A DNA stretch of 64,000 nucleotides from Nesterenkonia alba DSM 19423 (lineage in GTDB: Bacteria > Actinomycetota > Actinomycetes > Actinomycetales > Micrococcaceae), in assembly GCF_000421745.1 (NCBI RefSeq), contig NZ_ATXP01000001.1, positions 124,001 to 188,000 of the forward strand, given 5' to 3'. Shown here one piece after another: positions 1-64,000 of the stretch (position 1 is its first letter; each line of letters starts with the position of its first letter). A program made the position numbers and the translations under genes. Under the pieces are notes generated by a model. It searched no databases and was not told where the DNA came from. It was given only the letters and a program-made list of their open reading frames with translations.

Positions 1-29
1 AAATCACCGAGGCCGAAGCCTGCGACTGA
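1..29 (+). CDS. 3' end of upstream gene, probably phnD (partial)
   Basis: Only the last nine codons lie in the window, reading ITEAEACD and then TGA at 27-29. The TGA shares its last base with the ATG of phnC (TGATG), so the two are probably translationally coupled. The usual order of this transporter type is substrate-binding protein, ATPase, permease, so the periplasmic-binding-type lipoprotein PhnD is the natural candidate. This rests on position alone, since the tail carries no diagnostic motif. Confidence 0.5.
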
Positions 30-811
30 TGTCCGCTATTACCCTGCAGAACGTCACCAAGAAGTTCCCGCCATCGACGGTGGCCGCTGATGACATCAGC
101 CTGAGCATCGACGCTGGCACCTTCACCGTGCTGCTGGGCCTTTCCGGATCCGGTAAGTCCACCCTTCTGCGGCTCATCAACGGCTTGCACACGCCCACCT
201 CCGGCTCAGTCACCGTGCTGGGCACGGAGGTGGGCACCGCCCGCCGGTCCCAACTGCGGCAGGTGCGTCGCGATATCGGCATGGTCTTCCAGCAGTTCCA
301 CCTGGTGGGTTCGATGTCCACCCTGGAAAACGTCTGCACCGGGGCCCTCGGATCGCTGCGTGGACCGCGGATCGGACTGTTCAGTTACCCGAAAGCTGTC
401 CGGCAGCGGGCCCTAGAGCAACTGGATCGCGTGGGACTGGCTGACCAGCGGTTCCAGCGCGCCGATACCCTCTCCGGGGGCCAGCAGCAGCGGGTAGCTG
501 TTGCCCGGGCACTGGTCCAGCAGCCCAAGGTCCTGTTGGCTGATGAACCTGTCGCCTCCCTGGACCCGGAGTCCTCCCATCAGGTGATGAGCCTGATCGC
601 CCAGATCGCCCGCGAAGACCAGCTGACCGTGGTGTGCAGCTTGCATCAGGTGGAGCTGGCCATGCACTGGGGTGACCGGATCATCGGTTTGCGGCAGGGC
701 AAGAAAGTCATGGACGAGCCCGCCGCGAACGTCACCTCGGAGGACGCGATGAGTATCTACGGCTCTATGGCCTCTGCCCGGCCGGCACCACCGGAGACCG
801 CTGCAGTATGA
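29..811 (+). CDS. phnC: Phosphonate/phosphite ABC transporter ATP-binding protein PhnC
   Basis: This 260-residue protein is the cytoplasmic ATPase that energises uptake of phosphonates or related reduced phosphorus compounds. Walker A (GLSGSGKST) is at about 37-45, the Q-loop (VFQQFHLVG) near 86-94, the ABC signature LSGGQQQR at about 148-155 and Walker B (VLLADEP) at about 168-174, followed by SLDP and a switch histidine (CSLHQ). Length is normal for PhnC. The ATG overlaps the stop of the upstream gene and the stop overlaps phnE by 4 nt (ATGA), giving a tight phnD-phnC-phnE operon. No C-P lyase or phosphonatase gene is visible here, so the actual substrate (phosphonate, phosphite or phosphate ester) is open. 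Confidence 0.9.
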   Translation: MSAITLQNVTKKFPPSTVAADDISLSIDAGTFTVLLGLSGSGKSTLLRLINGLHTPTSGSVTVLGTEVGTARRSQLRQVRRDIGMVFQQFHLVGSMSTLENVCTGALGSLRGPRIGLFSYPKAVRQRALEQLDRVGLADQRFQRADTLSGGQQQRVAVARALVQQPKVLLADEPVASLDPESSHQVMSLIAQIAREDQLTVVCSLHQVELAMHWGDRIIGLRQGKKVMDEPAANVTSEDAMSIYGSMASARPAPPETAAV

Positions 812-2568
812 CCACCTTGACCCGGGAACGTGCCGATACCCGTGCGGTGCCCGCGGGTGGGGGTGCCCGGCCTCAACTCACCGATCGGCGAACACTGCGG
901 CCTCCCTCCGCCCGAGCACTGCTGGGCTTGGCCATCATGGGGTCTTTCGTTGCCGGTGGCATCTGGTCGCTGATCGAGCTGCGCGTCAATATCGCCTCGC
1001 TCATCGTCGGTTACGAGAACGCGGTGAACTTCTTCACCAATCGGGTGGGGGCCCTGCAACTGCCCCCGCTGGGAGAACTGGCCCAGATGACGGTGATGAC
1101 CCTGGCGATCGTCATCTGTGCCACTGCTCTGGGTATGGTCCTCTCCCTCATCCTGGGACTGCTTGCGGCAACAAACACCTGCCGACACGCCCCCGTGCGG
1201 GCGGTGGCCCGGGTGATTGTCATCGTCATGCGGGCGGTTCCAGAGCTCATCATGGCGATCATCTTCATTCGGGTGTTCGGCTTCGGAGCCGCCGCGGTCG
1301 CCGGAATTCTCGCTCTCGGACTCAACTCCATCGGCATGCTCGGCAAGTTCTACACCGAGGCGATCGAAGACCACGACGACGGTCCTCGGCAAGCACTGGA
1401 GACCGGCGGTTCCGTGCGCCTGCAGCAGATCTTCGGAGCGACCCTTCCGGGCATCATGCCCGCTGTGGTTGCCCACGGCCTGCACCGTTTCGATATCAAC
1501 CTGCGTGCCTCGGTCATCCTCGGTTATGTGGGGCTGCCCGGGCTTGGCATGGAGCTCTCCAGCGCCTTGGGTGTGGGGAACTATTCCCTGGGTATCGGTC
1601 TGGCTTTGGTGATTCTGGGTATCTGCATCGCCGCCGAGTTGCTTTCCGGGTTCCTTCGCATGAAGCTGCTCGGTCGCTCTGAGCCCAGCCGCTTTGGGTT
1701 CTTCTGGCTGGTGGGAAAGATGCGGCGCCGCTACGACGCCAACCGGCTCGAGGCTCCCTCTGGTGCGCGTCCCGCCGCCTGGGGTGAGCGCACCACCCCG
1801 CCGTGGAACGGGGAGCGGACTTCCCGGTTCACCTACATCGGGCTCTTCGGTCTGGTCATCCTCGCCTCTGTCTGGCTGGCCGACATCGACTGGATCGCCT
1901 TCTTCCACGGCCTGTTATCCATCCCCGCGGTCGCGGGTCAGTTCATCCCACCCAGTGATGGTGGCATCGCCGAACGTCTGTGGACCACGTTGCTGGAGAC
2001 CATTCAGATGGGCCTGGCCGCGACCTTCCTGGGCGCCCTGCTGGCCCTGCCGGTGGGCGTGCTGGCCGCCCGCAATGTGGCCCCCAACCGGGCAGTGGTG
2101 CAGTTCTTCCGGACTCTCATCGTGGTCACCCGGGGGGTGCCGGAGCTGATCCTGGCGATCATCCTCATCGTCATCATGGGGATGGGTGCTGTGGCGGGTG
2201 TGCTAGCCCTGGCGGTGGGTGCGATGGGGCTGCTGTCGAAGCTGGTGGCCGACTCCATTGAGGAGACCGACATCCGTGTCCAGCAGGCCATTGCCACCGG
2301 CGGTGCGGCCCGCACGCAGGTGTTTTTCGCCTCGACGGTGCGGCAGGCGGCTCCGGCGATTGTCGCTCACCTGTTCTACCAGCTGGACGTCAATATCCGA
2401 GCTGCGACCCTGCTAGGCATCGTGGGGGCTGGCGGTGTGGGCTATTACCTGCTCAACGCCAACCGGGTGCTGCAGTTCGAGGTGGTCACCTATATCTGCC
2501 TGATGATCGTCGGGGTCATCCTGCTGCTGGAGTTCATCACCAGTGTGATGCGCCGACTGCTGCGCTGA
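808..2568 (+). CDS. phnE: Fused phosphonate ABC transporter permease (PhnE-PhnE)
   Basis: This 586-residue inner-membrane protein contains two complete PhnE-like permease modules. The first spans about 30-300 and the second about 330-586. Each has an amphipathic TM helix near its start, several hydrophobic segments and a cytoplasmic coupling segment: EAIEDHDDGPRQALETGG in the first half and DSIEETDIRVQQAIATGG in the second, both resembling EAA loops. Many bacteria encode one PhnE that dimerises or separate PhnE1 and PhnE2; here the two are one chain, as in several actinobacteria. The start overlaps phnC by 4 nt. The gene ends 10 bp from the convergent DMT gene, and no strong terminator is obvious in that gap. 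Confidence 0.88.
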   Translation: MTTLTRERADTRAVPAGGGARPQLTDRRTLRPPSARALLGLAIMGSFVAGGIWSLIELRVNIASLIVGYENAVNFFTNRVGALQLPPLGELAQMTVMTLAIVICATALGMVLSLILGLLAATNTCRHAPVRAVARVIVIVMRAVPELIMAIIFIRVFGFGAAAVAGILALGLNSIGMLGKFYTEAIEDHDDGPRQALETGGSVRLQQIFGATLPGIMPAVVAHGLHRFDINLRASVILGYVGLPGLGMELSSALGVGNYSLGIGLALVILGICIAAELLSGFLRMKLLGRSEPSRFGFFWLVGKMRRRYDANRLEAPSGARPAAWGERTTPPWNGERTSRFTYIGLFGLVILASVWLADIDWIAFFHGLLSIPAVAGQFIPPSDGGIAERLWTTLLETIQMGLAATFLGALLALPVGVLAARNVAPNRAVVQFFRTLIVVTRGVPELILAIILIVIMGMGAVAGVLALAVGAMGLLSKLVADSIEETDIRVQQAIATGGAARTQVFFASTVRQAAPAIVAHLFYQLDVNIRAATLLGIVGAGGVGYYLLNANRVLQFEVVTYICLMIVGVILLLEFITSVMRRLLR

Positions 2569-2578
2569 GACGCATCGG

Positions 2579-3442
2579 TTAGCCGGTGGCCACCAGCCCG
2601 ATGCCGATGGCGACGACGCCGGCTCCCAGGATCCGGCGCACCGGATCGGGTTCACGGAACAGCCACCACGCCATCAGTGAGCCGATCACAATAGAGGACT
2701 CCCTCACCGGGGCCACCAGGGCCACTGATGTGGTCTGCAGCGCATAGAGCACTAGCAGGTAAGCCGCCGGTGAGAGGACCGCAACGGCGGCGACCTGCCG
2801 GCGGTTGGTCCGCAGCGTGAGTGCCAGCTGTGCCCTGCGGTGCACCACCCACGGCAGCATCACCAGTGACTGGGCAACACAGCCGAGTCCGTAGTAGATC
2901 AACGGTGGGATCGCCAGCGTTGTGACGGAGAGGTCGTCCCACAGGGTGTAGCCGGCGATGGCTGTCCCCGTCGCCAGCCCATAGAACAGCCCAGTGCTCA
3001 ATCCCGACGTTCGTCGGAAGAGCCTGGCTCCGGTGACCACCAGAATCCCGCCGATGATGATGATTCCACCGGTCAACGCCACAGAAGAGGGGCGCTCCCC
3101 GAGCAGGGCGACGGCGGCAAGTACAGCCAGCAGTGGTCCGGTGCCACGAGCTATTGGATAGACGATCCCGAGGTCAGCTTGTCGATAGCCCACCTGCAGT
3201 AGCACTGAATAGGCAATGTGCAGGATCGCGGTCACCACCGGAGCGTAGAGCAGCTCCCAACCGAAACTGTGGTTCTGGATGATGATCTGCACCAGGGCTA
3301 ACGGGAGCAGCAGGCAGGCTTTCGCTGTGAAGTAGAGCCACACGAAGACCACCGGATCTCCGCGGACCCCCTTCGCAGCCAGATTCCACAAGGCATGTAG
3401 CACCGCGGCGGTAAGCACCATAGTCAGTGCGGCAGTGCTCAT
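2579..3442 (-). CDS. EamA/DMT-superfamily transporter
   Basis: This 287-residue protein is almost entirely hydrophobic, with about ten membrane segments arranged as two EamA-like halves. Features typical of drug/metabolite exporters include the N-terminal LHALWNLAAKG, the mid-protein pattern YPIARGTGPLLAVLAA and the second-half APVRESSIVIGSLMAWW. Substrates of this family range from metabolites to toxic compounds and cannot be read from sequence. The ATG overlaps the stop of the upstream RpiR-type regulator by 4 nt (ATGA on the minus strand), so the two form an operon and the regulator probably controls export or uptake of its own effector. The start is fixed by that overlap. Confidence 0.8.
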   Translation of the reverse strand: MSTAALTMVLTAAVLHALWNLAAKGVRGDPVVFVWLYFTAKACLLLPLALVQIIIQNHSFGWELLYAPVVTAILHIAYSVLLQVGYRQADLGIVYPIARGTGPLLAVLAAVALLGERPSSVALTGGIIIIGGILVVTGARLFRRTSGLSTGLFYGLATGTAIAGYTLWDDLSVTTLAIPPLIYYGLGCVAQSLVMLPWVVHRRAQLALTLRTNRRQVAAVAVLSPAAYLLVLYALQTTSVALVAPVRESSIVIGSLMAWWLFREPDPVRRILGAGVVAIGIGLVATG

Positions 3443-4254
3443 CCCGGAAGGTCCAACACCAAGGCAGTGTGGAGCACATCGATAACTGCAAGGTGGGCGA
3501 TCCGGCTCGAGGACTCAACCAGGTGCCCGGCGGCCGCGCTTCCTACGGCGACCAGCGGCACCTCCGCTGTGCGGGCGAGTGTGGACTGTGAGTAGCTAGT
3601 CACCGCCACGGTCCGGGCTCCGGCCGCGCGGGCCGCCTCGACCACGTCGAGGGTCTGACGAGTCTCCCCCGAGTGGCTCACCGCCAGTACCGTATCCGCG
3701 GCATCGAGCTGGCCGGCTAGCAGAATGGCCGTATAGGTGTCTGCGGAGTGCTGGGTGGTGACCCCACTCATGGTGAGGCGGTAGGCGGCGTCTTCAGCGA
3801 TCGGCAGGGATGTTCCCGAGGCGGTCACCAGTACCCGACCGGCCCTGCGGAGCAGGCCCACCGCCTCCGCCAATGCTGTGGAATCCACCGTGCCGCGGGC
3901 GATGGTGAGGCTTTCGGCATGACTGGCGGTGACGACGTCGATGAGGTCAGCCACACTGTGGGCCTGGCTCAGCTGTGGGCGGGTGGTGCCCGATCCCTCG
4001 GGGCTGCCTGCGGCTCGGGCCAGGACCAGCTTCAACTCGGGCAGTCCACTGAAACCAGCGGTGCGAACAGCCCGTACCACTGTCGCCGCGGAGACTCCCG
4101 CCCGGTCAGCGATCTGCTGGGCGGTTGCAGCAGTGATGAATTCTGGATCCTCGAGCACCACATCTACCACGCGGGCATGCGCCCCTTGCAGTCCGGGCCG
4201 CAGTGACCGCAGCCGTGCCGCCAACACCGCCAGTCCACCAGAAGATGAAATCAT
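3439..4254 (-). CDS. MurR/RpiR-family transcriptional regulator (HTH + SIS)
   Basis: This is a 271-residue DNA-binding regulator. Residues about 1-80 form an RpiR-type HTH (ATAQQIADRAGVSAATVVRAVR). Residues about 125-260 form a SIS sugar-phosphate-binding domain with a Rossmann-like stretch (GRVLVTASGTSLPIAEDAA) and the phosphate-loop pattern AVSHSGET. Family members sense phosphosugars or related ligands. The gene is first in a two-gene operon with the DMT transporter. Its ATG at 4254 lies 7 nt after a TAATTT -10 box, so the mRNA is probably leaderless, and the start codon sits at the centre of an AT-rich palindrome (see 4245-4261), which suggests autorepression. Confidence 0.87.
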   Translation of the reverse strand: MISSSGGLAVLAARLRSLRPGLQGAHARVVDVVLEDPEFITAATAQQIADRAGVSAATVVRAVRTAGFSGLPELKLVLARAAGSPEGSGTTRPQLSQAHSVADLIDVVTASHAESLTIARGTVDSTALAEAVGLLRRAGRVLVTASGTSLPIAEDAAYRLTMSGVTTQHSADTYTAILLAGQLDAADTVLAVSHSGETRQTLDVVEAARAAGARTVAVTSYSQSTLARTAEVPLVAVGSAAAGHLVESSSRIAHLAVIDVLHTALVLDLPG

Positions 4255-4261
4255 ATTTCAT
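4245..4261. promoter_or_regulatory. Palindromic operator over the start of the RpiR-type gene
   Basis: ATGAAAT-CAT-ATTTCAT is a perfect 7+3+7 dyad. The central CAT is the minus-strand ATG of the regulator gene, and the dyad abuts the TAATTT -10 box at 4262-4267. A further half-site, ATGAAAT, lies at 4276-4282. RpiR-family operators are commonly dyads with GAAA/TTTC-type arms, so autoregulation is likely; the assignment is inferred. Confidence 0.6.
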
Positions 4262-4267
4262 AAATTA
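4262..4267 (-). promoter_or_regulatory. -10 box of the RpiR-DMT operon
   Basis: TAATTT on the minus strand is followed by 7 nt and then the ATG at 4254. With initiation about 7 nt after the box the transcript would begin at the start codon, which explains the missing ribosome binding site. Confidence 0.5.
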
Positions 4268-4294
4268 GCACATGGATGAAATGAGCTGGTGGCC

Positions 4295-4300
4295 TACCAT
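4295..4300 (+). promoter_or_regulatory. -10 box of tsaB
   Basis: TACCAT followed by six bases and the GTG at 4307 fits the leaderless pattern seen repeatedly in this window. It argues for GTG 4307 as the tsaB start rather than GTG 4289, which lies upstream of the box. Confidence 0.45.
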
Positions 4301-4306
4301 GGTCGG

Positions 4307-5065
4307 GTGCTGCTGCTTGCTCTCGATACCTCGGCTGGCGCCTCTGCGGCGCTGGTCAGTCTGTCCCCGAGGAGCTCCAGCAGCCCGGGTGCCTCGCAAT
4401 CCCCGGCAGGCCCAGAACCCCCAGGCCACGCAGAGCCTGTCGGGCCGCAGGTGCTCGCTGCCGAGCAAACCCCGGCCACCACCGCTCACGCCGAGTGGCT
4501 CGTGCCGGCCGCTCAGCGAGTCCTGGCGGCGAGTGAGGTCGCTGCCGAGGAGATCACCGGCGTCGTCGTCGGCGTCGGTCCCGGACCTTTCACAGGACTT
4601 CGGGTCGGGTTGGCCGCCGCGCATGGACTGGCCCTGGGGTGGCGGGTCCCCGTGCACGGGGTCTGCAGTCTCGATGCCCTCGCTCTGCGCACAGTGGAGA
4701 GCACTACGGTGCGCGGAGAGTTCCTCGTGGCCACCGACGCGCGCCGCCGAGAGGTGTACTGGGCCGAATACGTCACCGACGACGACGGCTCGCGCCTCAT
4801 CCAGGGACCTTTCGTCTCATCCCCCGCTGAGCTGCCGGATCTGCCCGCCGTGGGAGCCGGCGTCGGGCTCTACCCCGAAGTGCTGCAGCTGGCTGAGCAG
4901 GCTCCCGCTGAAGCCGCCGAATGGACCCCACACGCGGCAGAACTGGGGTGCCTGGCTGCCTCCGCGTTGAGCGGCGACCTCTTCGGCGTGCTCTGTGAGC
5001 CCCGACCTCTGTACCTGAGGGAATCTGACGCCCAGGTGCCCGCACAGATGAGGAAAGCTGGGTGA
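4307..5065 (+). CDS. tsaB: tRNA t6A biosynthesis protein TsaB
   Basis: TsaB is the partner of TsaD in making threonylcarbamoyl-A37 of ANN-decoding tRNAs. The 252-residue product begins LLLALDTSAGASAAL, the family N-terminus, and contains GVVVGVGPGPFTGLRVGLAAAHGLA, the characteristic glycine-rich ASKHA segment. GTG 4307 is preferred because the family starts directly at this strand and because a -10 box (TACCAT) ends 6 nt upstream. Residues about 15-55 are a Pro/Ser/Gly-rich insert (SPRSSSSPGASQSPAGPEPP) not found in compact TsaB proteins. TsaE, often encoded just upstream, is absent here. rimI follows after 7 nt. Confidence 0.88.
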   Translation: MLLLALDTSAGASAALVSLSPRSSSSPGASQSPAGPEPPGHAEPVGPQVLAAEQTPATTAHAEWLVPAAQRVLAASEVAAEEITGVVVGVGPGPFTGLRVGLAAAHGLALGWRVPVHGVCSLDALALRTVESTTVRGEFLVATDARRREVYWAEYVTDDDGSRLIQGPFVSSPAELPDLPAVGAGVGLYPEVLQLAEQAPAEAAEWTPHAAELGCLAASALSGDLFGVLCEPRPLYLRESDAQVPAQMRKAG

Positions 5066-5072
5066 AGCTGCC

Positions 5073-5654
5073 ATGACTGAGCTCATCGCCCGTGCCATGC
5101 GGACAGCGGATATCCCCGCCGTGCTCGCTTTGGAGCGCCAGCTCTTCCCGCACGATGCCTGGCCCGAAGAGTTCTTCCGTCAGGAACTCGCCCAAGCCGA
5201 TGAGCGCTTGCCGGCAAACCAGCGCACCCGCCGATTCTGGGTGGTGGAGGAGGCCGGGCGCATCATCGGATACGCCGGGATGATGTGCGTTCTGCCGCTG
5301 GCTGATGTGCAGACTGTGGCTGTCGATCCCGCCTACCAGGGTCGCGGGCTGGGTAGTTGGCTGATGGGGCTCATCGAGGATGAAGCCCGGCGGCGCGGGG
5401 CTGATGACCTGCTGCTGGAAGTCCGGGCCGATAACCCCGGCGCCCAGCGGCTCTACCGACGGCTGGGTTTCGAGCAGATCCATCTCCGCCGCTCGTACTA
5501 CCCCGACGGCGGAGATGCGCTCGTGATGCGCAAGTCACTTGAGCACACCGCGACGGCGCCTGCCGCACCGGCCAAGGTGGGACCGGTCGGCAGTGAGCTG
5601 GCCAGCAGCGACACCGGCCGGGAGACGTGGCCGAGCAAGGAAGACCGCCGATGA
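5073..5654 (+). CDS. rimI: Ribosomal protein bS18 alanine N-acetyltransferase RimI
   Basis: This is a 193-residue GNAT acetyltransferase that transfers acetyl from acetyl-CoA to the N-terminus of ribosomal protein S18. The acetyl-CoA-binding motif A is clear ([17 protein letters not shown], about 85-105), and motif B follows with [18 protein letters not shown] and the [15 protein letters not shown]-terminal strand typical of RimI. About 35 extra residues after the domain are low-complexity (Ala/Gly/Ser-rich). The gene sits between tsaB and tsaD, its usual actinobacterial position, and its stop overlaps the tsaD ATG (ATGA). Confidence 0.88.
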
Positions 5655-7000
5655 GTGCCTACACCACCGGTCCGAGCACCCCAGCCTCCGTGGAGACTGC
5701 CGTATCCGCTGCCGGTGAACCATTGGTCCTGGGGATCGAGACCTCCTGTGATGAGACCGGTATCGGTATCGTGCGGGGCCGGCAGTTGCTGGCCCACGAG
5801 GTCGCCTCCTCCATGGAGGAGCATGTGCGCTTCGGCGGGGTGATCCCCGAAATCGCCGCCCGCGCCCATGTAGAGGCCTTCGGTCCCACACTGCAGCGCG
5901 CCCTGGACACCGCGGAGGTGGACCTTCACGACCTTGATGCGATCGCAGTGACCGCCGGCCCCGGGTTGGCCGGGGCACTGATGGTCGGGCTCTCCGCGGC
6001 CAAGGGTCTTGCCATGGCGCTGAATAAACCGCTCTACGGGGTCAATCATCTGGTGGCCCACGTCGCCGTCGGCATCCTGGAGACTGCACGCCCCGGCGAC
6101 CGGGAAAACCCCATCGGCAGTGGCCACCCGAAGCAGGAGAGCACTGGACTGCAGACCAACACGGGGTTGCAGATGAACCCGGGACCGCAGGCGAATACCG
6201 GGCCACATGGGTTGCCGGGTCAGACCGTGCTGCCGGAGAATACCGGAGCTCTGCTGGTCTCCGGTGGGCACACCGAGATACTGCGTATCGGTTCGCTGAC
6301 CCACGACGTCGAACTGATCGGCTCAACGATCGACGACGCCGCCGGGGAAGCATACGACAAAACGGCCCGTCTGCTAGGTCTCGGCTACCCCGGTGGACCG
6401 AAGATCGACGCCGCCGCGGCCCAGGGCGACCCGGCAGCCTTCCGTTTCCCGCGCGGGCTGACCATGCCTAAGTTCGAGGGCAGTGCGGCGAACCCCGGCA
6501 AGCATCGGCATAACTGGTCCTTCTCCGGACTGAAGACCGCCGTGGCCCGGGCCGCCGAGCAGTTCGAGGCCGCGGGCAAGCCGGTCCCGACGGCGGATAT
6601 CGCGGCCAGCTTCCAGGAGGCTGTGGTGGATGTGCTGACCTCCAAGGCGGTGCGCGCCTGCCGAGAGCGCGGCCTCGAGCATCTGCTGCTCGGTGGGGGA
6701 GTGGCCGCCAACCGGCGCCTACGCGAGGTGTTGGCCACGCGATGTGCTGAAGCGGGGATCACCCTGGTGGTGCCACCGGTCAGTCTGTGTACGGATAACG
6801 GGGCCATGGTCGCCGCGCTGGGTGCCCAGCTCGTCGCCGCCGGAGAGTCGCCGTCGTCCCTGGCGATCCCTGCGAGCTCCTCGCTGCCGCCCAGCACCAT
6901 CCAGGTTGAGGAGCCTCGCGCGCAGGGCCACGCCGGCGAAACATCACCCGTTGATACTGGTGCGGGTACGGGCTGCGGAGTCCAGCACCACCTGACGTAA
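5651..7000 (+). CDS. tsaD: tRNA N6-threonylcarbamoyladenosine transferase TsaD
   Basis: TsaD (Kae1/Gcp family) transfers the threonylcarbamoyl group to A37 of tRNA with TsaB and TsaE. Motifs in order are [15 protein letters not shown], the metal-binding [16 protein letters not shown], the [10 protein letters not shown] segment, [13 protein letters not shown] and [15 protein letters not shown] 5651 is chosen because it overlaps the rimI stop as ATGA. The product is 449 residues, far longer than the usual 340-360: an insert of about 45 residues between HLVAH and LLVSGGHTE contains a degenerate six-residue repeat, and a roughly 50-residue low-complexity tail runs 57 bp into the 3' end of the convergent ligase gene. 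All catalytic elements appear intact. Confidence 0.92.
6143..6214 (+). repeat. Degenerate 18-bp tandem repeat inside tsaD
   Basis: Four consecutive 18-bp units (6143-6160, 6161-6178, 6179-6196, 6197-6214) encode [18 protein letters not shown] and TGPHGL. A fifth, weaker unit follows. The repeat is in frame and lies in a loop between two conserved TsaD motifs, so it expands the protein without breaking it. Confidence 0.7.
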
Positions 7001-8092
7001 GTCGCCGTCGTGGGTTTCAGCGACCTTCTTCTGCCGCTGGTACCCGGCCTGTTTCATCATCGTCTCCACGAACCGCAGCTGCTCGGCGCAGCCGAGCTCT
7101 TCGGCCAGCGGTTCCAACCGGTCCAGCTCCTTGGCGAGGTGCTCGGTGACCAGTTCCTCGTCACCAGCGGAGTTCAGAATGATGATGGCATCCAGCCCGT
7201 ACCGTGCCGCCCGCCACTTGTTCTCCTGCACGTACCACGGCGGCATGGAGGTCACGCGGCCGCCGGAGTCAAGGGTGCGTAGCGTGTCGATGACAATGCA
7301 CTGAGTCAGCGCGGCAATCGCGCCGATCTCATCGAGGGTGGCCACCCCGTCGCAGACCCGCAGCTCCACGGTGCCCAGGCGTGGCACGGCCCGCACATCC
7401 CAGCGAACCTCGGTCTCGTCTTCAATCACTCCGGTGTGTTTGAGGTCCCCGACGCAGTGTTCAAACCCGGACCAGTCCTCGAACTGGAAACTGGTGCCGG
7501 CAGTAGGCAGTTGCTGGAACATCAATGCTCGGTTCGAAGCGTAGCCGGTGTCCTCCCCGGACCAGTAGGGAGATGAGGCACTCAACGCCTGAAAATGGGC
7601 GTTGTAGTTGCACAGCGCGTTCACCGCGGGCATGGCGTATTTCACGTCGTCGAGCCCCACATGGACGTGGACCCCGTAAATGACCATCTGTCGGCCCCAC
7701 CACTGGGTGCGGCGGATCAGCTCGTTGTACCGTTCCTTATCGGTCACCGGCTGCTTGGTCGGCGGTGCGAAGGGGTGACTGCCCTGGCTGTAGAGGTCGA
7801 CGTCGAGCGGCTCACAGAGCTTCATCACGTTCCGGGCTGTACTGCGCAGCTGCTCGACCCCCTGGTCGACGGTGTCGCACACATCGGTGACCAACTCGAT
7901 GGTGTTCAGCAGCAGCTCCTGCTTCACATAGGGGTGCTCGTCCTCCCCGGAGAGTTCAGGAAGTTCTGCCCGGGACTGTTCGAGGATCCGTTCGGCCACA
8001 CTGCGCAGGTCTCCGGTCTGCCGGTCGACCAGTGCCAACTCCCACTCCAGACCGAGGGTCCCGCGTTCCGATTTCGCAAAGGGCAGTTCCAC
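6944..8092 (-). CDS. Glutamate-cysteine-ligase-type carboxylate-amine ligase (GCS2 family)
   Basis: This 382-residue ATP-dependent ligase belongs to the YbdK/EgtA-like GCS2 family, whose members join an amino acid to the gamma-carboxyl of glutamate. It opens with [11 protein letters not shown], the glutamate-binding N-terminal motif. The conserved VHVHVGLDD and [25 protein letters not shown] stretches follow, then the typical C-terminal [11 protein letters not shown] region. The start is GTG 8092, with AAGGAG five bases upstream. Enzymes of this family may make gamma-glutamylcysteine or act on other amines; the sequence alone does not decide. The 3' end overlaps tsaD by 57 bp on the opposite strand, which could cause transcriptional interference. 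Confidence 0.82.
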
Positions 8093-8200
8093 GTGAACTC
8101 CTTGAAACGTCGAGGGTGCAACGGCTCAACCCTATCTGCCCAGCTGAGGGCAGGCTCAGCATCGGCTGGACGTTGACCTGCGACGCTGCGGTCGGGACCG

Positions 8201-8206
8201 TACCCT
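8201..8206 (+). promoter_or_regulatory. -10 box of the GH3 lipoprotein gene
   Basis: TACCCT is followed by six bases and then GTG 8213; no ribosome binding site precedes the GTG. A TTGACC lies at 8173-8178, but its 22-bp spacing is too long for a normal -35. Confidence 0.4.
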
Positions 8207-8212
8207 GGTGCT

Positions 8213-10045
8213 GTGCCGTCCTGCCCACACCGTCTGTCCGCCACTGCCCTGGCTGCCGCGCTGCTGCTGAGTTCCTGTTCGCCAGAGCCCGACGCCGGTG
8301 ACTCCCCAGAGAGCCCCGGGCTCACCGCTGAAGAACAGGCCGCTGAAGAGCTCGCCGAGCGGGCCGAAGAAATCACCGCGGCTGAAGAACGCATCAACCA
8401 GGCCTTGGCCGGCCCGGATGAGAACCACCGTGATGCCGCCGCGGAGATCGTCTCCGAACTCAGTCTGGACCAGATGGCCGGTCAGGTCATTGTGGGGGAG
8501 TATCACACCACCGATTCCTCGGAGGCCGCCGAACTGGTCGAACAACTGCACCTAGCTGGCATGATCGTCATGGGTGAGAACGTGCCCACCGGGGAGGATG
8601 GCGCAGATCTCGAGCAACTCGCCACCGAGTTGGAGCGTATCCAGCAGGCGGCCGAGCCCCGTGGCTACCCGGCGCTGATTTCGGTGGACCAGGAGGGCGG
8701 CCTGGTGACCCGGATCGGTCAGCCGCTGACCGAATGGCCCGCGCCCATGGCTGCCGGTGCCGCTTACCTCAGTGAGTCAGATGCCGGTCCGGCCGCCCAG
8801 GCCCACCGGTTCATGGCCCAGGATCTGCGCGAACTGGGTTTCACCGCCACCTTCGCCCCACCAGGGGATGTCACCGTCGGTGCCGCTGATCCCACGATCG
8901 GCTCCCGAGCGTTCGGCGCAGACCCGGAGGCGGTCTCCATGTTGGCGGTTCAGGCGGCTCGGGGGCTAGCCGATGCCGGGCTGGCCGGTTCGGTCAAACA
9001 CTTTCCCGGCCACGGGTCAGTCACCGAGGACTCCCACCACACCTTGCCGGTGCAGGACGCGGACTTAGAAGAACTGCAATCCCGCGATTGGGTGCCCTTC
9101 GCCCAGTCCGCCGAGGCGGGGGTGCCCATGGTGATGATGGGTCACATTGAGGTCCCGGCCCTGCAGGCTGGGGTGCCCTCCTCGCTGTCCCCGGCTGCCT
9201 ACCAGGCGTTACGCGATCTGGGGCACGACGGCGTCGTCGTCACCGATGCGATGAACATGGCCGCAGTACTGCAGCACACTGGGGAGACTCACGCTGCAGT
9301 GCAGGCCTTAGCAGCTGGGGCGGACCTCATCCTCATGCCCGCGGACATCCAGGCAGCGCACGCCGGAATCCTCGAGGCCGTGGAGGCAGGCGACCTTGAG
9401 CACCAGCGGCTGACTGAGGCCGCCGAGCGCGTGGTGGCCCTCATGCTCTGGCAGCAAGACTTAGCCGCCGGGGACCTGCACGCCGGACCGGGAGTCGAGC
9501 CGCCGGCAGAACTGATCGACCCGGGGGCAGAGTTCTTCAGCCCACCACCGTGGACTTACCCCGCCCCGGGGAACTGGACCGAACTCGCCGAGGCATCCGA
9601 GGCCGCCGAGACCCCCACCGGGCAGGACCTGACCCGAGGTGAGCTGACCGCAGAGGAGGTTACCGCCCGGCTCGCCAGCGCTTCGGTGACTCTGGTCACC
9701 GGGGAGTGCGGGGCGGACCTCACCGATGAGGGAATCCAGATCCTGGGGGGCACGGAGCAGGATCGAGCCCGCCTGGCAGCCGCGGCTGAAGCCGCCGGTG
9801 TACCGGTGGGCTCCGGGACGGTGGTGACCCTGCTGGGTGGCTCCACCCCGGGCTCGGGAGACGTCGTCGTCGCTCTCGACCGCCCGGAGGTGCTGGCTGA
9901 GGCATCCGCCGAGACCCGTATCGCGCTCTACGGGCGGACCGAGGAGTCCTTCGCCGCGCTCATCGAGGTGCTCACCGGAGCAGAAGCCCCCGGGATGCTA
10001 CCGGTTGAGGTGGGAGACCACCCGCTGGGTCACTCCGCCTGTTGA
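8213..10045 (+). CDS. Glycoside hydrolase family 3 lipoprotein (NagZ-like beta-N-acetylhexosaminidase)
   Basis: This 610-residue exported lipoprotein begins with a signal peptide ending in the lipobox LLSSC (cysteine about 22), then an acidic, helix-prone linker (about 25-75). The GH3 catalytic barrel runs from about 80 to 410. Its NagZ-type signature KHFPGHGSVTEDSHHTLPV carries the catalytic His/Asp pair and VVTDAMNM carries the Asp nucleophile. A C-terminal domain of about 170 residues ends with a GMLPVEVG motif, like the GH3 C-terminal domain. Probable role is removal of terminal N-acetylglucosamine from muropeptides or chitooligosaccharides at the cell surface. The promoter is divergent from the GCS2 gene and the GTG start is probably leaderless. 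Confidence 0.85.
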   Translation: MPSCPHRLSATALAAALLLSSCSPEPDAGDSPESPGLTAEEQAAEELAERAEEITAAEERINQALAGPDENHRDAAAEIVSELSLDQMAGQVIVGEYHTTDSSEAAELVEQLHLAGMIVMGENVPTGEDGADLEQLATELERIQQAAEPRGYPALISVDQEGGLVTRIGQPLTEWPAPMAAGAAYLSESDAGPAAQAHRFMAQDLRELGFTATFAPPGDVTVGAADPTIGSRAFGADPEAVSMLAVQAARGLADAGLAGSVKHFPGHGSVTEDSHHTLPVQDADLEELQSRDWVPFAQSAEAGVPMVMMGHIEVPALQAGVPSSLSPAAYQALRDLGHDGVVVTDAMNMAAVLQHTGETHAAVQALAAGADLILMPADIQAAHAGILEAVEAGDLEHQRLTEAAERVVALMLWQQDLAAGDLHAGPGVEPPAELIDPGAEFFSPPPWTYPAPGNWTELAEASEAAETPTGQDLTRGELTAEEVTARLASASVTLVTGECGADLTDEGIQILGGTEQDRARLAAAAEAAGVPVGSGTVVTLLGGSTPGSGDVVVALDRPEVLAEASAETRIALYGRTEESFAALIEVLTGAEAPGMLPVEVGDHPLGHSAC

Positions 10046-10144
10046 AACGCCTATCGCCTGCGGGATTAGATCACGTCATCATCGTGTTACACGGTAAGCC
10101 TGGTCTTATTCGAGTTATCAGGGTGTTGAAAGGACGTGATTCCC

Positions 10145-11572
10145 ATGCCGGAGATCACCTCCACTGAAGTCGGCCAGCTGGCCCGGTTCGTCCACCAGGC
10201 CGACTACCGCACCATGAGCGACCCCGCGCTGGAACAACTCAAGATCCGCATCCTAGACACCATCGGGGTCGCCATCGGCGCACTGGAGGCCGAACCCACC
10301 ACCGCCATCCGGGATCTGCTCGCTGACCTCGATCCCGAGACGCCACACGGCCCCTTGCAGGCCACGCTCATCGGCGGTGGCCATGCTCCCGCTGACCGTG
10401 CCGCGTTCTACAACTCCGCGCTGAGCCGCTACCTGGACTTCATGGACTCCTACCTGGCCCCAGGGGAGACCAACCACCCCTCCGATAACCTCGGGGCCGT
10501 CCTCGCCGCTGCGGAGGTCAGCCGAGCCAGCGGAGCCGATCTGCTCACCGCCTTGGCCGTGGCCTACCAAGTTCACACCCGGCTGGCTGATGTGGCTCCC
10601 GTGCGGTCCAAAGGCTTCGACCACACCACCCAAGGGACCTACGCCGCCGCAGCCGGAGCCGCCAAAGCGCTGGGGCTCAGCCTGGAACAGACCGCCCACG
10701 CCATGGCCATCGCCGGTACTGCGAACAACGCTCTGCGGGTCACCCGCACCGGGGACCTCTCCCACTGGAAAGGTCTGGCCTACCCGCATGTGGCCAAGGA
10801 GGGTACCTGGGCAGCGCTGCTGGCCCAACGCGGAATCACCGGACCACCGGAGGTCTTCGAAGGCAACAAAGGGTTCAAAGAATCCATCGCCGGGGACTTC
10901 CAGATCGACTGGTCCGCTGAAGACTTAGAGCAGGTCACCCGCACCATCATCAAAAAGCACAATGCGGAGATCCACTCCCAATCCGCCCTCGACGCCGCCC
11001 AACAGGTCCGGGTCGCACTGCATGCCGAAGGTGCCGACGCCGGCGACATCCAGAACATCCTCCTGCGCACCTTTGACGTGGCGTACCACATCATCGGCGG
11101 TGGAGAAGAAGGCGATAAGCGGCACATCCGCACCAAGGAGGAGGCCGACCACTCCCTGCCCTGGATGCTGGCCGCCGTGCTACTCGACGGCGAACTCACC
11201 CCACAGCAGTACCAGCCCGAGCGCATCACCGCCCCGGATGTCCAAACGCTGATGAGCCGTGTTGAGATCATCCCGGACCCGGAACTCAGCCGCCGCTTCC
11301 CCGACTCCATGCCGGCAGACCTGGAAGTCATCCTCAGTGACGGGCGGAGCTTCCGGGCACACCTGGACTCCTACGAAGGATTCCACGACAACCCGCTCGG
11401 CTGGGATGAGGCCCGGCGGAAATTCGACGCACTGGCGACCCCCTACACCACTGCGTCTGAGCGCGAGAAGATCGCCGATGTCGTCGCCCACCTCGAAGAC
11501 CATCGGGTCACCGACCTCACGGGGCTGCTCGCGCACATCCGTCGTGAACCGGCCCACCGGGACCCAGACTGA
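10145..11572 (+). CDS. MmgE/PrpD family protein
   Basis: This 475-residue protein belongs to the MmgE/PrpD superfamily, which includes 2-methylcitrate dehydratase, cis-aconitate decarboxylase and iminodisuccinate epimerase. Family hallmarks are ILDTIGVAIGALEAEP at the N-terminus, RYLDFMDSYLAPGETNHPSDNL (active-site region with DF.D), SKGFDHTTQGTYAAAAGAAKALGL, HWKGLAYPHVAKEG and the C-terminal IHSQSALDAA. ATG 10145 is favoured: AAAGGA at 10129-10134 is well spaced from it and too close to the alternative GTG at 10136. No prpB or prpC lies nearby, so a 2-methylcitrate role is not supported. Its only partner is the ComA-like gene 135 bp downstream. A small dyad, CGTG-TTA-CACG, sits at 10083-10093 upstream. 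Confidence 0.85.
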   Translation: MPEITSTEVGQLARFVHQADYRTMSDPALEQLKIRILDTIGVAIGALEAEPTTAIRDLLADLDPETPHGPLQATLIGGGHAPADRAAFYNSALSRYLDFMDSYLAPGETNHPSDNLGAVLAAAEVSRASGADLLTALAVAYQVHTRLADVAPVRSKGFDHTTQGTYAAAAGAAKALGLSLEQTAHAMAIAGTANNALRVTRTGDLSHWKGLAYPHVAKEGTWAALLAQRGITGPPEVFEGNKGFKESIAGDFQIDWSAEDLEQVTRTIIKKHNAEIHSQSALDAAQQVRVALHAEGADAGDIQNILLRTFDVAYHIIGGGEEGDKRHIRTKEEADHSLPWMLAAVLLDGELTPQQYQPERITAPDVQTLMSRVEIIPDPELSRRFPDSMPADLEVILSDGRSFRAHLDSYEGFHDNPLGWDEARRKFDALATPYTTASEREKIADVVAHLEDHRVTDLTGLLAHIRREPAHRDPD

Positions 11573-11594
11573 GCCCCGGCGCTACTGCCCATCC

Positions 11595-11633
11595 CCGGCA
11601 CCACTGCCCGGCACCACTGCCCAGCACCGGTGC
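11595..11633 (+). repeat. Three tandem 13-bp repeats in the prpD-comA gap
   Basis: CCGGCACCACTGC occurs at 11595-11607 and 11608-11620, followed by a variant copy CCAGCACCGGTGC at 11621-11633. Further on, the 9-mer CCCATCGAA occurs twice, 13 bp apart (11645-11653 and 11658-11666). The equal 13-bp period may be coincidence or may mark a binding array. Confidence 0.55.
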
Positions 11634-11707
11634 CTGAGCCATCCCCCATCGAACCCACCCATCGAATAGTCAAAATCCACCCCCGAGTAGTGAAAGGAGG
11701 ACCACTG

Positions 11708-12541
11708 ATGAGCACCACCGCCCACACCGTGTCCTTCGACTTCGTCCCCCGGGCCCACCGGCCCGCCAAACCCCGCAGCCACGGACTCACCGAGATCCGA
11801 GCTCCGTACTACACCACCTTCGGCACCCGACACCTGCAGGATGTCTTCGACGTCGCCGGCCAGTGGATCGACGGCATCAAATGGGCCGGCGGATCCTTCG
11901 CTCTGCTGCCCACCGAGCAGGTCCGGGCCTTCTCTGAGATCGCCCACGCCCACGACGCCTACGTCTCCTCCGGCGGGTGGATCGAAACCGTGTTGCGCTA
12001 CGGAGACGACGCCGTCGACCACTACCTCAAAGAGGCCAAGGAAGTCGGGTTCGACGTCATCGAGATCTCCACCGGGTTCATCATGCTGCCGGCCTCCGGG
12101 CTGGAACGGCTCGTGGAGAAAGTCACCCGAGCCGGGCTGAAAGCCAAGCCCGAACTCGGCATCCAGATCGGCTCCGGAGGAGACTCCACAGAAGAGGAAC
12201 TCGCCGCCGAAGGAGCCAAGGACATCGGAGACCTCATCGACCGCGGCAAGCGAGCCCTGGACGCTGGTGCGGAGATCATCATGATCGAGTCCGAGGGCAT
12301 CACTGAGAACGTGCGCGAATGGAACACCGGGGCCGCTGCGGCCATCATGAACGGGCTCGGGATTGAGAACGTGATGTTCGAGGCCGCGGATCCGCCGGTC
12401 TTCGAGTGGTACATCAAGAACTACGGCAATGAGGTCAACCTCTTTGTGGACCACTCCCAGGTGCTGCAACTGGAAGGTCTGCGGCAAAACATCTGGGGTA
12501 ATAAGTCCACCTGGGGTCGGGTTATCAACCCCGCCGCCTGA
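11708..12541 (+). CDS. ComA-family (phosphosulfolactate synthase-like) protein
   Basis: This 277-residue TIM-barrel protein is related to ComA, which adds sulfite to phosphoenolpyruvate to give phosphosulfolactate. Recognisable elements are RHLQDVFDVAGQWIDGIKWAGGS, the SSGGWIETVL strand, FDVIEISTGFIMLP, ELGIQIGSGGD and GAEIIMIESEGIT with FEAADPPVFEWYIK near the end. ATG 11708 has a strong AAAGGAGGA upstream, which is why the longer reading from 11630 is rejected. Bacterial homologues are widely annotated as phosphosulfolactate synthase, but neither ComB nor ComC, nor any coenzyme M gene, is nearby. The reaction is therefore unproven. A perfect terminator hairpin follows at 12570-12603. Confidence 0.8.
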   Translation: MSTTAHTVSFDFVPRAHRPAKPRSHGLTEIRAPYYTTFGTRHLQDVFDVAGQWIDGIKWAGGSFALLPTEQVRAFSEIAHAHDAYVSSGGWIETVLRYGDDAVDHYLKEAKEVGFDVIEISTGFIMLPASGLERLVEKVTRAGLKAKPELGIQIGSGGDSTEEELAAEGAKDIGDLIDRGKRALDAGAEIIMIESEGITENVREWNTGAAAAIMNGLGIENVMFEAADPPVFEWYIKNYGNEVNLFVDHSQVLQLEGLRQNIWGNKSTWGRVINPAA

Positions 12542-12569
12542 GCCCCTTCACCGCTGAGCTTGGCCTTGA

Positions 12570-12603
12570 GGCGCAGGCTGCATGCCCCCGTGCAGCCTGC
12601 GCC
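12570..12603 (+). terminator. Hairpin terminator after the ComA-like gene
   Basis: GGCGCAGGCTGCA (12570-12582) pairs perfectly with TGCAGCCTGCGCC (12591-12603) around an 8-nt loop. There is no T-run, but the 13-bp GC-rich stem separates the prpD-comA unit from the copper genes. Confidence 0.65.
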
Positions 12604-12610
12604 GGAAGCT

Positions 12611-12627
12611 TTCTACACCCTGTAGAA
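12611..12627. promoter_or_regulatory. TTCTACA-N3-TGTAGAA operator before the copper genes
   Basis: TTCTACA-CCC-TGTAGAA is a perfect dyad with 7-bp arms. Its right arm overlaps the -10 box TAGAAT (12623-12628), so a bound protein would block the promoter. The identical arms recur upstream of hemQ at 45919-45935. A TACA/TGTA core is typical of operators of the BlaI/MecI/CopY family; no such regulator is encoded in this window. Confidence 0.7.
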
Positions 12628-12628
12628 T
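12623..12628 (+). promoter_or_regulatory. -10 box of the His-rich membrane protein gene
   Basis: TAGAAT is followed by 7 nt and the ATG at 12636, with no ribosome binding site, indicating a leaderless transcript that starts inside or beside the operator. Confidence 0.55.
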
Positions 12629-12635
12629 CCGGGAC

Positions 12636-13265
12636 ATGTCAGCCTCCGCGGTCTCCGGTGCAGCGCGTGTGCTGCGGGGTGGGCTCACCGCCTCGGCCGC
12701 AGTGGGTTCAGCGGCCTTGGCACATACCGCAGCGGGCCACCATAGCCCCCATGGCGTCGTCGTACTCTTGGCGTTGCTGGTGGCCGTGCCGATCAGTACT
12801 GCCTTGTCCTCGGTCCGCCTCAGCCGCAGGCGCCTGGCCGCAGCCGTGGTGGCCAGCCAGGCACTGCTGCACGGATTGTTCGCCCTCTTCCCCGCCGCAA
12901 CGGCTTCCTCTGTGCAGGTCAGTTCACCGGCAGCCGGACACGCCCACCACGAAAGCCTCAGCCTGGTGTCGGCAGCTGGGGGCCCCACCGGGGCAGCCGA
13001 ACACCTCGCCCATTCCAGTGATGCGACCATGCTCGCTGCTCACGTGCTGGCCGCCGCGGTGACCTACGCGGTATTGCGCCATGGCGAAGTGCTGCTGGCC
13101 GCATTGGCCGATGCACTCGGTGTCAGCCCCGCGGTCCTGGAGGTACCGGACAAAGCTCCTACACCGAGCCCACGGCTGCCCCAGTGGCCCGCGGTGGTTC
13201 CCCTGCGTGATGAACTCTGGTTGGGCCGCAGTCCCCGTACTCTGCGCGGTCCACCGGTCTGGTGA
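12636..13265 (+). CDS. His-rich four-helix membrane protein of unknown function, copper-associated
   Basis: I do not recognise a named family. The 209-residue product has about four hydrophobic segments (roughly 12-32, 38-58, 64-86 and 128-150). Three histidine clusters lie in or beside loops: HTAAGHHSPH near 30, HAHHE near 100 and HLAHSS near 120. Such clusters suggest metal binding on the outer face. A basic, proline-rich tail follows. ATG 12636 is chosen because it lies 7 nt after a TAGAAT box; an upstream extension would be buried in the terminator hairpin. The gene precedes a CopC-domain gene by 74 bp and is likely co-transcribed with it, so a role in copper handling is inferred. Confidence 0.7.
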   Translation: MSASAVSGAARVLRGGLTASAAVGSAALAHTAAGHHSPHGVVVLLALLVAVPISTALSSVRLSRRRLAAAVVASQALLHGLFALFPAATASSVQVSSPAAGHAHHESLSLVSAAGGPTGAAEHLAHSSDATMLAAHVLAAAVTYAVLRHGEVLLAALADALGVSPAVLEVPDKAPTPSPRLPQWPAVVPLRDELWLGRSPRTLRGPPVW

Positions 13266-13339
13266 GGACCCCACCCTCCCGTGCGGCTTTCAGGTACCGC
13301 CTGAGCCGCAGAACCATCACCAGACCAAAGGACACACCA

Positions 13340-14014
13340 ATGACCATCACCTACAACACCCCTGCCCGCATGCCCGCACTCCTGACACTGAGTGCAGGTG
13401 CGGCCCTAGCCCTCGGTGGGCTGAGCATCACCCCCGCCTACGCCCATGACACGCTCATCGCCTCCACCCCGGAAGAGGGTGAGGTCCTGGAGGAATCCCC
13501 CGATGAGGTGGTGCTGGAATTCTCCGGTGCCGGCCTCACCGTGGGGGATGCCGTCACCAATGACATCTGGGTTCTCGACACCGACGGGGAGAACTGGGCC
13601 TCCGAGGATCCCGCTGAGGTCGACGGCAACATCATGAGCACCGATATCCCCGAACCATTACCGGACGGGGAGTATGAGGTCCTCTACCGGGTGGTTTACT
13701 CCGACGGGCACGACGAAGAGCTCAGCTTCAGCTTCGAGGTCGAGGCCGGGGAGGAAGACGCCACCGAGGAAGACGAGCAGGACGAGGCCACCGAGGAGGA
13801 GACCTCCGAAGCGGCCACCGAAGAGGAGACCGACACCGCGGAGGAGGACACTCCCGCAGAAGAGGAAACCGAGTCCCCTCAGACCGAACAGACCGCTGAG
13901 GAGTCCGAGACCTCAGCGTGGATCCCGTTGGCGATCGGTGCCGGTGTGCTGGGCCTTCTCGCCGTGGTCGGCGTGCTCATCCGCCACAAGATGAAGGGCA
14001 CCACCGAGGACTGA
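13340..14014 (+). CDS. CopC-domain copper-binding protein, membrane-anchored
   Basis: The 224-residue exported protein has a signal peptide ending at about AYA-H, so the mature N-terminus would be the His used by CopC proteins to bind Cu(II). The CopC domain covers about 35-140 and includes STPEEGEVLEESPDEVVLEFSG and VVYSDGHDEELSFSFEV, whose DGH supplies a second conserved His. It is followed by a 55-residue Glu/Thr-rich acidic linker (about 140-195), one transmembrane helix (about 197-217) and a short basic tail. ATG 13340 has AAAGGA at suitable spacing; longer readings lack one. It is probably co-expressed with the His-rich membrane protein upstream under the TTCTACA operator. Confidence 0.88.
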   Translation: MTITYNTPARMPALLTLSAGAALALGGLSITPAYAHDTLIASTPEEGEVLEESPDEVVLEFSGAGLTVGDAVTNDIWVLDTDGENWASEDPAEVDGNIMSTDIPEPLPDGEYEVLYRVVYSDGHDEELSFSFEVEAGEEDATEEDEQDEATEEETSEAATEEETDTAEEDTPAEEETESPQTEQTAEESETSAWIPLAIGAGVLGLLAVVGVLIRHKMKGTTED

Positions 14015-14074
14015 GGCCAACGGCCTCCATTCCATGAGCTGACCCGCTGCATGCGGTGTCCTGAATGCGGTGCC

Positions 14075-14121
14075 CTGAGTGCGGCGGTTGAGTGGCGTGT
14101 TGTGCTCGCCGCCGCACTCAG
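14075..14121. terminator. Bidirectional hairpin between copC and the methyltransferase gene
   Basis: A 13-bp perfect stem (14075-14087 with 14109-14121, arm CTGAGTGCGGCGG) encloses a 21-nt loop. It lies between convergent genes and its right arm includes the stop codon of the minus-strand gene. No T-run is present. Confidence 0.55.
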
Positions 14122-15533
14122 ACCGGTTCCACCACAGCGGCGAAACGCTCCGGGCCGATGCGTACCAGAATGAAGACAGCGTGGCGGGGTTCCCTGCCCC
14201 GCCGCTTCTTCGGCAGAATGGTGGACCGCAGCTGTTCGGGTACGACGTCGACCCCCCGCTTTTTGATCTCCACACTGGTGATCTGATGTTCTGCGCACCA
14301 GCGGGCCAGCCGCTTGGGGGAGTAGGGCATCACCTCCAGGATCCGGTAGCCGCGCGCCAAGGGAGCTTCCCCTGCCGGCGCCGAGGTGTGGGGGAGGCTG
14401 AAGTAGGCGATGTGCTCATCCAGTAGTCGCCCTCCCCAGGTTTCGGCGAGGTCAGCGACGAGACCGGCACGGATGACCGCCGGATCCGGTTCGTAGAGCA
14501 CACCGGTAAGCCCGTCGGGGCCGGCCGGGGCAGGCTCGGGGCCGGAACCGAAGTCCTCGGTCGAGGTCAGCTCGGCACTGTGGTGGGTATTCGGCTGCTG
14601 GATGTTCGGCCCAGGCTGTTTCTCACGCGGTGTAGTGGTTCGGCTAGTCAGCACCGTAGCGGCCCGACGGATGAGCCGACTAGTGTCTTCGGGCTCCGCG
14701 GAGTGTTCAGAGTCTGCTGCGGGCGCGGAGCCTGCTGTATGGCGGGGCAGAGTTCTCCGTCGGCAGAGAGCATTGAACCACAGGACGACCTCCACCAGCT
14801 CACCATCGATGCTGACCCATTCGGCCTCGCAGTCAGCGGGGATCACCTCGTGGGGGATCCCGGGACCCAGCTTGACCCCCAGGGGTACACCGTTGGCCGC
14901 CACGGCGGTGATGAAACTCAGCGGCGGGGAGAATTCCTCGGGATTCCATAGGCGTGAGCGCCGGTTCCGGCGCGCCGGGTCGAGCCACACACCCCACGGG
15001 GCCTGAGCCTGCTCCTGACGCGGTACGGGATCCGTCTGGCGCACCAGCCCATGCGCGGCCGCCCACTGCTCGGCTGTGGTGTGCAGTACCTCCGCCTGCG
15101 GGAAGGGGGCCAGGTTATGGGCGGCAATCCACGCCGTGTGTGCATCGGCCTCCACGGCTGTGACCTCCAGTCCAGCCTCGGCCAGTGCCATGGCATCGGC
15201 CCCGAGCCCACACCCTAAATCCGCCACACGAGGGACCCCGGCTGTGGCGAACCGTTCAGCATGTCGCAGTGCTACAGGCCAGCGGGTGGCCTGCTCCAAT
15301 CCGGTGGGAGTGAAAAGCATGCGCTCGGCCCGGTCACCGAACTTGCCGCGGGCATCCCGGCGCAGCCGGGCTTGGGTGAGCACGGCGGCGACCGTCTGTG
15401 GATCCCACCCCTGTTTCCGCAGTGTGATGTTTGTCTCGTCAGCGGCGTCCTCGGTGTATTCCTCCAGTGAATCCAGAAGCTGCAGTGCCTGGTCAGAGAG
15501 GGCGGGATGGTGCGGATCGCCGGTATCAACCAC
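14118..15533 (-). CDS. Class I SAM-dependent methyltransferase with THUMP-like C-terminal domain
   Basis: The 471-residue protein has an N-terminal helical region (1-95) followed by a Rossmann methyltransferase core. The SAM-binding motif VADLGCGLGADAMALAEAG is at about 100-120, and VTAVEADAH and GVWLDPARRNRR (DPAR motif) follow. The C-terminal region ends in a THUMP-like segment (TSVEIKKRGVDVVPEQLR). The family is widespread in actinobacteria, probably acts on RNA, and its substrate is unknown. Between the domains lies an unusual disordered stretch of about 90 residues (ETTS/Pro/Gln-rich, about 285-370). The GTG start at 15533 lies 6 nt after a TACCCT box, so it is probably leaderless. Confidence 0.82.
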   Translation of the reverse strand: MVDTGDPHHPALSDQALQLLDSLEEYTEDAADETNITLRKQGWDPQTVAAVLTQARLRRDARGKFGDRAERMLFTPTGLEQATRWPVALRHAERFATAGVPRVADLGCGLGADAMALAEAGLEVTAVEADAHTAWIAAHNLAPFPQAEVLHTTAEQWAAAHGLVRQTDPVPRQEQAQAPWGVWLDPARRNRRSRLWNPEEFSPPLSFITAVAANGVPLGVKLGPGIPHEVIPADCEAEWVSIDGELVEVVLWFNALCRRRTLPRHTAGSAPAADSEHSAEPEDTSRLIRRAATVLTSRTTTPREKQPGPNIQQPNTHHSAELTSTEDFGSGPEPAPAGPDGLTGVLYEPDPAVIRAGLVADLAETWGGRLLDEHIAYFSLPHTSAPAGEAPLARGYRILEVMPYSPKRLARWCAEHQITSVEIKKRGVDVVPEQLRSTILPKKRRGREPRHAVFILVRIGPERFAAVVEPV

Positions 15534-15539
15534 GGCCTC

Positions 15540-15545
15540 AGGGTA
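15540..15545 (-). promoter_or_regulatory. -10 box of the THUMP-like methyltransferase gene
   Basis: TACCCT on the minus strand, then six bases (GAGGCC) and GTG 15533. This is the same leaderless arrangement as at 4307 and 8213. Confidence 0.45.
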
Positions 15546-15630
15546 TCGCGGGGTGATGCCGCGCCGGCGATGTCACGGAACGACATCGACCTTGCAGCCT
15601 CATTAGGGAAGAGCTAGGGTTCTATTCAGC

Positions 15631-15649
15631 TTAGGACAGGCTAAGTCGA
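15631..15649 (+). promoter_or_regulatory. DtxR/IdeR-like iron box before the siderophore-binding gene
   Basis: TTAGGACAGGCTAAGTCGA matches 13 of 19 positions of the DtxR/IdeR consensus, including TTAGG and AGGCTAA. It is embedded in a wider dyad with arms ATTCAGCTTAG and CTAAGTCGAAT. It lies 27 bp upstream of the ATG, so iron-dependent repression is likely. Confidence 0.65.
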
Positions 15650-15675
15650 ATAATGACCAAGGAAGGTACCCTTCG

Positions 15676-16773
15676 ATGAGCATGACCACTGCACCCGCTG
15701 AGGAGAAGAACCGTTTCCTCCAGCTTCTCTCCGTGGTCGCTATTGGAACTCTGGCGCTGAGCGCCTGCGGTGACAATGGCGACGACGACGCCGACGAGGA
15801 CACCGACACAGAAGTCACCGATGCTGACAGCAACGGTGATGACAACGACGCCGAGGACAATGGTGACGACGCCGAAGCTGGCGGCCTCACCATCGAGGAT
15901 GACCACGGCACCCACGAGATTCCGGAGACCCCGGAGTCCATCGGAGCCTTTGACAACCGTTCCTTCCGCACGCTGGAAGCCTTCGGTGTGGAGCTCAGTG
16001 TGGCCGCCCGTTCCCTGATGGATGAGCAGACCCACGGTTACGCCACCGATGAGGACATCCTCGACACCGGTAACCACCGCGAACCGGACCTCGAGCAGAT
16101 CATCGCCGCTGAGCCCGACCTCATCATCAACGGCCAGCGCTACAGCCAGTACTACGAGGACATCATCGATGTCACAGAATCCGCCGGCTACGACACCGTG
16201 GTCCTGGAGTTCGATGAAGCCGTCAACGACCCGGACACCTTCATCGAGGGGCTCATCGAGAAGACGGAGAAGCTCGGCGAGGTCTTCGGCGAGCAGGAGA
16301 CCGCCCAGGAGATCATCGACGAGTTCGAAGCCGAGGTGGACCGTGTCACCGAACTCTACGACGGAGAGTCCACAGTGATGGGTCTGATGACCTCCGGTGG
16401 TGACATCCAGTACCTGGCTCCAGGTACCGGACGGACCATCGGCCCACTGTTCAACGCCTTTGACCTGGTGCCCGCCCTGGAACAGGACGCCGAAGATGAG
16501 GCCCACGGTGATGACATCTCCGTAGAAGCCATCGCCGACGCTAACCCAGACTGGCTGCTGGTGACCGACCGCGATGCCCGACTGGACTCCGACGACCCCG
16601 ACTACCAGCCGGCTGATGAACTGCTCGCCGAATCCCCGGCCCTGCAGGAAGTCACCGCTGTCCAGGAGGGCAACATCGTCTACACCCCGGATGACATGTA
16701 CCTCACCGAGGACATCCAGGCCTACACCGAGTTCCTCCGCGACTTCGCTGACGCCCTGGAGGACGCCCAGTAA
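15676..16773 (+). CDS. Siderophore ABC transporter substrate-binding lipoprotein (YclQ/FatB-like)
   Basis: The 365-residue exported lipoprotein binds a ferric siderophore outside the membrane. A signal peptide ends in LALSAC (lipobox Cys about 34), followed by an Asp-rich acidic linker to about 75. The periplasmic-binding-protein fold starts at LTIEDDHGTHEIPETPESIGAFD. The pattern DTGNHREPDLEQIIAAEPDLIINGQRY resembles YclQ/CeuE/FatB proteins, which bind catecholate-type ligands such as petrobactin; the ligand here is inferred. AAGGAAGG lies at good distance from ATG 15676. An iron box covers the promoter. The downstream hairpin at 16782-16838 separates it from the permease genes, consistent with higher expression of the binding protein. 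Confidence 0.87.
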   Translation: MSMTTAPAEEKNRFLQLLSVVAIGTLALSACGDNGDDDADEDTDTEVTDADSNGDDNDAEDNGDDAEAGGLTIEDDHGTHEIPETPESIGAFDNRSFRTLEAFGVELSVAARSLMDEQTHGYATDEDILDTGNHREPDLEQIIAAEPDLIINGQRYSQYYEDIIDVTESAGYDTVVLEFDEAVNDPDTFIEGLIEKTEKLGEVFGEQETAQEIIDEFEAEVDRVTELYDGESTVMGLMTSGGDIQYLAPGTGRTIGPLFNAFDLVPALEQDAEDEAHGDDISVEAIADANPDWLLVTDRDARLDSDDPDYQPADELLAESPALQEVTAVQEGNIVYTPDDMYLTEDIQAYTEFLRDFADALEDAQ

Positions 16774-16781
16774 GACGCCGA

Positions 16782-16838
16782 GGCCGGTGCCTTGATCACG
16801 GTGCCCCGTTCCCTCACCTGAGCGAGCGGGGCACCGGC
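16782..16838 (+). terminator. Hairpin with two competing 5' arms after the siderophore-binding gene
   Basis: CGGTGCCCCG (16799-16808) pairs perfectly with CGGGGCACCG (16827-16836). An upstream arm GCCGGTGCC (16783-16791) can instead pair with GGCACCGGC (16830-16838). The two structures exclude each other, so this may be a partial terminator with some regulatory flexibility. Confidence 0.5.
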
Positions 16839-16876
16839 ATGAAGGCAGCGCATTCGACGCGTGTGGCAGAACACCC

Positions 16877-16895
16877 ATAGCATTGCCTTACCTTC
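16877..16895 (+). promoter_or_regulatory. Second DtxR/IdeR-like iron box before the permease genes
   Basis: ATAGCATTGCCTTACCTTC matches 12 of 19 positions of the iron-box consensus, with the GCCT-ACCT half best preserved. It lies 44 bp before the first permease ATG and suggests that the permease-ATPase genes have their own iron-regulated promoter. Confidence 0.5.
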
Positions 16896-16938
16896 GTTTC
16901 ATCACTCGCCCGTTGCCGATCGAGACCCGGAAGCCCCT

Positions 16939-17982
16939 ATGACTACCACCCTGCGGCAGGACGTCTCCCAGACCAGCCGCGACGTCCTCGTCGATGACGG
17001 GCGACGGCACCGCCGACGCCGGCTGTGGACTCCCGCATTCCTCGTCGCCATCCTCGTCACCCTGGTCTTGCTGGTGCTATCCCTGCTGACCGGGCAGTTC
17101 GATGTCTTCGGTGGCGAAGACTGGGAAAACTTCTGGATGTTCGGGATCACCCGGATTCCACGCACTGTGGCGCTGGTGCTGGCCGGGGCCTCCATGGCGA
17201 TGTGCGGGGTCATCATGCAGCTGCTGACCCAGAACCGTTTCGTCGAACCCACCACCACCGGAACGACCGAGTGGGCCGGACTGGGACTGATCCTGGTGAT
17301 GTGGCTCTTCCCCGGGGCGAGCCTCTTTGCCCGGATGTCGGGTGCCACCTTCATGGCGTTCATCGGCACCATGGTCTTCTTTATGTTCTTACGCCGGGTG
17401 TCGCTGAAGTCCAGCCTCATCGTGCCGATCATCGGCATCATGCTCGGTGCGGTCGTCTCCTCCTTCACCACGTACCTGGCGCTGATGACCGACCATTTAC
17501 AGACCCTAGGTATCTGGTTCGCCGGATCCTTCACCGGGGTCATCCAGGGCCGCTACGAACTGATGTGGATCGTGCTGGCGGTCACCGTGCTGGTGTTCAT
17601 CGTCGCGGACCAGTTCACCGTGGCCGGGCTCGGCAAAGACATGGCCACCAATGTGGGACTGAACTACGCCTTCGTGCTGTTCATGGGCACCGCCATGGTC
17701 GCGGTCGCCACCGGGGTCACCGCCACTGTGGTGGGAACCCTGCCGTTCTTGGGGCTGGTCGTGCCCAATATTGTCGCCCTCTTCCGCGGTGATGACCTGC
17801 GCAGTAACCTCCCCTGGGTGTGTCTAGTGGGCATCTGCGTGGTCACCGTCTGCGACCTCATCGGCCGGACCATCCGAGCCCCCTTCGAGATCCCCGTCGG
17901 GCTGGTACTCGGACTGGTCGGCGGCGTCGTCTTCGTCGGACTGCTGCTGCGGCAGCGCCGAAAGGGAGGGCTGGCCAGTTGA
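16939..17982 (+). CDS. FecCD-family iron-siderophore ABC permease (YclN-like)
   Basis: This 347-residue inner-membrane permease is one half of the translocation channel. After a basic N-terminal tail it has about nine to ten hydrophobic helices. Typical FecCD landmarks are RIPRTVALVLAGASMAMCGVIMQLLTQN and TVVGTLPFLGLVVPNIVALFRGDDLR, the latter containing the ATPase coupling helix. ATG 16939 is preferred over an upstream GTG at 16861 because the extra residues would be translated from the iron box region. Together with the next two genes it forms a YclN-YclO-YclP-like set. The second permease follows after 52 bp. Confidence 0.88.
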   Translation: MTTTLRQDVSQTSRDVLVDDGRRHRRRRLWTPAFLVAILVTLVLLVLSLLTGQFDVFGGEDWENFWMFGITRIPRTVALVLAGASMAMCGVIMQLLTQNRFVEPTTTGTTEWAGLGLILVMWLFPGASLFARMSGATFMAFIGTMVFFMFLRRVSLKSSLIVPIIGIMLGAVVSSFTTYLALMTDHLQTLGIWFAGSFTGVIQGRYELMWIVLAVTVLVFIVADQFTVAGLGKDMATNVGLNYAFVLFMGTAMVAVATGVTATVVGTLPFLGLVVPNIVALFRGDDLRSNLPWVCLVGICVVTVCDLIGRTIRAPFEIPVGLVLGLVGGVVFVGLLLRQRRKGGLAS

Positions 17983-18034
17983 GTGAGCAGATACCTGCCG
18001 GGTCTCCAGGATCCCGCGAGGAGACGAGTCAACG

Positions 18035-19072
18035 ATGATGTTTAAGACCGCTGAGCAGCAGGCACCACAGCAGCGCCACTCCAAGCCGATCACCGACCGC
18101 AAGCACATGCGTAACTATGTGCTGATGATGATCCTGCTCGGGGTGCTCTCCGTCGGGTTCACCATCGGCATCATGGGCTACAACAATCCCGCGGAGTTTG
18201 GCTCTGATGGATGGTGGGTCATCGCCGATATGCGACGTGACTCCCTGCTGACCATCGGTGTGGTGGCCCTCTGCCACGCCATGGCGACCATCGCCTTCCA
18301 GACCGCAGTGAACAACCGGATCATCACTCCCGGAATCATGGGCTTCGGGTCCCTCTACACGGCGATCCAGACGATGTTCGTCTACGTCTTCGGCATGGCC
18401 GGGGTGACGATGCTCGTCGGGGTGCCGCAGTTCTTCCTGCAGATGGCCATGATGATGCTGCTGGCCACTGCGCTCTACACCTGGCTGCTCAGCGGGAAGT
18501 TCTCCAATGTGCACATCATGCTGCTGGTCGGTGTGGTCATCGGCGGAACCCTGGGGTCACTGTCGAACTTCATGCAGCGGATGCTCACCCCCAGTGAGTT
18601 CGATGTACTCACCGCCCGGCTTTTCGGCAACATCTCCAACGCCCGTGCCGAGTACCTGCCGTATGCGATTCCCATCGCCCTGCTGGTCACCGGGTTCCTG
18701 TGGGTGCGGGCGCATAAGCTCAATGTCATCGCCCTGGGGAAATCCACCGCGCTGAACCTCGGGGTGAACTACAAACGCGAGCTGATCCTCATCCTGGCCC
18801 TGGTCTCGGTGCTGATCTCCATGGCCACTGCCCTGGTGGGCCCGATGATGTTCCTCGGCTTCCTCACCGCGATCCTGGCCTACCAGTTCGCCGACACCTA
18901 CTCCCACCGCCTGCTGTTCCCCATGGGGTTCCTCTTCGGCTACGCGATCCTCTCCGGTAGCTACTTCATCCTCCGGCACGTCTGGGACGCCGGGGGAGCG
19001 GTGACCGTGATCGTCGAGCTCATCGGCGGCACCGTGTTCCTCATTTTCATCCTGCGAAAGGGCCGCCTGTGA
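18035..19072 (+). CDS. FecCD-family iron-siderophore ABC permease (YclO-like)
   Basis: The 345-residue second permease subunit forms a heterodimeric channel with the preceding FecCD protein. It is nearly all transmembrane helices after a 35-residue hydrophilic start. The coupling region GPMMFLGFLTAILAYQFADTYSHRLLFPMGFLFG lies near 255-290, where FecCD proteins contact the ATPase. The motif NNRIITPGIMGFGSLY corresponds to the early conserved N-R-I-T-P-GI segment. A GAGGAGAC stretch precedes ATG 18035; a later ATG (M24) is possible. The stop overlaps the ATPase gene start by 4 nt (GTGA). Confidence 0.87.
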   Translation: MMFKTAEQQAPQQRHSKPITDRKHMRNYVLMMILLGVLSVGFTIGIMGYNNPAEFGSDGWWVIADMRRDSLLTIGVVALCHAMATIAFQTAVNNRIITPGIMGFGSLYTAIQTMFVYVFGMAGVTMLVGVPQFFLQMAMMMLLATALYTWLLSGKFSNVHIMLLVGVVIGGTLGSLSNFMQRMLTPSEFDVLTARLFGNISNARAEYLPYAIPIALLVTGFLWVRAHKLNVIALGKSTALNLGVNYKRELILILALVSVLISMATALVGPMMFLGFLTAILAYQFADTYSHRLLFPMGFLFGYAILSGSYFILRHVWDAGGAVTVIVELIGGTVFLIFILRKGRL

Positions 19073-19824
19073 TTACTCTCACCGACGTCCAGAAGGACTA
19101 CAGCGACTCCGTCCAGATCGGACCGGTCACCACCGAGATCGAATCAGGTGGCATCACCGCCCTAGTGGGCCCCAATGGGGCGGGTAAGTCGACCATCCTC
19201 ACCATGATTGGCCGCCTGCTGGACATCGACCAGGGCCAGATCACCGTGGCCGGGCACGACGTCGTCAACACCCCGTCAAAAGCGATCGCGAAAATCCTCT
19301 CGGTGTTGCGTCAGGAAAACCACTTCGTCACCCGGTTGACCGTCCGGCAACTGGTCGGCTTTGGCCGCTTCCCCCATTCCGGAGGCCGACTGACTCTGGG
19401 GGATGAGAAGTACATCTCCGAGGCGATCGACTTCCTCAACCTCACCGAACTGGAGAACCGCTACCTCGACCAGCTCTCCGGGGGGCAGCGGCAACGCGCC
19501 TATGTGGCCATGGTGTTGGCCCAGCAGACCGACTACGTGCTGTTGGATGAACCACTGAACAACCTGGACATGCAGCATGCCGTGCAGATGATGAAGCAGC
19601 TGCGCCGTGCCGCCGACGAATTGGGTCGCACGATCGTCATCGTGCTGCACGACATCAACTTCGCTGCCCACTACTCGGACAAGATCCTCGCGATGAAGCA
19701 CGGTCAGGTCGTCAAGCACGGCACCCCAGAAGAGATCATGCGCAATGAGGTCTTAAGCGAGATCTTCAACACCGAAGTCAACGTCATTGACGGGCCCAAC
19801 GGCCCCCTGGCGGTCTACTACTGA
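19069..19824 (+). CDS. Iron-siderophore ABC transporter ATP-binding protein (YclP-like)
   Basis: This 251-residue cytoplasmic ATPase energises the siderophore importer. Walker A is GPNGAGKST (about 35-43), the signature is LSGGQRQRAYVAMVLAQ (about 138-154), Walker B is YVLLDEPLNNLD and the switch histidine is in VLHDINFAAHYSD. The NNLDM wording and 250-residue length match the YclP/FatE-type subgroup. Translation starts at a GTG overlapping the second permease. The operon ends here: 62 bp later begins a separate TVP38-type gene with its own -10 box. Confidence 0.9.
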   Translation: MITLTDVQKDYSDSVQIGPVTTEIESGGITALVGPNGAGKSTILTMIGRLLDIDQGQITVAGHDVVNTPSKAIAKILSVLRQENHFVTRLTVRQLVGFGRFPHSGGRLTLGDEKYISEAIDFLNLTELENRYLDQLSGGQRQRAYVAMVLAQQTDYVLLDEPLNNLDMQHAVQMMKQLRRAADELGRTIVIVLHDINFAAHYSDKILAMKHGQVVKHGTPEEIMRNEVLSEIFNTEVNVIDGPNGPLAVYY

Positions 19825-19882
19825 ACTGTCCCCTTCTTCAGCCGGCTACCCCTCAACCACCGGGGTCAGCCCGCCGACGGCG

Positions 19883-19888
19883 TAGCAT
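19883..19888 (+). promoter_or_regulatory. -10 box of the TVP38/VTT-domain gene
   Basis: TAGCAT is followed by seven bases and ATG 19896, again without a ribosome binding site. The box itself contains the alternative ATG at 19887, which is therefore unlikely to be used. Confidence 0.45.
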
Positions 19889-19895
19889 GGCCGGG

Positions 19896-20627
19896 ATGCA
19901 TCCGCCCCACGACCCCGAACCTGACCATTCCGTCAGCAAACGTTCTCCCAGCGACCGTGCCGAGGTCGAATCCCCCTGGGTAGCTGCCGCGCGCAACACC
20001 GCCCTGGTCCTGGTCGTGCTGGGAATGGTGTGGCTGGTCTTCAACGTCGACCTGCCCCCAGCCGAGGAACTGCAGACCACCATCGACGGGTTCGGCTGGG
20101 CCGCCTGGTTCATCTTCGTCGGACTCTACGCGCTGGTGGCCACCACACCCATCCCGGTGACCATCATGGCGATGACCGGTGGATTCCTCTTCGGCACAGT
20201 GCTGGGCAGTGTGCTCTCGGTCGCCGGAGCCTTCCTGGGCTGCTGGGCAGCGTACTGGCTGGCCCGGGCCCTGGGTGAACCCACGGTCAAACGCATGCTG
20301 GGCCGCTACCGGGCCCGGGTGGAACACCACCTCACCAGCGCAGGCTTTGAGGCAGTCTGCACGCTACGACTGATGCCCGGGGTGCCGTACTGGCCGGTGA
20401 ATTACGGCAGCGGAGCCTTCGGGGTCCCGCACCATGTCTACCTACCGGCGACGTTCCTGTCCATCATTCCGGGTCAGATCTCCCTCGTGGCTCTGGGGGG
20501 ATTCGTCGCAGAACCGGGGGTGATGACCGGCGCCGTAGTCGTCATCGCCTGGGCGGTGGTCCTCACACTGACCCTCTTGGCCTACCGGCGTTGGCGCACC
20601 GCCCACCACAATGGGGGACGGGTTTAG
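19896..20627 (+). CDS. TVP38/TMEM64-family (VTT domain) membrane protein
   Basis: The 243-residue membrane protein carries a VTT/SNARE-associated domain. Hydrophobic segments are at about 28-48, 60-80, 85-115, 165-190 and 200-225. Family landmarks include [33 protein letters not shown] and [21 protein letters not shown] with the [16 protein letters not shown] re-entrant region. DedA/TVP38 proteins are linked to lipid scrambling or flipping and membrane homeostasis, but the role of this member is not known. ATG 19896 is chosen because of the -10 box 7 nt before it. Its 3' end overlaps the convergent accA3 by 4 bp. Confidence 0.83.
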
Positions 20628-22414
20628 CTTTCGATAGTCGCCAGGGTCTCACCGGCCTTCACCCCGGTGCCAGGTGACACCTTCAGCCCCTTGAGTTTGC
20701 CCGCCTTATGCGCGGTGATGGGCTGTTCCATCTTCATCGCCTCCAGGACGACGACGAGGTCCCCCTCAGCGACCTTCGCACCGTCCTTGGCGGCGACCTT
20801 CACCACCGTGCCCTGCATAGGGGAGGTGAGCGCATCGCCGTCGGTGGCTGCAGCTGAGGTGGCACGACGGCGCCGCTTCTTCTTCGACGGTGCCGCACCA
20901 GAGAGCTTCCCGGCAGCCAGGGTGGCGGGAACATTGACCGCGACCCGTTTGCCGTTGACCTCCACGACGACTTCCTCACGGGCCTGCGGGCCGGAGGCAT
21001 CCGGCCGGGCAGTCAACGTGTTGTACGGCTCGATGACACCGTCGAACTCCGTCTCAATCCACCGGGTATGCACACTGAACCGGGAAGCCTTCGGATTGCG
21101 CAACTCCGGTGCGAACGCCGGGTGCTCCACCACCTGCCGGTGAAACGGCAACACCGTGGGGATCCCCTCGATGCGGGTCTCATCCAGTACCCGTGCGGCC
21201 CGCTGCAGCGCCTGCCGCCGATCCGCCCCGGTGACAATCAGCTTGGCCACCATGGAGTCGAAAGCCCCTGAGATCGTCTCCCCGGCCCGGACCCCCGAAT
21301 CCACCCGAACACCGGGACCCTGTGGCATCTCACACTGCTGGAGCACACCAGGGGCGGGCATGAAGTTCCGCCCGGCATCCTCTCCATTGATACGGAACTC
21401 AATGCTGTGCCCGCGGACCTCCGGGTCGTCGTAGCCGAGCTTCTCCCCCCGGGCGATGCGGAACTGCTCGCGCACCAGGTCGATCCCGGTGACCTCTTCG
21501 GTCACCGGGTGCTCCACCTGCAGGCGTGTGTTGACCTCCAGGAAACTGATGGTCCCGTCCTGACCGATGAGGAACTCACAAGTCCCCGCACCGGTGTAAC
21601 CAGCCTCCTTCAGCAGCGCCTTCGAGGACCGGTAGAGCTGCCGGTTCTGCGACCGGGTCAAAAACGGGGCCGGAGCCTCCTCCACGAGCTTCTGGTTGCG
21701 CCGCTGCAGGGAGCAATCCCGGGTGGAGACCACCACCACGTTGCCATGCGCATCAGCCAGGCACTGGGTTTCCACATGGCGTGGCTTATCCAGAAACTTC
21801 TCGATGAAACACTCGCCCCGCCCGAAGGCGGCGGTCGCCTCACGGACCGCTGATTCGTAGAGTTCGACGATCTCATCGCGTTCACGCACCACCTTGATGC
21901 CGCGTCCGCCGCCACCGTGGGCAGCCTTGATCGCGATCGGCAGGCCCTGCTTCTCCGCGAACTTCAGCACCTCTTTGGCCGAACTGACCGGCTCCTTGGT
22001 GCCCGGGGCCAGGGGAGCACCGACCTTCTCCGCCAGTTGACGGGCCGAGACCTTATCCCCCAGAGTCTCGATCGCCTCCGGGGAGGGCCCGATCCACACC
22101 AGTCCGGCCTGCTGCACCGCCCGGGCGAACTCCGCGTTCTCGGACAGAAACCCATAACCGGGGTGGACGGCATCAGCACCGGTGGCCCGGGCCGCCTCCA
22201 GCACCTTCTCCGCCACCAGATAAGACTCCGCAGCCGACTCCCCACCCAAGGCGAAGGCCTCATCGGCTAAGTGAACATGCACGGCGTCGCGGTCCGGCTC
22301 GGCATAGACCGCCACAGTGGACAGCCCCTCATCGCGGGCGGCACGGATCACCCGCACCGCGATCTCCCCACGGTTGGCGATGAGTACTTTGCTGAACGTG
22401 TTGGTCATGCTCAT
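20624..22414 (-). CDS. accA3: Acyl-CoA carboxylase alpha subunit (biotin carboxylase + BCCP)
   Basis: The 596-residue protein carboxylates its own biotin using ATP and bicarbonate. The biotin carboxylase part (about 8-455) shows [34 protein letters not shown], the ATP-grasp glycine loop [13 protein letters not shown] and [17 protein letters not shown] basic linker ([10 protein letters not shown]) leads to a C-terminal biotin carrier domain with the lysine in EAMKMEQ (about 560-566). It resembles the shared alpha subunit AccA3 of acyl/propionyl-CoA carboxylases in actinobacteria. Its ATG overlaps the maf stop by 4 nt, making it last in the accD-accE-maf-accA3 operon. Confidence 0.92.
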
Positions 22415-23145
22415 CCTTCGCTTCTCAGTTCGGTCATGCTGTGCCCCAGCTGTTCGGCCAGCCGGTGCAAGGCCGCCGGAGAGACCCCGATGACCGCCTC
22501 GCGGTCGCCGTCGACCCGATCAATAAACTCCGCAGCCCCGCCCTCCAGAGTGAACGCGCCGGCACAGTAGAGCGGCTCCCCGGTGGCCACATAGGTCCGG
22601 ATCTGCTCATCAGTGGGGTGACCGAAGACCACATCGGAAGAAACCGTCTCCCACGCGGCGCGGAACTGACCAGTCCCACCGGGGACCGAGCCCAGCAGCA
22701 CCTCCATTCCCGCACCGGCCCAGTGCGTGGCCTCGGTACCAGTGGGTGCGGCCTCCACCAACCAATGACCGGTGTGCAACGTTCCGGTATGCCCCCGCAT
22801 CCGCTGCCACCGGGCGATAGCGACCTCCGGTTCGATCGGCTTACCGTAGGCGAGACCATCGAGCTCGAACACCGAATCACAGCCGAGCACCAACGCTCCG
22901 CGAGCCTCCGGACGGGACGCGACATCCTCAGCCTTGGCCTGGGCGAGCAACAATGCCTCATCGGCCGGCGACAACGGTCCCGAGGCTTCCGCCGCCTGCT
23001 GCACCACTGTCGGTTCGTCCACATCCGAGACGACGACGTCGAAGGCGATCCCCGCCTGCTGCAGAATCATCTTCCGCGAGGGGGAAGCTGAGGCGAGGAT
23101 CAGCCGCGCTGGACGATCCCCAGCACGCTGGCGTGCAGCACTCAT
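22411..23145 (-). CDS. maf: Maf-family nucleoside triphosphate pyrophosphatase
   Basis: This 244-residue Maf/HAM1-fold enzyme hydrolyses non-canonical or excess nucleoside triphosphates to monophosphates and is linked to septum control in some bacteria. It begins [19 protein letters not shown], the family signature, then has [18 protein letters not shown] and [30 protein letters not shown] near the end. Two inserts relative to compact Maf proteins lie near residues 50 and 130. ATG 23145 overlaps the accE stop (ATGA), which fixes the start against a longer reading. Its place inside a carboxylase operon is common in actinobacteria. Confidence 0.88.
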
Positions 23146-23402
23146 CGCAGACCCCCCGCCGCCTGAGTCCAGGACCCCGGACCGGGCCGACCCCACAGCC
23201 CGTGGGCATTGGCGTGGAGCCGGTGACGCCGCTGGGTGGTGCGGTCAGTGGGACCGGTGGTGCCGGCGTCGTCGTCCCCACCTCCATCGGCCGAGGCCAG
23301 ACGAGCGATGACCGCCACCACGGCGGCAGTCTCCTCGGTGCTCAACTCCGGCCCGCGGATATCCAGCAAGGCAGTCTCCGAGGTAGTCAGTTGGTGTGCC
23401 AT
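23142..23402 (-). CDS. accE: Acyl-CoA carboxylase epsilon subunit (AccE)
   Basis: This 86-residue protein has the two hallmarks of the actinobacterial epsilon subunit: an N-terminal LDIRGPELSTEETAAVVAVIARLAS helix and a C-terminal arginine-rich, tryptophan-containing tail ([18 protein letters not shown]). Epsilon subunits strengthen the alpha-beta interaction of acyl-CoA carboxylases. The ATG at 23402 overlaps the stop of a 41-codon ORF as TAATG, and its own stop overlaps maf as ATGA. In most relatives accE directly follows accD; here the extra small ORF, derived from a duplicated junction, lies between them. Confidence 0.85.
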   Translation of the reverse strand: MAHQLTTSETALLDIRGPELSTEETAAVVAVIARLASADGGGDDDAGTTGPTDRTTQRRHRLHANAHGLWGRPGPGSWTQAAGGLR

Positions 23403-23549
23403 TACAGAGGGATATTTCCGTGTTGCGGTGCTGGTCCCGGCGGCGGGCAGAGCCCGCGCGCCTCTCGGCCGGCTGCGGCGGCGCCGGCCTTCACACCTAA
23501 AGGGGCAGGGGTCATGTGGTGTGCCATTACAGGGGGATATTTCCGTGTT
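23392..23549. repeat. 33-bp direct repeat flanking the small ORF
   Basis: The copies at 23392-23424 and 23517-23549 are 125 bp apart and differ at one base. Each contains the TAATG stop/start overlap plus the codons for HGNIPL. The upstream copy (23517-23549) is the true end of accD. Confidence 0.85.
23402..23527 (-). CDS. 41-codon ORF created by duplication of the accD/accE junction
   Basis: The ATG at 23527 overlaps the accD stop (TAATG) and the stop at 23402-23404 overlaps the accE ATG (TAATG again). Its first codons (MAHH) copy the start of AccE (MAHQ) and its last seven (HGNIPL and stop, after Gln) copy the C-terminus of AccD (KKHGNIPL). The middle is Ala/Pro/Gly-rich and can form a GGCCGGC/GCCGGCC hairpin in the mRNA. 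It therefore relays translational coupling from accD to accE. Whether the peptide itself does anything is unknown; it may simply be a by-product of the duplication. Confidence 0.6.
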   Translation of the reverse strand: MAHHMTPAPLGVKAGAAAAGREARGLCPPPGPAPQHGNIPL

Positions 23550-25116
23550 TCTTAGCGGGCAGGGATTCGCGTTTGTGGTAAGTGGCGCGGAGGGCTTTGG
23601 TGACCTGCCAGCGGGTTTCGGCCGGTTCGACGACGGCGTCGATGAACCCCAGTTCAGCTGCCTGGTACGGGTTGAGCAGCTCCGCCTCATACCGGTCGAT
23701 GAGCTCGGCCCGTTTGGCCTCCACGTCTCCGCCTTCGGCCTCCACAGCAGCCAGGTCACGGCGGTAGAGAATATTGACCGCACCCTGAGCGCCCATCACC
23801 CCGATCTGAGCGGTGGGCCAGGCAAGATTCACATCCGCACCGAGCTTCTTAGACCCCATGACGATGTAAGCCCCACCGAACGCCTTACGGGTGATGACGG
23901 TGACCTTCGGCACAGTGGCCTCCGCGTAGGCATAGAGCAGCTTGGCCCCGCGCCGAATGATGCCGCCGAACTCCTGGTCCGTACCAGGTAAGAACCCGGG
24001 CACATCCACCAGCGTAAGGATCGGGATGTTGAACGCATCGCAGAACCGGACAAACCGAGCCGCCTTCTCACTAGCGGCGATGTCAAGGGTCCCGGCGAAC
24101 TGGCTGGGCTGATTGGCCACCACCCCCACGCTGCGGCCCTCAATGCGCCCGAACCCGATGATGATGTTCGGTGCATACAGGCTCTGCAACTGCAGGAAGT
24201 AGCCGTCATCGACCAGCTGCTCGATCAGCACGGTCATGTCATAGGGCGCGGAGGCCGAATCGGGGATGAGCTCATTGAGCGACTGATCCTCCGGTTCGAT
24301 TTTAGGGCGCTCCTCCGCAGCCTCCACCGGAGCCTCGGCCAGGTTGTTCAGCGGCAAGAACTCCAGCAGCTCCTTGGCGAACTCGATGGCGTCTTCTTCA
24401 TCCTGGGCCATGTAGGTAGCCGTGCCGGTGGTGGTCGCATGTGAACGCGCCCCACCGAGGGTCTCCATATCCACGTCCTCGCCCGTGACCGACTTGATGA
24501 CATCGGGCCCGGTGATGAACATATGGGAGGTCTTATCCACCATGATGATGAAGTCGTTCAGCGCCGGAGAGTAAGCCGCCCCGCCAGCCGCCGGGCCCAT
24601 AATGAGGGTGATCTGCGGCACCACCCCGGAGGAGTGGACGTTGTTACGGAAGATATCGGCGAACATCGCCAGAGACTCCACACCCTCCTGGATGCGAGCA
24701 CCGCCGCCGTCGTTGATGCCGATCACCGGGCAGCCGTTGCGGGCTGCGAACTCCTGAACCTTGACGATCTTCTTGCCGTTGACCGCCGACAGTGACCCGC
24801 CGAAGACGGTGAAATCCTGGGCGTAAACAGCCACCAGCCGGCCCTCGATGGTGCCGTACCCGGAGACCAACCCATCACCGACCAGCTTCTTCTTCTCCAT
24901 ACCGAAGGCCGTGGAGCGGTGCACCGCCAGAGCGTCGAACTCCACAAAGGAGTCCTCATCCAGCAGCATCTCGATCCGCTCCCGGGCGGTGAGCTTACCC
25001 CGGTTGTGCTGTTTCTCCACCGCGGCGGCGCCGGCTGGAACCAAGGACTGATCGCGACGACGCCGGAACTCGGCGAGCTTGCCGGCGGTGCTGTTCAGAT
25101 CAGGCGCGTCGCTCAT
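23527..25116 (-). CDS. accD: Acyl-CoA carboxylase beta subunit (carboxyltransferase)
   Basis: The 529-residue carboxyltransferase moves CO2 from biotin to an acyl-CoA such as propionyl- or acetyl-CoA. The N-terminal crotonase-like half shows [35 protein letters not shown] and [19 protein letters not shown]. The C-terminal half shows [40 protein letters not shown] and [14 protein letters not shown]. It ends in KKHGNIPL, the conserved PccB/AccD tail. ATG 25116 has GAAAGG upstream. It is first in the accD-(small ORF)-accE-maf-accA3 operon and divergent from the biotin ligase gene, which supplies its cofactor. Confidence 0.93.
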
Positions 25117-25233
25117 GGGGCCTTTCGCTTCTCGGCGTCGTGATGGAAACTCTACAAATCAGCCGCCAGTTTAAGCACAGCGTCACCGGAAGCCGTTGTG
25201 GAACCCCTACAACATCGCAGACTGGCTCTGAAG

Positions 25234-25239
25234 TAGGTT
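25234..25239 (+). promoter_or_regulatory. -10 box of birA
   Basis: TAGGTT is followed by six bases and the ATG at 25246. The 129-bp gap to accD carries divergent promoters; a possible minus-strand -10 (TAGAGT) lies at 25151-25156. Confidence 0.45.
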
Positions 25240-25245
25240 GCAGCT

Positions 25246-26178
25246 ATGACGGATAACCCCACGCCACTTCAGGTGCAGCGGCTGCAGCGTGAGCTCATGG
25301 ACACCGGGGTCATCTCCCGGCTGGAGGTCACAGAGACGACGACATCGACCAATCATGAGCTGCTCACCGACGCCACCCAGCCCGGTTTCGTGAACCGGTG
25401 GCCGCACTTCAGTGTGCTGACCGCCGAGGAGCAGACCGCCGGACGGGGCCGGCTCGGCAGGGGGTGGTCTTCCCCCCGGGGAGCCTCCCTGTCCACCTCC
25501 GTGGTGCTGCGTTCATCTCTTCCGCAGGCTCAACGACCGTGGTTCACCCTGGTGGCCGGCTACGCGCTGGTCACCATATTGCGTGAGGAACACGGTCTGG
25601 CTGCCGGGTTGAAATGGCCCAACGATGTGCTCATCGACGGTCGCAAAATCGCCGGATTGCTGGCGGTCCTCCCCGCAGAGGACTCCGGTGCGGTCATCCT
25701 CGGCTGCGGCATCAACGTCCTTCAGGGGGCCGATGAACTGCCCACCGAACACTCCACCTCCCTACGGGCGGAACTGGCCGCCTCTGGGCAACAGACCCCG
25801 AAGGCACACAGCACAGAGGCAGCGGCCCTGCGTACTGACCTGCTCGTGGCCTGGTTGAGCCGATTCCGCCACCTGCACGAGACCGCCGAGGCCACCGGTG
25901 GTATCGCTGCGCTGCGGGCAGATATCGTCACCGCCATCAGTACCCTTGGCACTCGGGTGCGGGTGGAGTTGCCGGACCAGACCGCCGCCCGCGGAACCGC
26001 AGTGGGAGTCGACGACGACGGCGGGCTCATCGTCGAGGTCACCGAACGTCGTCGTACCCGGTTAGACCCCGAAGCCGGAGGCGGGCCCCAGGACCTCTGG
26101 GAGCCTGTGCCGGCGGCTGTCCAGCACTTCACCGCCGCCGATGTCATCCACCTGCGCTCCTCACGAGCGCACAGCTGA
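25246..26178 (+). CDS. birA: Biotin--[acetyl-CoA-carboxylase] ligase
   Basis: This 310-residue enzyme activates biotin with ATP and attaches it to the carrier lysine of AccA3. Biotin-binding motifs are TTTSTNHELL, the glycine-rich adenylate loop AGRGRLGRGWSSPRGASL and LKWPNDVLIDGRKIAGLL. An SH3-like C-terminal domain follows (RVELPDQTAARGTAVGVDDDGGLIVEV). There is no N-terminal helix-turn-helix, so this is a monofunctional ligase rather than an E. coli-type BirA repressor. It is transcribed divergently from the carboxylase operon and probably from a leaderless promoter. Confidence 0.92.
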   Translation: MTDNPTPLQVQRLQRELMDTGVISRLEVTETTTSTNHELLTDATQPGFVNRWPHFSVLTAEEQTAGRGRLGRGWSSPRGASLSTSVVLRSSLPQAQRPWFTLVAGYALVTILREEHGLAAGLKWPNDVLIDGRKIAGLLAVLPAEDSGAVILGCGINVLQGADELPTEHSTSLRAELAASGQQTPKAHSTEAAALRTDLLVAWLSRFRHLHETAEATGGIAALRADIVTAISTLGTRVRVELPDQTAARGTAVGVDDDGGLIVEVTERRRTRLDPEAGGGPQDLWEPVPAAVQHFTAADVIHLRSSRAHS

Positions 26179-26198
26179 TCGGCGGTGCCGAAGCCACG

Positions 26199-26204
26199 TA
26201 GAAT
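26199..26204 (+). promoter_or_regulatory. Candidate -10 box of the PH-domain gene
   Basis: TAGAAT lies 76 bp upstream of GTG 26280, which has a strong AAGGAGGT ribosome binding site. A leadered transcript of about 70 nt of 5' UTR would result. Confidence 0.35.
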
Positions 26205-26279
26205 CGGGCGGAAGAGAGATGGTCACACCAGAGTCCCCGGCGGGATAGCCCGGGCTCGTGAGGTCAAGGAGGTGCGTCG

Positions 26280-26894
26280 GTGCCGCTGAAACTCGTCGAC
26301 GGCGAGCAGGTCATCGTGCGCACCCGTGCCCACTGGCGGGCCCTGATCCCCGCCGCAGCCAACCTGCTGGTCACCGTGGCGGTGATGATGTTCCTGTTGG
26401 GTTACATCACCCGCCCCACCCAGCCGGCGTTCATCGTTCACTACAGCCACATCGGGGTCTTCGCCGTCTGGGCCATCGGTTTGCTCGTGGTGGCCTTCGG
26501 CACCGTCAAACCCGCGCTGGCCTGGTTGAATCGGATCACCTACCTCACCAGCCACCGGGTGGTACAGAAAAACATGATCGGCGCCGCGCAAGCGGTGGTG
26601 GTCCCCCTGGGTCTGTTGACTCAAGTGGACTGGCGGCAATCCCGAGCCCAGGGGGTGGTCGAAGCCGGTGACATCATCCTCATCCACGGGATCGGTAACC
26701 AGTACCAGCGCACCACATTGCGGGATATGCCCGACGCCGCCCGGTTTCACACCCTCATCGCCCAAGAACTCGCCGAGTACCGGCGTCGTGCTAACGCCCA
26801 CTATTGGGCGCAGATGAACAGCCCCGCCCACCCCGGTCCTGCCCATGGATACGGGGATGTTCCGCACGCCTCCTTCGGCGGAGCCTATGGCTGA
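26280..26894 (+). CDS. PH-domain membrane protein (bacterial PH2/YdbS-like)
   Basis: This 204-residue protein has two N-terminal transmembrane helices (about 22-44 and 56-76) and a cytoplasmic bacterial PH-like domain (about 80-175) containing LNRITYLTSHRVVQKN and RSRAQGVVEAGDIILIHG-like strands. The tail is rich in Gly/His/Pro/Tyr. The GTG start is set by GGAGGT nine bases upstream. Its function is unknown; bacterial PH proteins of this type are associated with the membrane. The 3' end overlaps the cyclase gene start by 8 nt, so the two are likely translated together. Confidence 0.75.
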   Translation: MPLKLVDGEQVIVRTRAHWRALIPAAANLLVTVAVMMFLLGYITRPTQPAFIVHYSHIGVFAVWAIGLLVVAFGTVKPALAWLNRITYLTSHRVVQKNMIGAAQAVVVPLGLLTQVDWRQSRAQGVVEAGDIILIHGIGNQYQRTTLRDMPDAARFHTLIAQELAEYRRRANAHYWAQMNSPAHPGPAHGYGDVPHASFGGAYG

Positions 26895-28275
26895 AGAACA
26901 TCAGGACTCCGGACGGGAAGCCTGGGAGCGGGCCACCCGCCGCGGCTTCGGAGCCCCAGCGGACTACATGGCCGGTGAGACCGCCGAATTCGCCGCCGTC
27001 GAGCCCCATGACTACACCGCTGACGAACTCGCCGCAGCCCGAGCCGACTGGTCCGATTTCCCGGCGCGCGGGGTCACCACCGCCCGGGTCGACTCCTCCG
27101 CCCCTAGTGCCGCCACCCCGGTAGAGACCGTGGAAGCCCAGGCATTCAGCGGATCTGTGGATGAGACCTATGAGCGGAACCCGGAGACTGCAGCCATCCC
27201 GGTGCCGACTTTCCAACAGCGCGAGTGGCACCGCTCCATTCGGGAGTTGGAACACCGCCTTCTGGGGGCTGAACGGACCCTGACCTACCGTCAGATGGCC
27301 GCCCGTATGGGGGTCTCCACCCACTCGGCCCGCCGGTTGTGGCGCGCCCTGGGGTTCCCCAACCTGGATGACGACGTCAAAGCCTTCACAGAGGCGGACG
27401 CCGAGGCGCTGACCACGATGGTTGAACTCGTCCGCGAAGGCCACCTCAACCAGGAGACTGCCATCTCGCTGACCCGCTCGGTGGGGCAGATGACTGATCG
27501 GATGGTCGTGTGGCAGATCGAGGCGCTGGTAGAGGACAAAATCGCCAACGAGCAGCTCTCCGACGCCGAAGCTCGTAGTCACGTGGTCGAAACCCTGCCC
27601 CGGCTCATCGAGCCGATCCAGCAGCTGATGGGCTACGCCTGGCGCAGGCAGCTTTCTGCCGCCCTGCAACGGCTGACCGTGCGGGTTGAATCTGGTCTGG
27701 CCTCTCTGGGGCGGGAGGACGACGACGATTCCCCCCTTCCCCTGGCCCGAGCCGTCGGGTTCGCCGACCTGGTCTCCTATACCTCTTTGTCCCGGCAAAT
27801 GAGTGAACGCACCCTGGCCCAGATGGTGCAACGGTTCGAATCCAAATGCGCCGAGATCATCAGCATCGGTGGTGGCCGGCTGGTCAAGACCGTCGGTGAC
27901 GAGGTGCTCTTCAATGCCGAAACTCCTGAGGCCGGTGCGGAGATCGCCCTGGCGCTTTCTGAGGCGATCGCCGCCGATGATGTGCTGCCCCAGGCCCGGG
28001 TCTCGGTGGTGTGGGGGCGGGTGCTCTCCCGGATGGGGGACATCTACGGACCAGTGGTTAACCTCGCCGCGCGGCTGACGGCCCTGGCTGATCCCGGCAC
28101 AGTGCTCGTCGACGCGGCCACCGCCGAGGCTCTCGAAGGCCGCGACGACTACCTCCTGGTACCCCAGCCGCCCCGGGTGGTGCGCGGCTTCGGGGAAGTC
28201 GCCCCCGCGATGCTGTTACGCACCGGGGCCTCCAGCATCGTCTTGGAGAGCGCTCCTGACGAACCCACCGCCTAG
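26887..28275 (+). CDS. Class III adenylate cyclase with Rv1264-like regulatory domain
   Basis: This protein makes cAMP from ATP. Residues about 100-290 form an all-helical regulatory domain (TLTYRQMAARMGVSTHSARRLWRALGFPNLDDD) like that of the pH-responsive mycobacterial Rv1264. Residues about 300-460 form the catalytic domain. The metal-binding aspartates are in RAVGFADLVSYT and KTVGDEVLF, and GDIYGPVVNLAARL carries the transition-state Asn/Arg pair. The first roughly 95 residues are acidic and probably disordered. ATG 26887 overlaps the PH gene by 8 nt; an in-frame ATG at 26845 is the alternative. The organism's Crp-type target is not in the window. Confidence 0.87.
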   Translation: MAEEHQDSGREAWERATRRGFGAPADYMAGETAEFAAVEPHDYTADELAAARADWSDFPARGVTTARVDSSAPSAATPVETVEAQAFSGSVDETYERNPETAAIPVPTFQQREWHRSIRELEHRLLGAERTLTYRQMAARMGVSTHSARRLWRALGFPNLDDDVKAFTEADAEALTTMVELVREGHLNQETAISLTRSVGQMTDRMVVWQIEALVEDKIANEQLSDAEARSHVVETLPRLIEPIQQLMGYAWRRQLSAALQRLTVRVESGLASLGREDDDDSPLPLARAVGFADLVSYTSLSRQMSERTLAQMVQRFESKCAEIISIGGGRLVKTVGDEVLFNAETPEAGAEIALALSEAIAADDVLPQARVSVVWGRVLSRMGDIYGPVVNLAARLTALADPGTVLVDAATAEALEGRDDYLLVPQPPRVVRGFGEVAPAMLLRTGASSIVLESAPDEPTA

Positions 28276-28378
28276 CAGGGGGATGGGCGATGGGCATACG
28301 CACATCACGATGAGGTAAAAAATGACACGTCGCGGATCACAGGAAGGCAACGATCCGTGACAAGATGGGGGAGTGACA

Positions 28379-29131
28379 ATGAGCGCGAACAGTCCTGACA
28401 CCCTCCAGGAGCCCTACGTCGACTACGGTTGCGGTTCCCACGTGGGACTGCGCCGTGAGCTCAACGAAGACTCCTACGTCGTGGCCGATAACCTCTTCGC
28501 CGTTGCTGACGGTATGGGCGGCCACGAAGCTGGGGAGGTGGCTTCCCGTCTGGCGGTCGAGGCCCTCGCTGAAGGGTGGGAGCGCGCACAGGGGCGAGTC
28601 ACCGAAGCAGACATCCAGCATTTCCTCGACGACGCCGATGCCCGCATCCGTCAGGCCACCGACTCCAAAGCCGGGACGACGCTCTCCGGGGCGGTCGTGG
28701 TGGAGACGGAGAACCAGTGGCAGTGGCTGGTGTTCAACATCGGCGACTCGCGCACCTACCTTCTCCACGACGGCGCCTTCATCCGCCTCACCCGGGATCA
28801 CTCTCAGGTCCAAGACCTCGTCGACTCCGGGATGATCACCGCCGATGAGGTCCAGACCCACCCGCAGCGCAATGTCATCACCCGGGCTCTAGGTGCCGGG
28901 GACTTCTTCGAAGCGGACTTCTCCACCGCCACGGTCACCCCGGGGCAGCGGCTATTGATCTGCTCCGACGGGCTGACCGGAGAACTCACCGACGCGCAGA
29001 TCGCCCAGATTCTCAACGCCGGGCGCAGTGCCCAGGACACCGTCGACTGGTTGATTCACGCGTCGCTGAAAGCAGGGGGACGTGACAACGTCACCGTCAT
29101 CCTTGTCGACGTCGTCTCCGGCGACCACTGA
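28379..29131 (+). CDS. PP2C-family serine/threonine protein phosphatase
   Basis: This 250-residue soluble phosphatase has all PP2C metal-binding motifs: RRELNEDSY, FAVADGMGGHEAGEVAS, ICSDGLTGEL and GRDNVTVILVDV. It lacks the transmembrane anchor found in PstP, so it acts in the cytoplasm, presumably on Ser/Thr kinase substrates; no kinase is encoded here. ATG 28379 follows GGGGGAG at good distance; GTG 28373 is possible but too near that site. A CGGATC/GATCCG hairpin lies just upstream. Confidence 0.87.
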   Translation: MSANSPDTLQEPYVDYGCGSHVGLRRELNEDSYVVADNLFAVADGMGGHEAGEVASRLAVEALAEGWERAQGRVTEADIQHFLDDADARIRQATDSKAGTTLSGAVVVETENQWQWLVFNIGDSRTYLLHDGAFIRLTRDHSQVQDLVDSGMITADEVQTHPQRNVITRALGAGDFFEADFSTATVTPGQRLLICSDGLTGELTDAQIAQILNAGRSAQDTVDWLIHASLKAGGRDNVTVILVDVVSGDH

Positions 29132-29143
29132 TCGTTAGCGCCT

Positions 29144-29286
29144 GTGCCCGGTTCCCGATGGGGGCGGAGCAAACCTCGGAGGATTCCTTGTGGGAGCGGC
29201 TTAACCTTACCGAGCTACGCTTTCGCAGCTCGGCAAGGTGAAGCGCGAGTAAAGGAGGAGAGGTTTGCGGAGTCCCCAGCGGGCAC
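29144..29286 (+). ncRNA. Unassigned self-complementary element before gatC, possible structured RNA
   Basis: Nested complementary segments span 143 nt with no coding frame. Helix 1 is GTGCCCG (29144-29150) with CGGGCAC (29280-29286). Helix 2 is GGGG plus GCAAACCTC (29161-29177) with GAGGTTTGC plus CCCC (29260-29277), around a purine internal loop. Helix 3 is TCCTT (29185-29189) with AAGGA (29252-29256). Helix 4 is a long hairpin, 29196-29216 with 29227-29246, containing CCGAGCT/AGCTCGG and ACCTT/AAGGT and closed by a ten-base loop. It begins 13 nt after the PP2C stop and ends 74 nt before gatC. I do not recognise an RNA family. A small RNA, a cis-regulatory leader or a decayed inverted repeat all fit; strand is assumed from the neighbours. 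Confidence 0.45.
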
Positions 29287-29360
29287 CGGAAGGCTCACCG
29301 TAGGCCGATAGGATGAGCGGCAGACGTTTCCACGAATCTGAAACTACTCAAGGGAGCTGC

Positions 29361-29660
29361 ATGTCTGAGATCTCGCGTGCCGACGTCGAGCATCTTGCCA
29401 GATTGGCCCATATCGCCATGACCGAGGAAGAGCTGGACAAGACCGTTGAAGAGCTCGGCGAAATCGTCGACGCCGTCAAGACCGTGCAGGAGGCCGCTGG
29501 TGAGGACGTCCCCGCCACCTCCCACCCCCTGCCGCTGACCAACGTCTTCCGCGAGGACGTCATCGGCCACACCTTCACCCCGGAGCAGTCCCTGGCGAAC
29601 GCTCCTGACGCTGACGCCGGACGGTTCAAGGTCCCGGCGATCCTGGACGAGGAGGCCTAA
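29361..29660 (+). CDS. gatC: Asp-tRNA(Asn)/Glu-tRNA(Gln) amidotransferase subunit C
   Basis: The 99-residue GatC wraps around the GatA-GatB interface of the amidotransferase that converts Glu-tRNA(Gln) and Asp-tRNA(Asn) to the correct amides. The family pattern is clear: [22 protein letters not shown] at the start and [39 protein letters not shown] at the end. ATG 29361 is preceded by AAGGGAG at good spacing; upstream codons in frame are not conserved. gatA follows after 2 nt and gatB overlaps gatA, giving one gatCAB operon. Confidence 0.95.
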
Positions 29661-29662
29661 GC

Positions 29663-31177
29663 ATGGACCCCATGATTCAACTCACCGCGGCCCAGATGGC
29701 CGCTAAACTCCGCGCCGGGGAGATCACCTCCGTGGAGCTGACTCAGGCGCATCTGCGCCGCATCGAGCAGGTCGAGCCCACGATCAACGCGTTCCTCCAC
29801 GTCAATGCAGAGGAAGCACTAGAAACCGCCGCCGGGGTGGATAAGATCCGTGCCGCCGGGGGAGCTGAGGCGGAGAAACTGCACCCGCTGGCCGGGGTGC
29901 CCATCGCCATTAAGGACCTCATCGTCACCAAGGGTCAGCCCACCACAGCGGCGTCGAAGATGCTCGAAGGGTGGATGAGTCCCTACGACGCCACGGTGGT
30001 GGAGAAAATCCGGGCCGCACGGCTGCCGATCCTGGGTAAGACCAACCTCGATGAGTTCGCCATGGGCTCTTCCACTGAGCACTCCGCATACGGGGTGACG
30101 CGCAACCCCTGGGACACCGAACGCATCCCGGGCGGTTCCGGGGGAGGCTCGGCCGCGGCCGTTGCCGCCTTCGAGGCACCTCTGGCGCTGGGCACTGATA
30201 CCGGTGGTTCCATCCGGGAGCCAGCGGCCTTTACCGGTACCGTCGGCACCAAGCCCACCTATGGCGGAGTCTCCCGTTACGGTGCGATCGCCATGGCCTC
30301 ATCTTTAGATCAAATCGGTCCCTGTGCCCGCACAGTGGAGGACGCCGCACTGCTGCACGAGCTCATCGGTGGCCACGACCCCAAGGACTCCACCTCCCTG
30401 CCGGACCCCGTGCCGGCTTTCGCCCGGGCCGCCGCCGAGCACGACGTCGCCGGTAAGAAGATCGGGGTCATCAAGCAGCTCTCCCACGGAGAGGGATACC
30501 AGCAGGGCGTGCTCGATGCCTTCCACTCGTCCTTGGAGTCGCTGAAAGAGGCCGGGGCTGAGATCGTCGAAGTCGACTGTCCCAGCTTCGACTACGCGCT
30601 GGGGGCCTACTACCTCATCATGCCCTCGGAGGCCTCCTCCAACCTGGCCCGCTACGACGGGGTCCGCTACGGCAAACGAGTACTACCCGATGACGGGCCA
30701 TTGACCATCGAACGGGTCATGGCCGCCACCCGTGCCGCCGGATTCGGTCCTGAGGTCAAGCGCCGCATTGTGCTGGGCACCTACGCGCTCTCCGCCGGGT
30801 ACTACGACGCCTACTACGGCTCCGCTCAGAAGATCCGCACCCTCATCCAACGGGACTTCGACCGCGCCTTCGAGCAGGCCGAGGTGCTGATCTGCCCCAC
30901 CGCCCCCACAGTGCCGTTCAAACTCGGGGAGAAGTTAGACGACCCGCTGAAGATGTACCTCAACGACATCGCGACGATCCCTGCCAACCTGGCGGGGATC
31001 CCCGGGATCAACGTGCCCGGCGGGCTATCCGAGGGGCTGCCGGTGGGCATCCAGTTCCTCGCCCCGGCCCGTGAGGACATCCGCGCCTACCACGCTGCTG
31101 GAGCCCTGGAGCACCTGCTCGGTGAAAAGGGTGAGGCCATCTGGCAGCAGATCCCCGAACTCGAGGAGGTCCACTGA
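29663..31177 (+). CDS. gatA: Asp-tRNA(Asn)/Glu-tRNA(Gln) amidotransferase subunit A
   Basis: GatA is the 504-residue amidase subunit that releases ammonia from glutamine. The Ser-cisSer-Lys catalytic machinery is visible: Lys in [14 protein letters not shown] and the amidase signature with [14 protein letters not shown] followed by [17 protein letters not shown]. The C-terminal [24 protein letters not shown] is also standard. The start lies 2 nt after gatC and the stop shares one base with the gatB ATG (TGATG). Length is normal for the family, and nothing unusual is seen. Confidence 0.96.
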
Positions 31178-32694
31178 TGAATGAGACGTTGACAGACCCC
31201 CAGCCACTGAGCTTCGAGGAAGCGCTTAAGAAGTATGAGCCGGTCCTCGGCTTCGAGGTCCACGTGGAGCTCAACACTGTCTCGAAGATGTTCTCCTCGG
31301 CCCCCAACGCTTTCGGGGATGAACCCAACAGCAACGTCAACGAGGTTGACCTCGGGCTACCCGGCACGCTGCCGGTGGTCAACGGACGTGCGGTGGAGTC
31401 GGCCATCAAACTCGGGTTGGCACTGAACTGCTCTATCGCCGAGTCCTGCCGGTTCGCCCGTAAACAGTACTTCTACCCGGACACCCCCAAGAACTGGCAG
31501 ACCAGCCAGTACGACGAGCCCATCGCCTATGACGGCTGGCTCGACGTCGAACTCGACGACGGGGAGATCTTCCGGGTGGAGATCGAACGCGCGCATATGG
31601 AGGAAGACGCCGGCAAACTCACCCACGCCGGAACCTCCGGACGTATCCAAGGTGCGGACTACTCTCTGGTGGACTACAACCGGGCCGGGGTGCCGTTGAT
31701 CGAGATCGTCACCAAACCGATCACCGGTGCCGGTGAACGCGCCCCGGAAGTGGCCCGGGCCTACGTCTCGGCGATCCGGGACATCGTTAAAGCTTTGAAG
31801 ATCTCCGATGCCCGCATGGAGCGGGGCAACGTCCGCTGTGACGCCAACGTCTCTTTGATGCCCAAGGGTGCATCACGATTCGGGACCCGTTCGGAAACCA
31901 AGAACGTCAACTCCCTGCGGGCTGTCGAACACGCGGTGACCTACGAAATCCGCCGCCACGCCGGCGTGCTCGCCGCTGGCGGCAGTATCGTCCAGGAGAC
32001 CCGCCACTGGCAGGAAACCTCCCGGACCACCAGCCCGGGACGGATCAAGTCCGACGCGGATGACTACCGGTACTTCCCCGAACCGGATCTGGTTCCCATC
32101 GTCACCACCGAAGAGTGGATCGAGACCCTGCGGGCTGAGTTGCCCGAGCCGCCAGCCGAGCGGCGCCGTCGGCTCCGTGAAGCCTGGGGCTACTCGGATG
32201 CTGAATTCCGTGATGTCGTCGCTGCTGGCCTCCTCGATGAGATCGAACAGACCGTTGAACAGGGGGCCAGTCCCGCTGTGGCCCGCAAATGGTGGATGGG
32301 AGAGCTCTCCCGACTGGCCAATGCGCGGGAGACCGCTCCGGCTGAACTCGGGGTGGAGCCGGCCACGATCGTTGAGCTCAACCAGCTCATCGAGGACGGG
32401 AAGATCAACGACAAGATCGCCCGGCAGGTCCTCGAATACCACCTTGATGGGGAAGGCAGCCCGGGGCAGATTGTTGCCCAGCGTGGGCTCGAGGTCGTCT
32501 CCGACGACGGTGCGCTCACTGCGGCCGTGGAAAAAGCCATGGCGGAGAATCCCGACGTCGTCGAGAAAGTCAAAGGCGGCAAACTCAAAGCCATTGGTGC
32601 GCTCATTGGTCCGGTCATGAAGGAGACCAAAGGCCAGGCCGATGCCGGAAAGGTCCGCCAGATCGTGCTGGAGAAACTGGGGATCGAGGGCTGA
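31177..32694 (+). CDS. gatB: Asp-tRNA(Asn)/Glu-tRNA(Gln) amidotransferase subunit B
   Basis: GatB (505 residues) phosphorylates the mischarged tRNA-bound carboxyl and receives ammonia from GatA. The catalytic cradle domain shows [40 protein letters not shown], the acidic [13 protein letters not shown] segment and [14 protein letters not shown], followed by [14 protein letters not shown]. The C-terminal half holds the helical and YqeY-like tRNA-binding domains, ending [20 protein letters not shown]. It is translated by one-base overlap with gatA. A long, comparatively AT-rich gap follows before the AGCS transporter. Confidence 0.96.
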
Positions 32695-32832
32695 GCTCCG
32701 CCGCTTGAGCGCCCGGTGCCCCGACGGATCAGCAGAACAGGCACCTATGTAACACATTCGTGATCTGAGAGGTTCACGAGAAACATAATGTTTACATCTG
32801 TGCGTGTTCTGCAAAGCATCCGAAACAGAGTG

Positions 32833-32878
32833 GGAGTATATTGCTGACATTCTGGGAGTGAAATACTCCTTCAGGAGT
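32833..32878 (+). promoter_or_regulatory. Mutually exclusive hairpins in the AGCS leader
   Basis: The segment ATACTCC (32863-32869) can pair with GGAGTAT (32833-32839), with the nearer GGGAGT (32854-32859) or with GGAGT (32874-32878), but only one at a time. Upstream, AAACAT-A-ATGTTT (32781-32793) is a perfect small dyad. The rest of 32695-32914 has no gene. The arrangement could support attenuation, but transcription start is unknown. Confidence 0.35.
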
Positions 32879-32914
32879 GTTGGATCACGTACCTCGTTAC
32901 TCTGACCTGAGGGG

Positions 32915-33010
32915 ATGAACACCATGGGTGCACAAGGGCTGCTGATGGCAGCAGATAATGATGTCGAGGGGGGACACTCGAATCTGCGGGGCGCCCCCTG
33001 CCGACCCTGA
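32915..33010 (+). CDS. 31-residue upstream ORF overlapping the AGCS gene start
   Basis: ATG 32915 has a CTGAGGGG site just upstream, a better ribosome binding site than the transporter's own ATG at 32958, which lies inside this ORF in another frame. The peptide ends at TGA 33008-33010. It may be a leader peptide controlling AGCS translation. Alternatively it is the original N-terminus of the transporter, separated by a frameshift or sequencing error near 32958-33010, since both frames encode similar GAP-type residues there. Confidence 0.4.
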   Translation: MNTMGAQGLLMAADNDVEGGHSNLRGAPCRP

Positions 33011-34769
33011 CGAAAGCGCGGTACAGAACGCCGCCGACGTCGTCGACGCGTGTTTCGGGCAGGCCACCGAATTCTTCGTGAACCTGGTTTTCGGGACCGA
33101 AGTCCAGGTTCCGCTAGGAAACCCGTTCCCCGAGGACAGCATGCTCTGGGACGGACCGCTGGTGGTGCTGTGGGCGATCATCGCCGCCATCGGCTTCACC
33201 ATCTATTTCAAAGCCGTGCAGTTCCGCGGCTTCGGCGCCGCCCTCGAGGCGGTCCGCGGTAAGTGGACCCGCAAGGACGACCCCGGTGAGGTCACCCACT
33301 TCCAAGCACTGACCGCAGCGGTCTCCGGAACAGTGGGGCTTGGCAACATCGCCGGTGTGGCCGCCGCGATCTCCCTGGGAGGTCCCGGTGCCACCTTCTG
33401 GATGGTGCTGGCCGGACTGTTCGGAATGTGTACCAAGTTCGTGGAATGCACCCTGGGGGTGCGGTACCGCACCATCGATGAGAACGGTGAAGTCCGCGGT
33501 GGACCCTTCCGGTACCTGCCGATCGCCTTCCGCCGGCTCGGCCGGCTGCCGGTGGCAATCATCACCGGTGTCTTCGCTATCTCGGTGATGCTCTTCGGCA
33601 TCATCGGTGGTGGGATGTTCCAGGCCAACCAGACCTACGGTGCTGTACAGTCCGCCGGTGCCACCATCGACGAGATGCAGCTCAGCGACGAGGAGCGCGA
33701 AGCTCTCGAAGCCGAAGGCATCAGCGTCTACGAGCTCGAAGGCGGCCCGAACACCTTCGAGTTCCTCGAGTCTGAGCTGACTGCACTGATCTTCGGCATC
33801 ATCTTTGCCGCACTGGTGGCCCTGGTCATCATCGGTGGGATCAAGCGCATCGGGTCGGCCACCGCCAAGATCGTGCCCATCATGGCCGCTATCTACGTGC
33901 TGGCCTGCCTGGTGGTCATCCTGGCCAACATCACCAATATCGGGGACGCTCTCTCGGCGATCTTCGTTGGCGCCTTCTCCCCGGAGGGTATTACCGGTGG
34001 TGTCATCGGTGTCATCATCATCGGTGTTCAGCGTGCGGCCTTCTCCAACGAAGCCGGCATTGGCTCGGCTCCGATCGCCCACTCCGCGGTGAAGACCCGC
34101 CGGCCGGTTTCGGAGGGCTTCGTGGCCTCCCTGGAGCCGTTCATCGACACGGTGGTGGTCTGCACCATGACCGCTCTGGTCATCATCTTCGCCTGGCCTG
34201 CCGACTACGAGGCCTCCATCGGTGAAGGTCACGACAACCCGGTGGGTCTGACGGCCAACGCCTTCGACACCTTCTTGCCGGGCTTCTCGGTGCTGCTGGC
34301 CATCTGTGTGGCGCTGTTCGCCTTCTCCACGCTCATCACGTGGAGCTACTACGGCATCCAGGCCTGGCGGCACCTGTTCGGCAAGTCCGAGGTGGGGGAC
34401 ACGATCTTCCGGCTCATCGTCTGCGTGATGATCGTGGTGGGCTGCATCGTGTCCTTCGCCAACATCATCGACTTCGCCGACTCGGCCCTCTTCCTGTGCA
34501 TCTTCATCAATGTCATCGGTCTGGTCGTGCTGGCCCCGGTGGTGAAACGGGAGATGGAACAGTACTTCGCCGATCGCAAGGCTGGCCGCCTGATGGAGGA
34601 CCCGGAGTACATCCCCGGCCCGGAGGACACCGCCGCGGTGACCACCTGGGAGCTGCGCGGGGAGCCCGGTCCCTCCGTGGGTACCGGTTACAAGGACGCC
34701 GACGATGTCTCCGGCCCGGCCACCAACCCGGTCGACACCGTCAGCGGGGACACTGAGGCCAAGAGCTAA
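32958..34769 (+). CDS. Alanine/glycine:cation symporter family protein (AGCS)
   Basis: The 603-residue transporter imports alanine or glycine with Na+ or H+. After an N-terminal soluble stretch (about 1-55) there are roughly ten to eleven hydrophobic segments. AGCS signatures are FQALTAAVSGTVGLGNIAGVAAAISLGGPGATFWM, KFVECTLGVRYR, GVQRAAFSNEAGIGSAPIAHSAVKT and STLITWSYYGIQAWRHLFG. A hydrophilic insert of about 40 residues (EEREALEAEGISVYELEGG) lies between two membrane segments near 235-275. A 75-residue charged tail follows the last helix. The start is uncertain: ATG 32958 has no good ribosome site and sits within an overlapping ORF. A strong hairpin terminator follows at 34807. Confidence 0.87.
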   Translation: MMSRGDTRICGAPPADPDESAVQNAADVVDACFGQATEFFVNLVFGTEVQVPLGNPFPEDSMLWDGPLVVLWAIIAAIGFTIYFKAVQFRGFGAALEAVRGKWTRKDDPGEVTHFQALTAAVSGTVGLGNIAGVAAAISLGGPGATFWMVLAGLFGMCTKFVECTLGVRYRTIDENGEVRGGPFRYLPIAFRRLGRLPVAIITGVFAISVMLFGIIGGGMFQANQTYGAVQSAGATIDEMQLSDEEREALEAEGISVYELEGGPNTFEFLESELTALIFGIIFAALVALVIIGGIKRIGSATAKIVPIMAAIYVLACLVVILANITNIGDALSAIFVGAFSPEGITGGVIGVIIIGVQRAAFSNEAGIGSAPIAHSAVKTRRPVSEGFVASLEPFIDTVVVCTMTALVIIFAWPADYEASIGEGHDNPVGLTANAFDTFLPGFSVLLAICVALFAFSTLITWSYYGIQAWRHLFGKSEVGDTIFRLIVCVMIVVGCIVSFANIIDFADSALFLCIFINVIGLVVLAPVVKREMEQYFADRKAGRLMEDPEYIPGPEDTAAVTTWELRGEPGPSVGTGYKDADDVSGPATNPVDTVSGDTEAKS

Positions 34770-34799
34770 CCCCCGTCCTTTCCGGGCAGCTTCGGCTGA

Positions 34800-38092
<3,293 letters not shown>

Positions 38093-38152
38093 CCGTGCCT
38101 GTGATTTCTCTCGGCACTGCGTGCAGACTGGCCGAGTGAGGCGGGAGGGTGC

Positions 38153-39220
38153 CTAGGCTGCTGCCTGGGTCTCCATCTGATCCACCGGAGCCTCATACCG
38201 CAGAATCGCTGCGGCATGGTCGGCGACATCGGCTCCCACCAGTGCCACAGAGGCGTCGACTTCTGCGGCGGCACGCAGGAGTTCGTCCTCGTCTTCAGCG
38301 CGTGCGGTGTAACGCAGCAGCAGCGTTTCCACCGCGCCCAGCTGCGCGGCCCGGCGAATGTCCTCTGCACCTTCGACCGCGCGGCCGTTGGCCTTGGCAT
38401 CACCGAAGCGTTCGGTGACCTCCTTGGCCCGTTCAATGGTTAACCGCCGACCCAGCGAGGAGAGCTCCTCTTCGACAGCGGCGATGGCGCCGTCGTCGGC
38501 GGAATCATTGGGGATCCCACCGCCGGCTTCCAGCTCATGGGCCCGCTGAGCTAAGTCTGTCGGAAGCTCACCGAGGAGCCGCTTGCGGCCTTGGACCTCC
38601 CCGGCCACCACCACAACATCGGGGCGCCAGCGGTCGGCAGCCTTGCGTACCTCCTCAGTGATATCGCGGATGTTCAGTGCAGCGGCCTCATCGGCGCGCT
38701 GCTGCATCCGCCGGTGATGCTCTCCGCCTTCACGGGGCTTATTGACCGTCTCTGTCGCTGACCCCTCTACACGGGTCTCCGGCCCGGTTTCCAGGGTCTC
38801 GGAGGAGGTGAAGACCCGCCGTTGGAGGGTGGCGCGCTCCTGGTCGACCAGGACCACCAGGGCGTGGACGGAGCGGGCCCGCTCACGGATGTAGTCACCC
38901 AGTTGTGCAGGTTCACCGAAGACGGCCCGGTCCCCGGCGGACCCGGTGGCGTCACACGCTTCATTGAGCAGCAGACCACTCCGGTTGGCTACCAGGACCC
39001 GCCCTTCGGTGTGGACGGCGACCGGATCGGAGGTCACGGCTGTGTCCAGGGCGGCCAGGGTCTGATCGTGCGCTCCAGCGTCGGCGAGCTCGTCGCGCAG
39101 CGCTTGCCACCGCAGACTCAGCTCATGCTCCGCTTCAGCAGAGGGATCCGAAGCCTGCAGATAGACGGTCGCGAACGGAGGCTCAGCCTCATATATCGAG
39201 CGAAGTGCGGCCAACTGCAT
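38153..39220 (-). CDS. Bacterial archaeo-eukaryotic release factor-like protein (baeRF, Rv2629-type)
   Basis: The 355-residue protein resembles the Rv2629/baeRF group, related to eRF1 and Vms1. It begins LRSIYEAEPPFATVYLQASDPSAEAEHELSLRW, the family start, has ALVVLVDQERATLQRR in the middle and a helical AADRWRPDVVVVAGEVQGRKRLLGEL segment. The C-terminal third (AVETLLLRYTARAEDEDELLRAAAEVDASVALVG) matches the eRF1 domain-3-like part. A role in ribosome rescue or stress has been proposed for the family but not shown for this member. ATG 39220 is chosen because AAGGAAGG lies upstream. A GTTCCGG/CCGGAAC dyad (39256-39274) sits near its promoter. Confidence 0.75.
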   Translation of the reverse strand: MQLAALRSIYEAEPPFATVYLQASDPSAEAEHELSLRWQALRDELADAGAHDQTLAALDTAVTSDPVAVHTEGRVLVANRSGLLLNEACDATGSAGDRAVFGEPAQLGDYIRERARSVHALVVLVDQERATLQRRVFTSSETLETGPETRVEGSATETVNKPREGGEHHRRMQQRADEAAALNIRDITEEVRKAADRWRPDVVVVAGEVQGRKRLLGELPTDLAQRAHELEAGGGIPNDSADDGAIAAVEEELSSLGRRLTIERAKEVTERFGDAKANGRAVEGAEDIRRAAQLGAVETLLLRYTARAEDEDELLRAAAEVDASVALVGADVADHAAAILRYEAPVDQMETQAAA

Positions 39221-39358
39221 CGGTCGTTCACCTTCCTTATGACCCATCGCGTGCTGTTCCGGGGTGACCGGAACCTCATGGGATCAACGTAGAAACCGCA
39301 GGTCAGCGCTGGCGTAAAGGCAGCTGGAAAGTGGCTTGACGCCAATGGTGCCCAGGGC

Positions 39359-40831
39359 TCAGGCGCGGCGCAACTGCAGGTGGGCCACTGCGGGGAGACG
39401 CTCGACGCTGAACTCCCCGGGCCGGTGGTGGCGGCAGAACCCGCCTTCGGGGACCTGCTGCAGGTAGGCGGCCATCTGTGCCAGCTCCGCCGCGGAGAAC
39501 TCCTCAGCCTTGCGCCGCTGGGCGCGTGTGGGCCGCTGCGATTCCACAGCCGATTCCACCCGCAGCCCGAAGAGGGTCTCCAGTGCGGAGACATAATCCT
39601 CGGCCCGCCCTTCGGCGGCCAGCTCCCGGGCCCGCACCGTGGGGGTGTGGAGGAGCTTCCGGACGATCCGGCGGGTGGCGAATTCGACCTCTTCGGAGGC
39701 GGCGGTGCACCCGTGTTGGCCGCGGACCTTCTCCATCTCCGCGTCCATGAGCTGCTGAACATGTTTGCGGAGGGTGACGATGGCGTCGTCGGCGGTGCGT
39801 TCCCGCCGCTCGGTGAGGTAAGCCTCCGCCTGGGAACGGACCACATCGCGGGCTTCCTCCACGGCGTCCCGGGTCTCCTGCGGCGCCGCCAGCTTCACTG
39901 ATTCCAGGGTGATGAGTTCGACGCCTTCGAGGTCAGCCACCTCGGGTGCAAAATCGTGAGAGAGGGCCAAATCGATCAGCAGCAAAGGGGTGTGGCGCTG
40001 TTCCAATCCGGCCAACGATTCGATCTCCCCGGCGGTGATCTGCCGATTGCCACCCGAACAGCCGATGATGACGTCGGCACGGCGGAACGCCTCCGGTAAT
40101 TCCTCCATGGCCAGTGGGCGGGCTCGCCCACCCCGGGCGGCCAGAATGTCAGCACGTTCAGCTAAGAACTGCTCGGCTCGCCCGGAGCCGGAGAAGACGG
40201 CCACATCGCCGGTGTGCCGCTCAGCCAACTGCGCCAGCGAGGTGCCCGCATAGGCGCCGGTGCCGATGAGGACCGCGTTGGCTTGCGGATAGAACTGCTC
40301 GGAGCCACCGCGCATATCCCCGGCGATATCCAGTGCCACGGAGACGATCGACCGACCCGTACTGCCCAGGGAGGTGCGAGTACCGACCTCCTTGGCGGTG
40401 CGGGTGGCGGTCTCGAACAACTTGGTCAGATTCCCGGAGACAGTCCCGGCAGCCTGCGCCTCGGCCAGGGACCGACGGACCTGCCCGGCGACTTCGCGTT
40501 CCCCGATGACGGCCGAATCCAGACCCGCGCCCACCTCGAACAGATGGGTCACGGCCTCGTCCTCCACCAGGGTTTTAAAGGACTCGGCGACCACGTCACG
40601 ATCCAGACCGCTGGAGTCGGCCACAGCGTCGATGAGTGTCTGTTTGGCGGCCTCGAGATCTTCTTCACGGTCCGAAGGGGTCTCGGCGTAGATCTCCAGA
40701 CGGTTGCACGTGGCCAGCGTGACGGCAGGCAGGGACACAGAAGCGGCGACGTCGGCCGCTCCTGTGGACAGGGTCCCGACCGTCTCCAAATCGAGGTCGG
40801 AGTGGGATGCGACAAGTGAAAAGAGAACCAC
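39359..40831 (-). CDS. hemA: Glutamyl-tRNA reductase HemA
   Basis: HemA reduces Glu-tRNA to glutamate-1-semialdehyde, the committed step of haem synthesis, using NADPH. The 490-residue product begins VLFSLVASHSDLDLE, has the catalytic cysteine in TLATCNRLEIYAET (about 50), GVGLDSAVIGE-like wording (GAGLDSAVIGEREV), the NADPH-binding VLIGTGAYAGTSLAQL and DVIIGCSGG, and a C-terminal dimerisation helix with the TRRIVRKLLHTPTVRARELA motif. GTG 40831 is used because the family starts there and TAGAAT lies 10 nt upstream; a longer upstream reading has no homology. It is transcribed divergently from hemE. Confidence 0.93.
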   Translation of the reverse strand: MVLFSLVASHSDLDLETVGTLSTGAADVAASVSLPAVTLATCNRLEIYAETPSDREEDLEAAKQTLIDAVADSSGLDRDVVAESFKTLVEDEAVTHLFEVGAGLDSAVIGEREVAGQVRRSLAEAQAAGTVSGNLTKLFETATRTAKEVGTRTSLGSTGRSIVSVALDIAGDMRGGSEQFYPQANAVLIGTGAYAGTSLAQLAERHTGDVAVFSGSGRAEQFLAERADILAARGGRARPLAMEELPEAFRRADVIIGCSGGNRQITAGEIESLAGLEQRHTPLLLIDLALSHDFAPEVADLEGVELITLESVKLAAPQETRDAVEEARDVVRSQAEAYLTERRERTADDAIVTLRKHVQQLMDAEMEKVRGQHGCTAASEEVEFATRRIVRKLLHTPTVRARELAAEGRAEDYVSALETLFGLRVESAVESQRPTRAQRRKAEEFSAAELAQMAAYLQQVPEGGFCRHHRPGEFSVERLPAVAHLQLRRA

Positions 40832-40834
40832 GGC

Positions 40835-40858
40835 GTAGGATATTCTACCGTCTTCTAC
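40835..40858. promoter_or_regulatory. hemA/hemE divergent promoter with two TTCTAC repeats
   Basis: TTCTAC occurs at 40843-40848 and 40853-40858, exactly 10 bp apart. The first copy overlaps the hemA -10 box (TAGAAT, minus strand, 40842-40847) and forms an everted dyad GTAGGATATTCTAC (40835-40848). TTCTAC is also the outer part of the dyad arms at 12611 and 45919, so the same regulator could act here. Confidence 0.4.
40842..40847 (-). promoter_or_regulatory. -10 box of hemA
   Basis: TAGAAT on the minus strand lies 10 nt before GTG 40831, giving a leader of at most a few bases. Confidence 0.45.
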
Positions 40859-40912
40859 GTCATGTCGAAGTCGCCGTCGGCACAATGTTCGCTCAGAGGA
40901 CACAATGGGGGT

Positions 40913-42010
40913 ATGACGACCACGCCTGAGGCCATGACCTCCCACCCGCTGCACACTGGAGTCACCGCCGACGCCCCGCTCATCACCGAGTATCTGGGGG
41001 GTAAGACCTTCACCGGGGAGGCAGTCCGCCCGGCACGGCGGCCGGTGTGGTTCATGCGGCAGGCCGGGCGTTCCCTGCCGGAGTACCGGGCGCTGCGGGA
41101 AGGGACCACCATGCTCGAGGCCTGCCTGAAACCAGACATGGTGGCAGAAATCACTCTGCAACCGGTACGTCGGCACGACGTCGACGCCGCCATCTTCTTC
41201 TCCGACATTGTCGTCCCCCTGCGCCTGGCCGGGGTGGACGTGGAGATCGAGCCCGGGGTGGGGCCGGTGTTGAAGAACCCGGTCCGCAGCGCCGCCGACG
41301 TCGCCGCGTTACCGGATCTCGATCTGAAGGATTTCGAGGTCATCAGTGAAGCGGCCGCCCAGTGCGTGAGTCTGCTGGGCCCCCGACCGTTGATCGGTTT
41401 TGCCGGGGCACCCTTCACCCTGGCTGCCTATATGGTCGAAGGCCGGCCAAGCCGGGACCATCTGGGTCCGCGCACTATGATGCACGCCGACCCGCAGACC
41501 TGGCACGCCTTAGCGGAGTGGACCGCCCGGGCTTCCGGACTGTTCATGCGTGCCCAGGTGCTGGCCGGTGCCTCCGCCGTTCAGCTCTTCGACTCCTGGG
41601 CCGGTTCACTGGGCCGGGCCGACTACGCCGAACGGGTCATGCAGCATTCCGCGGCCGCCTTCGCCGAAGTGGCCGACCTCGGGGTTCCCGCAGTGCACTT
41701 CGGCACCGGTACCGGGGAGATCCTCGACCTGATGCAACGGGCCGGGGCGGATGTCATCGGTGTGGACTACCGGCTCGACCTCGCCGAGGTGGCTACTCGG
41801 CTGCCCGGAACCCCCCTCCAGGGCAATATTGACCCGGCCTTGCTCACAGCCCCCTGGGAGGTGCTCGAAGCCCATGTGCATACGGTCATTGAGGCCGGCT
41901 CCCGAGCCCCTGGCCACGTGGTCAACCTCGGTCACGGAGTGCCCCCGGAGACCGACCCCGATGTGCTGACCCGCGTGGTGGAGTTGGTGCACTCACAGCC
42001 CGTGAACTAG
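40913..42010 (+). CDS. hemE: Uroporphyrinogen decarboxylase HemE
   Basis: HemE (365 residues) removes four carboxyls from uroporphyrinogen III to give coproporphyrinogen III. Signatures are RPVWFMRQAGRSLPEYRALR (substrate-binding Arg), IIFFSDIVVPL-like AAIFFSDIVVPLRLAGVDVEIEPGVGP, IGFAGAPFTLAAYMVEG and ALQGNIDP-like TPLQGNIDPALL near the end. ATG 40913 follows a CACAAT-N6 arrangement and a GGGGG stretch; an in-frame ATG at 40862 would overlap the divergent promoter. The last 18 bp overlap the convergent SorC-type gene. Confidence 0.94.
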   Translation: MTTTPEAMTSHPLHTGVTADAPLITEYLGGKTFTGEAVRPARRPVWFMRQAGRSLPEYRALREGTTMLEACLKPDMVAEITLQPVRRHDVDAAIFFSDIVVPLRLAGVDVEIEPGVGPVLKNPVRSAADVAALPDLDLKDFEVISEAAAQCVSLLGPRPLIGFAGAPFTLAAYMVEGRPSRDHLGPRTMMHADPQTWHALAEWTARASGLFMRAQVLAGASAVQLFDSWAGSLGRADYAERVMQHSAAAFAEVADLGVPAVHFGTGTGEILDLMQRAGADVIGVDYRLDLAEVATRLPGTPLQGNIDPALLTAPWEVLEAHVHTVIEAGSRAPGHVVNLGHGVPPETDPDVLTRVVELVHSQPVN

Positions 42011-42967
42011 CTCATTGGCCGAATCCCGGTCCAGCACCAGCACGCTCACCAGTGAGGCGGCAAGTGCCCCGCGCACCGCGGTGACCTTATGCGGCCCGTT
42101 GACCACTCCGATCCGGTGGGGGATCCGCCGCAGTTCATCGGGAAGCATGCCCGTGGATCGGCGGTTGAGCTCCACATCCCGCCAGGAGCCGTCGCCGCGG
42201 AAGAAGACGGTGCACACATCGCCGACCACACCCTCGGCGGTCAGGCCGTTGAGATCCTCTCGGTTCAGGTACCCCTGAGCGTAGACCTGGGACACCGGGC
42301 TGCTGTGGAACGTGCCGATACCGAAGATCGCCGCAGTGCAGCGCCGCTGCAGGTCCAGCATGCGGCGGATGGTGCGCTCCTGCCACATCGCGGCCTTGGT
42401 GCTGGCATGGTCGAAGAACGGTGGCACCGGCAGCAGCTCCGCCGCACCGGAGTAGGCCGCGGCAATCTCCTCGGCGGCGGTGCGATATCCACCGCGTTCC
42501 CGGGTGCCTAGCGGGTCCGGGTGAATGGCGCCGTTGAGCCCCACCACGGTGAGGTCCTCGACCTCCCGGTGGGGAAGCCGCTCGGCTACCGCCGTCATCG
42601 TGTTTCCCCAGCAGGTGCCGATGACCGCCCCCGGGGTGATGAGCTCATCGAGCGCTTGGGCGGCCAAGGCCGCCACCGAGGCCGTGGTGACCGCCGGGTC
42701 CCGTCGCCGGGGCGGTTCAGCGACTAACGCCCGGACCCCGTACATCTCGTGCAGTCGATGCTCTAGTGCGCGGGAGCGGTCAGTGGGTGGATGAACACTC
42801 ACTCGGACGATGCCCCGGTTGCGAGCTTCCTGCAACAGCCGCGAGACCGTGGCCCGTGAGACCCCCAATTCTCGGGAGATCGCCTCCATCGTGCGGTCCC
42901 GCTCGTAGTACAGCTGTGCAGCCCGGAACTCCAGTCCCTCGCGGAAACTCGGTGTCACTGCGTTCAT
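41993..42967 (-). CDS. SorC/DeoR-type sugar-binding transcriptional regulator
   Basis: This 324-residue regulator has an N-terminal helix-turn-helix (MEAISRELGVSRATVSRLLQEARNRGIVRVSV, about 25-58) and a SorC-type sugar-binding domain. The latter is marked by GAVIGTCWGNTMTAVAERLP and the C-terminal RIGVVNGPHKVTAVRGALAASLVSVLVLDRDSA. Effectors of this family are phosphosugars or polyols. ATG 42967 is used; upstream extension lacks homology. It faces the GlpD-remnant and glpF genes, so glycerol or a related polyol is the most likely cue. A hairpin-forming CGTGGC/GCCACG (43009-43024) lies in the divergent promoter. Confidence 0.85.
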   Translation of the reverse strand: MNAVTPSFREGLEFRAAQLYYERDRTMEAISRELGVSRATVSRLLQEARNRGIVRVSVHPPTDRSRALEHRLHEMYGVRALVAEPPRRRDPAVTTASVAALAAQALDELITPGAVIGTCWGNTMTAVAERLPHREVEDLTVVGLNGAIHPDPLGTRERGGYRTAAEEIAAAYSGAAELLPVPPFFDHASTKAAMWQERTIRRMLDLQRRCTAAIFGIGTFHSSPVSQVYAQGYLNREDLNGLTAEGVVGDVCTVFFRGDGSWRDVELNRRSTGMLPDELRRIPHRIGVVNGPHKVTAVRGALAASLVSVLVLDRDSANELVHGL

Positions 42968-43084
42968 TGATCCCAGTATCAACGCCTCAGTGAACGTCCG
43001 TCCAAAAACGTGGCCCCCGCCACGGGGCCGCCGGTGAGATGGACCGTGTCGAGCACACCCGCTTGTGAGGAGAGGAACCGCAGC

Positions 43085-43495
43085 ATGGTCGCCGTTGCCG
43101 TGGAACTGGCTGAACGTGAGAACGCCCTCCAGCACCTGGAGGACACGATCCCCGCCGAGCCGGTGGACCTGCTGGTCCTTGGCGATGGGGAGACCGAGAC
43201 GACATTGGCTTACGACGCCGCCGCAGTCGGCTTGCGCGTGGGCCTGATCGCCTCAGGTGCCTGCATCCGGATGCCGCGGCCCTGGCCTCGGCTGGTGGGC
43301 CGGGCTCACCGGGGCGCGGCACCCTATGTGGCGACTGAAACCGACGTCGTGGGGCAGCTAACCCGCGGAGACGACGTCGTCGGCGTCATCATCCGGGATC
43401 CGCGCCGCGGCAGCCTCGCCAATGTCTTCGCCACTCGGGTGGTCTCCACCGAAGACATTCCCACGCACACCGCACTGACCACACCCATCACCTGA
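43085..43495 (+). CDS. Short remnant of a glycerol-3-phosphate dehydrogenase-like protein
   Basis: This intact 136-codon frame has a GAGGAGAGG ribosome site. Its first 80 residues follow the beginning of GlpD: an ERENALQHL helix, then PVDLLVLGDGETETTLAYDAAAVGLRVGLIASG in place of the FAD-binding pattern GGGITGAG..ALDAA..GL. The second glycine and the small residues of the dinucleotide loop are replaced (GDGETET), so FAD binding is doubtful. The last 50 residues (GVIIRDPRRGSLANVFATRVV) resemble a strand pair much later in GlpD. It looks like an internally deleted glpD kept open, beside glpF. The similarity is judged by eye. Confidence 0.55.
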   Translation: MVAVAVELAERENALQHLEDTIPAEPVDLLVLGDGETETTLAYDAAAVGLRVGLIASGACIRMPRPWPRLVGRAHRGAAPYVATETDVVGQLTRGDDVVGVIIRDPRRGSLANVFATRVVSTEDIPTHTALTTPIT

Positions 43496-43532
43496 CATTC
43501 GCCCCTACTCAACTATCGAGGAGCTGCCGCAT

Positions 43533-44273
43533 ATGGCAACTATTTTCCTGTTCGAAACGATGGGCACCGCCTTCCTGGTGCTGCTCGGCCTGGGTACCAT
43601 CGCCAACGCGATGCTCCGGGGCACCAAAGGCCAGGGGGTCGGGCTGACCTGGCTGATGATTCCCTTCGGCCTGGGTCTGGCGGTCTTCACCGGTGTGCAC
43701 GTCGCCCACGCCACCGGCGGGCACATCAACCCCGCGGTCACCATCGGCATCATGATCTCCGGGGCCGAGGAGTTCGCCCCCGGGATTGAAGCGACCTTCC
43801 CGCACCTGCTGGCCTACCTGGCTGCCCAATTCCTCGGCGCGATGATCGGCGCTGTCTGGGTGTGGCTGGCCTATAAGAACCACTTTGACGAAGAAGAGGA
43901 CCCCGCCAAGATCCTGGGGGTCTTCTCCACCGGACCCGAGCGGCGCAACCTGACCTGGAACACAGTGACCGAGATGATCGGCACCTACGTCCTGGTGCTG
44001 CTGGTGCTGCTGCTCGGCGAGACTCCCGCGGCCCTCGGGCCGCTGTCGGTGGCCCTGGTCGTGGTGGTCATCGGTATCGGTCTCGGTGGTCCCACCGGCT
44101 TCTCCATCAACCCGGCCCGTGACTTCGGGCCCCGCATCATCCACGCCATCCTGCCCATCCCCAATAAAGGCTCCAGCGACTGGGGATACTCCTGGGTCCC
44201 GGTGGTGGGTCCCGTGCTCGGCGGAGTCTTCGCCGGCATCAGCGTCCAGATTCTCCCCCTCCTGGGCGGCTGA
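43533..44273 (+). CDS. glpF: Glycerol facilitator/aquaglyceroporin (MIP family)
   Basis: This 246-residue channel has six membrane helices and two NPA half-helices: GGHINPAVT (about 66-74) and SINPARDFGPR (about 189-199). The Asp after NPAR marks the glycerol-conducting branch of the family, so passive glycerol uptake is the likely role. ATG 43533 follows GAGGAG at good distance. It lies 37 bp after the GlpD remnant and is probably co-transcribed with it, under the divergent SorC-type regulator. No glycerol kinase is in the window. A strong terminator follows. Confidence 0.9.
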   Translation: MATIFLFETMGTAFLVLLGLGTIANAMLRGTKGQGVGLTWLMIPFGLGLAVFTGVHVAHATGGHINPAVTIGIMISGAEEFAPGIEATFPHLLAYLAAQFLGAMIGAVWVWLAYKNHFDEEEDPAKILGVFSTGPERRNLTWNTVTEMIGTYVLVLLVLLLGETPAALGPLSVALVVVVIGIGLGGPTGFSINPARDFGPRIIHAILPIPNKGSSDWGYSWVPVVGPVLGGVFAGISVQILPLLGG

Positions 44274-44307
44274 TAGCCCGGCGTCCCTGCCCCAGGATTC
44301 CGCCGCT

Positions 44308-44349
44308 GAGGGCGGCTGCACCCTTGATACGGTGCGGCCGCCCTCTTTT
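44308..44349 (+). terminator. Intrinsic terminator after glpF
   Basis: GAGGGCGGCTGCA (44308-44320) pairs with TGCGGCCGCCCTC (44333-44345) with one G-T pair, then TTTT. It is the best classical rho-independent terminator in the window. Confidence 0.8.
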
Positions 44350-44530
44350 CTGTGTGCTTTCTCTTGGTGCGTTGCTCGGCACAGTCCCAGGGTCCCGGCG
44401 GATCCAGGGCGGAGGATCTGGCCTTGTGCCCTCAGAGGGGGCGGCATGAGGGTCTGCGGCGCCGGCGGCCGGTGAGAAGATGTTCACTCCCGCTGCCGGA
44501 GCGCGATCACCTCAGGGCAGAATGGTGGCC

Positions 44531-45928
44531 ATGAGCATTGCTGTGATCGGTGGAGGGGTCGCTGGCCTCGTCGCCGCCTGGGAGTTGGCCTCCGCCGGAG
44601 CCGAGGTCGAAGTCTTCGAGGCCGAGGACCACCTCGGTGGAGCCGTCTGTGCTCTGCCGATGGCCTCCGGCCGCATCACCCTCGACGCCGGTGCCGAGGC
44701 CTTCGCCACACGCAGCCCCGAGGTGCCGCGGCTGCTAGAAGACCTGGGCCTCTCCGCTGAGATCGTCCCCCCGCACCCCGGCCCGGCCTGGCTGCAGCTG
44801 CCTGATATCGCCGGGCCCTTGCCGGCGGCCGGCGTTCTGGGGATCCCGGTGGATCCCCAAGCTGAGGATGTCATCCGGCTCATCGGCCCCGAGGCCGCAG
44901 CCCGAGCTGCCGAGGATCTGACCGCCATGATGACCTGGGGTGCCGAAGATTCCCCCACCCTGGGGGCAGTGGTCCGTGATCGGATGGGCGACGACGTCGC
45001 TGAGAAACTCGTCGCCCCGATCGCTTCTGGCGTGTACTCCACCGATCCCGATGATCTGGACCTGGCCACCGCCGCTCCGGGGCTCTATGCCGCCATGTTG
45101 TCCCACGGGTCCCTGGCCCGGGCAGCAGCGGCCATCCGCGCTGAATCCCCGTCCGGGTCCGCGGTGGCCTCCCTGCGCGGGGGTATGCACCGGCTGCCCG
45201 CCGCCCTGGAATCCCGGCTGCGGGCCCTGGGGGTCCGGCTCCACCTCAACACGCCGATGGACTCGTTGACCGACCTGGATGCACAGAAGGTGCTGCTGGC
45301 CCTGGACGGTCCGGCAGCCTCCGCACTCGCCGCCGGCACCGTGCAGGTTCCACAGCTGACCCCCCGGCCAGAGGACGACGGGGCCGAACGGGGAGTGGCC
45401 CTGGTGACGCTGGTGCTACACGCCCCAGAACTCGATGCCCGTCCGCGTGGAACAGGGATGCTTGTGGCTCGTGACGCCCCACATATCGGGGCCAAGGCGA
45501 TGACCCACATCACCGCCAAATGGGAATGGGCCTCCCGTCATCTCCATACCGCCCTGGGTGAGGGCCACCATGCCGTGCGACTGTCCTACGGGCGGATCAG
45601 TGACACCGATGGTCAGGGTCTGGGATTCTCCAGCACTGATGAGCAACTGCTTCAGGCGGCCGCTGGTGATGTGAGCGCGCTGTTCAGCGTCGACATCTCC
45701 CCAGAGTGCATCGTTGACTCCGCAGTGGTCAGATGGCAGCGCGCCCTGCCGCCCTCGGCCGCCGGACACCGCCGCCGGGTCCAGTCCTTCCGCGGGGCAC
45801 TGGCCGCACAGCGGGCCGGGTCCGGTCCGCAGCTGTGGACCGCCGGTGCGTGGTTTGCCGGCACCGGTCTGGCGCGTGTGATCCCCGACGCCCGGGAAAC
45901 AGCCCGGGAGATCCTGACTTCTACATGA
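44531..45928 (+). CDS. hemY: Coproporphyrinogen III/protoporphyrinogen oxidase (HemY/CgoX type)
   Basis: This 465-residue FAD enzyme of the HemY fold begins IAVIGGGVAGLVAAWELASAGAEVEVFEA, the dinucleotide-binding motif, and has the LGGAV and LDAGAEAF strands. Later landmarks are ASGVYSTDPDDLDLA and the C-terminal LWTAGAWFAGTGLARVIPDARETA. Because HemQ is present, the likely substrate is coproporphyrinogen III, oxidised to coproporphyrin III (CgoX role). ATG 44531 is 7 nt after CAGAAT; ATG 44522 in frame is possible. The stop codon TGA at 45926-45928 is the centre of the TTCTACA operator, so the end of this gene and the hemQ control site coincide. Confidence 0.9.
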   Translation: MSIAVIGGGVAGLVAAWELASAGAEVEVFEAEDHLGGAVCALPMASGRITLDAGAEAFATRSPEVPRLLEDLGLSAEIVPPHPGPAWLQLPDIAGPLPAAGVLGIPVDPQAEDVIRLIGPEAAARAAEDLTAMMTWGAEDSPTLGAVVRDRMGDDVAEKLVAPIASGVYSTDPDDLDLATAAPGLYAAMLSHGSLARAAAAIRAESPSGSAVASLRGGMHRLPAALESRLRALGVRLHLNTPMDSLTDLDAQKVLLALDGPAASALAAGTVQVPQLTPRPEDDGAERGVALVTLVLHAPELDARPRGTGMLVARDAPHIGAKAMTHITAKWEWASRHLHTALGEGHHAVRLSYGRISDTDGQGLGFSSTDEQLLQAAAGDVSALFSVDISPECIVDSAVVRWQRALPPSAAGHRRRVQSFRGALAAQRAGSGPQLWTAGAWFAGTGLARVIPDARETAREILTST

Positions 45929-45937
45929 TGTAGAAGT
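45917..45937. promoter_or_regulatory. TTCTACA-N3-TGTAGAA operator before hemQ
   Basis: A perfect palindrome with 9-bp arms (ACTTCTACA at 45917-45925, TGTAGAAGT at 45929-45937) surrounds a 3-bp centre that is the hemY stop codon. The inner 7-bp arms are identical to those at 12611-12627. A promoter can be placed just downstream (TTGTGC at 45938 region, TACGTA at 45959 region), so control of hemQ-hemH and genes after it is likely. Confidence 0.7.
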
Positions 45938-45995
45938 TGTGCCTGCCGCGCGGTAGGCTACGTATTATGAATAGTTCAGAAAACGGAGGCTTCAC

Positions 45996-46799
45996 ATGAG
46001 CTACGGCCGGAACCAACAGCGCACCCCTGAGGAAGTCAACGCCTCGGGCAAGGATTGGTACACCCTCTTCACCGTTTTTCGCCGGGCGGGCACCGACATC
46101 AAGCGCTTCATTCCCGGTGACGGGCTGACCGGCAGCGATCGCCTCGCCCGGACGGTGACCGACTTCTTCACCGACGCCTCAGCGGTCAGCAGCGACTTCG
46201 ACGAAACCGTCGCCGAACTAACCGCAGGTGGACTCTCCACTGACGACGACGCCGTCGAATTGCGTGGGGTCTACGATGTCTCAGGATTCCGGGCCGAGGC
46301 TGATGTGATGCTCTGGCTGACCGGGCACAAAGCGGAGAAGATCCAGGCCGCCCTGCGCCGCCTGCACCGCACCCGGTTGCTGAACACCACTGAGATCGCC
46401 TTCTCCGCGATGGGAGTTCACCGCACCGCCGAGTTCGCCAAGTCCCACGTACCGGCCTTCGCCCGCGGAGTCGAGGCCGAGGACTGGCTCGTGGTCTATC
46501 CGTTCAACCGGTCCTACGACTGGTACCTCATGGACCCGGCCAAGCGAGGAAAGATGCTGCGCGAGCACGGCATGCTCGGCCAAGAGTTCCCCTCCGTGCT
46601 GGCCAACACCACCTCCGCCTTCGCCCTCAACGACTGGGAATGGTTGCTGGCCCTGGAATCCCCCCAGCTGACCGACCTCGTCGATATGATGCGCAAGCTC
46701 CGTGAGTCCGAGACCCGTTACCACGTCCGGGACGAGACCCCCTTCTACACCGGACGCCGCCTGACCGACACCACCGAGATCATCGAGGTTCTTTCCTGA
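45996..46799 (+). CDS. hemQ: Coproheme decarboxylase HemQ (ChdC)
   Basis: HemQ is a chlorite-dismutase-fold enzyme that uses peroxide to decarboxylate coproheme to haem b. The 267-residue protein has the typical VFRRAGTDIKRFIPG start region and GVYDVSGFRAEADVMLWLTG. The active-site block VVYPFNRSYDWYLMDPAKRGKMLREHG includes the catalytic tyrosine region (YDWY) and substrate-binding arginines. DDWEWLL-like NDWEWLLALESPQ and YHVRDETPFYTGRRL close the domain. CGGAGG lies at good distance from ATG 45996. hemH follows after 1 nt. Its presence defines the coproporphyrin-dependent haem route. Confidence 0.95.
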   Translation: MSYGRNQQRTPEEVNASGKDWYTLFTVFRRAGTDIKRFIPGDGLTGSDRLARTVTDFFTDASAVSSDFDETVAELTAGGLSTDDDAVELRGVYDVSGFRAEADVMLWLTGHKAEKIQAALRRLHRTRLLNTTEIAFSAMGVHRTAEFAKSHVPAFARGVEAEDWLVVYPFNRSYDWYLMDPAKRGKMLREHGMLGQEFPSVLANTTSAFALNDWEWLLALESPQLTDLVDMMRKLRESETRYHVRDETPFYTGRRLTDTTEIIEVLS

Positions 46800-46800
46800 T

Positions 46801-47961
46801 ATGAGCCAGACTGCACCCGCTGCCAAGACCCTGCCCGCTGAATACATCGCCCAGCAGCCCACCGAGGCCGAACGCACCAGCTACGATGCCATCCTGCTGG
46901 CCAGCTTCGGTGGCCCCGAAGGCCAGGAGGATGTCATTCCCTTCCTGCGCAACGTCACCCGGGGGAAGAACATCCCCGACGAGCGGCTGGAGGAAGTCGC
47001 CACCCACTACCGGGCCAACGGTGGGGTCAGTCCCATCAACCAGCAGAACCGGGACTTAAAAGCCGCGTTGGAGGCCGAACTCGCCGCCCGGCAGATCGAT
47101 CTGCCCATGTACTGGGGTAATCGCAACTGGGACCCCTACTTTGCTGATGTCTTCCAGCAGATGCACGCTGACGGCCACCGGAAAATTCTGGTGCTGGTCA
47201 CCTCCGCCTATGCCGGGTACTCCTCCAACGACCAGTACCTGGAGGACTTCGAACGTGACCTGCAGGCCAGCGGCCTTCAGGGGGAGCTGCAACTGGTCAA
47301 GGTGCGGCAGTTCTTCTATGACAAGGCCTTCACCCGCCCCAACGAGGAGTTCCTCGCCACTGGGGTGCAGGATGTGCGCGCGCAGCTTGAGGCTGCTGGG
47401 AAACCTCAGGGTCGCATCAAGGTGCTCTTTGTCACCCACTCGATCCCCACCGCAGTGGCCGAACGCCAGGGGCCAGCACGGATCAAGGAGGTCTACGGGA
47501 CCGACGTCTACACCGCCCAGCACCAGGCGGTGGCCGACTACCTCATGGACGCGGTGGAGCCAGCCCGCGGACTCGACTACCAGGTGGTCTTCCAGTCCCG
47601 GTCCGGTGACCCGCGCACCCCGTGGTTGGAACCGGATATTAACGATCAGATCACTGACGATGCTGAGGCCGGGTATGCCGGCGTCGTCGTCGTTCCTTTC
47701 GGGTTCGTCTCCGACCACATGGAGGTTATCTGGGACCTGGATACCGAGGCGAAGGAAACCGCTGAGGAGAAGGGACTGGCCTTCTACCGCGCGGCAACCA
47801 CCGGCACACACCAGGAGTTCGTCTCCGGGCTGGTCGACATCATGGGCGAGTACATCACCGGTGCTGACGGTCAGCCGCTGGCCGCCGGGGAGCAGACCGT
47901 GCCCGGCGACTGGTCTGACCTGACCACCGAGGGTGGCTGGTGTACTCCCCTGAAGAGTTGA
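46801..47961 (+). CDS. hemH: Coproporphyrin III ferrochelatase (HemH/CpfC)
   Basis: The 386-residue chelatase inserts Fe2+ into coproporphyrin III. Signatures are YDAILLASFGGPEG, GNRNWDPYFADVF, VTSAYAGYSSNDQYLEDF, the catalytic histidine in VLFVTHSIPTAVAE and the conserved glutamate in PFGFVSDHMEVIWDLD. The protein contains only one cysteine (in GGWCTPL at the C-terminus), so it cannot carry the four-cysteine [2Fe-2S] cluster known from mycobacterial ferrochelatase. The start is 1 nt after the hemQ stop. A weak GCTGACG/CGTCAGC hairpin (47962-47990) follows. Confidence 0.93.
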   Translation: MSQTAPAAKTLPAEYIAQQPTEAERTSYDAILLASFGGPEGQEDVIPFLRNVTRGKNIPDERLEEVATHYRANGGVSPINQQNRDLKAALEAELAARQIDLPMYWGNRNWDPYFADVFQQMHADGHRKILVLVTSAYAGYSSNDQYLEDFERDLQASGLQGELQLVKVRQFFYDKAFTRPNEEFLATGVQDVRAQLEAAGKPQGRIKVLFVTHSIPTAVAERQGPARIKEVYGTDVYTAQHQAVADYLMDAVEPARGLDYQVVFQSRSGDPRTPWLEPDINDQITDDAEAGYAGVVVVPFGFVSDHMEVIWDLDTEAKETAEEKGLAFYRAATTGTHQEFVSGLVDIMGEYITGADGQPLAAGEQTVPGDWSDLTTEGGWCTPLKS

Positions 47962-48050
47962 GCTGACGCATTGAACCGAAGAACGTCAGCACTGTGCTGA
48001 ACACTTCGGCGGCATGGTGGCGCCCGCGTGCTGTCTGAGAGGCTAGAGGT

Positions 48051-49070
48051 ATGAGCACTATTACTGTCGGCACACGCGGGTCCCGCCTGGCCCTGACCCA
48101 GACCTCTGCGGTGGCTGAGGCGCTGACTGAGATCTCCGGATTGCAGACCCAGCTGGTCACCATCACCTCGGAGGGTGATGTGCTCACCGGGCCGCTGAGC
48201 CAGCTCGGCGGAACCGGGGTCTTCGCCGCCGCTTTACGTCAGGCGCTCTTCTCCGCTGAGTGCGATGTCGCAGTGCACTCTTTGAAGGACTTGCCGGCCA
48301 AGGACCTCGAGGGTCTCAGTATTGCGGCGGTGCCCGAGCGAGCCGATGTGCGTGATGCCCTGTGCTCGGCCGATGACGCAACATTGCATCAGTTACCCGA
48401 AGGGGCGAAGGTCGGCACGGGCTCGCCGCGGCGGGCCGCTCAGCTGCTGGCTGCCCGCCCGGATCTGCAGATCGTGGACATCCGGGGCAACGTGGGCACC
48501 CGTCTGGCCCGGGTCCGCGGGCGCGAAGACCTCGCGGAGACCTCCAGCCAGGCTCCGGGTGCCGCCCGGGGCGACCTCGACGCCGTCGTGCTCGCCGGAG
48601 CGGGTCTGGCGCGGCTGGGACTACAGGACCAGATCAGCGAACTCCTCGACCCCCAGGTGATGCTGCCGGCCCCCGGCCAGGGGGCCCTCGCCGTAGAGGT
48701 CCGCACTGAAGACGCGAGCACCGCCCAGCCGCTGGGGATCGGGCTGGCTCAGCTCGATGAGCTTGACGCTCGCTTGGAAACCACGGCTGAGCGGGCCATG
48801 CTGGCCCGGCTCAACGCCGGCTGTGCCGCTCCGCTGGGCGGACTGGCGCGGTGCACCGACGAACCCGATGGCGGGGTGAAGCTCCGCCTGGACGCCGCGG
48901 TGTGTGCCCCCGACGGTTCAGCGGTCCAGCGGGCCGGAGCAGAGATAACGCTGGAGGCCGGTGCCGAGCGGGATGAGGCCCTCGACCAGGCGGCCCAGCT
49001 CGGTATTGATGTTGCTCAGACCCTTGTGGCGGAGGACACCGGACTCCTCGCCCACGTTGTCGACAGCTGA
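48051..49070 (+). CDS. hemC: Hydroxymethylbilane synthase (porphobilinogen deaminase) HemC
   Basis: HemC (339 residues) polymerises four porphobilinogens into hydroxymethylbilane. It begins ITVGTRGSRLALTQT, contains DVAVHSLKDLP with substrate-binding Lys/Asp, GTGSPRRAAQLLA, DIRGNVGTRLARV and APGQGALAVE, and the dipyrromethane-binding cysteine is in LNAGCAAPLGG (about 262). GAGAGG and AGAGG sites precede ATG 48051. It lies 89 bp after hemH and 118 bp before hemD, so expression may be partly independent of hemQH. Confidence 0.95.
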   Translation: MSTITVGTRGSRLALTQTSAVAEALTEISGLQTQLVTITSEGDVLTGPLSQLGGTGVFAAALRQALFSAECDVAVHSLKDLPAKDLEGLSIAAVPERADVRDALCSADDATLHQLPEGAKVGTGSPRRAAQLLAARPDLQIVDIRGNVGTRLARVRGREDLAETSSQAPGAARGDLDAVVLAGAGLARLGLQDQISELLDPQVMLPAPGQGALAVEVRTEDASTAQPLGIGLAQLDELDARLETTAERAMLARLNAGCAAPLGGLARCTDEPDGGVKLRLDAAVCAPDGSAVQRAGAEITLEAGAERDEALDQAAQLGIDVAQTLVAEDTGLLAHVVDS

Positions 49071-49188
49071 GGAATAACCGAATGGGCCATTCCCCGTGGT
49101 GTACTGCCGTGGATACCTCGCTTTTCTCCCGCTGTCGTCGGTCGGCGCTGTGTGAGCGGGAACAACGGCGGGTGGGAGAGGGTTTGGC

Positions 49189-49893
49189 GTGCGGATAATT
49201 CTCACACGTTCGGCTTCCCAGGCCGGTGGCCTGGAAGAGGGCCTGCGCGAGGCCGGGTTCGAGCTGGCACACCTGCCGTTAACCCGACAGGTGCTGCCTC
49301 AGGAGACCACTGAGATCACCGCGGCATTGAGCGCTCTGGGCAGTGGAGCGTTCAGCTGGATTCTGCTGACCAGCGGCAACACGGTCCGCTTTCTCAGGCA
49401 GGCCGGCTGGGACTCCACAGTGCCCCCACAGACCCACATCGGCGTCGTCGGCCCCGGAACCGCCCGGGTCTTAGCAGAGGTGACTGGTCTGCGCCCCACC
49501 TGGATGCCTCAGGATCACAGCGCAGCCGGTATCCTCGCCGAACTTCCCGCCCCGGCTGCTGGGCAAAGACTGCTGTTGCCCCAATCGGCTCGGGCGGAGC
49601 CCACCTTGGCCCACCGGTTGCGCCAGCAGGGCTGGGAGGTAACCCGGGTGAGCGTCTACGACACGGTCGACCTAGCCCACCCCGATACCAGCCTGCTCAG
49701 AGCTGGTGATGTGGTCCTTATCACTAGCTCCAGCGCCGCGGAAGTATGGGCACGGCTGCAGCCACCCGAGGTGACCGTGTTGGCCATCGGCGAACCCACC
49801 GCTGACACCCTGAGCCGACGGGGCCATCCTGCAACGGCGGTGCTGCCCGAGCCGACCGCAGCCGGGGTGCTGGCGGCTCTGCGGGGCGACTGA
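49189..49893 (+). CDS. hemD: Uroporphyrinogen-III synthase HemD
   Basis: HemD cyclises hydroxymethylbilane with inversion of ring D. The family is poorly conserved in sequence. This 234-residue protein shows the usual start (RIILTRSASQAGGLEEGLREAGFELAHLPL), a SWILLTSGNTVRFLRQ strand-helix, VVGPGTARVLAE near the middle and DVVLITSSSAAEVWARL followed by VTVLAIGEPTADTLSRRG. GGGAGAGG precedes GTG 49189 at proper spacing. Position between hemC and hemB supports the call. The upstream gap holds a small dyad GAATGG-G-CCATTC (49080-49092). Confidence 0.88.
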   Translation: MRIILTRSASQAGGLEEGLREAGFELAHLPLTRQVLPQETTEITAALSALGSGAFSWILLTSGNTVRFLRQAGWDSTVPPQTHIGVVGPGTARVLAEVTGLRPTWMPQDHSAAGILAELPAPAAGQRLLLPQSARAEPTLAHRLRQQGWEVTRVSVYDTVDLAHPDTSLLRAGDVVLITSSSAAEVWARLQPPEVTVLAIGEPTADTLSRRGHPATAVLPEPTAAGVLAALRGD

Positions 49894-49912
49894 AGGCAGC
49901 CGCTGTGGCCGG

Positions 49913-49918
49913 TAGGCT
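49913..49918 (+). promoter_or_regulatory. -10 box of hemB
   Basis: TAGGCT is followed directly by GGAGGT and ATG 49925. The GGAGGT abuts the ATG, too close for a normal ribosome site, so a leaderless start six bases after the box is more likely. Confidence 0.4.
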
Positions 49919-49924
49919 GGAGGT

Positions 49925-51007
49925 ATGGCTTTTCCCGCCGATCGTCCGCGCCGGCTCCGCCGCACTCCGGCCCTGCGCCGACTCGTCGCCGAGACCCGCT
50001 TGCACCCGGCTGATTTCATCCTCCCGGTGTTCGTCCGTGAAGGGTTGCACGAGCCCGCCCCCATCCGCTCCATGCCGGGAGTCGTCCAGCACACTGAAGA
50101 AACCCTGCTGCAGGCCGCTGCTGAGGCCCGTGACCTCGGCCTGGGTGGGATCATGCTGTTTGGTATCCCTGCGCAGCGGGATGCCGAAGGCTCTGCTGGG
50201 CTGGATCCCGACGGCATCCTCAACCGGTCCATCCGGGCGGTCAAGACCGAAGTCGGTGACCAACTGCCGGTGATGAGCGATCTCTGCCTCGATGAATTCA
50301 CCGACCACGGGCATTGCGGCCTGCTCGATGACACCGGCGCGGTGGACAATGACGCCACCCTGGAGGTCTACGCCCGTATGGCGGTGGTGCAGGCGGCAGC
50401 CGGAGCGGATGTGGTCGCACCCTCAGGGATGATGGACGGTCAAGTGGGAGTCATCCGCTCAGCGCTCGACGACGCCGGCCACCACAACGTGCCGATTCTC
50501 GCCTATGCCGCGAAATACGCTTCAGCGTTCTATGGGCCCTTCCGGGAGGCTGTGGACTCCCAGCTCACTGGGGATCGTCGGCAGTATCAGATGGACGCCC
50601 CCAACCGCACTGAAGCTCTCCGCGAGGTCGAACTGGATCTGGCCGAAGGGGCCGATATGGTCATGGTCAAACCCGCCAGCGCCTATCTGGACATCGTCTC
50701 CGACGTCGCCGGAATCAGTGACGTGCCCGTCGTCGCGTACCACGTCAGTGGGGAATACGCGATGATCGAAGCAGCGGCGGCCAGTGGGTGGGTGGACCGC
50801 CGCGGTGTCATTGTGGAGACCCTGACTGCGATCCGCCGGGCCGGGGCCAGCAGCGTGCTCACCTACTACGCGGTGGAAGCAGCCCGCTGGTTGCGCGAAG
50901 ACACCATCCCGGTACCGCCGGTGGCCGCGCACCGTTCATCGATTGACCCGGAGCATCTGCGGATTCAGGACCGACGTGATGACTCCGACTACCCGCCTGT
51001 GAGCTGA
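49925..51007 (+). CDS. hemB: Delta-aminolevulinic acid dehydratase (porphobilinogen synthase) HemB
   Basis: HemB condenses two aminolevulinate molecules to porphobilinogen. The 360-residue protein shows [10 protein letters not shown], the metal-site region [32 protein letters not shown], the lysine-bearing [17 protein letters not shown], the second Schiff-base lysine in [15 protein letters not shown], and [10 protein letters not shown]. The metal site has a mixed Cys/Asp pattern (C-x-D instead of C-x-C or A-x-D), so metal dependence is not obvious. hemL follows after 9 nt. Confidence 0.95.
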
Positions 51008-51016
51008 AAGGACCTG

Positions 51017-52330
51017 ATGACCACCAACCAGCAGCTGTTCGACACTGCCTCTGAGCTGATGCCCGGGGGAGTGAACTCCCCGGTACGTGCCTTCGGATCG
51101 GTCGGCGGAACCCCGGTGTCCATGGTCTCGGGGGAGGGCGCCTACCTCACTGATGTGGAAGGCACCGAGTACGTCGACCTGGTCGGGTCCTGGGGACCTG
51201 CGCTGCTGGGGCACAGTCACCCGCAGGTCATCGAGGCCGTCCAACGGGCAGCCGGGGCAGGACTGGGCTTTGGAACCTCCCATCCCTCCGAGGTCCGTCT
51301 GGCCGAGCTGGTCCGCCAGCGGGTCCCCGGTGCGGAGCAGATCCGCATGGTCTCCACCGGCACAGAAGCCACGATGACCGCCATTCGGTTGGCCCGCGGG
51401 GCCACCGGCAGACGGATTGTGGTGAAGTTCGCCGGCTGCTACCACGGTCATTCCGATGGGTTGCTCGCCGCAGCGGGCTCCGGTGTGGCCACTCTGGGGC
51501 TCCCCGGCTCGGCAGGAGTGACTGAGCTGCAGACCAAAGAGACGGTGGTCATCGAATACAACGATCGCCCGGCGGTCGAGGAGGTCTTCGCCACCTACGG
51601 TGACGACGTCGCCGCGATCATCACCGAAGCCACCCCCGCCAATATGGGGGTGGTTCCGCCCGAACCGGGGTTCAACCAGTTTCTGCGGGAGATCACCACC
51701 CGGCACGGGGCGTTGATGATCTTCGACGAGGTGATGACGGGGTTCCGGATCACCGAGGCCGGCTACTGGGGGGCTTCCGGGCGGGAAGAAGGCTGGACCC
51801 CGGATCTGTTTACGTTCGGCAAAGTGATCGGCGGGGGCCTGCCCACGGCCGCGGTGGCGGGACGGCAGGACATCATGGAACACCTGGCGCCTACCGGACC
51901 GGTTTACCACGCCGGGACGCTGAGCGGGAACCCGGTGGCCATGGCCGCCGGGATTGCCACCCTGGAGCACGCCGGGGCCGAGGTCTACCGGCACATCGAT
52001 ACCCAAGCCCAGCGGGTAGCTGACGAACTCAGTGCCGCCCTGGTGCGCGCGGGGGTCGACCACAGCATCCAGAAGGTGGGAAACCTGTTCTCCGTAGCCT
52101 TCGGGACCTCAACCACCGGGGTGCGCAACTACAGTGCAGCCCAGGCTCAGGAAGCCTTCCGGTACGGCCCATTCTTCCACGCCATGCTCGCCCAGGGGGT
52201 CTACCTCCCGCCGAGCGTCTTCGAAGCCTGGTTCCTCTCCGCAGCACACGACGACGCCGCGGTGGAGCGGATCATTGCCGCTCTGCCTCGGGCCGCTGAA
52301 GCCGCCGCCCAGGCGAGCCCGCAGACGTAA
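51017..52330 (+). CDS. hemL: Glutamate-1-semialdehyde 2,1-aminomutase HemL
   Basis: HemL (437 residues) is a PLP enzyme converting glutamate-1-semialdehyde to 5-aminolevulinate, the step after HemA. It shows [65 protein letters not shown] and the PLP lysine in [16 protein letters not shown] (about 268). AAAGGA precedes ATG 51017. It is the last gene of the haem cluster and converges with the next minus-strand gene with only 3 bp between the stops. Confidence 0.95.
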
Positions 52331-52333
52331 GGC

Positions 52334-53194
52334 CTAGTTGCCGTCGTCGTCGGCATTCCAGAAGTTGCGCAACCCGTCGATCTGGTCGTTGAGGTCGAAG
52401 TCTTCCCAGCGGTTCTGCAACTGATCCCACTGCTCCTGGGTCCAGTCCCCGGCGCCGCGGGCGGCGTCCTCAATCCCGCTGCGTAGGTCGTTACTCAGCA
52501 CGACCACCGGGGTGTCCCCGGTGGTGTTGACCTCCGCCACTGACCAATTCGCCTCCCGGTAGATGTCTCCAGCATCAGTGCGGAGGTGGTAGTCGGTGCC
52601 GTTGTCCAGACCGGCTGCGGTAAGCTCAGCCTCCGCTTCAGGCCAGCTCATCCCCTCCAGACCCAGTGACTCCACCAGCTGAGCCACGTCCGGGCTTAAG
52701 TGAACAGAGACCTGCTCGTCACCGTGGACCTGGACACGGTCCACCACCAGGTCGATGCCTTCGTGGCCGGAAGACGGTTCGATGACCTCGTACTCGTTGT
52801 CACTGATACCGGCCTCGCGCAGCTGATCCTGCGCGGCGGGCCATTGCTCCCCGGTGATCTCAACGGTCTCGAACCGTTCGGCCACGCTGGGGCCCGGGTC
52901 GAAGAAAGGCCGCAACAGGAAGAACACCACGATCAGGGCGAAGACCCCCAGCCCCGCGGCGAGGAGTACGGCAGGTCGGCGGCGGCCGGGTTCTTCCTCC
53001 GGAGCCCACTCCGGGGAGACCCCGTGGCCAGGGGCGTGTGGACCGGTCTCTGTACCATCCAGAGGTTCGCGAGGTATCCCCGTCTCTGACTCAGCCAGAG
53101 GGTAATGGGGCACCGTGGGCCGGTGGCCTGCGCTGCCCGGGGGCTCTGCGGCAGTCCGAGACAGCGGCAGCGTCCGGGTCGGTGGTGTGCTCAT
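52334..53194 (-). CDS. Single-pass membrane protein with PASTA-like extracellular region, function unknown
   Basis: I do not recognise a specific family. The 286-residue protein has a proline-rich cytoplasmic region (1-75), a basic stop-transfer RRR, one transmembrane helix (about 76-98, VLLAAGLGVFALIVVFFLL) and an extracellular part. That part contains two similar units of about 65 residues with the pattern WPAAQDQLREAGI and WPEAEAELTAAGL followed by beta strands, which resembles PASTA domains. The end is acidic and Trp/Asn-rich. A PASTA-type cell-wall sensor role is only a suggestion. Confidence 0.6.
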   Translation of the reverse strand: MSTPPTRTLPLSRTAAEPPGSAGHRPTVPHYPLAESETGIPREPLDGTETGPHAPGHGVSPEWAPEEEPGRRRPAVLLAAGLGVFALIVVFFLLRPFFDPGPSVAERFETVEITGEQWPAAQDQLREAGISDNEYEVIEPSSGHEGIDLVVDRVQVHGDEQVSVHLSPDVAQLVESLGLEGMSWPEAEAELTAAGLDNGTDYHLRTDAGDIYREANWSVAEVNTTGDTPVVVLSNDLRSGIEDAARGAGDWTQEQWDQLQNRWEDFDLNDQIDGLRNFWNADDDGN

Positions 53195-53256
53195 CGGTGC
53201 CTCATCCTCCCATCAGCCCGACAGTGCCCGCGGTGCTTACTACCTTAGAGGATGGG

Positions 53257-53514
53257 TCAGATATCGCAGAGTGGCGCGGCCAGATTGACCCTCACCAGCG
53301 CGGGAACCACGAGCCCGGCCTCGGCTGCGCCGAACCCGGAAGAATAGTCCACGAAGTTGCCGCGGACCTCGCGGATCAGGAAGAACAGCACCACGAAGAT
53401 CACGATCGCGATGATGACCACTGCAGTGGGCATCCCTCCCCGTGCGTTACGGGGAATCCCATCGCCGTGCTCATCGCCGGCGGGGCGTTCATTGTCCGGT
53501 GGATGCTGGCTCAC
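53257..53514 (-). CDS. Small single-pass membrane protein, function unknown
   Basis: The 85-residue product starts at a GTG that overlaps the exonuclease stop by 4 nt (GTGA), so it is translationally coupled to the exonuclease. After a 26-residue hydrophilic, charged start there is one clear membrane helix (about 29-46, TAVVIIAIVIFVVLFFLI), then a short loop and a moderately hydrophobic tail. No family is recognised. An internal ATG just before the helix is an alternative start. Confidence 0.55.
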   Translation of the reverse strand: MSQHPPDNERPAGDEHGDGIPRNARGGMPTAVVIIAIVIFVVLFFLIREVRGNFVDYSSGFGAAEAGLVVPALVRVNLAAPLCDI

Positions 53515-54275
53515 GGCGTCACCGGTGAGTCCTGCGATGGTGAAGATTCCGGGACGGCTGAGGCCAGCGGCCAGGAGCCGTCGATCACCGCCTCCGGATT
53601 GCGGCGCCGGAGAAACTGCTGAAAATCCGCCGCCTGGTCGGCTTTCCAACCCACCTGTAAATCGTGGAGTTCTTCGGCCGGAAGCTGTAGCTGGGGGTAG
53701 TGCTCAGCCAAGCAGAGCGCCACTTCCACCGCGGCCAGGGCATCGGCGCCGGCGGTGTGGGCCTCATCGAGAACCACGTGGTACACCCCGCACAGATCGG
53801 TCAGGGTGCGTTTGCCGGGGCGGTACTTATCGACCTGCTTGTCGATGACCAACGGGTCGATGACCGGCCGGGGCTCGGGCATCCCCACCCCGTGGCGGGC
53901 TGCCTCGTGCTGTAAGACAGTGAAGTCATACGGGGCGTTCATCGCCACTACCGCTGAACCGGCATCAAACTCCTTGCCCAGCTCCACGGCGATCTGCCGG
54001 ACCGCTTCGGAGGCATCTTGGCCCTCGGCCACCGCCAGTGCTGTGGAGATGCCGTGAATCGCCGTGGTTTCCTCCGGGATCGGCATCCCCGGATTCACCA
54101 GCCATTCCCGTACCCGGGGGCCGGCAGGGTCACCGGGGTCGACGACGACCAGTGCCGCCGAGACGATCCGGGCCTGGCTGGGGTACCGGGAGGTGGTCTC
54201 CACATCGAAGCCCACCACGCGTCCGGTATGCCAGGACCCTTCAGCGGCCGGGATGTCGAACAGTGCCTCCGTCAT
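53511..54275 (-). CDS. DnaQ-type 3'-5' exonuclease
   Basis: The 254-residue protein has the DEDDh exonuclease motifs: GFDVETT (Exo I, Asp and Glu), NAPYDFTVL (Exo II, Asp) and AHTAGADALA (Exo III, His and Asp). Members include the polymerase III epsilon proofreading subunit and stand-alone RNases or DNases. A stretch of about 80 residues after the domain is unconserved, and the tail is Ser/Pro-rich. ATG 54275 lies 7 nt after TAATGT, fitting a leaderless start and excluding the longer form from 54305. Confidence 0.82.
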   Translation of the reverse strand: MTEALFDIPAAEGSWHTGRVVGFDVETTSRYPSQARIVSAALVVVDPGDPAGPRVREWLVNPGMPIPEETTAIHGISTALAVAEGQDASEAVRQIAVELGKEFDAGSAVVAMNAPYDFTVLQHEAARHGVGMPEPRPVIDPLVIDKQVDKYRPGKRTLTDLCGVYHVVLDEAHTAGADALAAVEVALCLAEHYPQLQLPAEELHDLQVGWKADQAADFQQFLRRRNPEAVIDGSWPLASAVPESSPSQDSPVTP

Positions 54276-54282
54276 GGGCAGA

Positions 54283-54288
54283 ACATTA
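54283..54288 (-). promoter_or_regulatory. -10 box of the DnaQ-type exonuclease gene
   Basis: TAATGT on the minus strand is followed by 7 nt and ATG 54275, with no ribosome binding site between. Confidence 0.4.
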
Positions 54289-54327
54289 CCGCGCGGGGAG
54301 GACACCTGCGGTGTCCCGGGCGCGGGA

Positions 54328-54735
54328 CTACTCGCCGCCGGCGGTGGTGACTTGCTCGCGGATGGCTGACATCTGGTCAGCCGTCAGCGGGAACTGGTGG
54401 TCGGTCCCGGGGTCGATGACGATGCCGGCGTCGGTGACGGATTGCAGGATGGCGATCCCCGAGACGACCGCCACATGCGGAGCGCGTTCTTTGTAGTCGG
54501 CGGGGATTTCCTCCGGACTGCTGAACAGCGGCAGCACGGGGTTTTCGTTCTGATCCTGCAGCATCAAGGGGCTGACGGAACCGTCTTCACCCGGCTGCTG
54601 GGGGGAGGGCAGGTAGATCTCCGACTGCAGGAACGCGTTGACCACGCCCACCAGCTCATCGGTGCTCGCTTCGCCCTCGGCCGCGGTGGCCAGGGCCTGC
54701 TTGAGGTCGGGGGTCTGCGGTGCTTCTTCAGTCAT
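54328..54735 (-). CDS. SseB-like protein, function unknown
   Basis: The 135-residue protein resembles SseB N-terminal domains (VVNAFLQSEIYLPSPQQ and the VLPLFSSPEEI strand, then VAVVSGIAILQSVTDAGIVIDPGTDHQFPLTADQM). The family is widespread in actinobacteria and its role outside Salmonella secretion is unknown. ATG 54735 is preceded by AAGAAGG. It lies divergent from adnA; no LexA-type box is seen in the 176-bp gap. Confidence 0.7.
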   Translation of the reverse strand: MTEEAPQTPDLKQALATAAEGEASTDELVGVVNAFLQSEIYLPSPQQPGEDGSVSPLMLQDQNENPVLPLFSSPEEIPADYKERAPHVAVVSGIAILQSVTDAGIVIDPGTDHQFPLTADQMSAIREQVTTAGGE

Positions 54736-54911
54736 CTCTTTACCTTCTTCATCTGATGGGGATCAACAGCGCGTGGAGTCTGCCCGGCTGAGCGTCCCAC
54801 GCTACCGAGTCTGCGCCCGGTGTGTGAAGGGGCGGCTGTGTGAAGCGGCACTGAGGCATGTCACCGGGCACCGTTACGGTGGACTCAGCATGGAGCACCA
54901 GGAGGGCATAG

Positions 54912-57900
54912 ATGAGTACAGTGCAGCAGGCAGCCGAGCTGCCGACCAGCCGGGTGGACTGGGACGCCGAGCAACGGCGGGTTCGCAGCCTGCCGGGCTC
55001 CGGCACCGGCCCGGCCTTGGTCTACGGTGGGCCCGGTTCCGGCAAGACCTGGCTGACGGTGCGTCTGGCCGCGGATTTCATTACCGCCGGACATGACGCC
55101 TCCCGGCTGCTGGTGCTGTCTCCGACCCGCACCTCGGCGGCCCGTCTACGGCGGGGACTGGAACGTACTCTGGCCGCCGAAGACGGCGATCACACCCATT
55201 TCACTGCTCAGCCGTCCCGGTCGTTTTCCGCATGGGCGTTCTGGATCCTCAATCAGGCTCGCGAATTCCAGGTGGAACAGGCGACCCTGGCTCCTCGCCT
55301 GCTTTCCGGGGCCGAACAGGACCGAGTGATCTCCGAGGTGCTCGCTTCCCTGGCAGACACCGTGGATCTTGACTCCGAAGAATGGGCCCCCTTGGCCGGT
55401 GCGCTGGAAGCCCCCCGGGCGTTGCGCAAACAGATCCGTACCTTCATCGACCGGTGCCGGGAGTACCAGGTGACTGCCGAGCAGTTACAGCGCCACGGCC
55501 TGGACCCCCAGGCGCTGCCTGGTGTCCACCGCCCGGAATGGCGGGCACTAGGAACGGTGCTCACCGCCTATGAGACTTACCTGGCTGAACAGATGCCGGG
55601 GGTCTATGACTCCACAGCCCTGCTGGCCGAGGCCGAACGGTTGCTTCAGCTCCCTGCTGCTGTGCCACAGGCTGGGGACACCGGCCAGCAGCCTTTGGTG
55701 GACATTCTACGTCAGCGGCTAGATCTCATCCTCGTCGACGACCTCCAGGAGGCCCCGCCCTCGGTGTACCGACTGCTGGCTCAGCTGGGTGCCGGGGGTC
55801 CGGTCATTGCCTTCGCCAACCCCAGTGTCACCGTCCAGGGTTTCCGTGGTGCCAGGCCGGATAAGCTCGCCAACTGGACAAAGCAGGTTGCTGATCCCTC
55901 CAGCCCTGACGCGGTCGGGAGCATGGTTGCCAGGCCCGAGACAGGGCTGCCACAACCGGTGGTGCTCAGCCTGCCGCGCAGTTATCGCATGGCTGGAGAC
56001 GCCGCAGACCTCTACACCGCTACGGTGGCCCGCACCGGGGCGGTGGTCTCCCTGCAGGCTTCAGGGGCCCCTTCGTTTCCTGACCACGAAGAACACTCCG
56101 GTACCCGGATCACCACAGACACCTGCCCGACTGAGGTTGCCGCGACAGTACTGAGTTCACAGCACCTCGCCGATCGGAAGATCCTCCAAGAGGTGCTCCA
56201 GGCCCGTGCCGCCGGGGCTGGGTGGGATCAGATTGCCGTTATTGTCCGGGGCACTGAGCGTATTGACCGGCTCCATCGGCTCTTCACCCAGCACTCAGTA
56301 GAGGTCACCCGGGAACTCAGCGACCTGGTGTTGCACCGGGAAGAAGCAGTGTGGCCGCTGCTGAGTCTGATGGCTGCCGGCTCCGGTGAACCACACCGGG
56401 TGCTTTCGTTGCAGCAGGCACTGGACCTGCTCGCCAGTGTCTACGCTGGAGCTGAGGCACGTCGGGTCCGCGGGATCCGTCAGGCGCTGCTGCAGATCAC
56501 CCGGCGCTTGGAGACCGAGGGCACTGTGGTAGACCCAGAACCCCTTCCGGGCCCGGAGGAACACAGCCGCTCGGACCACTTACTGGTGGCCGCGCTGCGG
56601 CTTGATCCGGGTGTGGAACCGGTCTTCGAACGCATCGCCGAAACCCAGCCTGCCTCGGTGCTCGACAAGGCTGAGCGCCTCTGGCGCGGCACTCTGGAGC
56701 CGTTGTTGCGGCTGCGCCGGATGCTGCGTGCCGCGGTGGAAGCCCAGCAGGTGTCACACGGCGCCTCAGCCGAAGAGGTCCTATGGGCGGTGTGGGAGGC
56801 CGCCGACGTCGCGGAGGACTGGCAGCAGATCGCCCTCAGTGACCATGAAGACGCCCAGCGTGCCGATGCGAACCTTGATGCCGTGATGGCTGCCTTTCAA
56901 ACGGCACGTCGTTTCCTCGGCCAGCAGCAGGGCAACGAGGCCCTGGCTTTCGTCGACTACGTCGAAGAACTCGAGCTGCCCATGGACGGGCTGGTCGACG
57001 CCGGCACCGCCCACACCGGTGTGGAGATCCTCACGCCCGCCACCGCTGCGGGCCGGCAGTTCCACACCGCGATCCTCACCGACCTCCAAGACGGCACCTG
57101 GCCGCTGGTCAGACCCCAAGGTGAACTATTGGGTTCCTCAGACCTGGTGGCCGTGGTCGAAGCCGCCGGGGACCGGCCCATGACCGATGTGCTCTCCAAA
57201 CGTCAAGAGGCGTTGATCGATGAGTATCGAGTCTTCGCCTCCGCAGTCTCCCGGGCCACCCACCGTGTCGCCCTCGTTGCGGTGCAATCTGATGACCAGG
57301 TTCCGAGCTCTCTCTATGACCTGCACCATCCCCCGGTGACAGAAGGCCCAGCGGGCGAACGGGTCGAACGTGTGCCACAGGTCCGGGTGCCCCAGCTCGT
57401 GGAAGGTCGGGCCCTGGCCGCCGGATTGCGCACCCGCTTAGAACGTGAACTCCTCCGGGAGAATCCCGATCCCGGCACCGTGGAGTCCGTGGCCCGGGAG
57501 TTAGCGGTCCTGGCCCAAAGTGGAATCCCCGGGGCGCACCCGGACAGCTGGTGGGGCGTACGCGAGCTCAGTAGCACCGCGGCGGTTTTCGATCCCGACG
57601 ACGTCGTGCCCATCTCTCCCTCATCTGTCGCCGATGCCCGGGATCAGCCGTTGAAGTGGTTCACCTCCGCCGCTGGGGGCACGCCTCCCAGCCCATATGC
57701 CGCGGATCTGGGAACTTTCATCCACATGATCGCCGAGAAGTACCCGGAGGCCAGTACCGCGGAGCTGTTGGACGCCCTCGACACCGAATGGGAAGCCTTC
57801 AGGGCCGGCGACACCTGGGCTGATGAGCAGAATAAAGCAGAAGCCGCCGAACTGCTCGAAGTTCTCGGTGGTTACTACGACCGGCTCAAAGGTCTTCACA

Positions 57901-58700
57901 CACCCAATCCGGAAGACCTGTTGCCCCGTAAGGCCTGGATTGACGAACAGTTCCTCAGGCTCCAGATCCCGGTGCAGATCGCAGGGACCGAACGTCTGGT
58001 GGAATTGCGCGGCAAGGCCGATCGGATTGAGATTCTCGACGACGGCCGCGTCTACGTGGTCGACATCAAGACGACCAAGCGCATCCCCAGCAACGATGAG
58101 GTGCGCACCGAATACCCCCAAATCGGTCTCTACCAGCTCATGCTTGCTGCCGGGGCCCTGGAATCCACGCTGCGCCGGATGGTCGAAGACCTCACCGCCC
58201 GACTGGAGGAGGGCACCGTGGAGGAGCCTCAGCGTGAGCAGCTCAGCCGGCGTCGTGCGCAGGCCCTTGACCGGCTGCACCGGATCGGAGCCGACATCAG
58301 CGACCTCGACCCCTCCGGCGAGTTCACGGCGCACCTGAGCAGTCGCGCAGAGAAACCCATTGACCCCACGCGGGTCGCCGGGGCTGCCCTGTTGCAGCTG
58401 CGCCGCAAGTGGCCAGAGAAAGTGACCGGCCGGACCAAGAACTTCCCCACCCAACCGCAGGCGCCCTTGCCGGTCCCCGAGCAGCCACACACCGAGACAC
58501 CCGGAGAGGAATGGTGGCGGAGCACCTGGGCGATGCACCACGTCGAGGCCGCTGCACAGGCCATGACCGGCACCAGCTTCCGCGCCCAGCACGAACCGGG
58601 AACCGGCGGGCCTTTCAGTACCTGCTACGTGGGCGTGCTCTGCCCGCTCTGTGCTGAGAACACCCCCGTGGTCCAGCGGGAATGGGAGGAAACCGCATGA
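54912..58700 (+). CDS. adnA: AdnA-like UvrD-family helicase-nuclease subunit
   Basis: The 1262-residue protein is the first subunit of an AdnAB-type double-strand-break resection machine, the actinobacterial counterpart of RecBCD/AddAB. Walker A is GGPGSGKT (about 39-46). The Walker B is VDDLQEA, with Asp where other UvrD motors have the catalytic Glu, so its ATPase may be weak. Helicase motifs continue to TAAGRQFHTAILTDLQDGTWP. The C-terminal RecB-like nuclease domain (about 980-1150) has ADLGTFIHMIAEK and GKADRIEIL then YVVDIKTTK (Asp-x-Lys). Near the end CYVGVLCPLC gives three closely spaced cysteines. AGGAGGG precedes ATG 54912. adnB overlaps by 4 nt. Confidence 0.87.
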   Translation: MSTVQQAAELPTSRVDWDAEQRRVRSLPGSGTGPALVYGGPGSGKTWLTVRLAADFITAGHDASRLLVLSPTRTSAARLRRGLERTLAAEDGDHTHFTAQPSRSFSAWAFWILNQAREFQVEQATLAPRLLSGAEQDRVISEVLASLADTVDLDSEEWAPLAGALEAPRALRKQIRTFIDRCREYQVTAEQLQRHGLDPQALPGVHRPEWRALGTVLTAYETYLAEQMPGVYDSTALLAEAERLLQLPAAVPQAGDTGQQPLVDILRQRLDLILVDDLQEAPPSVYRLLAQLGAGGPVIAFANPSVTVQGFRGARPDKLANWTKQVADPSSPDAVGSMVARPETGLPQPVVLSLPRSYRMAGDAADLYTATVARTGAVVSLQASGAPSFPDHEEHSGTRITTDTCPTEVAATVLSSQHLADRKILQEVLQARAAGAGWDQIAVIVRGTERIDRLHRLFTQHSVEVTRELSDLVLHREEAVWPLLSLMAAGSGEPHRVLSLQQALDLLASVYAGAEARRVRGIRQALLQITRRLETEGTVVDPEPLPGPEEHSRSDHLLVAALRLDPGVEPVFERIAETQPASVLDKAERLWRGTLEPLLRLRRMLRAAVEAQQVSHGASAEEVLWAVWEAADVAEDWQQIALSDHEDAQRADANLDAVMAAFQTARRFLGQQQGNEALAFVDYVEELELPMDGLVDAGTAHTGVEILTPATAAGRQFHTAILTDLQDGTWPLVRPQGELLGSSDLVAVVEAAGDRPMTDVLSKRQEALIDEYRVFASAVSRATHRVALVAVQSDDQVPSSLYDLHHPPVTEGPAGERVERVPQVRVPQLVEGRALAAGLRTRLERELLRENPDPGTVESVARELAVLAQSGIPGAHPDSWWGVRELSSTAAVFDPDDVVPISPSSVADARDQPLKWFTSAAGGTPPSPYAADLGTFIHMIAEKYPEASTAELLDALDTEWEAFRAGDTWADEQNKAEAAELLEVLGGYYDRLKGLHTPNPEDLLPRKAWIDEQFLRLQIPVQIAGTERLVELRGKADRIEILDDGRVYVVDIKTTKRIPSNDEVRTEYPQIGLYQLMLAAGALESTLRRMVEDLTARLEEGTVEEPQREQLSRRRAQALDRLHRIGADISDLDPSGEFTAHLSSRAEKPIDPTRVAGAALLQLRRKWPEKVTGRTKNFPTQPQAPLPVPEQPHTETPGEEWWRSTWAMHHVEAAAQAMTGTSFRAQHEPGTGGPFSTCYVGVLCPLCAENTPVVQREWEETA

Positions 58701-61700
58701 ACACCACCAGCAGCGCTCGGTTCACCGAACGGTTCAGCCCGGCCCACCTGGCTGAGGTCCTGGGCACCAACACCCCCACCGCTGAGCAACAGAGTGTGAT
58801 CCGCGGTGGCACACTCATCGACGGGGAAGTCCACCGGGGTCTGGATCCGATGCTCGTCATCGCCGGGGCCGGGTCGGGGAAAACTCAGACAATGGCCGAC
58901 CGGGTCGTGTACCTGGTGGCCAACCTCGCGGTCCGCCCCGACCAGATCCTCGGTGTGACCTTCACCCGCAAAGCCGCCGCGGAACTCAAACAGCGCGTTA
59001 CCGGGCAGCTCGGCCAGCTGGTTCGCCGTGGAGTGGTTTCCGTTGAAGAGATCCTCAGTGGCCGGCCTGACCCCGAAGATCTCGCTGAGCAGCGGCGTCG
59101 CCGGTGGGCCACCGACGGGCTTGAGGACCTGCTCGCACCCTCGGTCTCCACTTACCACTCCTACGCCAGCAGCCTGGTGCGCAGCTACGGCACCCATATC
59201 GGTATCGAACCAGAAGCCGTGCAATTGACGGAGGCCCACGCTTGGCAGCTGGCCCACGGGCTCATCACCACCCTGCATACCGGAGAGGATGTCCCCGAGC
59301 ATCTCCACCAGCTGGCCGCTCGGTTAGCGGAGGCCGAGAGGTCCGCCTCCGCCCTCACCGATGCGGTACTGAACCTCACCGGAGAGCTGGCTGAGCATCT
59401 GGTCACCGCCGAAGAACTCCAGGCCTGGATCGCCGACCGGCTGCACGGCTACCACCGGGAGTACGGAGAGAAACCCACCACACCGAAGAAACTCGCCGAA
59501 GCCGTTGACGGTCTGCTAGAGAAGCTCAGCTTCCGTCCGGTGGTGGCGGCTCTGGCTGAGGAATACCAGAAGATCAAACGGGACAAAAACTTCCTGGATT
59601 TCGGTGACCTGCTGCTACGCGCCGAAGAGATCACCCGCCGTTCTCCCGCCGCTGTGGCCGCCGAACGGGATCGGTACCGGGTGGTCCTGCTCGACGAGTT
59701 TCAGGACACCTCACACGCTCAACTGCAGCTGTTTCACCATCTCTACGGGCAAGGACACTCGGTGACCGCCGTAGGTGACCCCAACCAGTCGATCTACGGC
59801 TTCCGTGGAGCCTCTGCCGGCCAGCTGTTCACCTTCCCCACCACGTTCACCACCGCTGAGGGCAACCCGGCCGCCCAGCATGTGCTGACCATCGCCTGGC
59901 GGAACGCCCCCACCATCCTTTCGGTGGCCAACCGCCTCATCGACCCCTTCCGCTACGCCCCCACGTCCTCAGAAGAAGACCACACCTCCCCCCAGAACCA
60001 TCGGGAGACCACAGCCCACGGTGGGGACCCAGACCACGACGACGCCGAGCACCACACCCCCACGGAACCCCCGGGTGCGTACCTCACTCGGGACTGGAAC
60101 CGCCAGATGCGGCTGCAACTGCGGCGGGTCACCGGTGAGCTCGCAGCTGAGGATGACGCCATCGCCAGCGATGGGATCCGGCTGCGCCCCAACCCGTATC
60201 TCACACGGGAGGACGAGCCCGGTCGCATCGCACTGCACTGGGCCGGTGACGCCGCTGAGGAAGCCCGCGCCATCGCCGATGAGCTGGAAGCCGCCTATCT
60301 GCGGCAGAACCGGGCTAAAGGTCACCGAGGGGACATCCGGCACCCCGATCCCTCGGTCCATCCGGACAAGCGGGTGCGTGCTGCGGTGCTGGCCCGCAAA
60401 CGCGACCAACTGTTGGTCCTCCAACAGGAACTGCGCGCCCGGAACATCCCCTGCGAACTCACCGGTCTGGCCGGACTGCTCAGCACCCCAGAGATCCAGG
60501 AGGTCTGCACCTACCTCACCGTGCTGGCCGATCCCTCCCGCAACGACATGGTGTTCAAGATTCTCGCCGGCCCCCGGTTCCGCCTCGGCGCCCGGGACCT
60601 GCACCGGCTGGGACAGTTCGCCGCTGAGCAGAACCGTCCCAGCCGGGATGGAGAGGCCGAAGAACAGGTCACTCTGCTCGATGCGGTTCTGCGCACAGTC
60701 CACCGGCACCGAGCCCGCGCCCGCGGCCAGCAGCCCCGCCTGCCGGATGTCTCTGAGGCGGCCTTGATCCGCCTCGAGGAATTCGCTGACCTGACCGAAG
60801 CCCTCGACGGGGTCGCCGCGCAGGGGCCGGTGGCACTGATCGAACACGTGATGCACACCATCGGGCTCACTGTGGAACTCGACGTCAAATACGCTGGCGG
60901 CAGTCGGGCGGTACAGCGGTTGGCCGAGTTCACCGCGTGGGCGGAGTCCTTTGAATCCGACCATGAGGAACGCAGCCTGCAGGCCTTCCTCGAGTGGCTT
61001 GAGGTCGCCGAGTCCCAGGAAGGCGGTTTCGCTATCCCGGAAGTGGAGCCCAATCCGGATGCGGTCCAGCTGATGACCATCCACGCCGCCAAAGGGCTCG
61101 AGTGGACCATCGTCGCGGTGATGGGCCTTCAGCAGGACAGTCTGCCGAACCTCGGAGCCTCCGCCATCAAAGACCGGTGGACCGCCAAAGATGGCGCCTT
61201 ACCGGGTCCACTGCGCGGTGATGCGGCATCCATCCCGGCCTGGAACGACACCGGTCAAGGCAGTTGGGAAGGATGGGTCGACGCCGCCGAGGACTACAAA
61301 GAAAACGCCCGCACCTTCACCGAGGAAGAGGAACGCCGACTGGCCTACGTGGCCATTACTCGCGCTGAAGAAGAACTGATTCTCACCGGCACACAGTTCT
61401 TCAGTGCCCGGAAAAGGCCCGTAGGGCCTTCGAGCTACTTCTACGCGGCGGCTGAGCAGCTTGGCCGCAGCAGCGAGGTCGAACAGCTCGTGGCCCAGGC
61501 GCAGGAACGGGTTACCTCGAACGCAGCGGCGCACACCTATTTCACCGCCGAGTGGCCTTTCGAACCACTCGATGGACCGGCCGTGGAACGCACTGTCTAC
61601 GACGATGACGGTGAACGCGTCGAAGGTCCTGTGCTCATCACCCCGCACCGGGAGCCGAAGCCGAGCCAGCTGGTCCGCCAGGCCGCCGAGTACGTCACCG

Positions 61701-62512
61701 CCCAGCTGGGGCAGGAGAACCTCCCTGGTCTTGACGAGTTGGACGAACACACCCGATTCGTGCTCTCCACCGCCCAGGCGAAGGCTGCAAGTGCCCGGCT
61801 GCCAGATCAGATCACCGCCACGCACATGGTGGGCTTCGCCGAAGCCCCTGAACGGCTCGCCCAACAACTCCAACGACCCATTCCGCAGAAACCAGCGGTG
61901 GCACTGCGGCGCGGAACAGCCGTGCATGCCTGGCTGGAACAGCACTTCGACAGCATCGAAACCACCCTGCCCGGTTTCGAAGACCTCGGCCTCGATGACT
62001 CCTTGGTGCAGAAGTTCCAGCTTGAGCAGGTCCGCAGCACCTTCGAACAAAGCGACTGGGCCAATCGGCGAGCCTTCGACGTCGAACTTCCCTTTGCTCT
62101 GGCCCTGGCCGGCACCACGGTGCGTGGGCAGATCGACGCGATCTTCGGCGTCGGCGACGACGGCCGCGAACTCACCGTCCGGGACCGCAAGTTCTGGTAC
62201 GGGCTTCCCACCGCCGAACGCAATGCCCATATGCAGTCAGCGCGGCACTGGCACCTGGTCGATTGGAAGACCGGCGCGGTCCCCGCCGATCGGGACACCC
62301 TGCAGCACCGGTTGTTGCAGCTGGCGGTGTATAAACACGCTTTCGCCGAAACCTTCGGGGTAGACCGGGAGAACATCACCGTCTCCTTCTACTACGTCGA
62401 ACACGGGGTGACGAAGACCCACCCCAGTGAGGAGATGGACGGCATTGACTTCCCCGACTCCCGGCAGGCCTTAGAGGAGACTCTGCGGGCCAATATCCGC
62501 GCAGCCCTGTGA
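58697..62512 (+). CDS. adnB: AdnB-like UvrD-family helicase-nuclease subunit
   Basis: The 1271-residue second subunit is a canonical UvrD-like motor: Walker A GAGSGKTQT (about 58-66), GVTFTRKAAAELKQRV, LDEFQDTSHAQLQLF (intact Asp-Glu), VGDPNQSIYGFRGAS and MTIHAAKGLEWTIVAVMGLQ, then AYVAITRAEEELILTG. The C-terminal nuclease domain has RRGTAVHAWLEQHF, RGQIDAIFG and HLVDWKTGAVP with LLQLAVYKHAFAE. A roughly 55-residue Asp/His/Pro-rich insert (about 410-470) interrupts the helicase domain. ATG 58697 overlaps the adnA stop (ATGA). Both nuclease domains appear intact, so the complex may cut both strands. Confidence 0.9.
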   Translation: MNTTSSARFTERFSPAHLAEVLGTNTPTAEQQSVIRGGTLIDGEVHRGLDPMLVIAGAGSGKTQTMADRVVYLVANLAVRPDQILGVTFTRKAAAELKQRVTGQLGQLVRRGVVSVEEILSGRPDPEDLAEQRRRRWATDGLEDLLAPSVSTYHSYASSLVRSYGTHIGIEPEAVQLTEAHAWQLAHGLITTLHTGEDVPEHLHQLAARLAEAERSASALTDAVLNLTGELAEHLVTAEELQAWIADRLHGYHREYGEKPTTPKKLAEAVDGLLEKLSFRPVVAALAEEYQKIKRDKNFLDFGDLLLRAEEITRRSPAAVAAERDRYRVVLLDEFQDTSHAQLQLFHHLYGQGHSVTAVGDPNQSIYGFRGASAGQLFTFPTTFTTAEGNPAAQHVLTIAWRNAPTILSVANRLIDPFRYAPTSSEEDHTSPQNHRETTAHGGDPDHDDAEHHTPTEPPGAYLTRDWNRQMRLQLRRVTGELAAEDDAIASDGIRLRPNPYLTREDEPGRIALHWAGDAAEEARAIADELEAAYLRQNRAKGHRGDIRHPDPSVHPDKRVRAAVLARKRDQLLVLQQELRARNIPCELTGLAGLLSTPEIQEVCTYLTVLADPSRNDMVFKILAGPRFRLGARDLHRLGQFAAEQNRPSRDGEAEEQVTLLDAVLRTVHRHRARARGQQPRLPDVSEAALIRLEEFADLTEALDGVAAQGPVALIEHVMHTIGLTVELDVKYAGGSRAVQRLAEFTAWAESFESDHEERSLQAFLEWLEVAESQEGGFAIPEVEPNPDAVQLMTIHAAKGLEWTIVAVMGLQQDSLPNLGASAIKDRWTAKDGALPGPLRGDAASIPAWNDTGQGSWEGWVDAAEDYKENARTFTEEEERRLAYVAITRAEEELILTGTQFFSARKRPVGPSSYFYAAAEQLGRSSEVEQLVAQAQERVTSNAAAHTYFTAEWPFEPLDGPAVERTVYDDDGERVEGPVLITPHREPKPSQLVRQAAEYVTAQLGQENLPGLDELDEHTRFVLSTAQAKAASARLPDQITATHMVGFAEAPERLAQQLQRPIPQKPAVALRRGTAVHAWLEQHFDSIETTLPGFEDLGLDDSLVQKFQLEQVRSTFEQSDWANRRAFDVELPFALALAGTTVRGQIDAIFGVGDDGRELTVRDRKFWYGLPTAERNAHMQSARHWHLVDWKTGAVPADRDTLQHRLLQLAVYKHAFAETFGVDRENITVSFYYVEHGVTKTHPSEEMDGIDFPDSRQALEETLRANIRAAL

Positions 62513-62637
62513 CAGCGACCGCAGCGAGATCACCCATCGGTGCGGTAGCCCGATGAAGCGAGGCTGTGAAGAGACCCTGATGAGGATGTCAGCCCCGAGC
62601 GGTACCGTGAGAGCACAGCTGCTAACGGGAGGTCGAC

Positions 62638-63402
62638 ATGGCGAGCAAACAAGCGTGGATCCGGCGGTACACCGACACTCTGACCCGGCACTTCGGCTGG
62701 GAGGTGGAGGCCGATAACACCGGGGACTTACTGGTCACCACTCCGGATTGGAAGTACGTGGTAACCAACTACGCCGAATCCGACCCGGAGTACATGGAAC
62801 TCAATATCTACCTGCGCATCACCCCGGGGGATCGAGACACCTTGGAGGCCATCGCCTCCAAGATCACCAAACAGATCAAGGCCGTGAAAGTCATTGTGCT
62901 CGACGACGACCGGACCCGATTCGTCGTCGGCATGGTGCTTGCACCCCAGGACACACTGCCGCTGCCGCGGACCATCATCGACATTCTGCCCCGGGCCCGG
63001 AAGCTGCTCGGCTCCGCGGTGCGGGACTTCACCACCGAGTCCGAACTGGCCGGTATCGCAGCGGCCTCCCAACAGGAGGACCTCGAGGACAGGCCCGCGC
63101 CACCCACCGAGGACGGCCAAGAGGACGAAAGCATCCGCCACCCGGAGAACGGCCACGCCGGAGCGGCGCGCGGCTCCATGACCCCGGAGGAGACCGAAGC
63201 CGCCGCACAGCAGAGCCCCGAGGCTGTCGGAGAGCCGGAGGAATCCGACCAGCTGCCCGATGAGGACCCCGCCTCGGAAGACTCCAGTACCGCCGAAGAC
63301 GCCAGTTCCGAAGCCCCGGATTCCGACGACCAGCGTTCTCCAGACTCCAGTGCAGAAGGCCACGGTTCTGAGGACCCCAGCTCGGAGGATCCCGGCCGCT
63401 GA
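62638..63402 (+). CDS. YbjN-like domain protein with disordered acidic tail
   Basis: Residues about 1-135 resemble the YbjN/T3SS-chaperone-like fold: WIRRYTDTLTRHFGWEVEADNTGDLLVTTPDW, YAESDPEYMELNIYLRI and VVGMVLAPQDTLPLPRTIIDILPRARKLLGSAV. Residues about 150-254 are low-complexity Glu/Asp/Ser/Pro (EDSSTAEDASSEAPDSDDQ) and surely disordered. The role of YbjN proteins in bacteria is unclear. GGGAGGT lies 5 nt before ATG 62638, so the transcript is leadered. It lies 125 bp after adnB and converges with the MFS gene. Confidence 0.65.
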   Translation: MASKQAWIRRYTDTLTRHFGWEVEADNTGDLLVTTPDWKYVVTNYAESDPEYMELNIYLRITPGDRDTLEAIASKITKQIKAVKVIVLDDDRTRFVVGMVLAPQDTLPLPRTIIDILPRARKLLGSAVRDFTTESELAGIAAASQQEDLEDRPAPPTEDGQEDESIRHPENGHAGAARGSMTPEETEAAAQQSPEAVGEPEESDQLPDEDPASEDSSTAEDASSEAPDSDDQRSPDSSAEGHGSEDPSSEDPGR

Positions 63403-63430
63403 GACCCCGGTGCCCTGCGCTGCCCTACCC

Positions 63431-64000
63431 CTATACGGGCAGCCCGCGCCGCTTGGTCAGCCAGATGGCGTACAGGCAGATGGCGATCCCCAGCCCGGCG
63501 GCGATGGCACCGGCGTAGGCGGGGGCCCGCAGGCCGAACCCGGCGTCGATGACTACCCCGCCGAGGATCGCGCCGATCGCATTGGCACTGTTGAACGCCG
63601 AGTGTTGGAAGCTCGCGGCCAGTTGCGGTGCCCGTGGCGCGGTGTCAATCAGGTGGGTTTGCATCGCCGGCCCCAAGGCACCGGCGGCCGCGCCGATGAG
63701 GAACAGCAGCACCACCATCACAGGTCCCAGTTGGGCCAGCAGCCCGAACAGCGTCATGAACGTGGCCACCAAGACCGTGGCCACCAGCACGGTGCCGAGC
63801 ACGGACTTATCAGAGAACCACCCTCCGGCGAAGTTGCCGATGACATTGCCCAACCCGAACATCAGCACCACGAACCACAGCCAGCGTTCGCCGATGCCAG
63901 CGACATCGACGGCAATGTGGGAGATATATGAGTAGATGGCGAACATCCCGGAGAAGCCCACAATGACCAGAGCGATGCCCACCCAGAGCCGCTGATTGGC
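63431..64000 (-). CDS. MFS transporter, C-terminal part (continues beyond the window)
   Basis: Only the last 189 codons are present; the frame is open at the window end. It holds about five membrane helices and the pattern GNVIGNFAGGWFSDKSVLGT, which is like the loop between helices 8 and 9 of arabinose-efflux-type (AraJ) MFS proteins. SFQHSAFNSANAIGAILGGVVIDAGFGLRAPAYAGA is the conserved helix 10-11 region of that group. The substrate cannot be inferred. Confidence 0.8.
   Translation of the reverse strand, partial: ANQRLWVGIALVIVGFSGMFAIYSYISHIAVDVAGIGERWLWFVVLMFGLGNVIGNFAGGWFSDKSVLGTVLVATVLVATFMTLFGLLAQLGPVMVVLLFLIGAAAGALGPAMQTHLIDTAPRAPQLAASFQHSAFNSANAIGAILGGVVIDAGFGLRAPAYAGAIAAGLGIAICLYAIWLTKRRGLPV

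Follow-up and report, generated by a model that had tools for sequence, protein, structure and literature searches.

A BlaI-family operator candidate upstream of copC and hemQ in Nesterenkonia alba, linked to respiratory-chain and haem biogenesis

Comparisons across the source genome and its relatives argue strongly that a BlaI-family repressor uses the palindrome TTCTAC-N5-GTAGAA as its operator, and this repressor seems to govern the building of the respiratory chain together with its haem and copper supply. In the window (the whole 64-kb stretch that was analysed), the longer pattern TTCTACANNNTGTAGAA occurs exactly at 12611–12627 (centre CCC) and 45919–45935 (centre TGA), with 14/14 arm bases identical, as an earlier sequence-only reading of this DNA had reported. 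The first copy (TTCTACACCCTGTAGAA, unstranded) has an ATG 8 bases downstream, at 12636, which opens a plus-strand gene for a His-rich membrane protein of 209 aa (12636–13265) that matches no Pfam family; the ORF caller chose 12669 as its start, and the tblastn alignments of relatives reach residue 5–6 in many cases. A CopC-domain protein is encoded next (13340–14014, plus strand; Pfam PF04234, E 2.1e-17). The second copy (TTCTACATGATGTAGAA, unstranded) has the claimed 9-bp arms, ACTTCTACA/TGTAGAAGT, spanning 45917–45937, and lies 60 bases upstream of hemQ (chlorite-dismutase family; 45996–46799, plus strand; Pfam PF06778). Its TGA centre is the stop codon of an upstream FAD oxidoreductase ORF (44480–45928, plus strand; Pfam Amino_oxidase/NAD_binding_8), which from its position we take to be hemY-like. 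Downstream of hemQ are hemH (ferrochelatase; 46801–47961, plus strand; Pfam PF00762) and hemC (porphobilinogen deaminase; 48051–49070, plus strand; Pfam PF01379), the latter possibly in the same operon to judge from the spacing. The proposal that the first dyad overlaps a -10 box is plausible by eye, but a sigma-70 consensus scan gave no promoter-like site at 12611–12627 or 45919–45935.

The statement that the palindrome has no other copy overlooked a degenerate third site, TTCTACGTCATGTCGAA (40853–40869, unstranded), between the divergent genes hemA (glutamyl-tRNA reductase; 39359–40831, minus strand; Pfam GlutR domains) and hemE (uroporphyrinogen decarboxylase; 40913–42010, plus strand; Pfam URO-D). 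Allowing up to three mismatches to TTCTACANNNTGTAGAA, the window holds 3 matches, compared with a mean of 0.38 in shuffled sequences, none of 100 shuffles reaching 3. Of 30 Nesterenkonia genomes, 19 have the hemA/hemE site with at most one mismatch to the core and 22 with at most two, and it was not found at up to two mismatches in the other 8/30.

A genome-wide scan for TTCTACANNNTGTAGAA gave 7 exact matches, 11 with one mismatch, and 17 with two, against 8 in total with a reversed control. The invariant part is TTCTAC-N5-GTAGAA, the seventh half-site base being A in 26, G in 15, T in 6, and C in 1 of the 48 half-sites of 24 sites. Several two-mismatch places (L025, L027, L028, L029, L031, L032, and L030:5001) fall inside called genes, lack TTCTAC/GTAGAA, and were treated as chance matches; among the loci examined, those at L022, L026, and L030:7111 are intergenic, as is the hemA/hemE site. 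The exact core occurs 23 times in the source genome and never with the reversed control, and an abundance of copies in coding DNA, which had been named as a sign of chance, was not seen, with 22 of the 23 outside called genes and the remaining hemQ copy overlapping the hemY stop codon. Short two-copy repeats do often arise by chance, as two short dyads in AT-poor DNA might have done, but composition predicts 0.024 exact cores rather than 23, and the arms are conserved at orthologous promoters, so that the genome and relative scans already refute this explanation and leave it a vanishingly small probability. At hemQ the dyad is present with at most one mismatch in 27/30 Nesterenkonia genomes (it was not found in G007 and G041), and at the copC locus it is kept in 25 of 30 fetched loci of relatives (24/29 distinct loci); at both promoters the arms are kept and the centres are free.

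Twelve of the 23 exact cores precede genes for respiration, haem, copper, or Fe-S functions, or the regulator gene: these sites belong to cydABD, ctaC-ctaD, ctaB, SURF1, CopD-CtaG, copC, resA-ccdA-resB, hemQ-hemH, sdh, suf, and blaI. In the source genome cydA has two sites upstream and atpB one variant dyad, and among further Nesterenkonia genomes a site is found at atpB in 3/3 and at cydA in 2/3. The other 11 cores precede genes without a clear respiratory role (Usp twice, an aldolase, LysRS, CarD, a P-type ATPase, and unknowns). Since respiration, haem, and cofactor supply account for the genes behind about half of the sites, a role of the copper genes in assembling the oxidase fits better than one in copper defence; CopD-CtaG follows copC in 5/30 loci.

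The regulator was said not to be encoded in this DNA, which is true of the window, but the same genome carries a BlaI-family protein of 113 aa, P0001, at G000:C4:88630-88971. P0001 has a Penicillinase_R domain (PF03965, E 2.5e-23, score 83.1 bits, cut-off 22.6), is the only such protein of the genome, and contains no cysteine. The PDB entry closest to it in sequence is 2g9w (E 1.8e-15), which we take to be Mycobacterium tuberculosis Rv1846c, and its matches to 1sd4 and 1okr, on the side of the Staphylococcus aureus BlaI/MecI systems, are weak. An earlier candidate for the regulator, encoded by a gene of 117 aa at L017, turned out to be a DUF6457 protein beside moeA. The sequence-only reading had pointed to a BlaI-family gene with the same dyad in its own promoter, and an exact dyad does lie upstream of blaI in the source genome. 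The dyad precedes blaI in 28/28 Nesterenkonia loci and in 20/20 named loci (the two sets overlap), and in other genera in 27/28 loci, with cydA as the divergent neighbor of blaI also in 27/28. Outside the order, one family (f36) has it at blaI in 16/17 loci, plus 1/1 more, and among distant blaI loci it was not found in 3/20. Loci of family f22, taken as Mycobacterium-like, have the likely site TAC[T/G]AC-N5-GTAGTA.

Of 33 genomes with a close BlaI, 31 contain exact dyads, as do 6 of 165 others; these are raw genome counts that ignore kinship. The two exceptions among the 33 are G028 and G203, and in 4 of the 6 the sites have another BlaI-family gene no more than about 6 kb away. That another DNA-binding protein reads the dyad, blaI being one target among others, is made highly improbable by this co-occurrence, by the way in which the dyad tracks blaI across genera, and by several families in which it is present only at or near blaI. 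The sites retrieved for three f6 genomes and two f19 genomes included none labelled hemQ. On these comparisons of sequence, BlaI very likely binds the dyad and likely represses the set, although dyad-bound BlaI may activate instead, and it is very probably one regulator of the BlaI/MecI/CopY superfamily that joins the copC set with hemQ-hemH, as the sequence-only reading had supposed.

The copper-sensing and copper-defence part of that proposal was not supported. CopY repressors carry a cysteine motif for Cu/Zn. They share with the Nesterenkonia protein their superfamily and a TAC...GTA dyad, and in the accessible part of PMC7253601 the cop operator is given as TACANNTGTA, that is, TAC-N4-GTA. 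A CopY-type repressor joining copper defence with haem synthesis would agree with the position of copC behind one dyad and with a weak match of P0001 to NCBIfam CopY_TcrY (32 bits, where the model's cut-off is 122). We reject the copper-defence reading because P0001 lacks cysteines, because the Nesterenkonia dyad does not match RNYKACANNTGTMRNY, with five bases rather than four between TAC and GTA (PMC7253601, as far as its available text goes), and because copper genes are a small share of the targets, which are not copper export genes; a CopY-type sensor is accordingly very unlikely.

Adjoining blaI, and following it, is a gene for a BlaR-like membrane metalloprotease, P0002 (C4:87638-88603), with four hydrophobic segments and an HExxH zinc motif (HEKTH at 197) that is kept in 87/87 collected homologs. 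Its Pfam match is Peptidase_M48, not M56, so that the label M56 is our assumption from its position. A cysteine near the zinc site is nearly invariant (86/87 homologs). The membrane residues H95 and H108 were considered as haem ligands and set aside: they are present in 25/25 Nesterenkonia sequences, but in only 13/28 and 15/28 order rows, and in 6/34 and 1/34 class rows, respectively. The predicted structure has a mean pLDDT of 62.5 and gave no fold match with E under 1, and given this low confidence we draw nothing from it. A penicillin-binding sensor domain was not found by Pfam, and no PDB sequence match was obtained at E 0.1. A classical beta-lactam response, in which BlaR-BlaI senses cell-wall antibiotics and the respiratory genes are by-products, has in its favor the family membership of P0001 and the description of M. 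tuberculosis BlaI as a blaC repressor in the available portion of PMC12565901; the lack of a Pfam match to a penicillin-binding domain in P0002 and of a beta-lactamase match among those genes neighboring the sites that were scanned speak against it, and we consider it unlikely.

In the model that we favor, BlaI dimers on the dyads would repress one regulon composed of blaI, cydABD, ctaC-ctaD (aa3 oxidase), ctaB, SURF1, CopD-CtaG, copC, resA-ccdA-resB, sdh, suf, ATP synthase, hemA/hemE, and hemQ-hemH, and also taking in Usp, CarD, LysRS, and other genes. A disturbance of respiration, or of the redox, haem, or copper state that goes with it, would lead the protease to inactivate BlaI, and the whole set would then be released together; by analogy to BlaR1-BlaI, release by proteolysis is plausible. 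We further speculate, with slightly less than even confidence, that the BlaI-M56 pair of Actinomycetes was originally a sensor of the respiratory state, with an ancient link to cydAB(D), antibiotic resistance being a side branch, and that in Nesterenkonia it expanded into a master regulator for the building of the two terminal oxidases together with the supply of their haem, haem o/a, copper, cytochrome c, and Fe-S; on this view redox or cofactor state would be read directly by the protease, perhaps via its nearly invariant cysteine. In some Gram-positive bacteria, biogenesis of the respiratory chain and of haem appears to be run by a protein named penicillinase repressor in databases. This offers one testable operator for the way in which the supply of haem and copper is matched to the synthesis of oxidases, and it warns that such blaI genes should not be read as resistance genes.

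The regulon of M. tuberculosis BlaI (Rv1846c)-BlaR (Rv1845c) was reportedly described by Sala et al. in 2009. In Staphylococcus aureus BlaR1-BlaI and MecR1-MecI, as in Nesterenkonia, the repressor gene adjoins a membrane metalloprotease gene; the Nesterenkonia system differs in that no penicillin-binding domain was found in the partner and in that its targets are respiratory. Closer to it is the M. tuberculosis pair, whose BlaI, according to the accessible text of PMC5473688, binds the promoters of cytochrome bd and ATP synthase and whose BlaR has no sensor domain (available parts of PMC5874750 and PMC7924339 are further sources). As far as these partial texts extend, the two systems share the BlaI family, an M56 partner without a beta-lactam sensor, and the cytochrome bd and ATP synthase targets, both of which have sites in the source genome, whereas the Nesterenkonia set adds haem synthesis, the aa3 oxidase, its copper/haem-a assembly, cytochrome c maturation, sdh, and suf. 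HrrSA of Corynebacterium glutamicum likewise controls haem synthesis and terminal oxidases jointly, but in the available part of PMC7337898 it is an unrelated two-component system, in contrast to a BlaI repressor with a protease. A 2024 review (PMC10991733), in the portion accessible, lists regulation of this haem pathway among Actinomycetota for only two Corynebacterium species, and among open-licence texts the haem, copper, and aa3 extension beyond the targets of M. tuberculosis BlaI looks new.

The palindrome TTCTACA-N3-TGTAGAA, which the sequence-only reading placed by copC (12611-12627) and by hemQ (45919-45935), is present at both positions with identical arms (9 bp long in the hemQ copy). 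Contrary to that reading's statement that there is no other copy, our pattern scan found a weaker third match at 40853-40869, between the divergent hemA and hemE (Pfam gene names); none of 100 shuffles reached the three matches found in the window at three or fewer mismatches. In the 2.59-Mb N. alba assembly (the window being C1:124001-188000), the longer dyad occurs exactly at 7 places, with one mismatch at 11, and with two at 17, and the reversed pattern has 8 altogether. Because 10 of the 11 one-mismatch places differ solely at the seventh arm base, we defined the core as TTCTAC-N5-GTAGAA, which occurs exactly at 23 places versus none for the control and 0.024 expected from composition. Twenty-two of these lie outside genes according to our own ORF caller, which was trained on the window and leaves 6.7% of it non-coding; the remaining one overlaps the 3' end of hemY by 10 bases, and the TGA center of the hemQ dyad is the stop codon of this hemY-like ORF.

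Twelve of the 23 exact core sites precede regulator, respiratory, haem, copper, or Fe-S genes, as named from Pfam and NCBIfam. These comprise one site before a BlaI-family repressor and membrane peptidase (locus L034), two sites 23 bases apart before cydA, cydB, and a CydD-like ABC protein (L035), and single sites before ctaC-ctaD-oxidase subunit IV (L030), ctaB, the haem o synthase gene (L019), SURF1 (L024), resA-ccdA-resB (L023), a SufR-like gene with sufB and sufD-like genes and a divergent ABC transporter (L039), sdhC followed by sdhA with manC divergent (L036), a His-rich protein gene with copC, and hemQ-hemH; another lies 330 bases before a CopD-CtaG protein, with a small low-scoring ORF in between (L038). 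The hemA/hemE site and a site between an ATP-synt_I-like gene and atpB (TTCTACAGAATGTAGTA, L040) fall outside the exact core. The hemA/hemE operator is asymmetric, with a GTCGAA arm that recurs in many relatives, as if it were perhaps maintained weak. At 12627-12636, the right arm GTAGAAT could also serve as a -10 box 8 bases upstream of the ATG, from which a leaderless message would result.

The remaining 11 exact sites precede other genes: those for Usp proteins (L033, L042), an aldolase divergent from the Usp of L042, a P-type ATPase and a 176-aa gene (both L042), LysRS (L041), an L-lactate-type transporter with DUF6457-moeA divergent (L017), a CarD-like gene with a gene without family divergent (L021), a PNPOx-like protein (L018), a 1098-aa protein matching SpaA_2 (L016), and two 126-aa proteins without a named family (L037, L020). 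Small proteins without family are encoded behind the operator in L037 (4574-4954, minus strand) and L022 (4515-4946, minus strand); similar genes also follow the operator in other genera, and these two are predicted to be unnamed regulon members.

The genome encodes a single Penicillinase_R protein, P0001 (113 aa), the probable regulator, and an exact copy of the dyad precedes its gene. Among solved structures, the nearest to P0001 in sequence is 2g9w (E 1.8e-15), which we take to be M. tuberculosis BlaI. A search of named genomes with this protein returned 22 loci, 20 of them at 73-87% identity in Nesterenkonia or Garicola and two weak matches in other organisms. The neighboring gene encodes P0002, a membrane protein of 321 aa that carries HEKTH at 197 and in which domain and PDB sequence searches found no penicillin-binding domain. 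The most economical reading is that BlaI would bind TTCTAC-N5-GTAGAA as its operator and repress the regulon, and that the partner protease would relieve repression by proteolysis, as judged from the family. A copper-defence role, as proposed earlier, is unsupported: P0001 contains no cysteines, and the operator spacing and target set stand against it. The lack of a beta-lactam sensor in P0002 and the nature of the target set argue for respiratory, redox, or cofactor state as the signal of the BlaI system. Mycobacterial results agree, as far as the available portions of the sources go: BlaI is stated to bind the cytochrome bd and ATP synthase promoters, and the BlaI pair to be under redox control by WhiB4 (PMC5473688); a transposon screen classed rv1845c as essential when iron was supplied as haem or haemoglobin (PMC7058343); and the regulon of the iron regulator IdeR includes blaI (PMC7924339). 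The available part of PMC12565901 reports that ATP did not increase when BlaI was knocked down in M. smegmatis, which counts against a tight energy role.

The dyad and BlaI co-occur. In a sample of 198 genomes of the order, a BlaI match at E 4.6e-30 or better is present in 33, and exact dyads occur in 31 of these versus 6 of the remaining 165 (Fisher 7e-28, shared descent ignored). Four of these six are large genomes of family f15 (G062, G121, G149, G163) whose sites lie no more than about 6 kb from a different, more distant BlaI-family gene, and the operator may thus be common to BlaI paralogs; the other two (G222, G223) have one site apiece. Exact dyads number 1-2 in the nine ortholog-bearing f19 genomes, 5-8 in six genomes of g16, 0-10 in f6, and 15 and 23 in the sample's two Nesterenkonia, a variation that suggests expansion of the regulon. 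No BlaI match is found in three g18 genomes, a genus of the same family, and their site counts are 0, 0, and 1.

Twenty-eight of 30 Nesterenkonia genomes carry a BlaI ortholog (26/26 among the best assembled), with a dyad within one mismatch of the core upstream of blaI in 28/28 of these loci and in 20/20 named loci, two sets that overlap in species. In other genera of the order, a dyad lies within 250 bases of blaI in 27 of 28 loci (56-63% identity by tblastn), several with 2-3 copies. The dyad, within one mismatch, is also present in 17 of 18 further loci, of which 17 are from f36, a family outside the order, and one is from the order itself; at 20 more distant loci it is present within two mismatches in 9, at three in 8, mostly reading TAC[T/G]AC-N5-GTAGTA, and absent in 3. 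cydA is divergent to blaI in 12 of the 38 further loci and in 27 of 28 other-genera loci versus none of 28 in Nesterenkonia; therefore, Nesterenkonia appears to have separated the pair, the double operator staying with cydA. This double operator is seen at cydA in N. alba and in the further Nesterenkonia genomes G013 and G010, and none of 18 sites in G012 is at cydA. In genome G412 (L251), blaI-M56 lies immediately downstream of a CtaG-like gene with no dyad upstream, an arrangement that is a further putative tie of the pair to oxidase assembly.

Orthologous promoters conserve the dyad. At hemQ it is present within one mismatch in 27 of 30 genomes and absent by the same scan from G007 and G041; in the G016 assembly (L286) hemQ is split between two frames, and the second part alone was scanned. 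Across 19 hemQ sites, identical repeats excluded, the arms are 98% identical and the centers 38%. An exact site lies 46-48 bases upstream of hemQ in five genomes from three other genera of the family, part of the 10 with BlaI in the sample; the sites retrieved for three f6 and two f19 genomes include none labelled hemQ. Of the 30 copC loci fetched, 25 carry the dyad in the promoter (24 of 29 once two rows for one locus are merged) and 5 have CopD-CtaG downstream of copC, and the hemA/hemE site is present in 19 of 30 genomes within one mismatch and 22 within two. In 13 further genomes, all 112 listed sites lie outside genes called by our caller; three of three further Nesterenkonia genomes have sites at atpB, ctaB, ctaC, resA, SURF1, and sdhC, and at an ABC gene, a Usp, and an L037-type protein.

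The ATP synthase operon has already been described as controlled by BlaI (available portions of PMC5874750 and PMC12565901), and in open-licence PMC texts we found no report that connects hemQ, haem synthesis, copC, or the assembly of aa3 oxidase to BlaI. According to the accessible part of PMC7337898, HrrSA of C. glutamicum has a similar target set, although the protein is unrelated to BlaI. We conclude that the regulon is real and is a wider variant of the known BlaI regulon.
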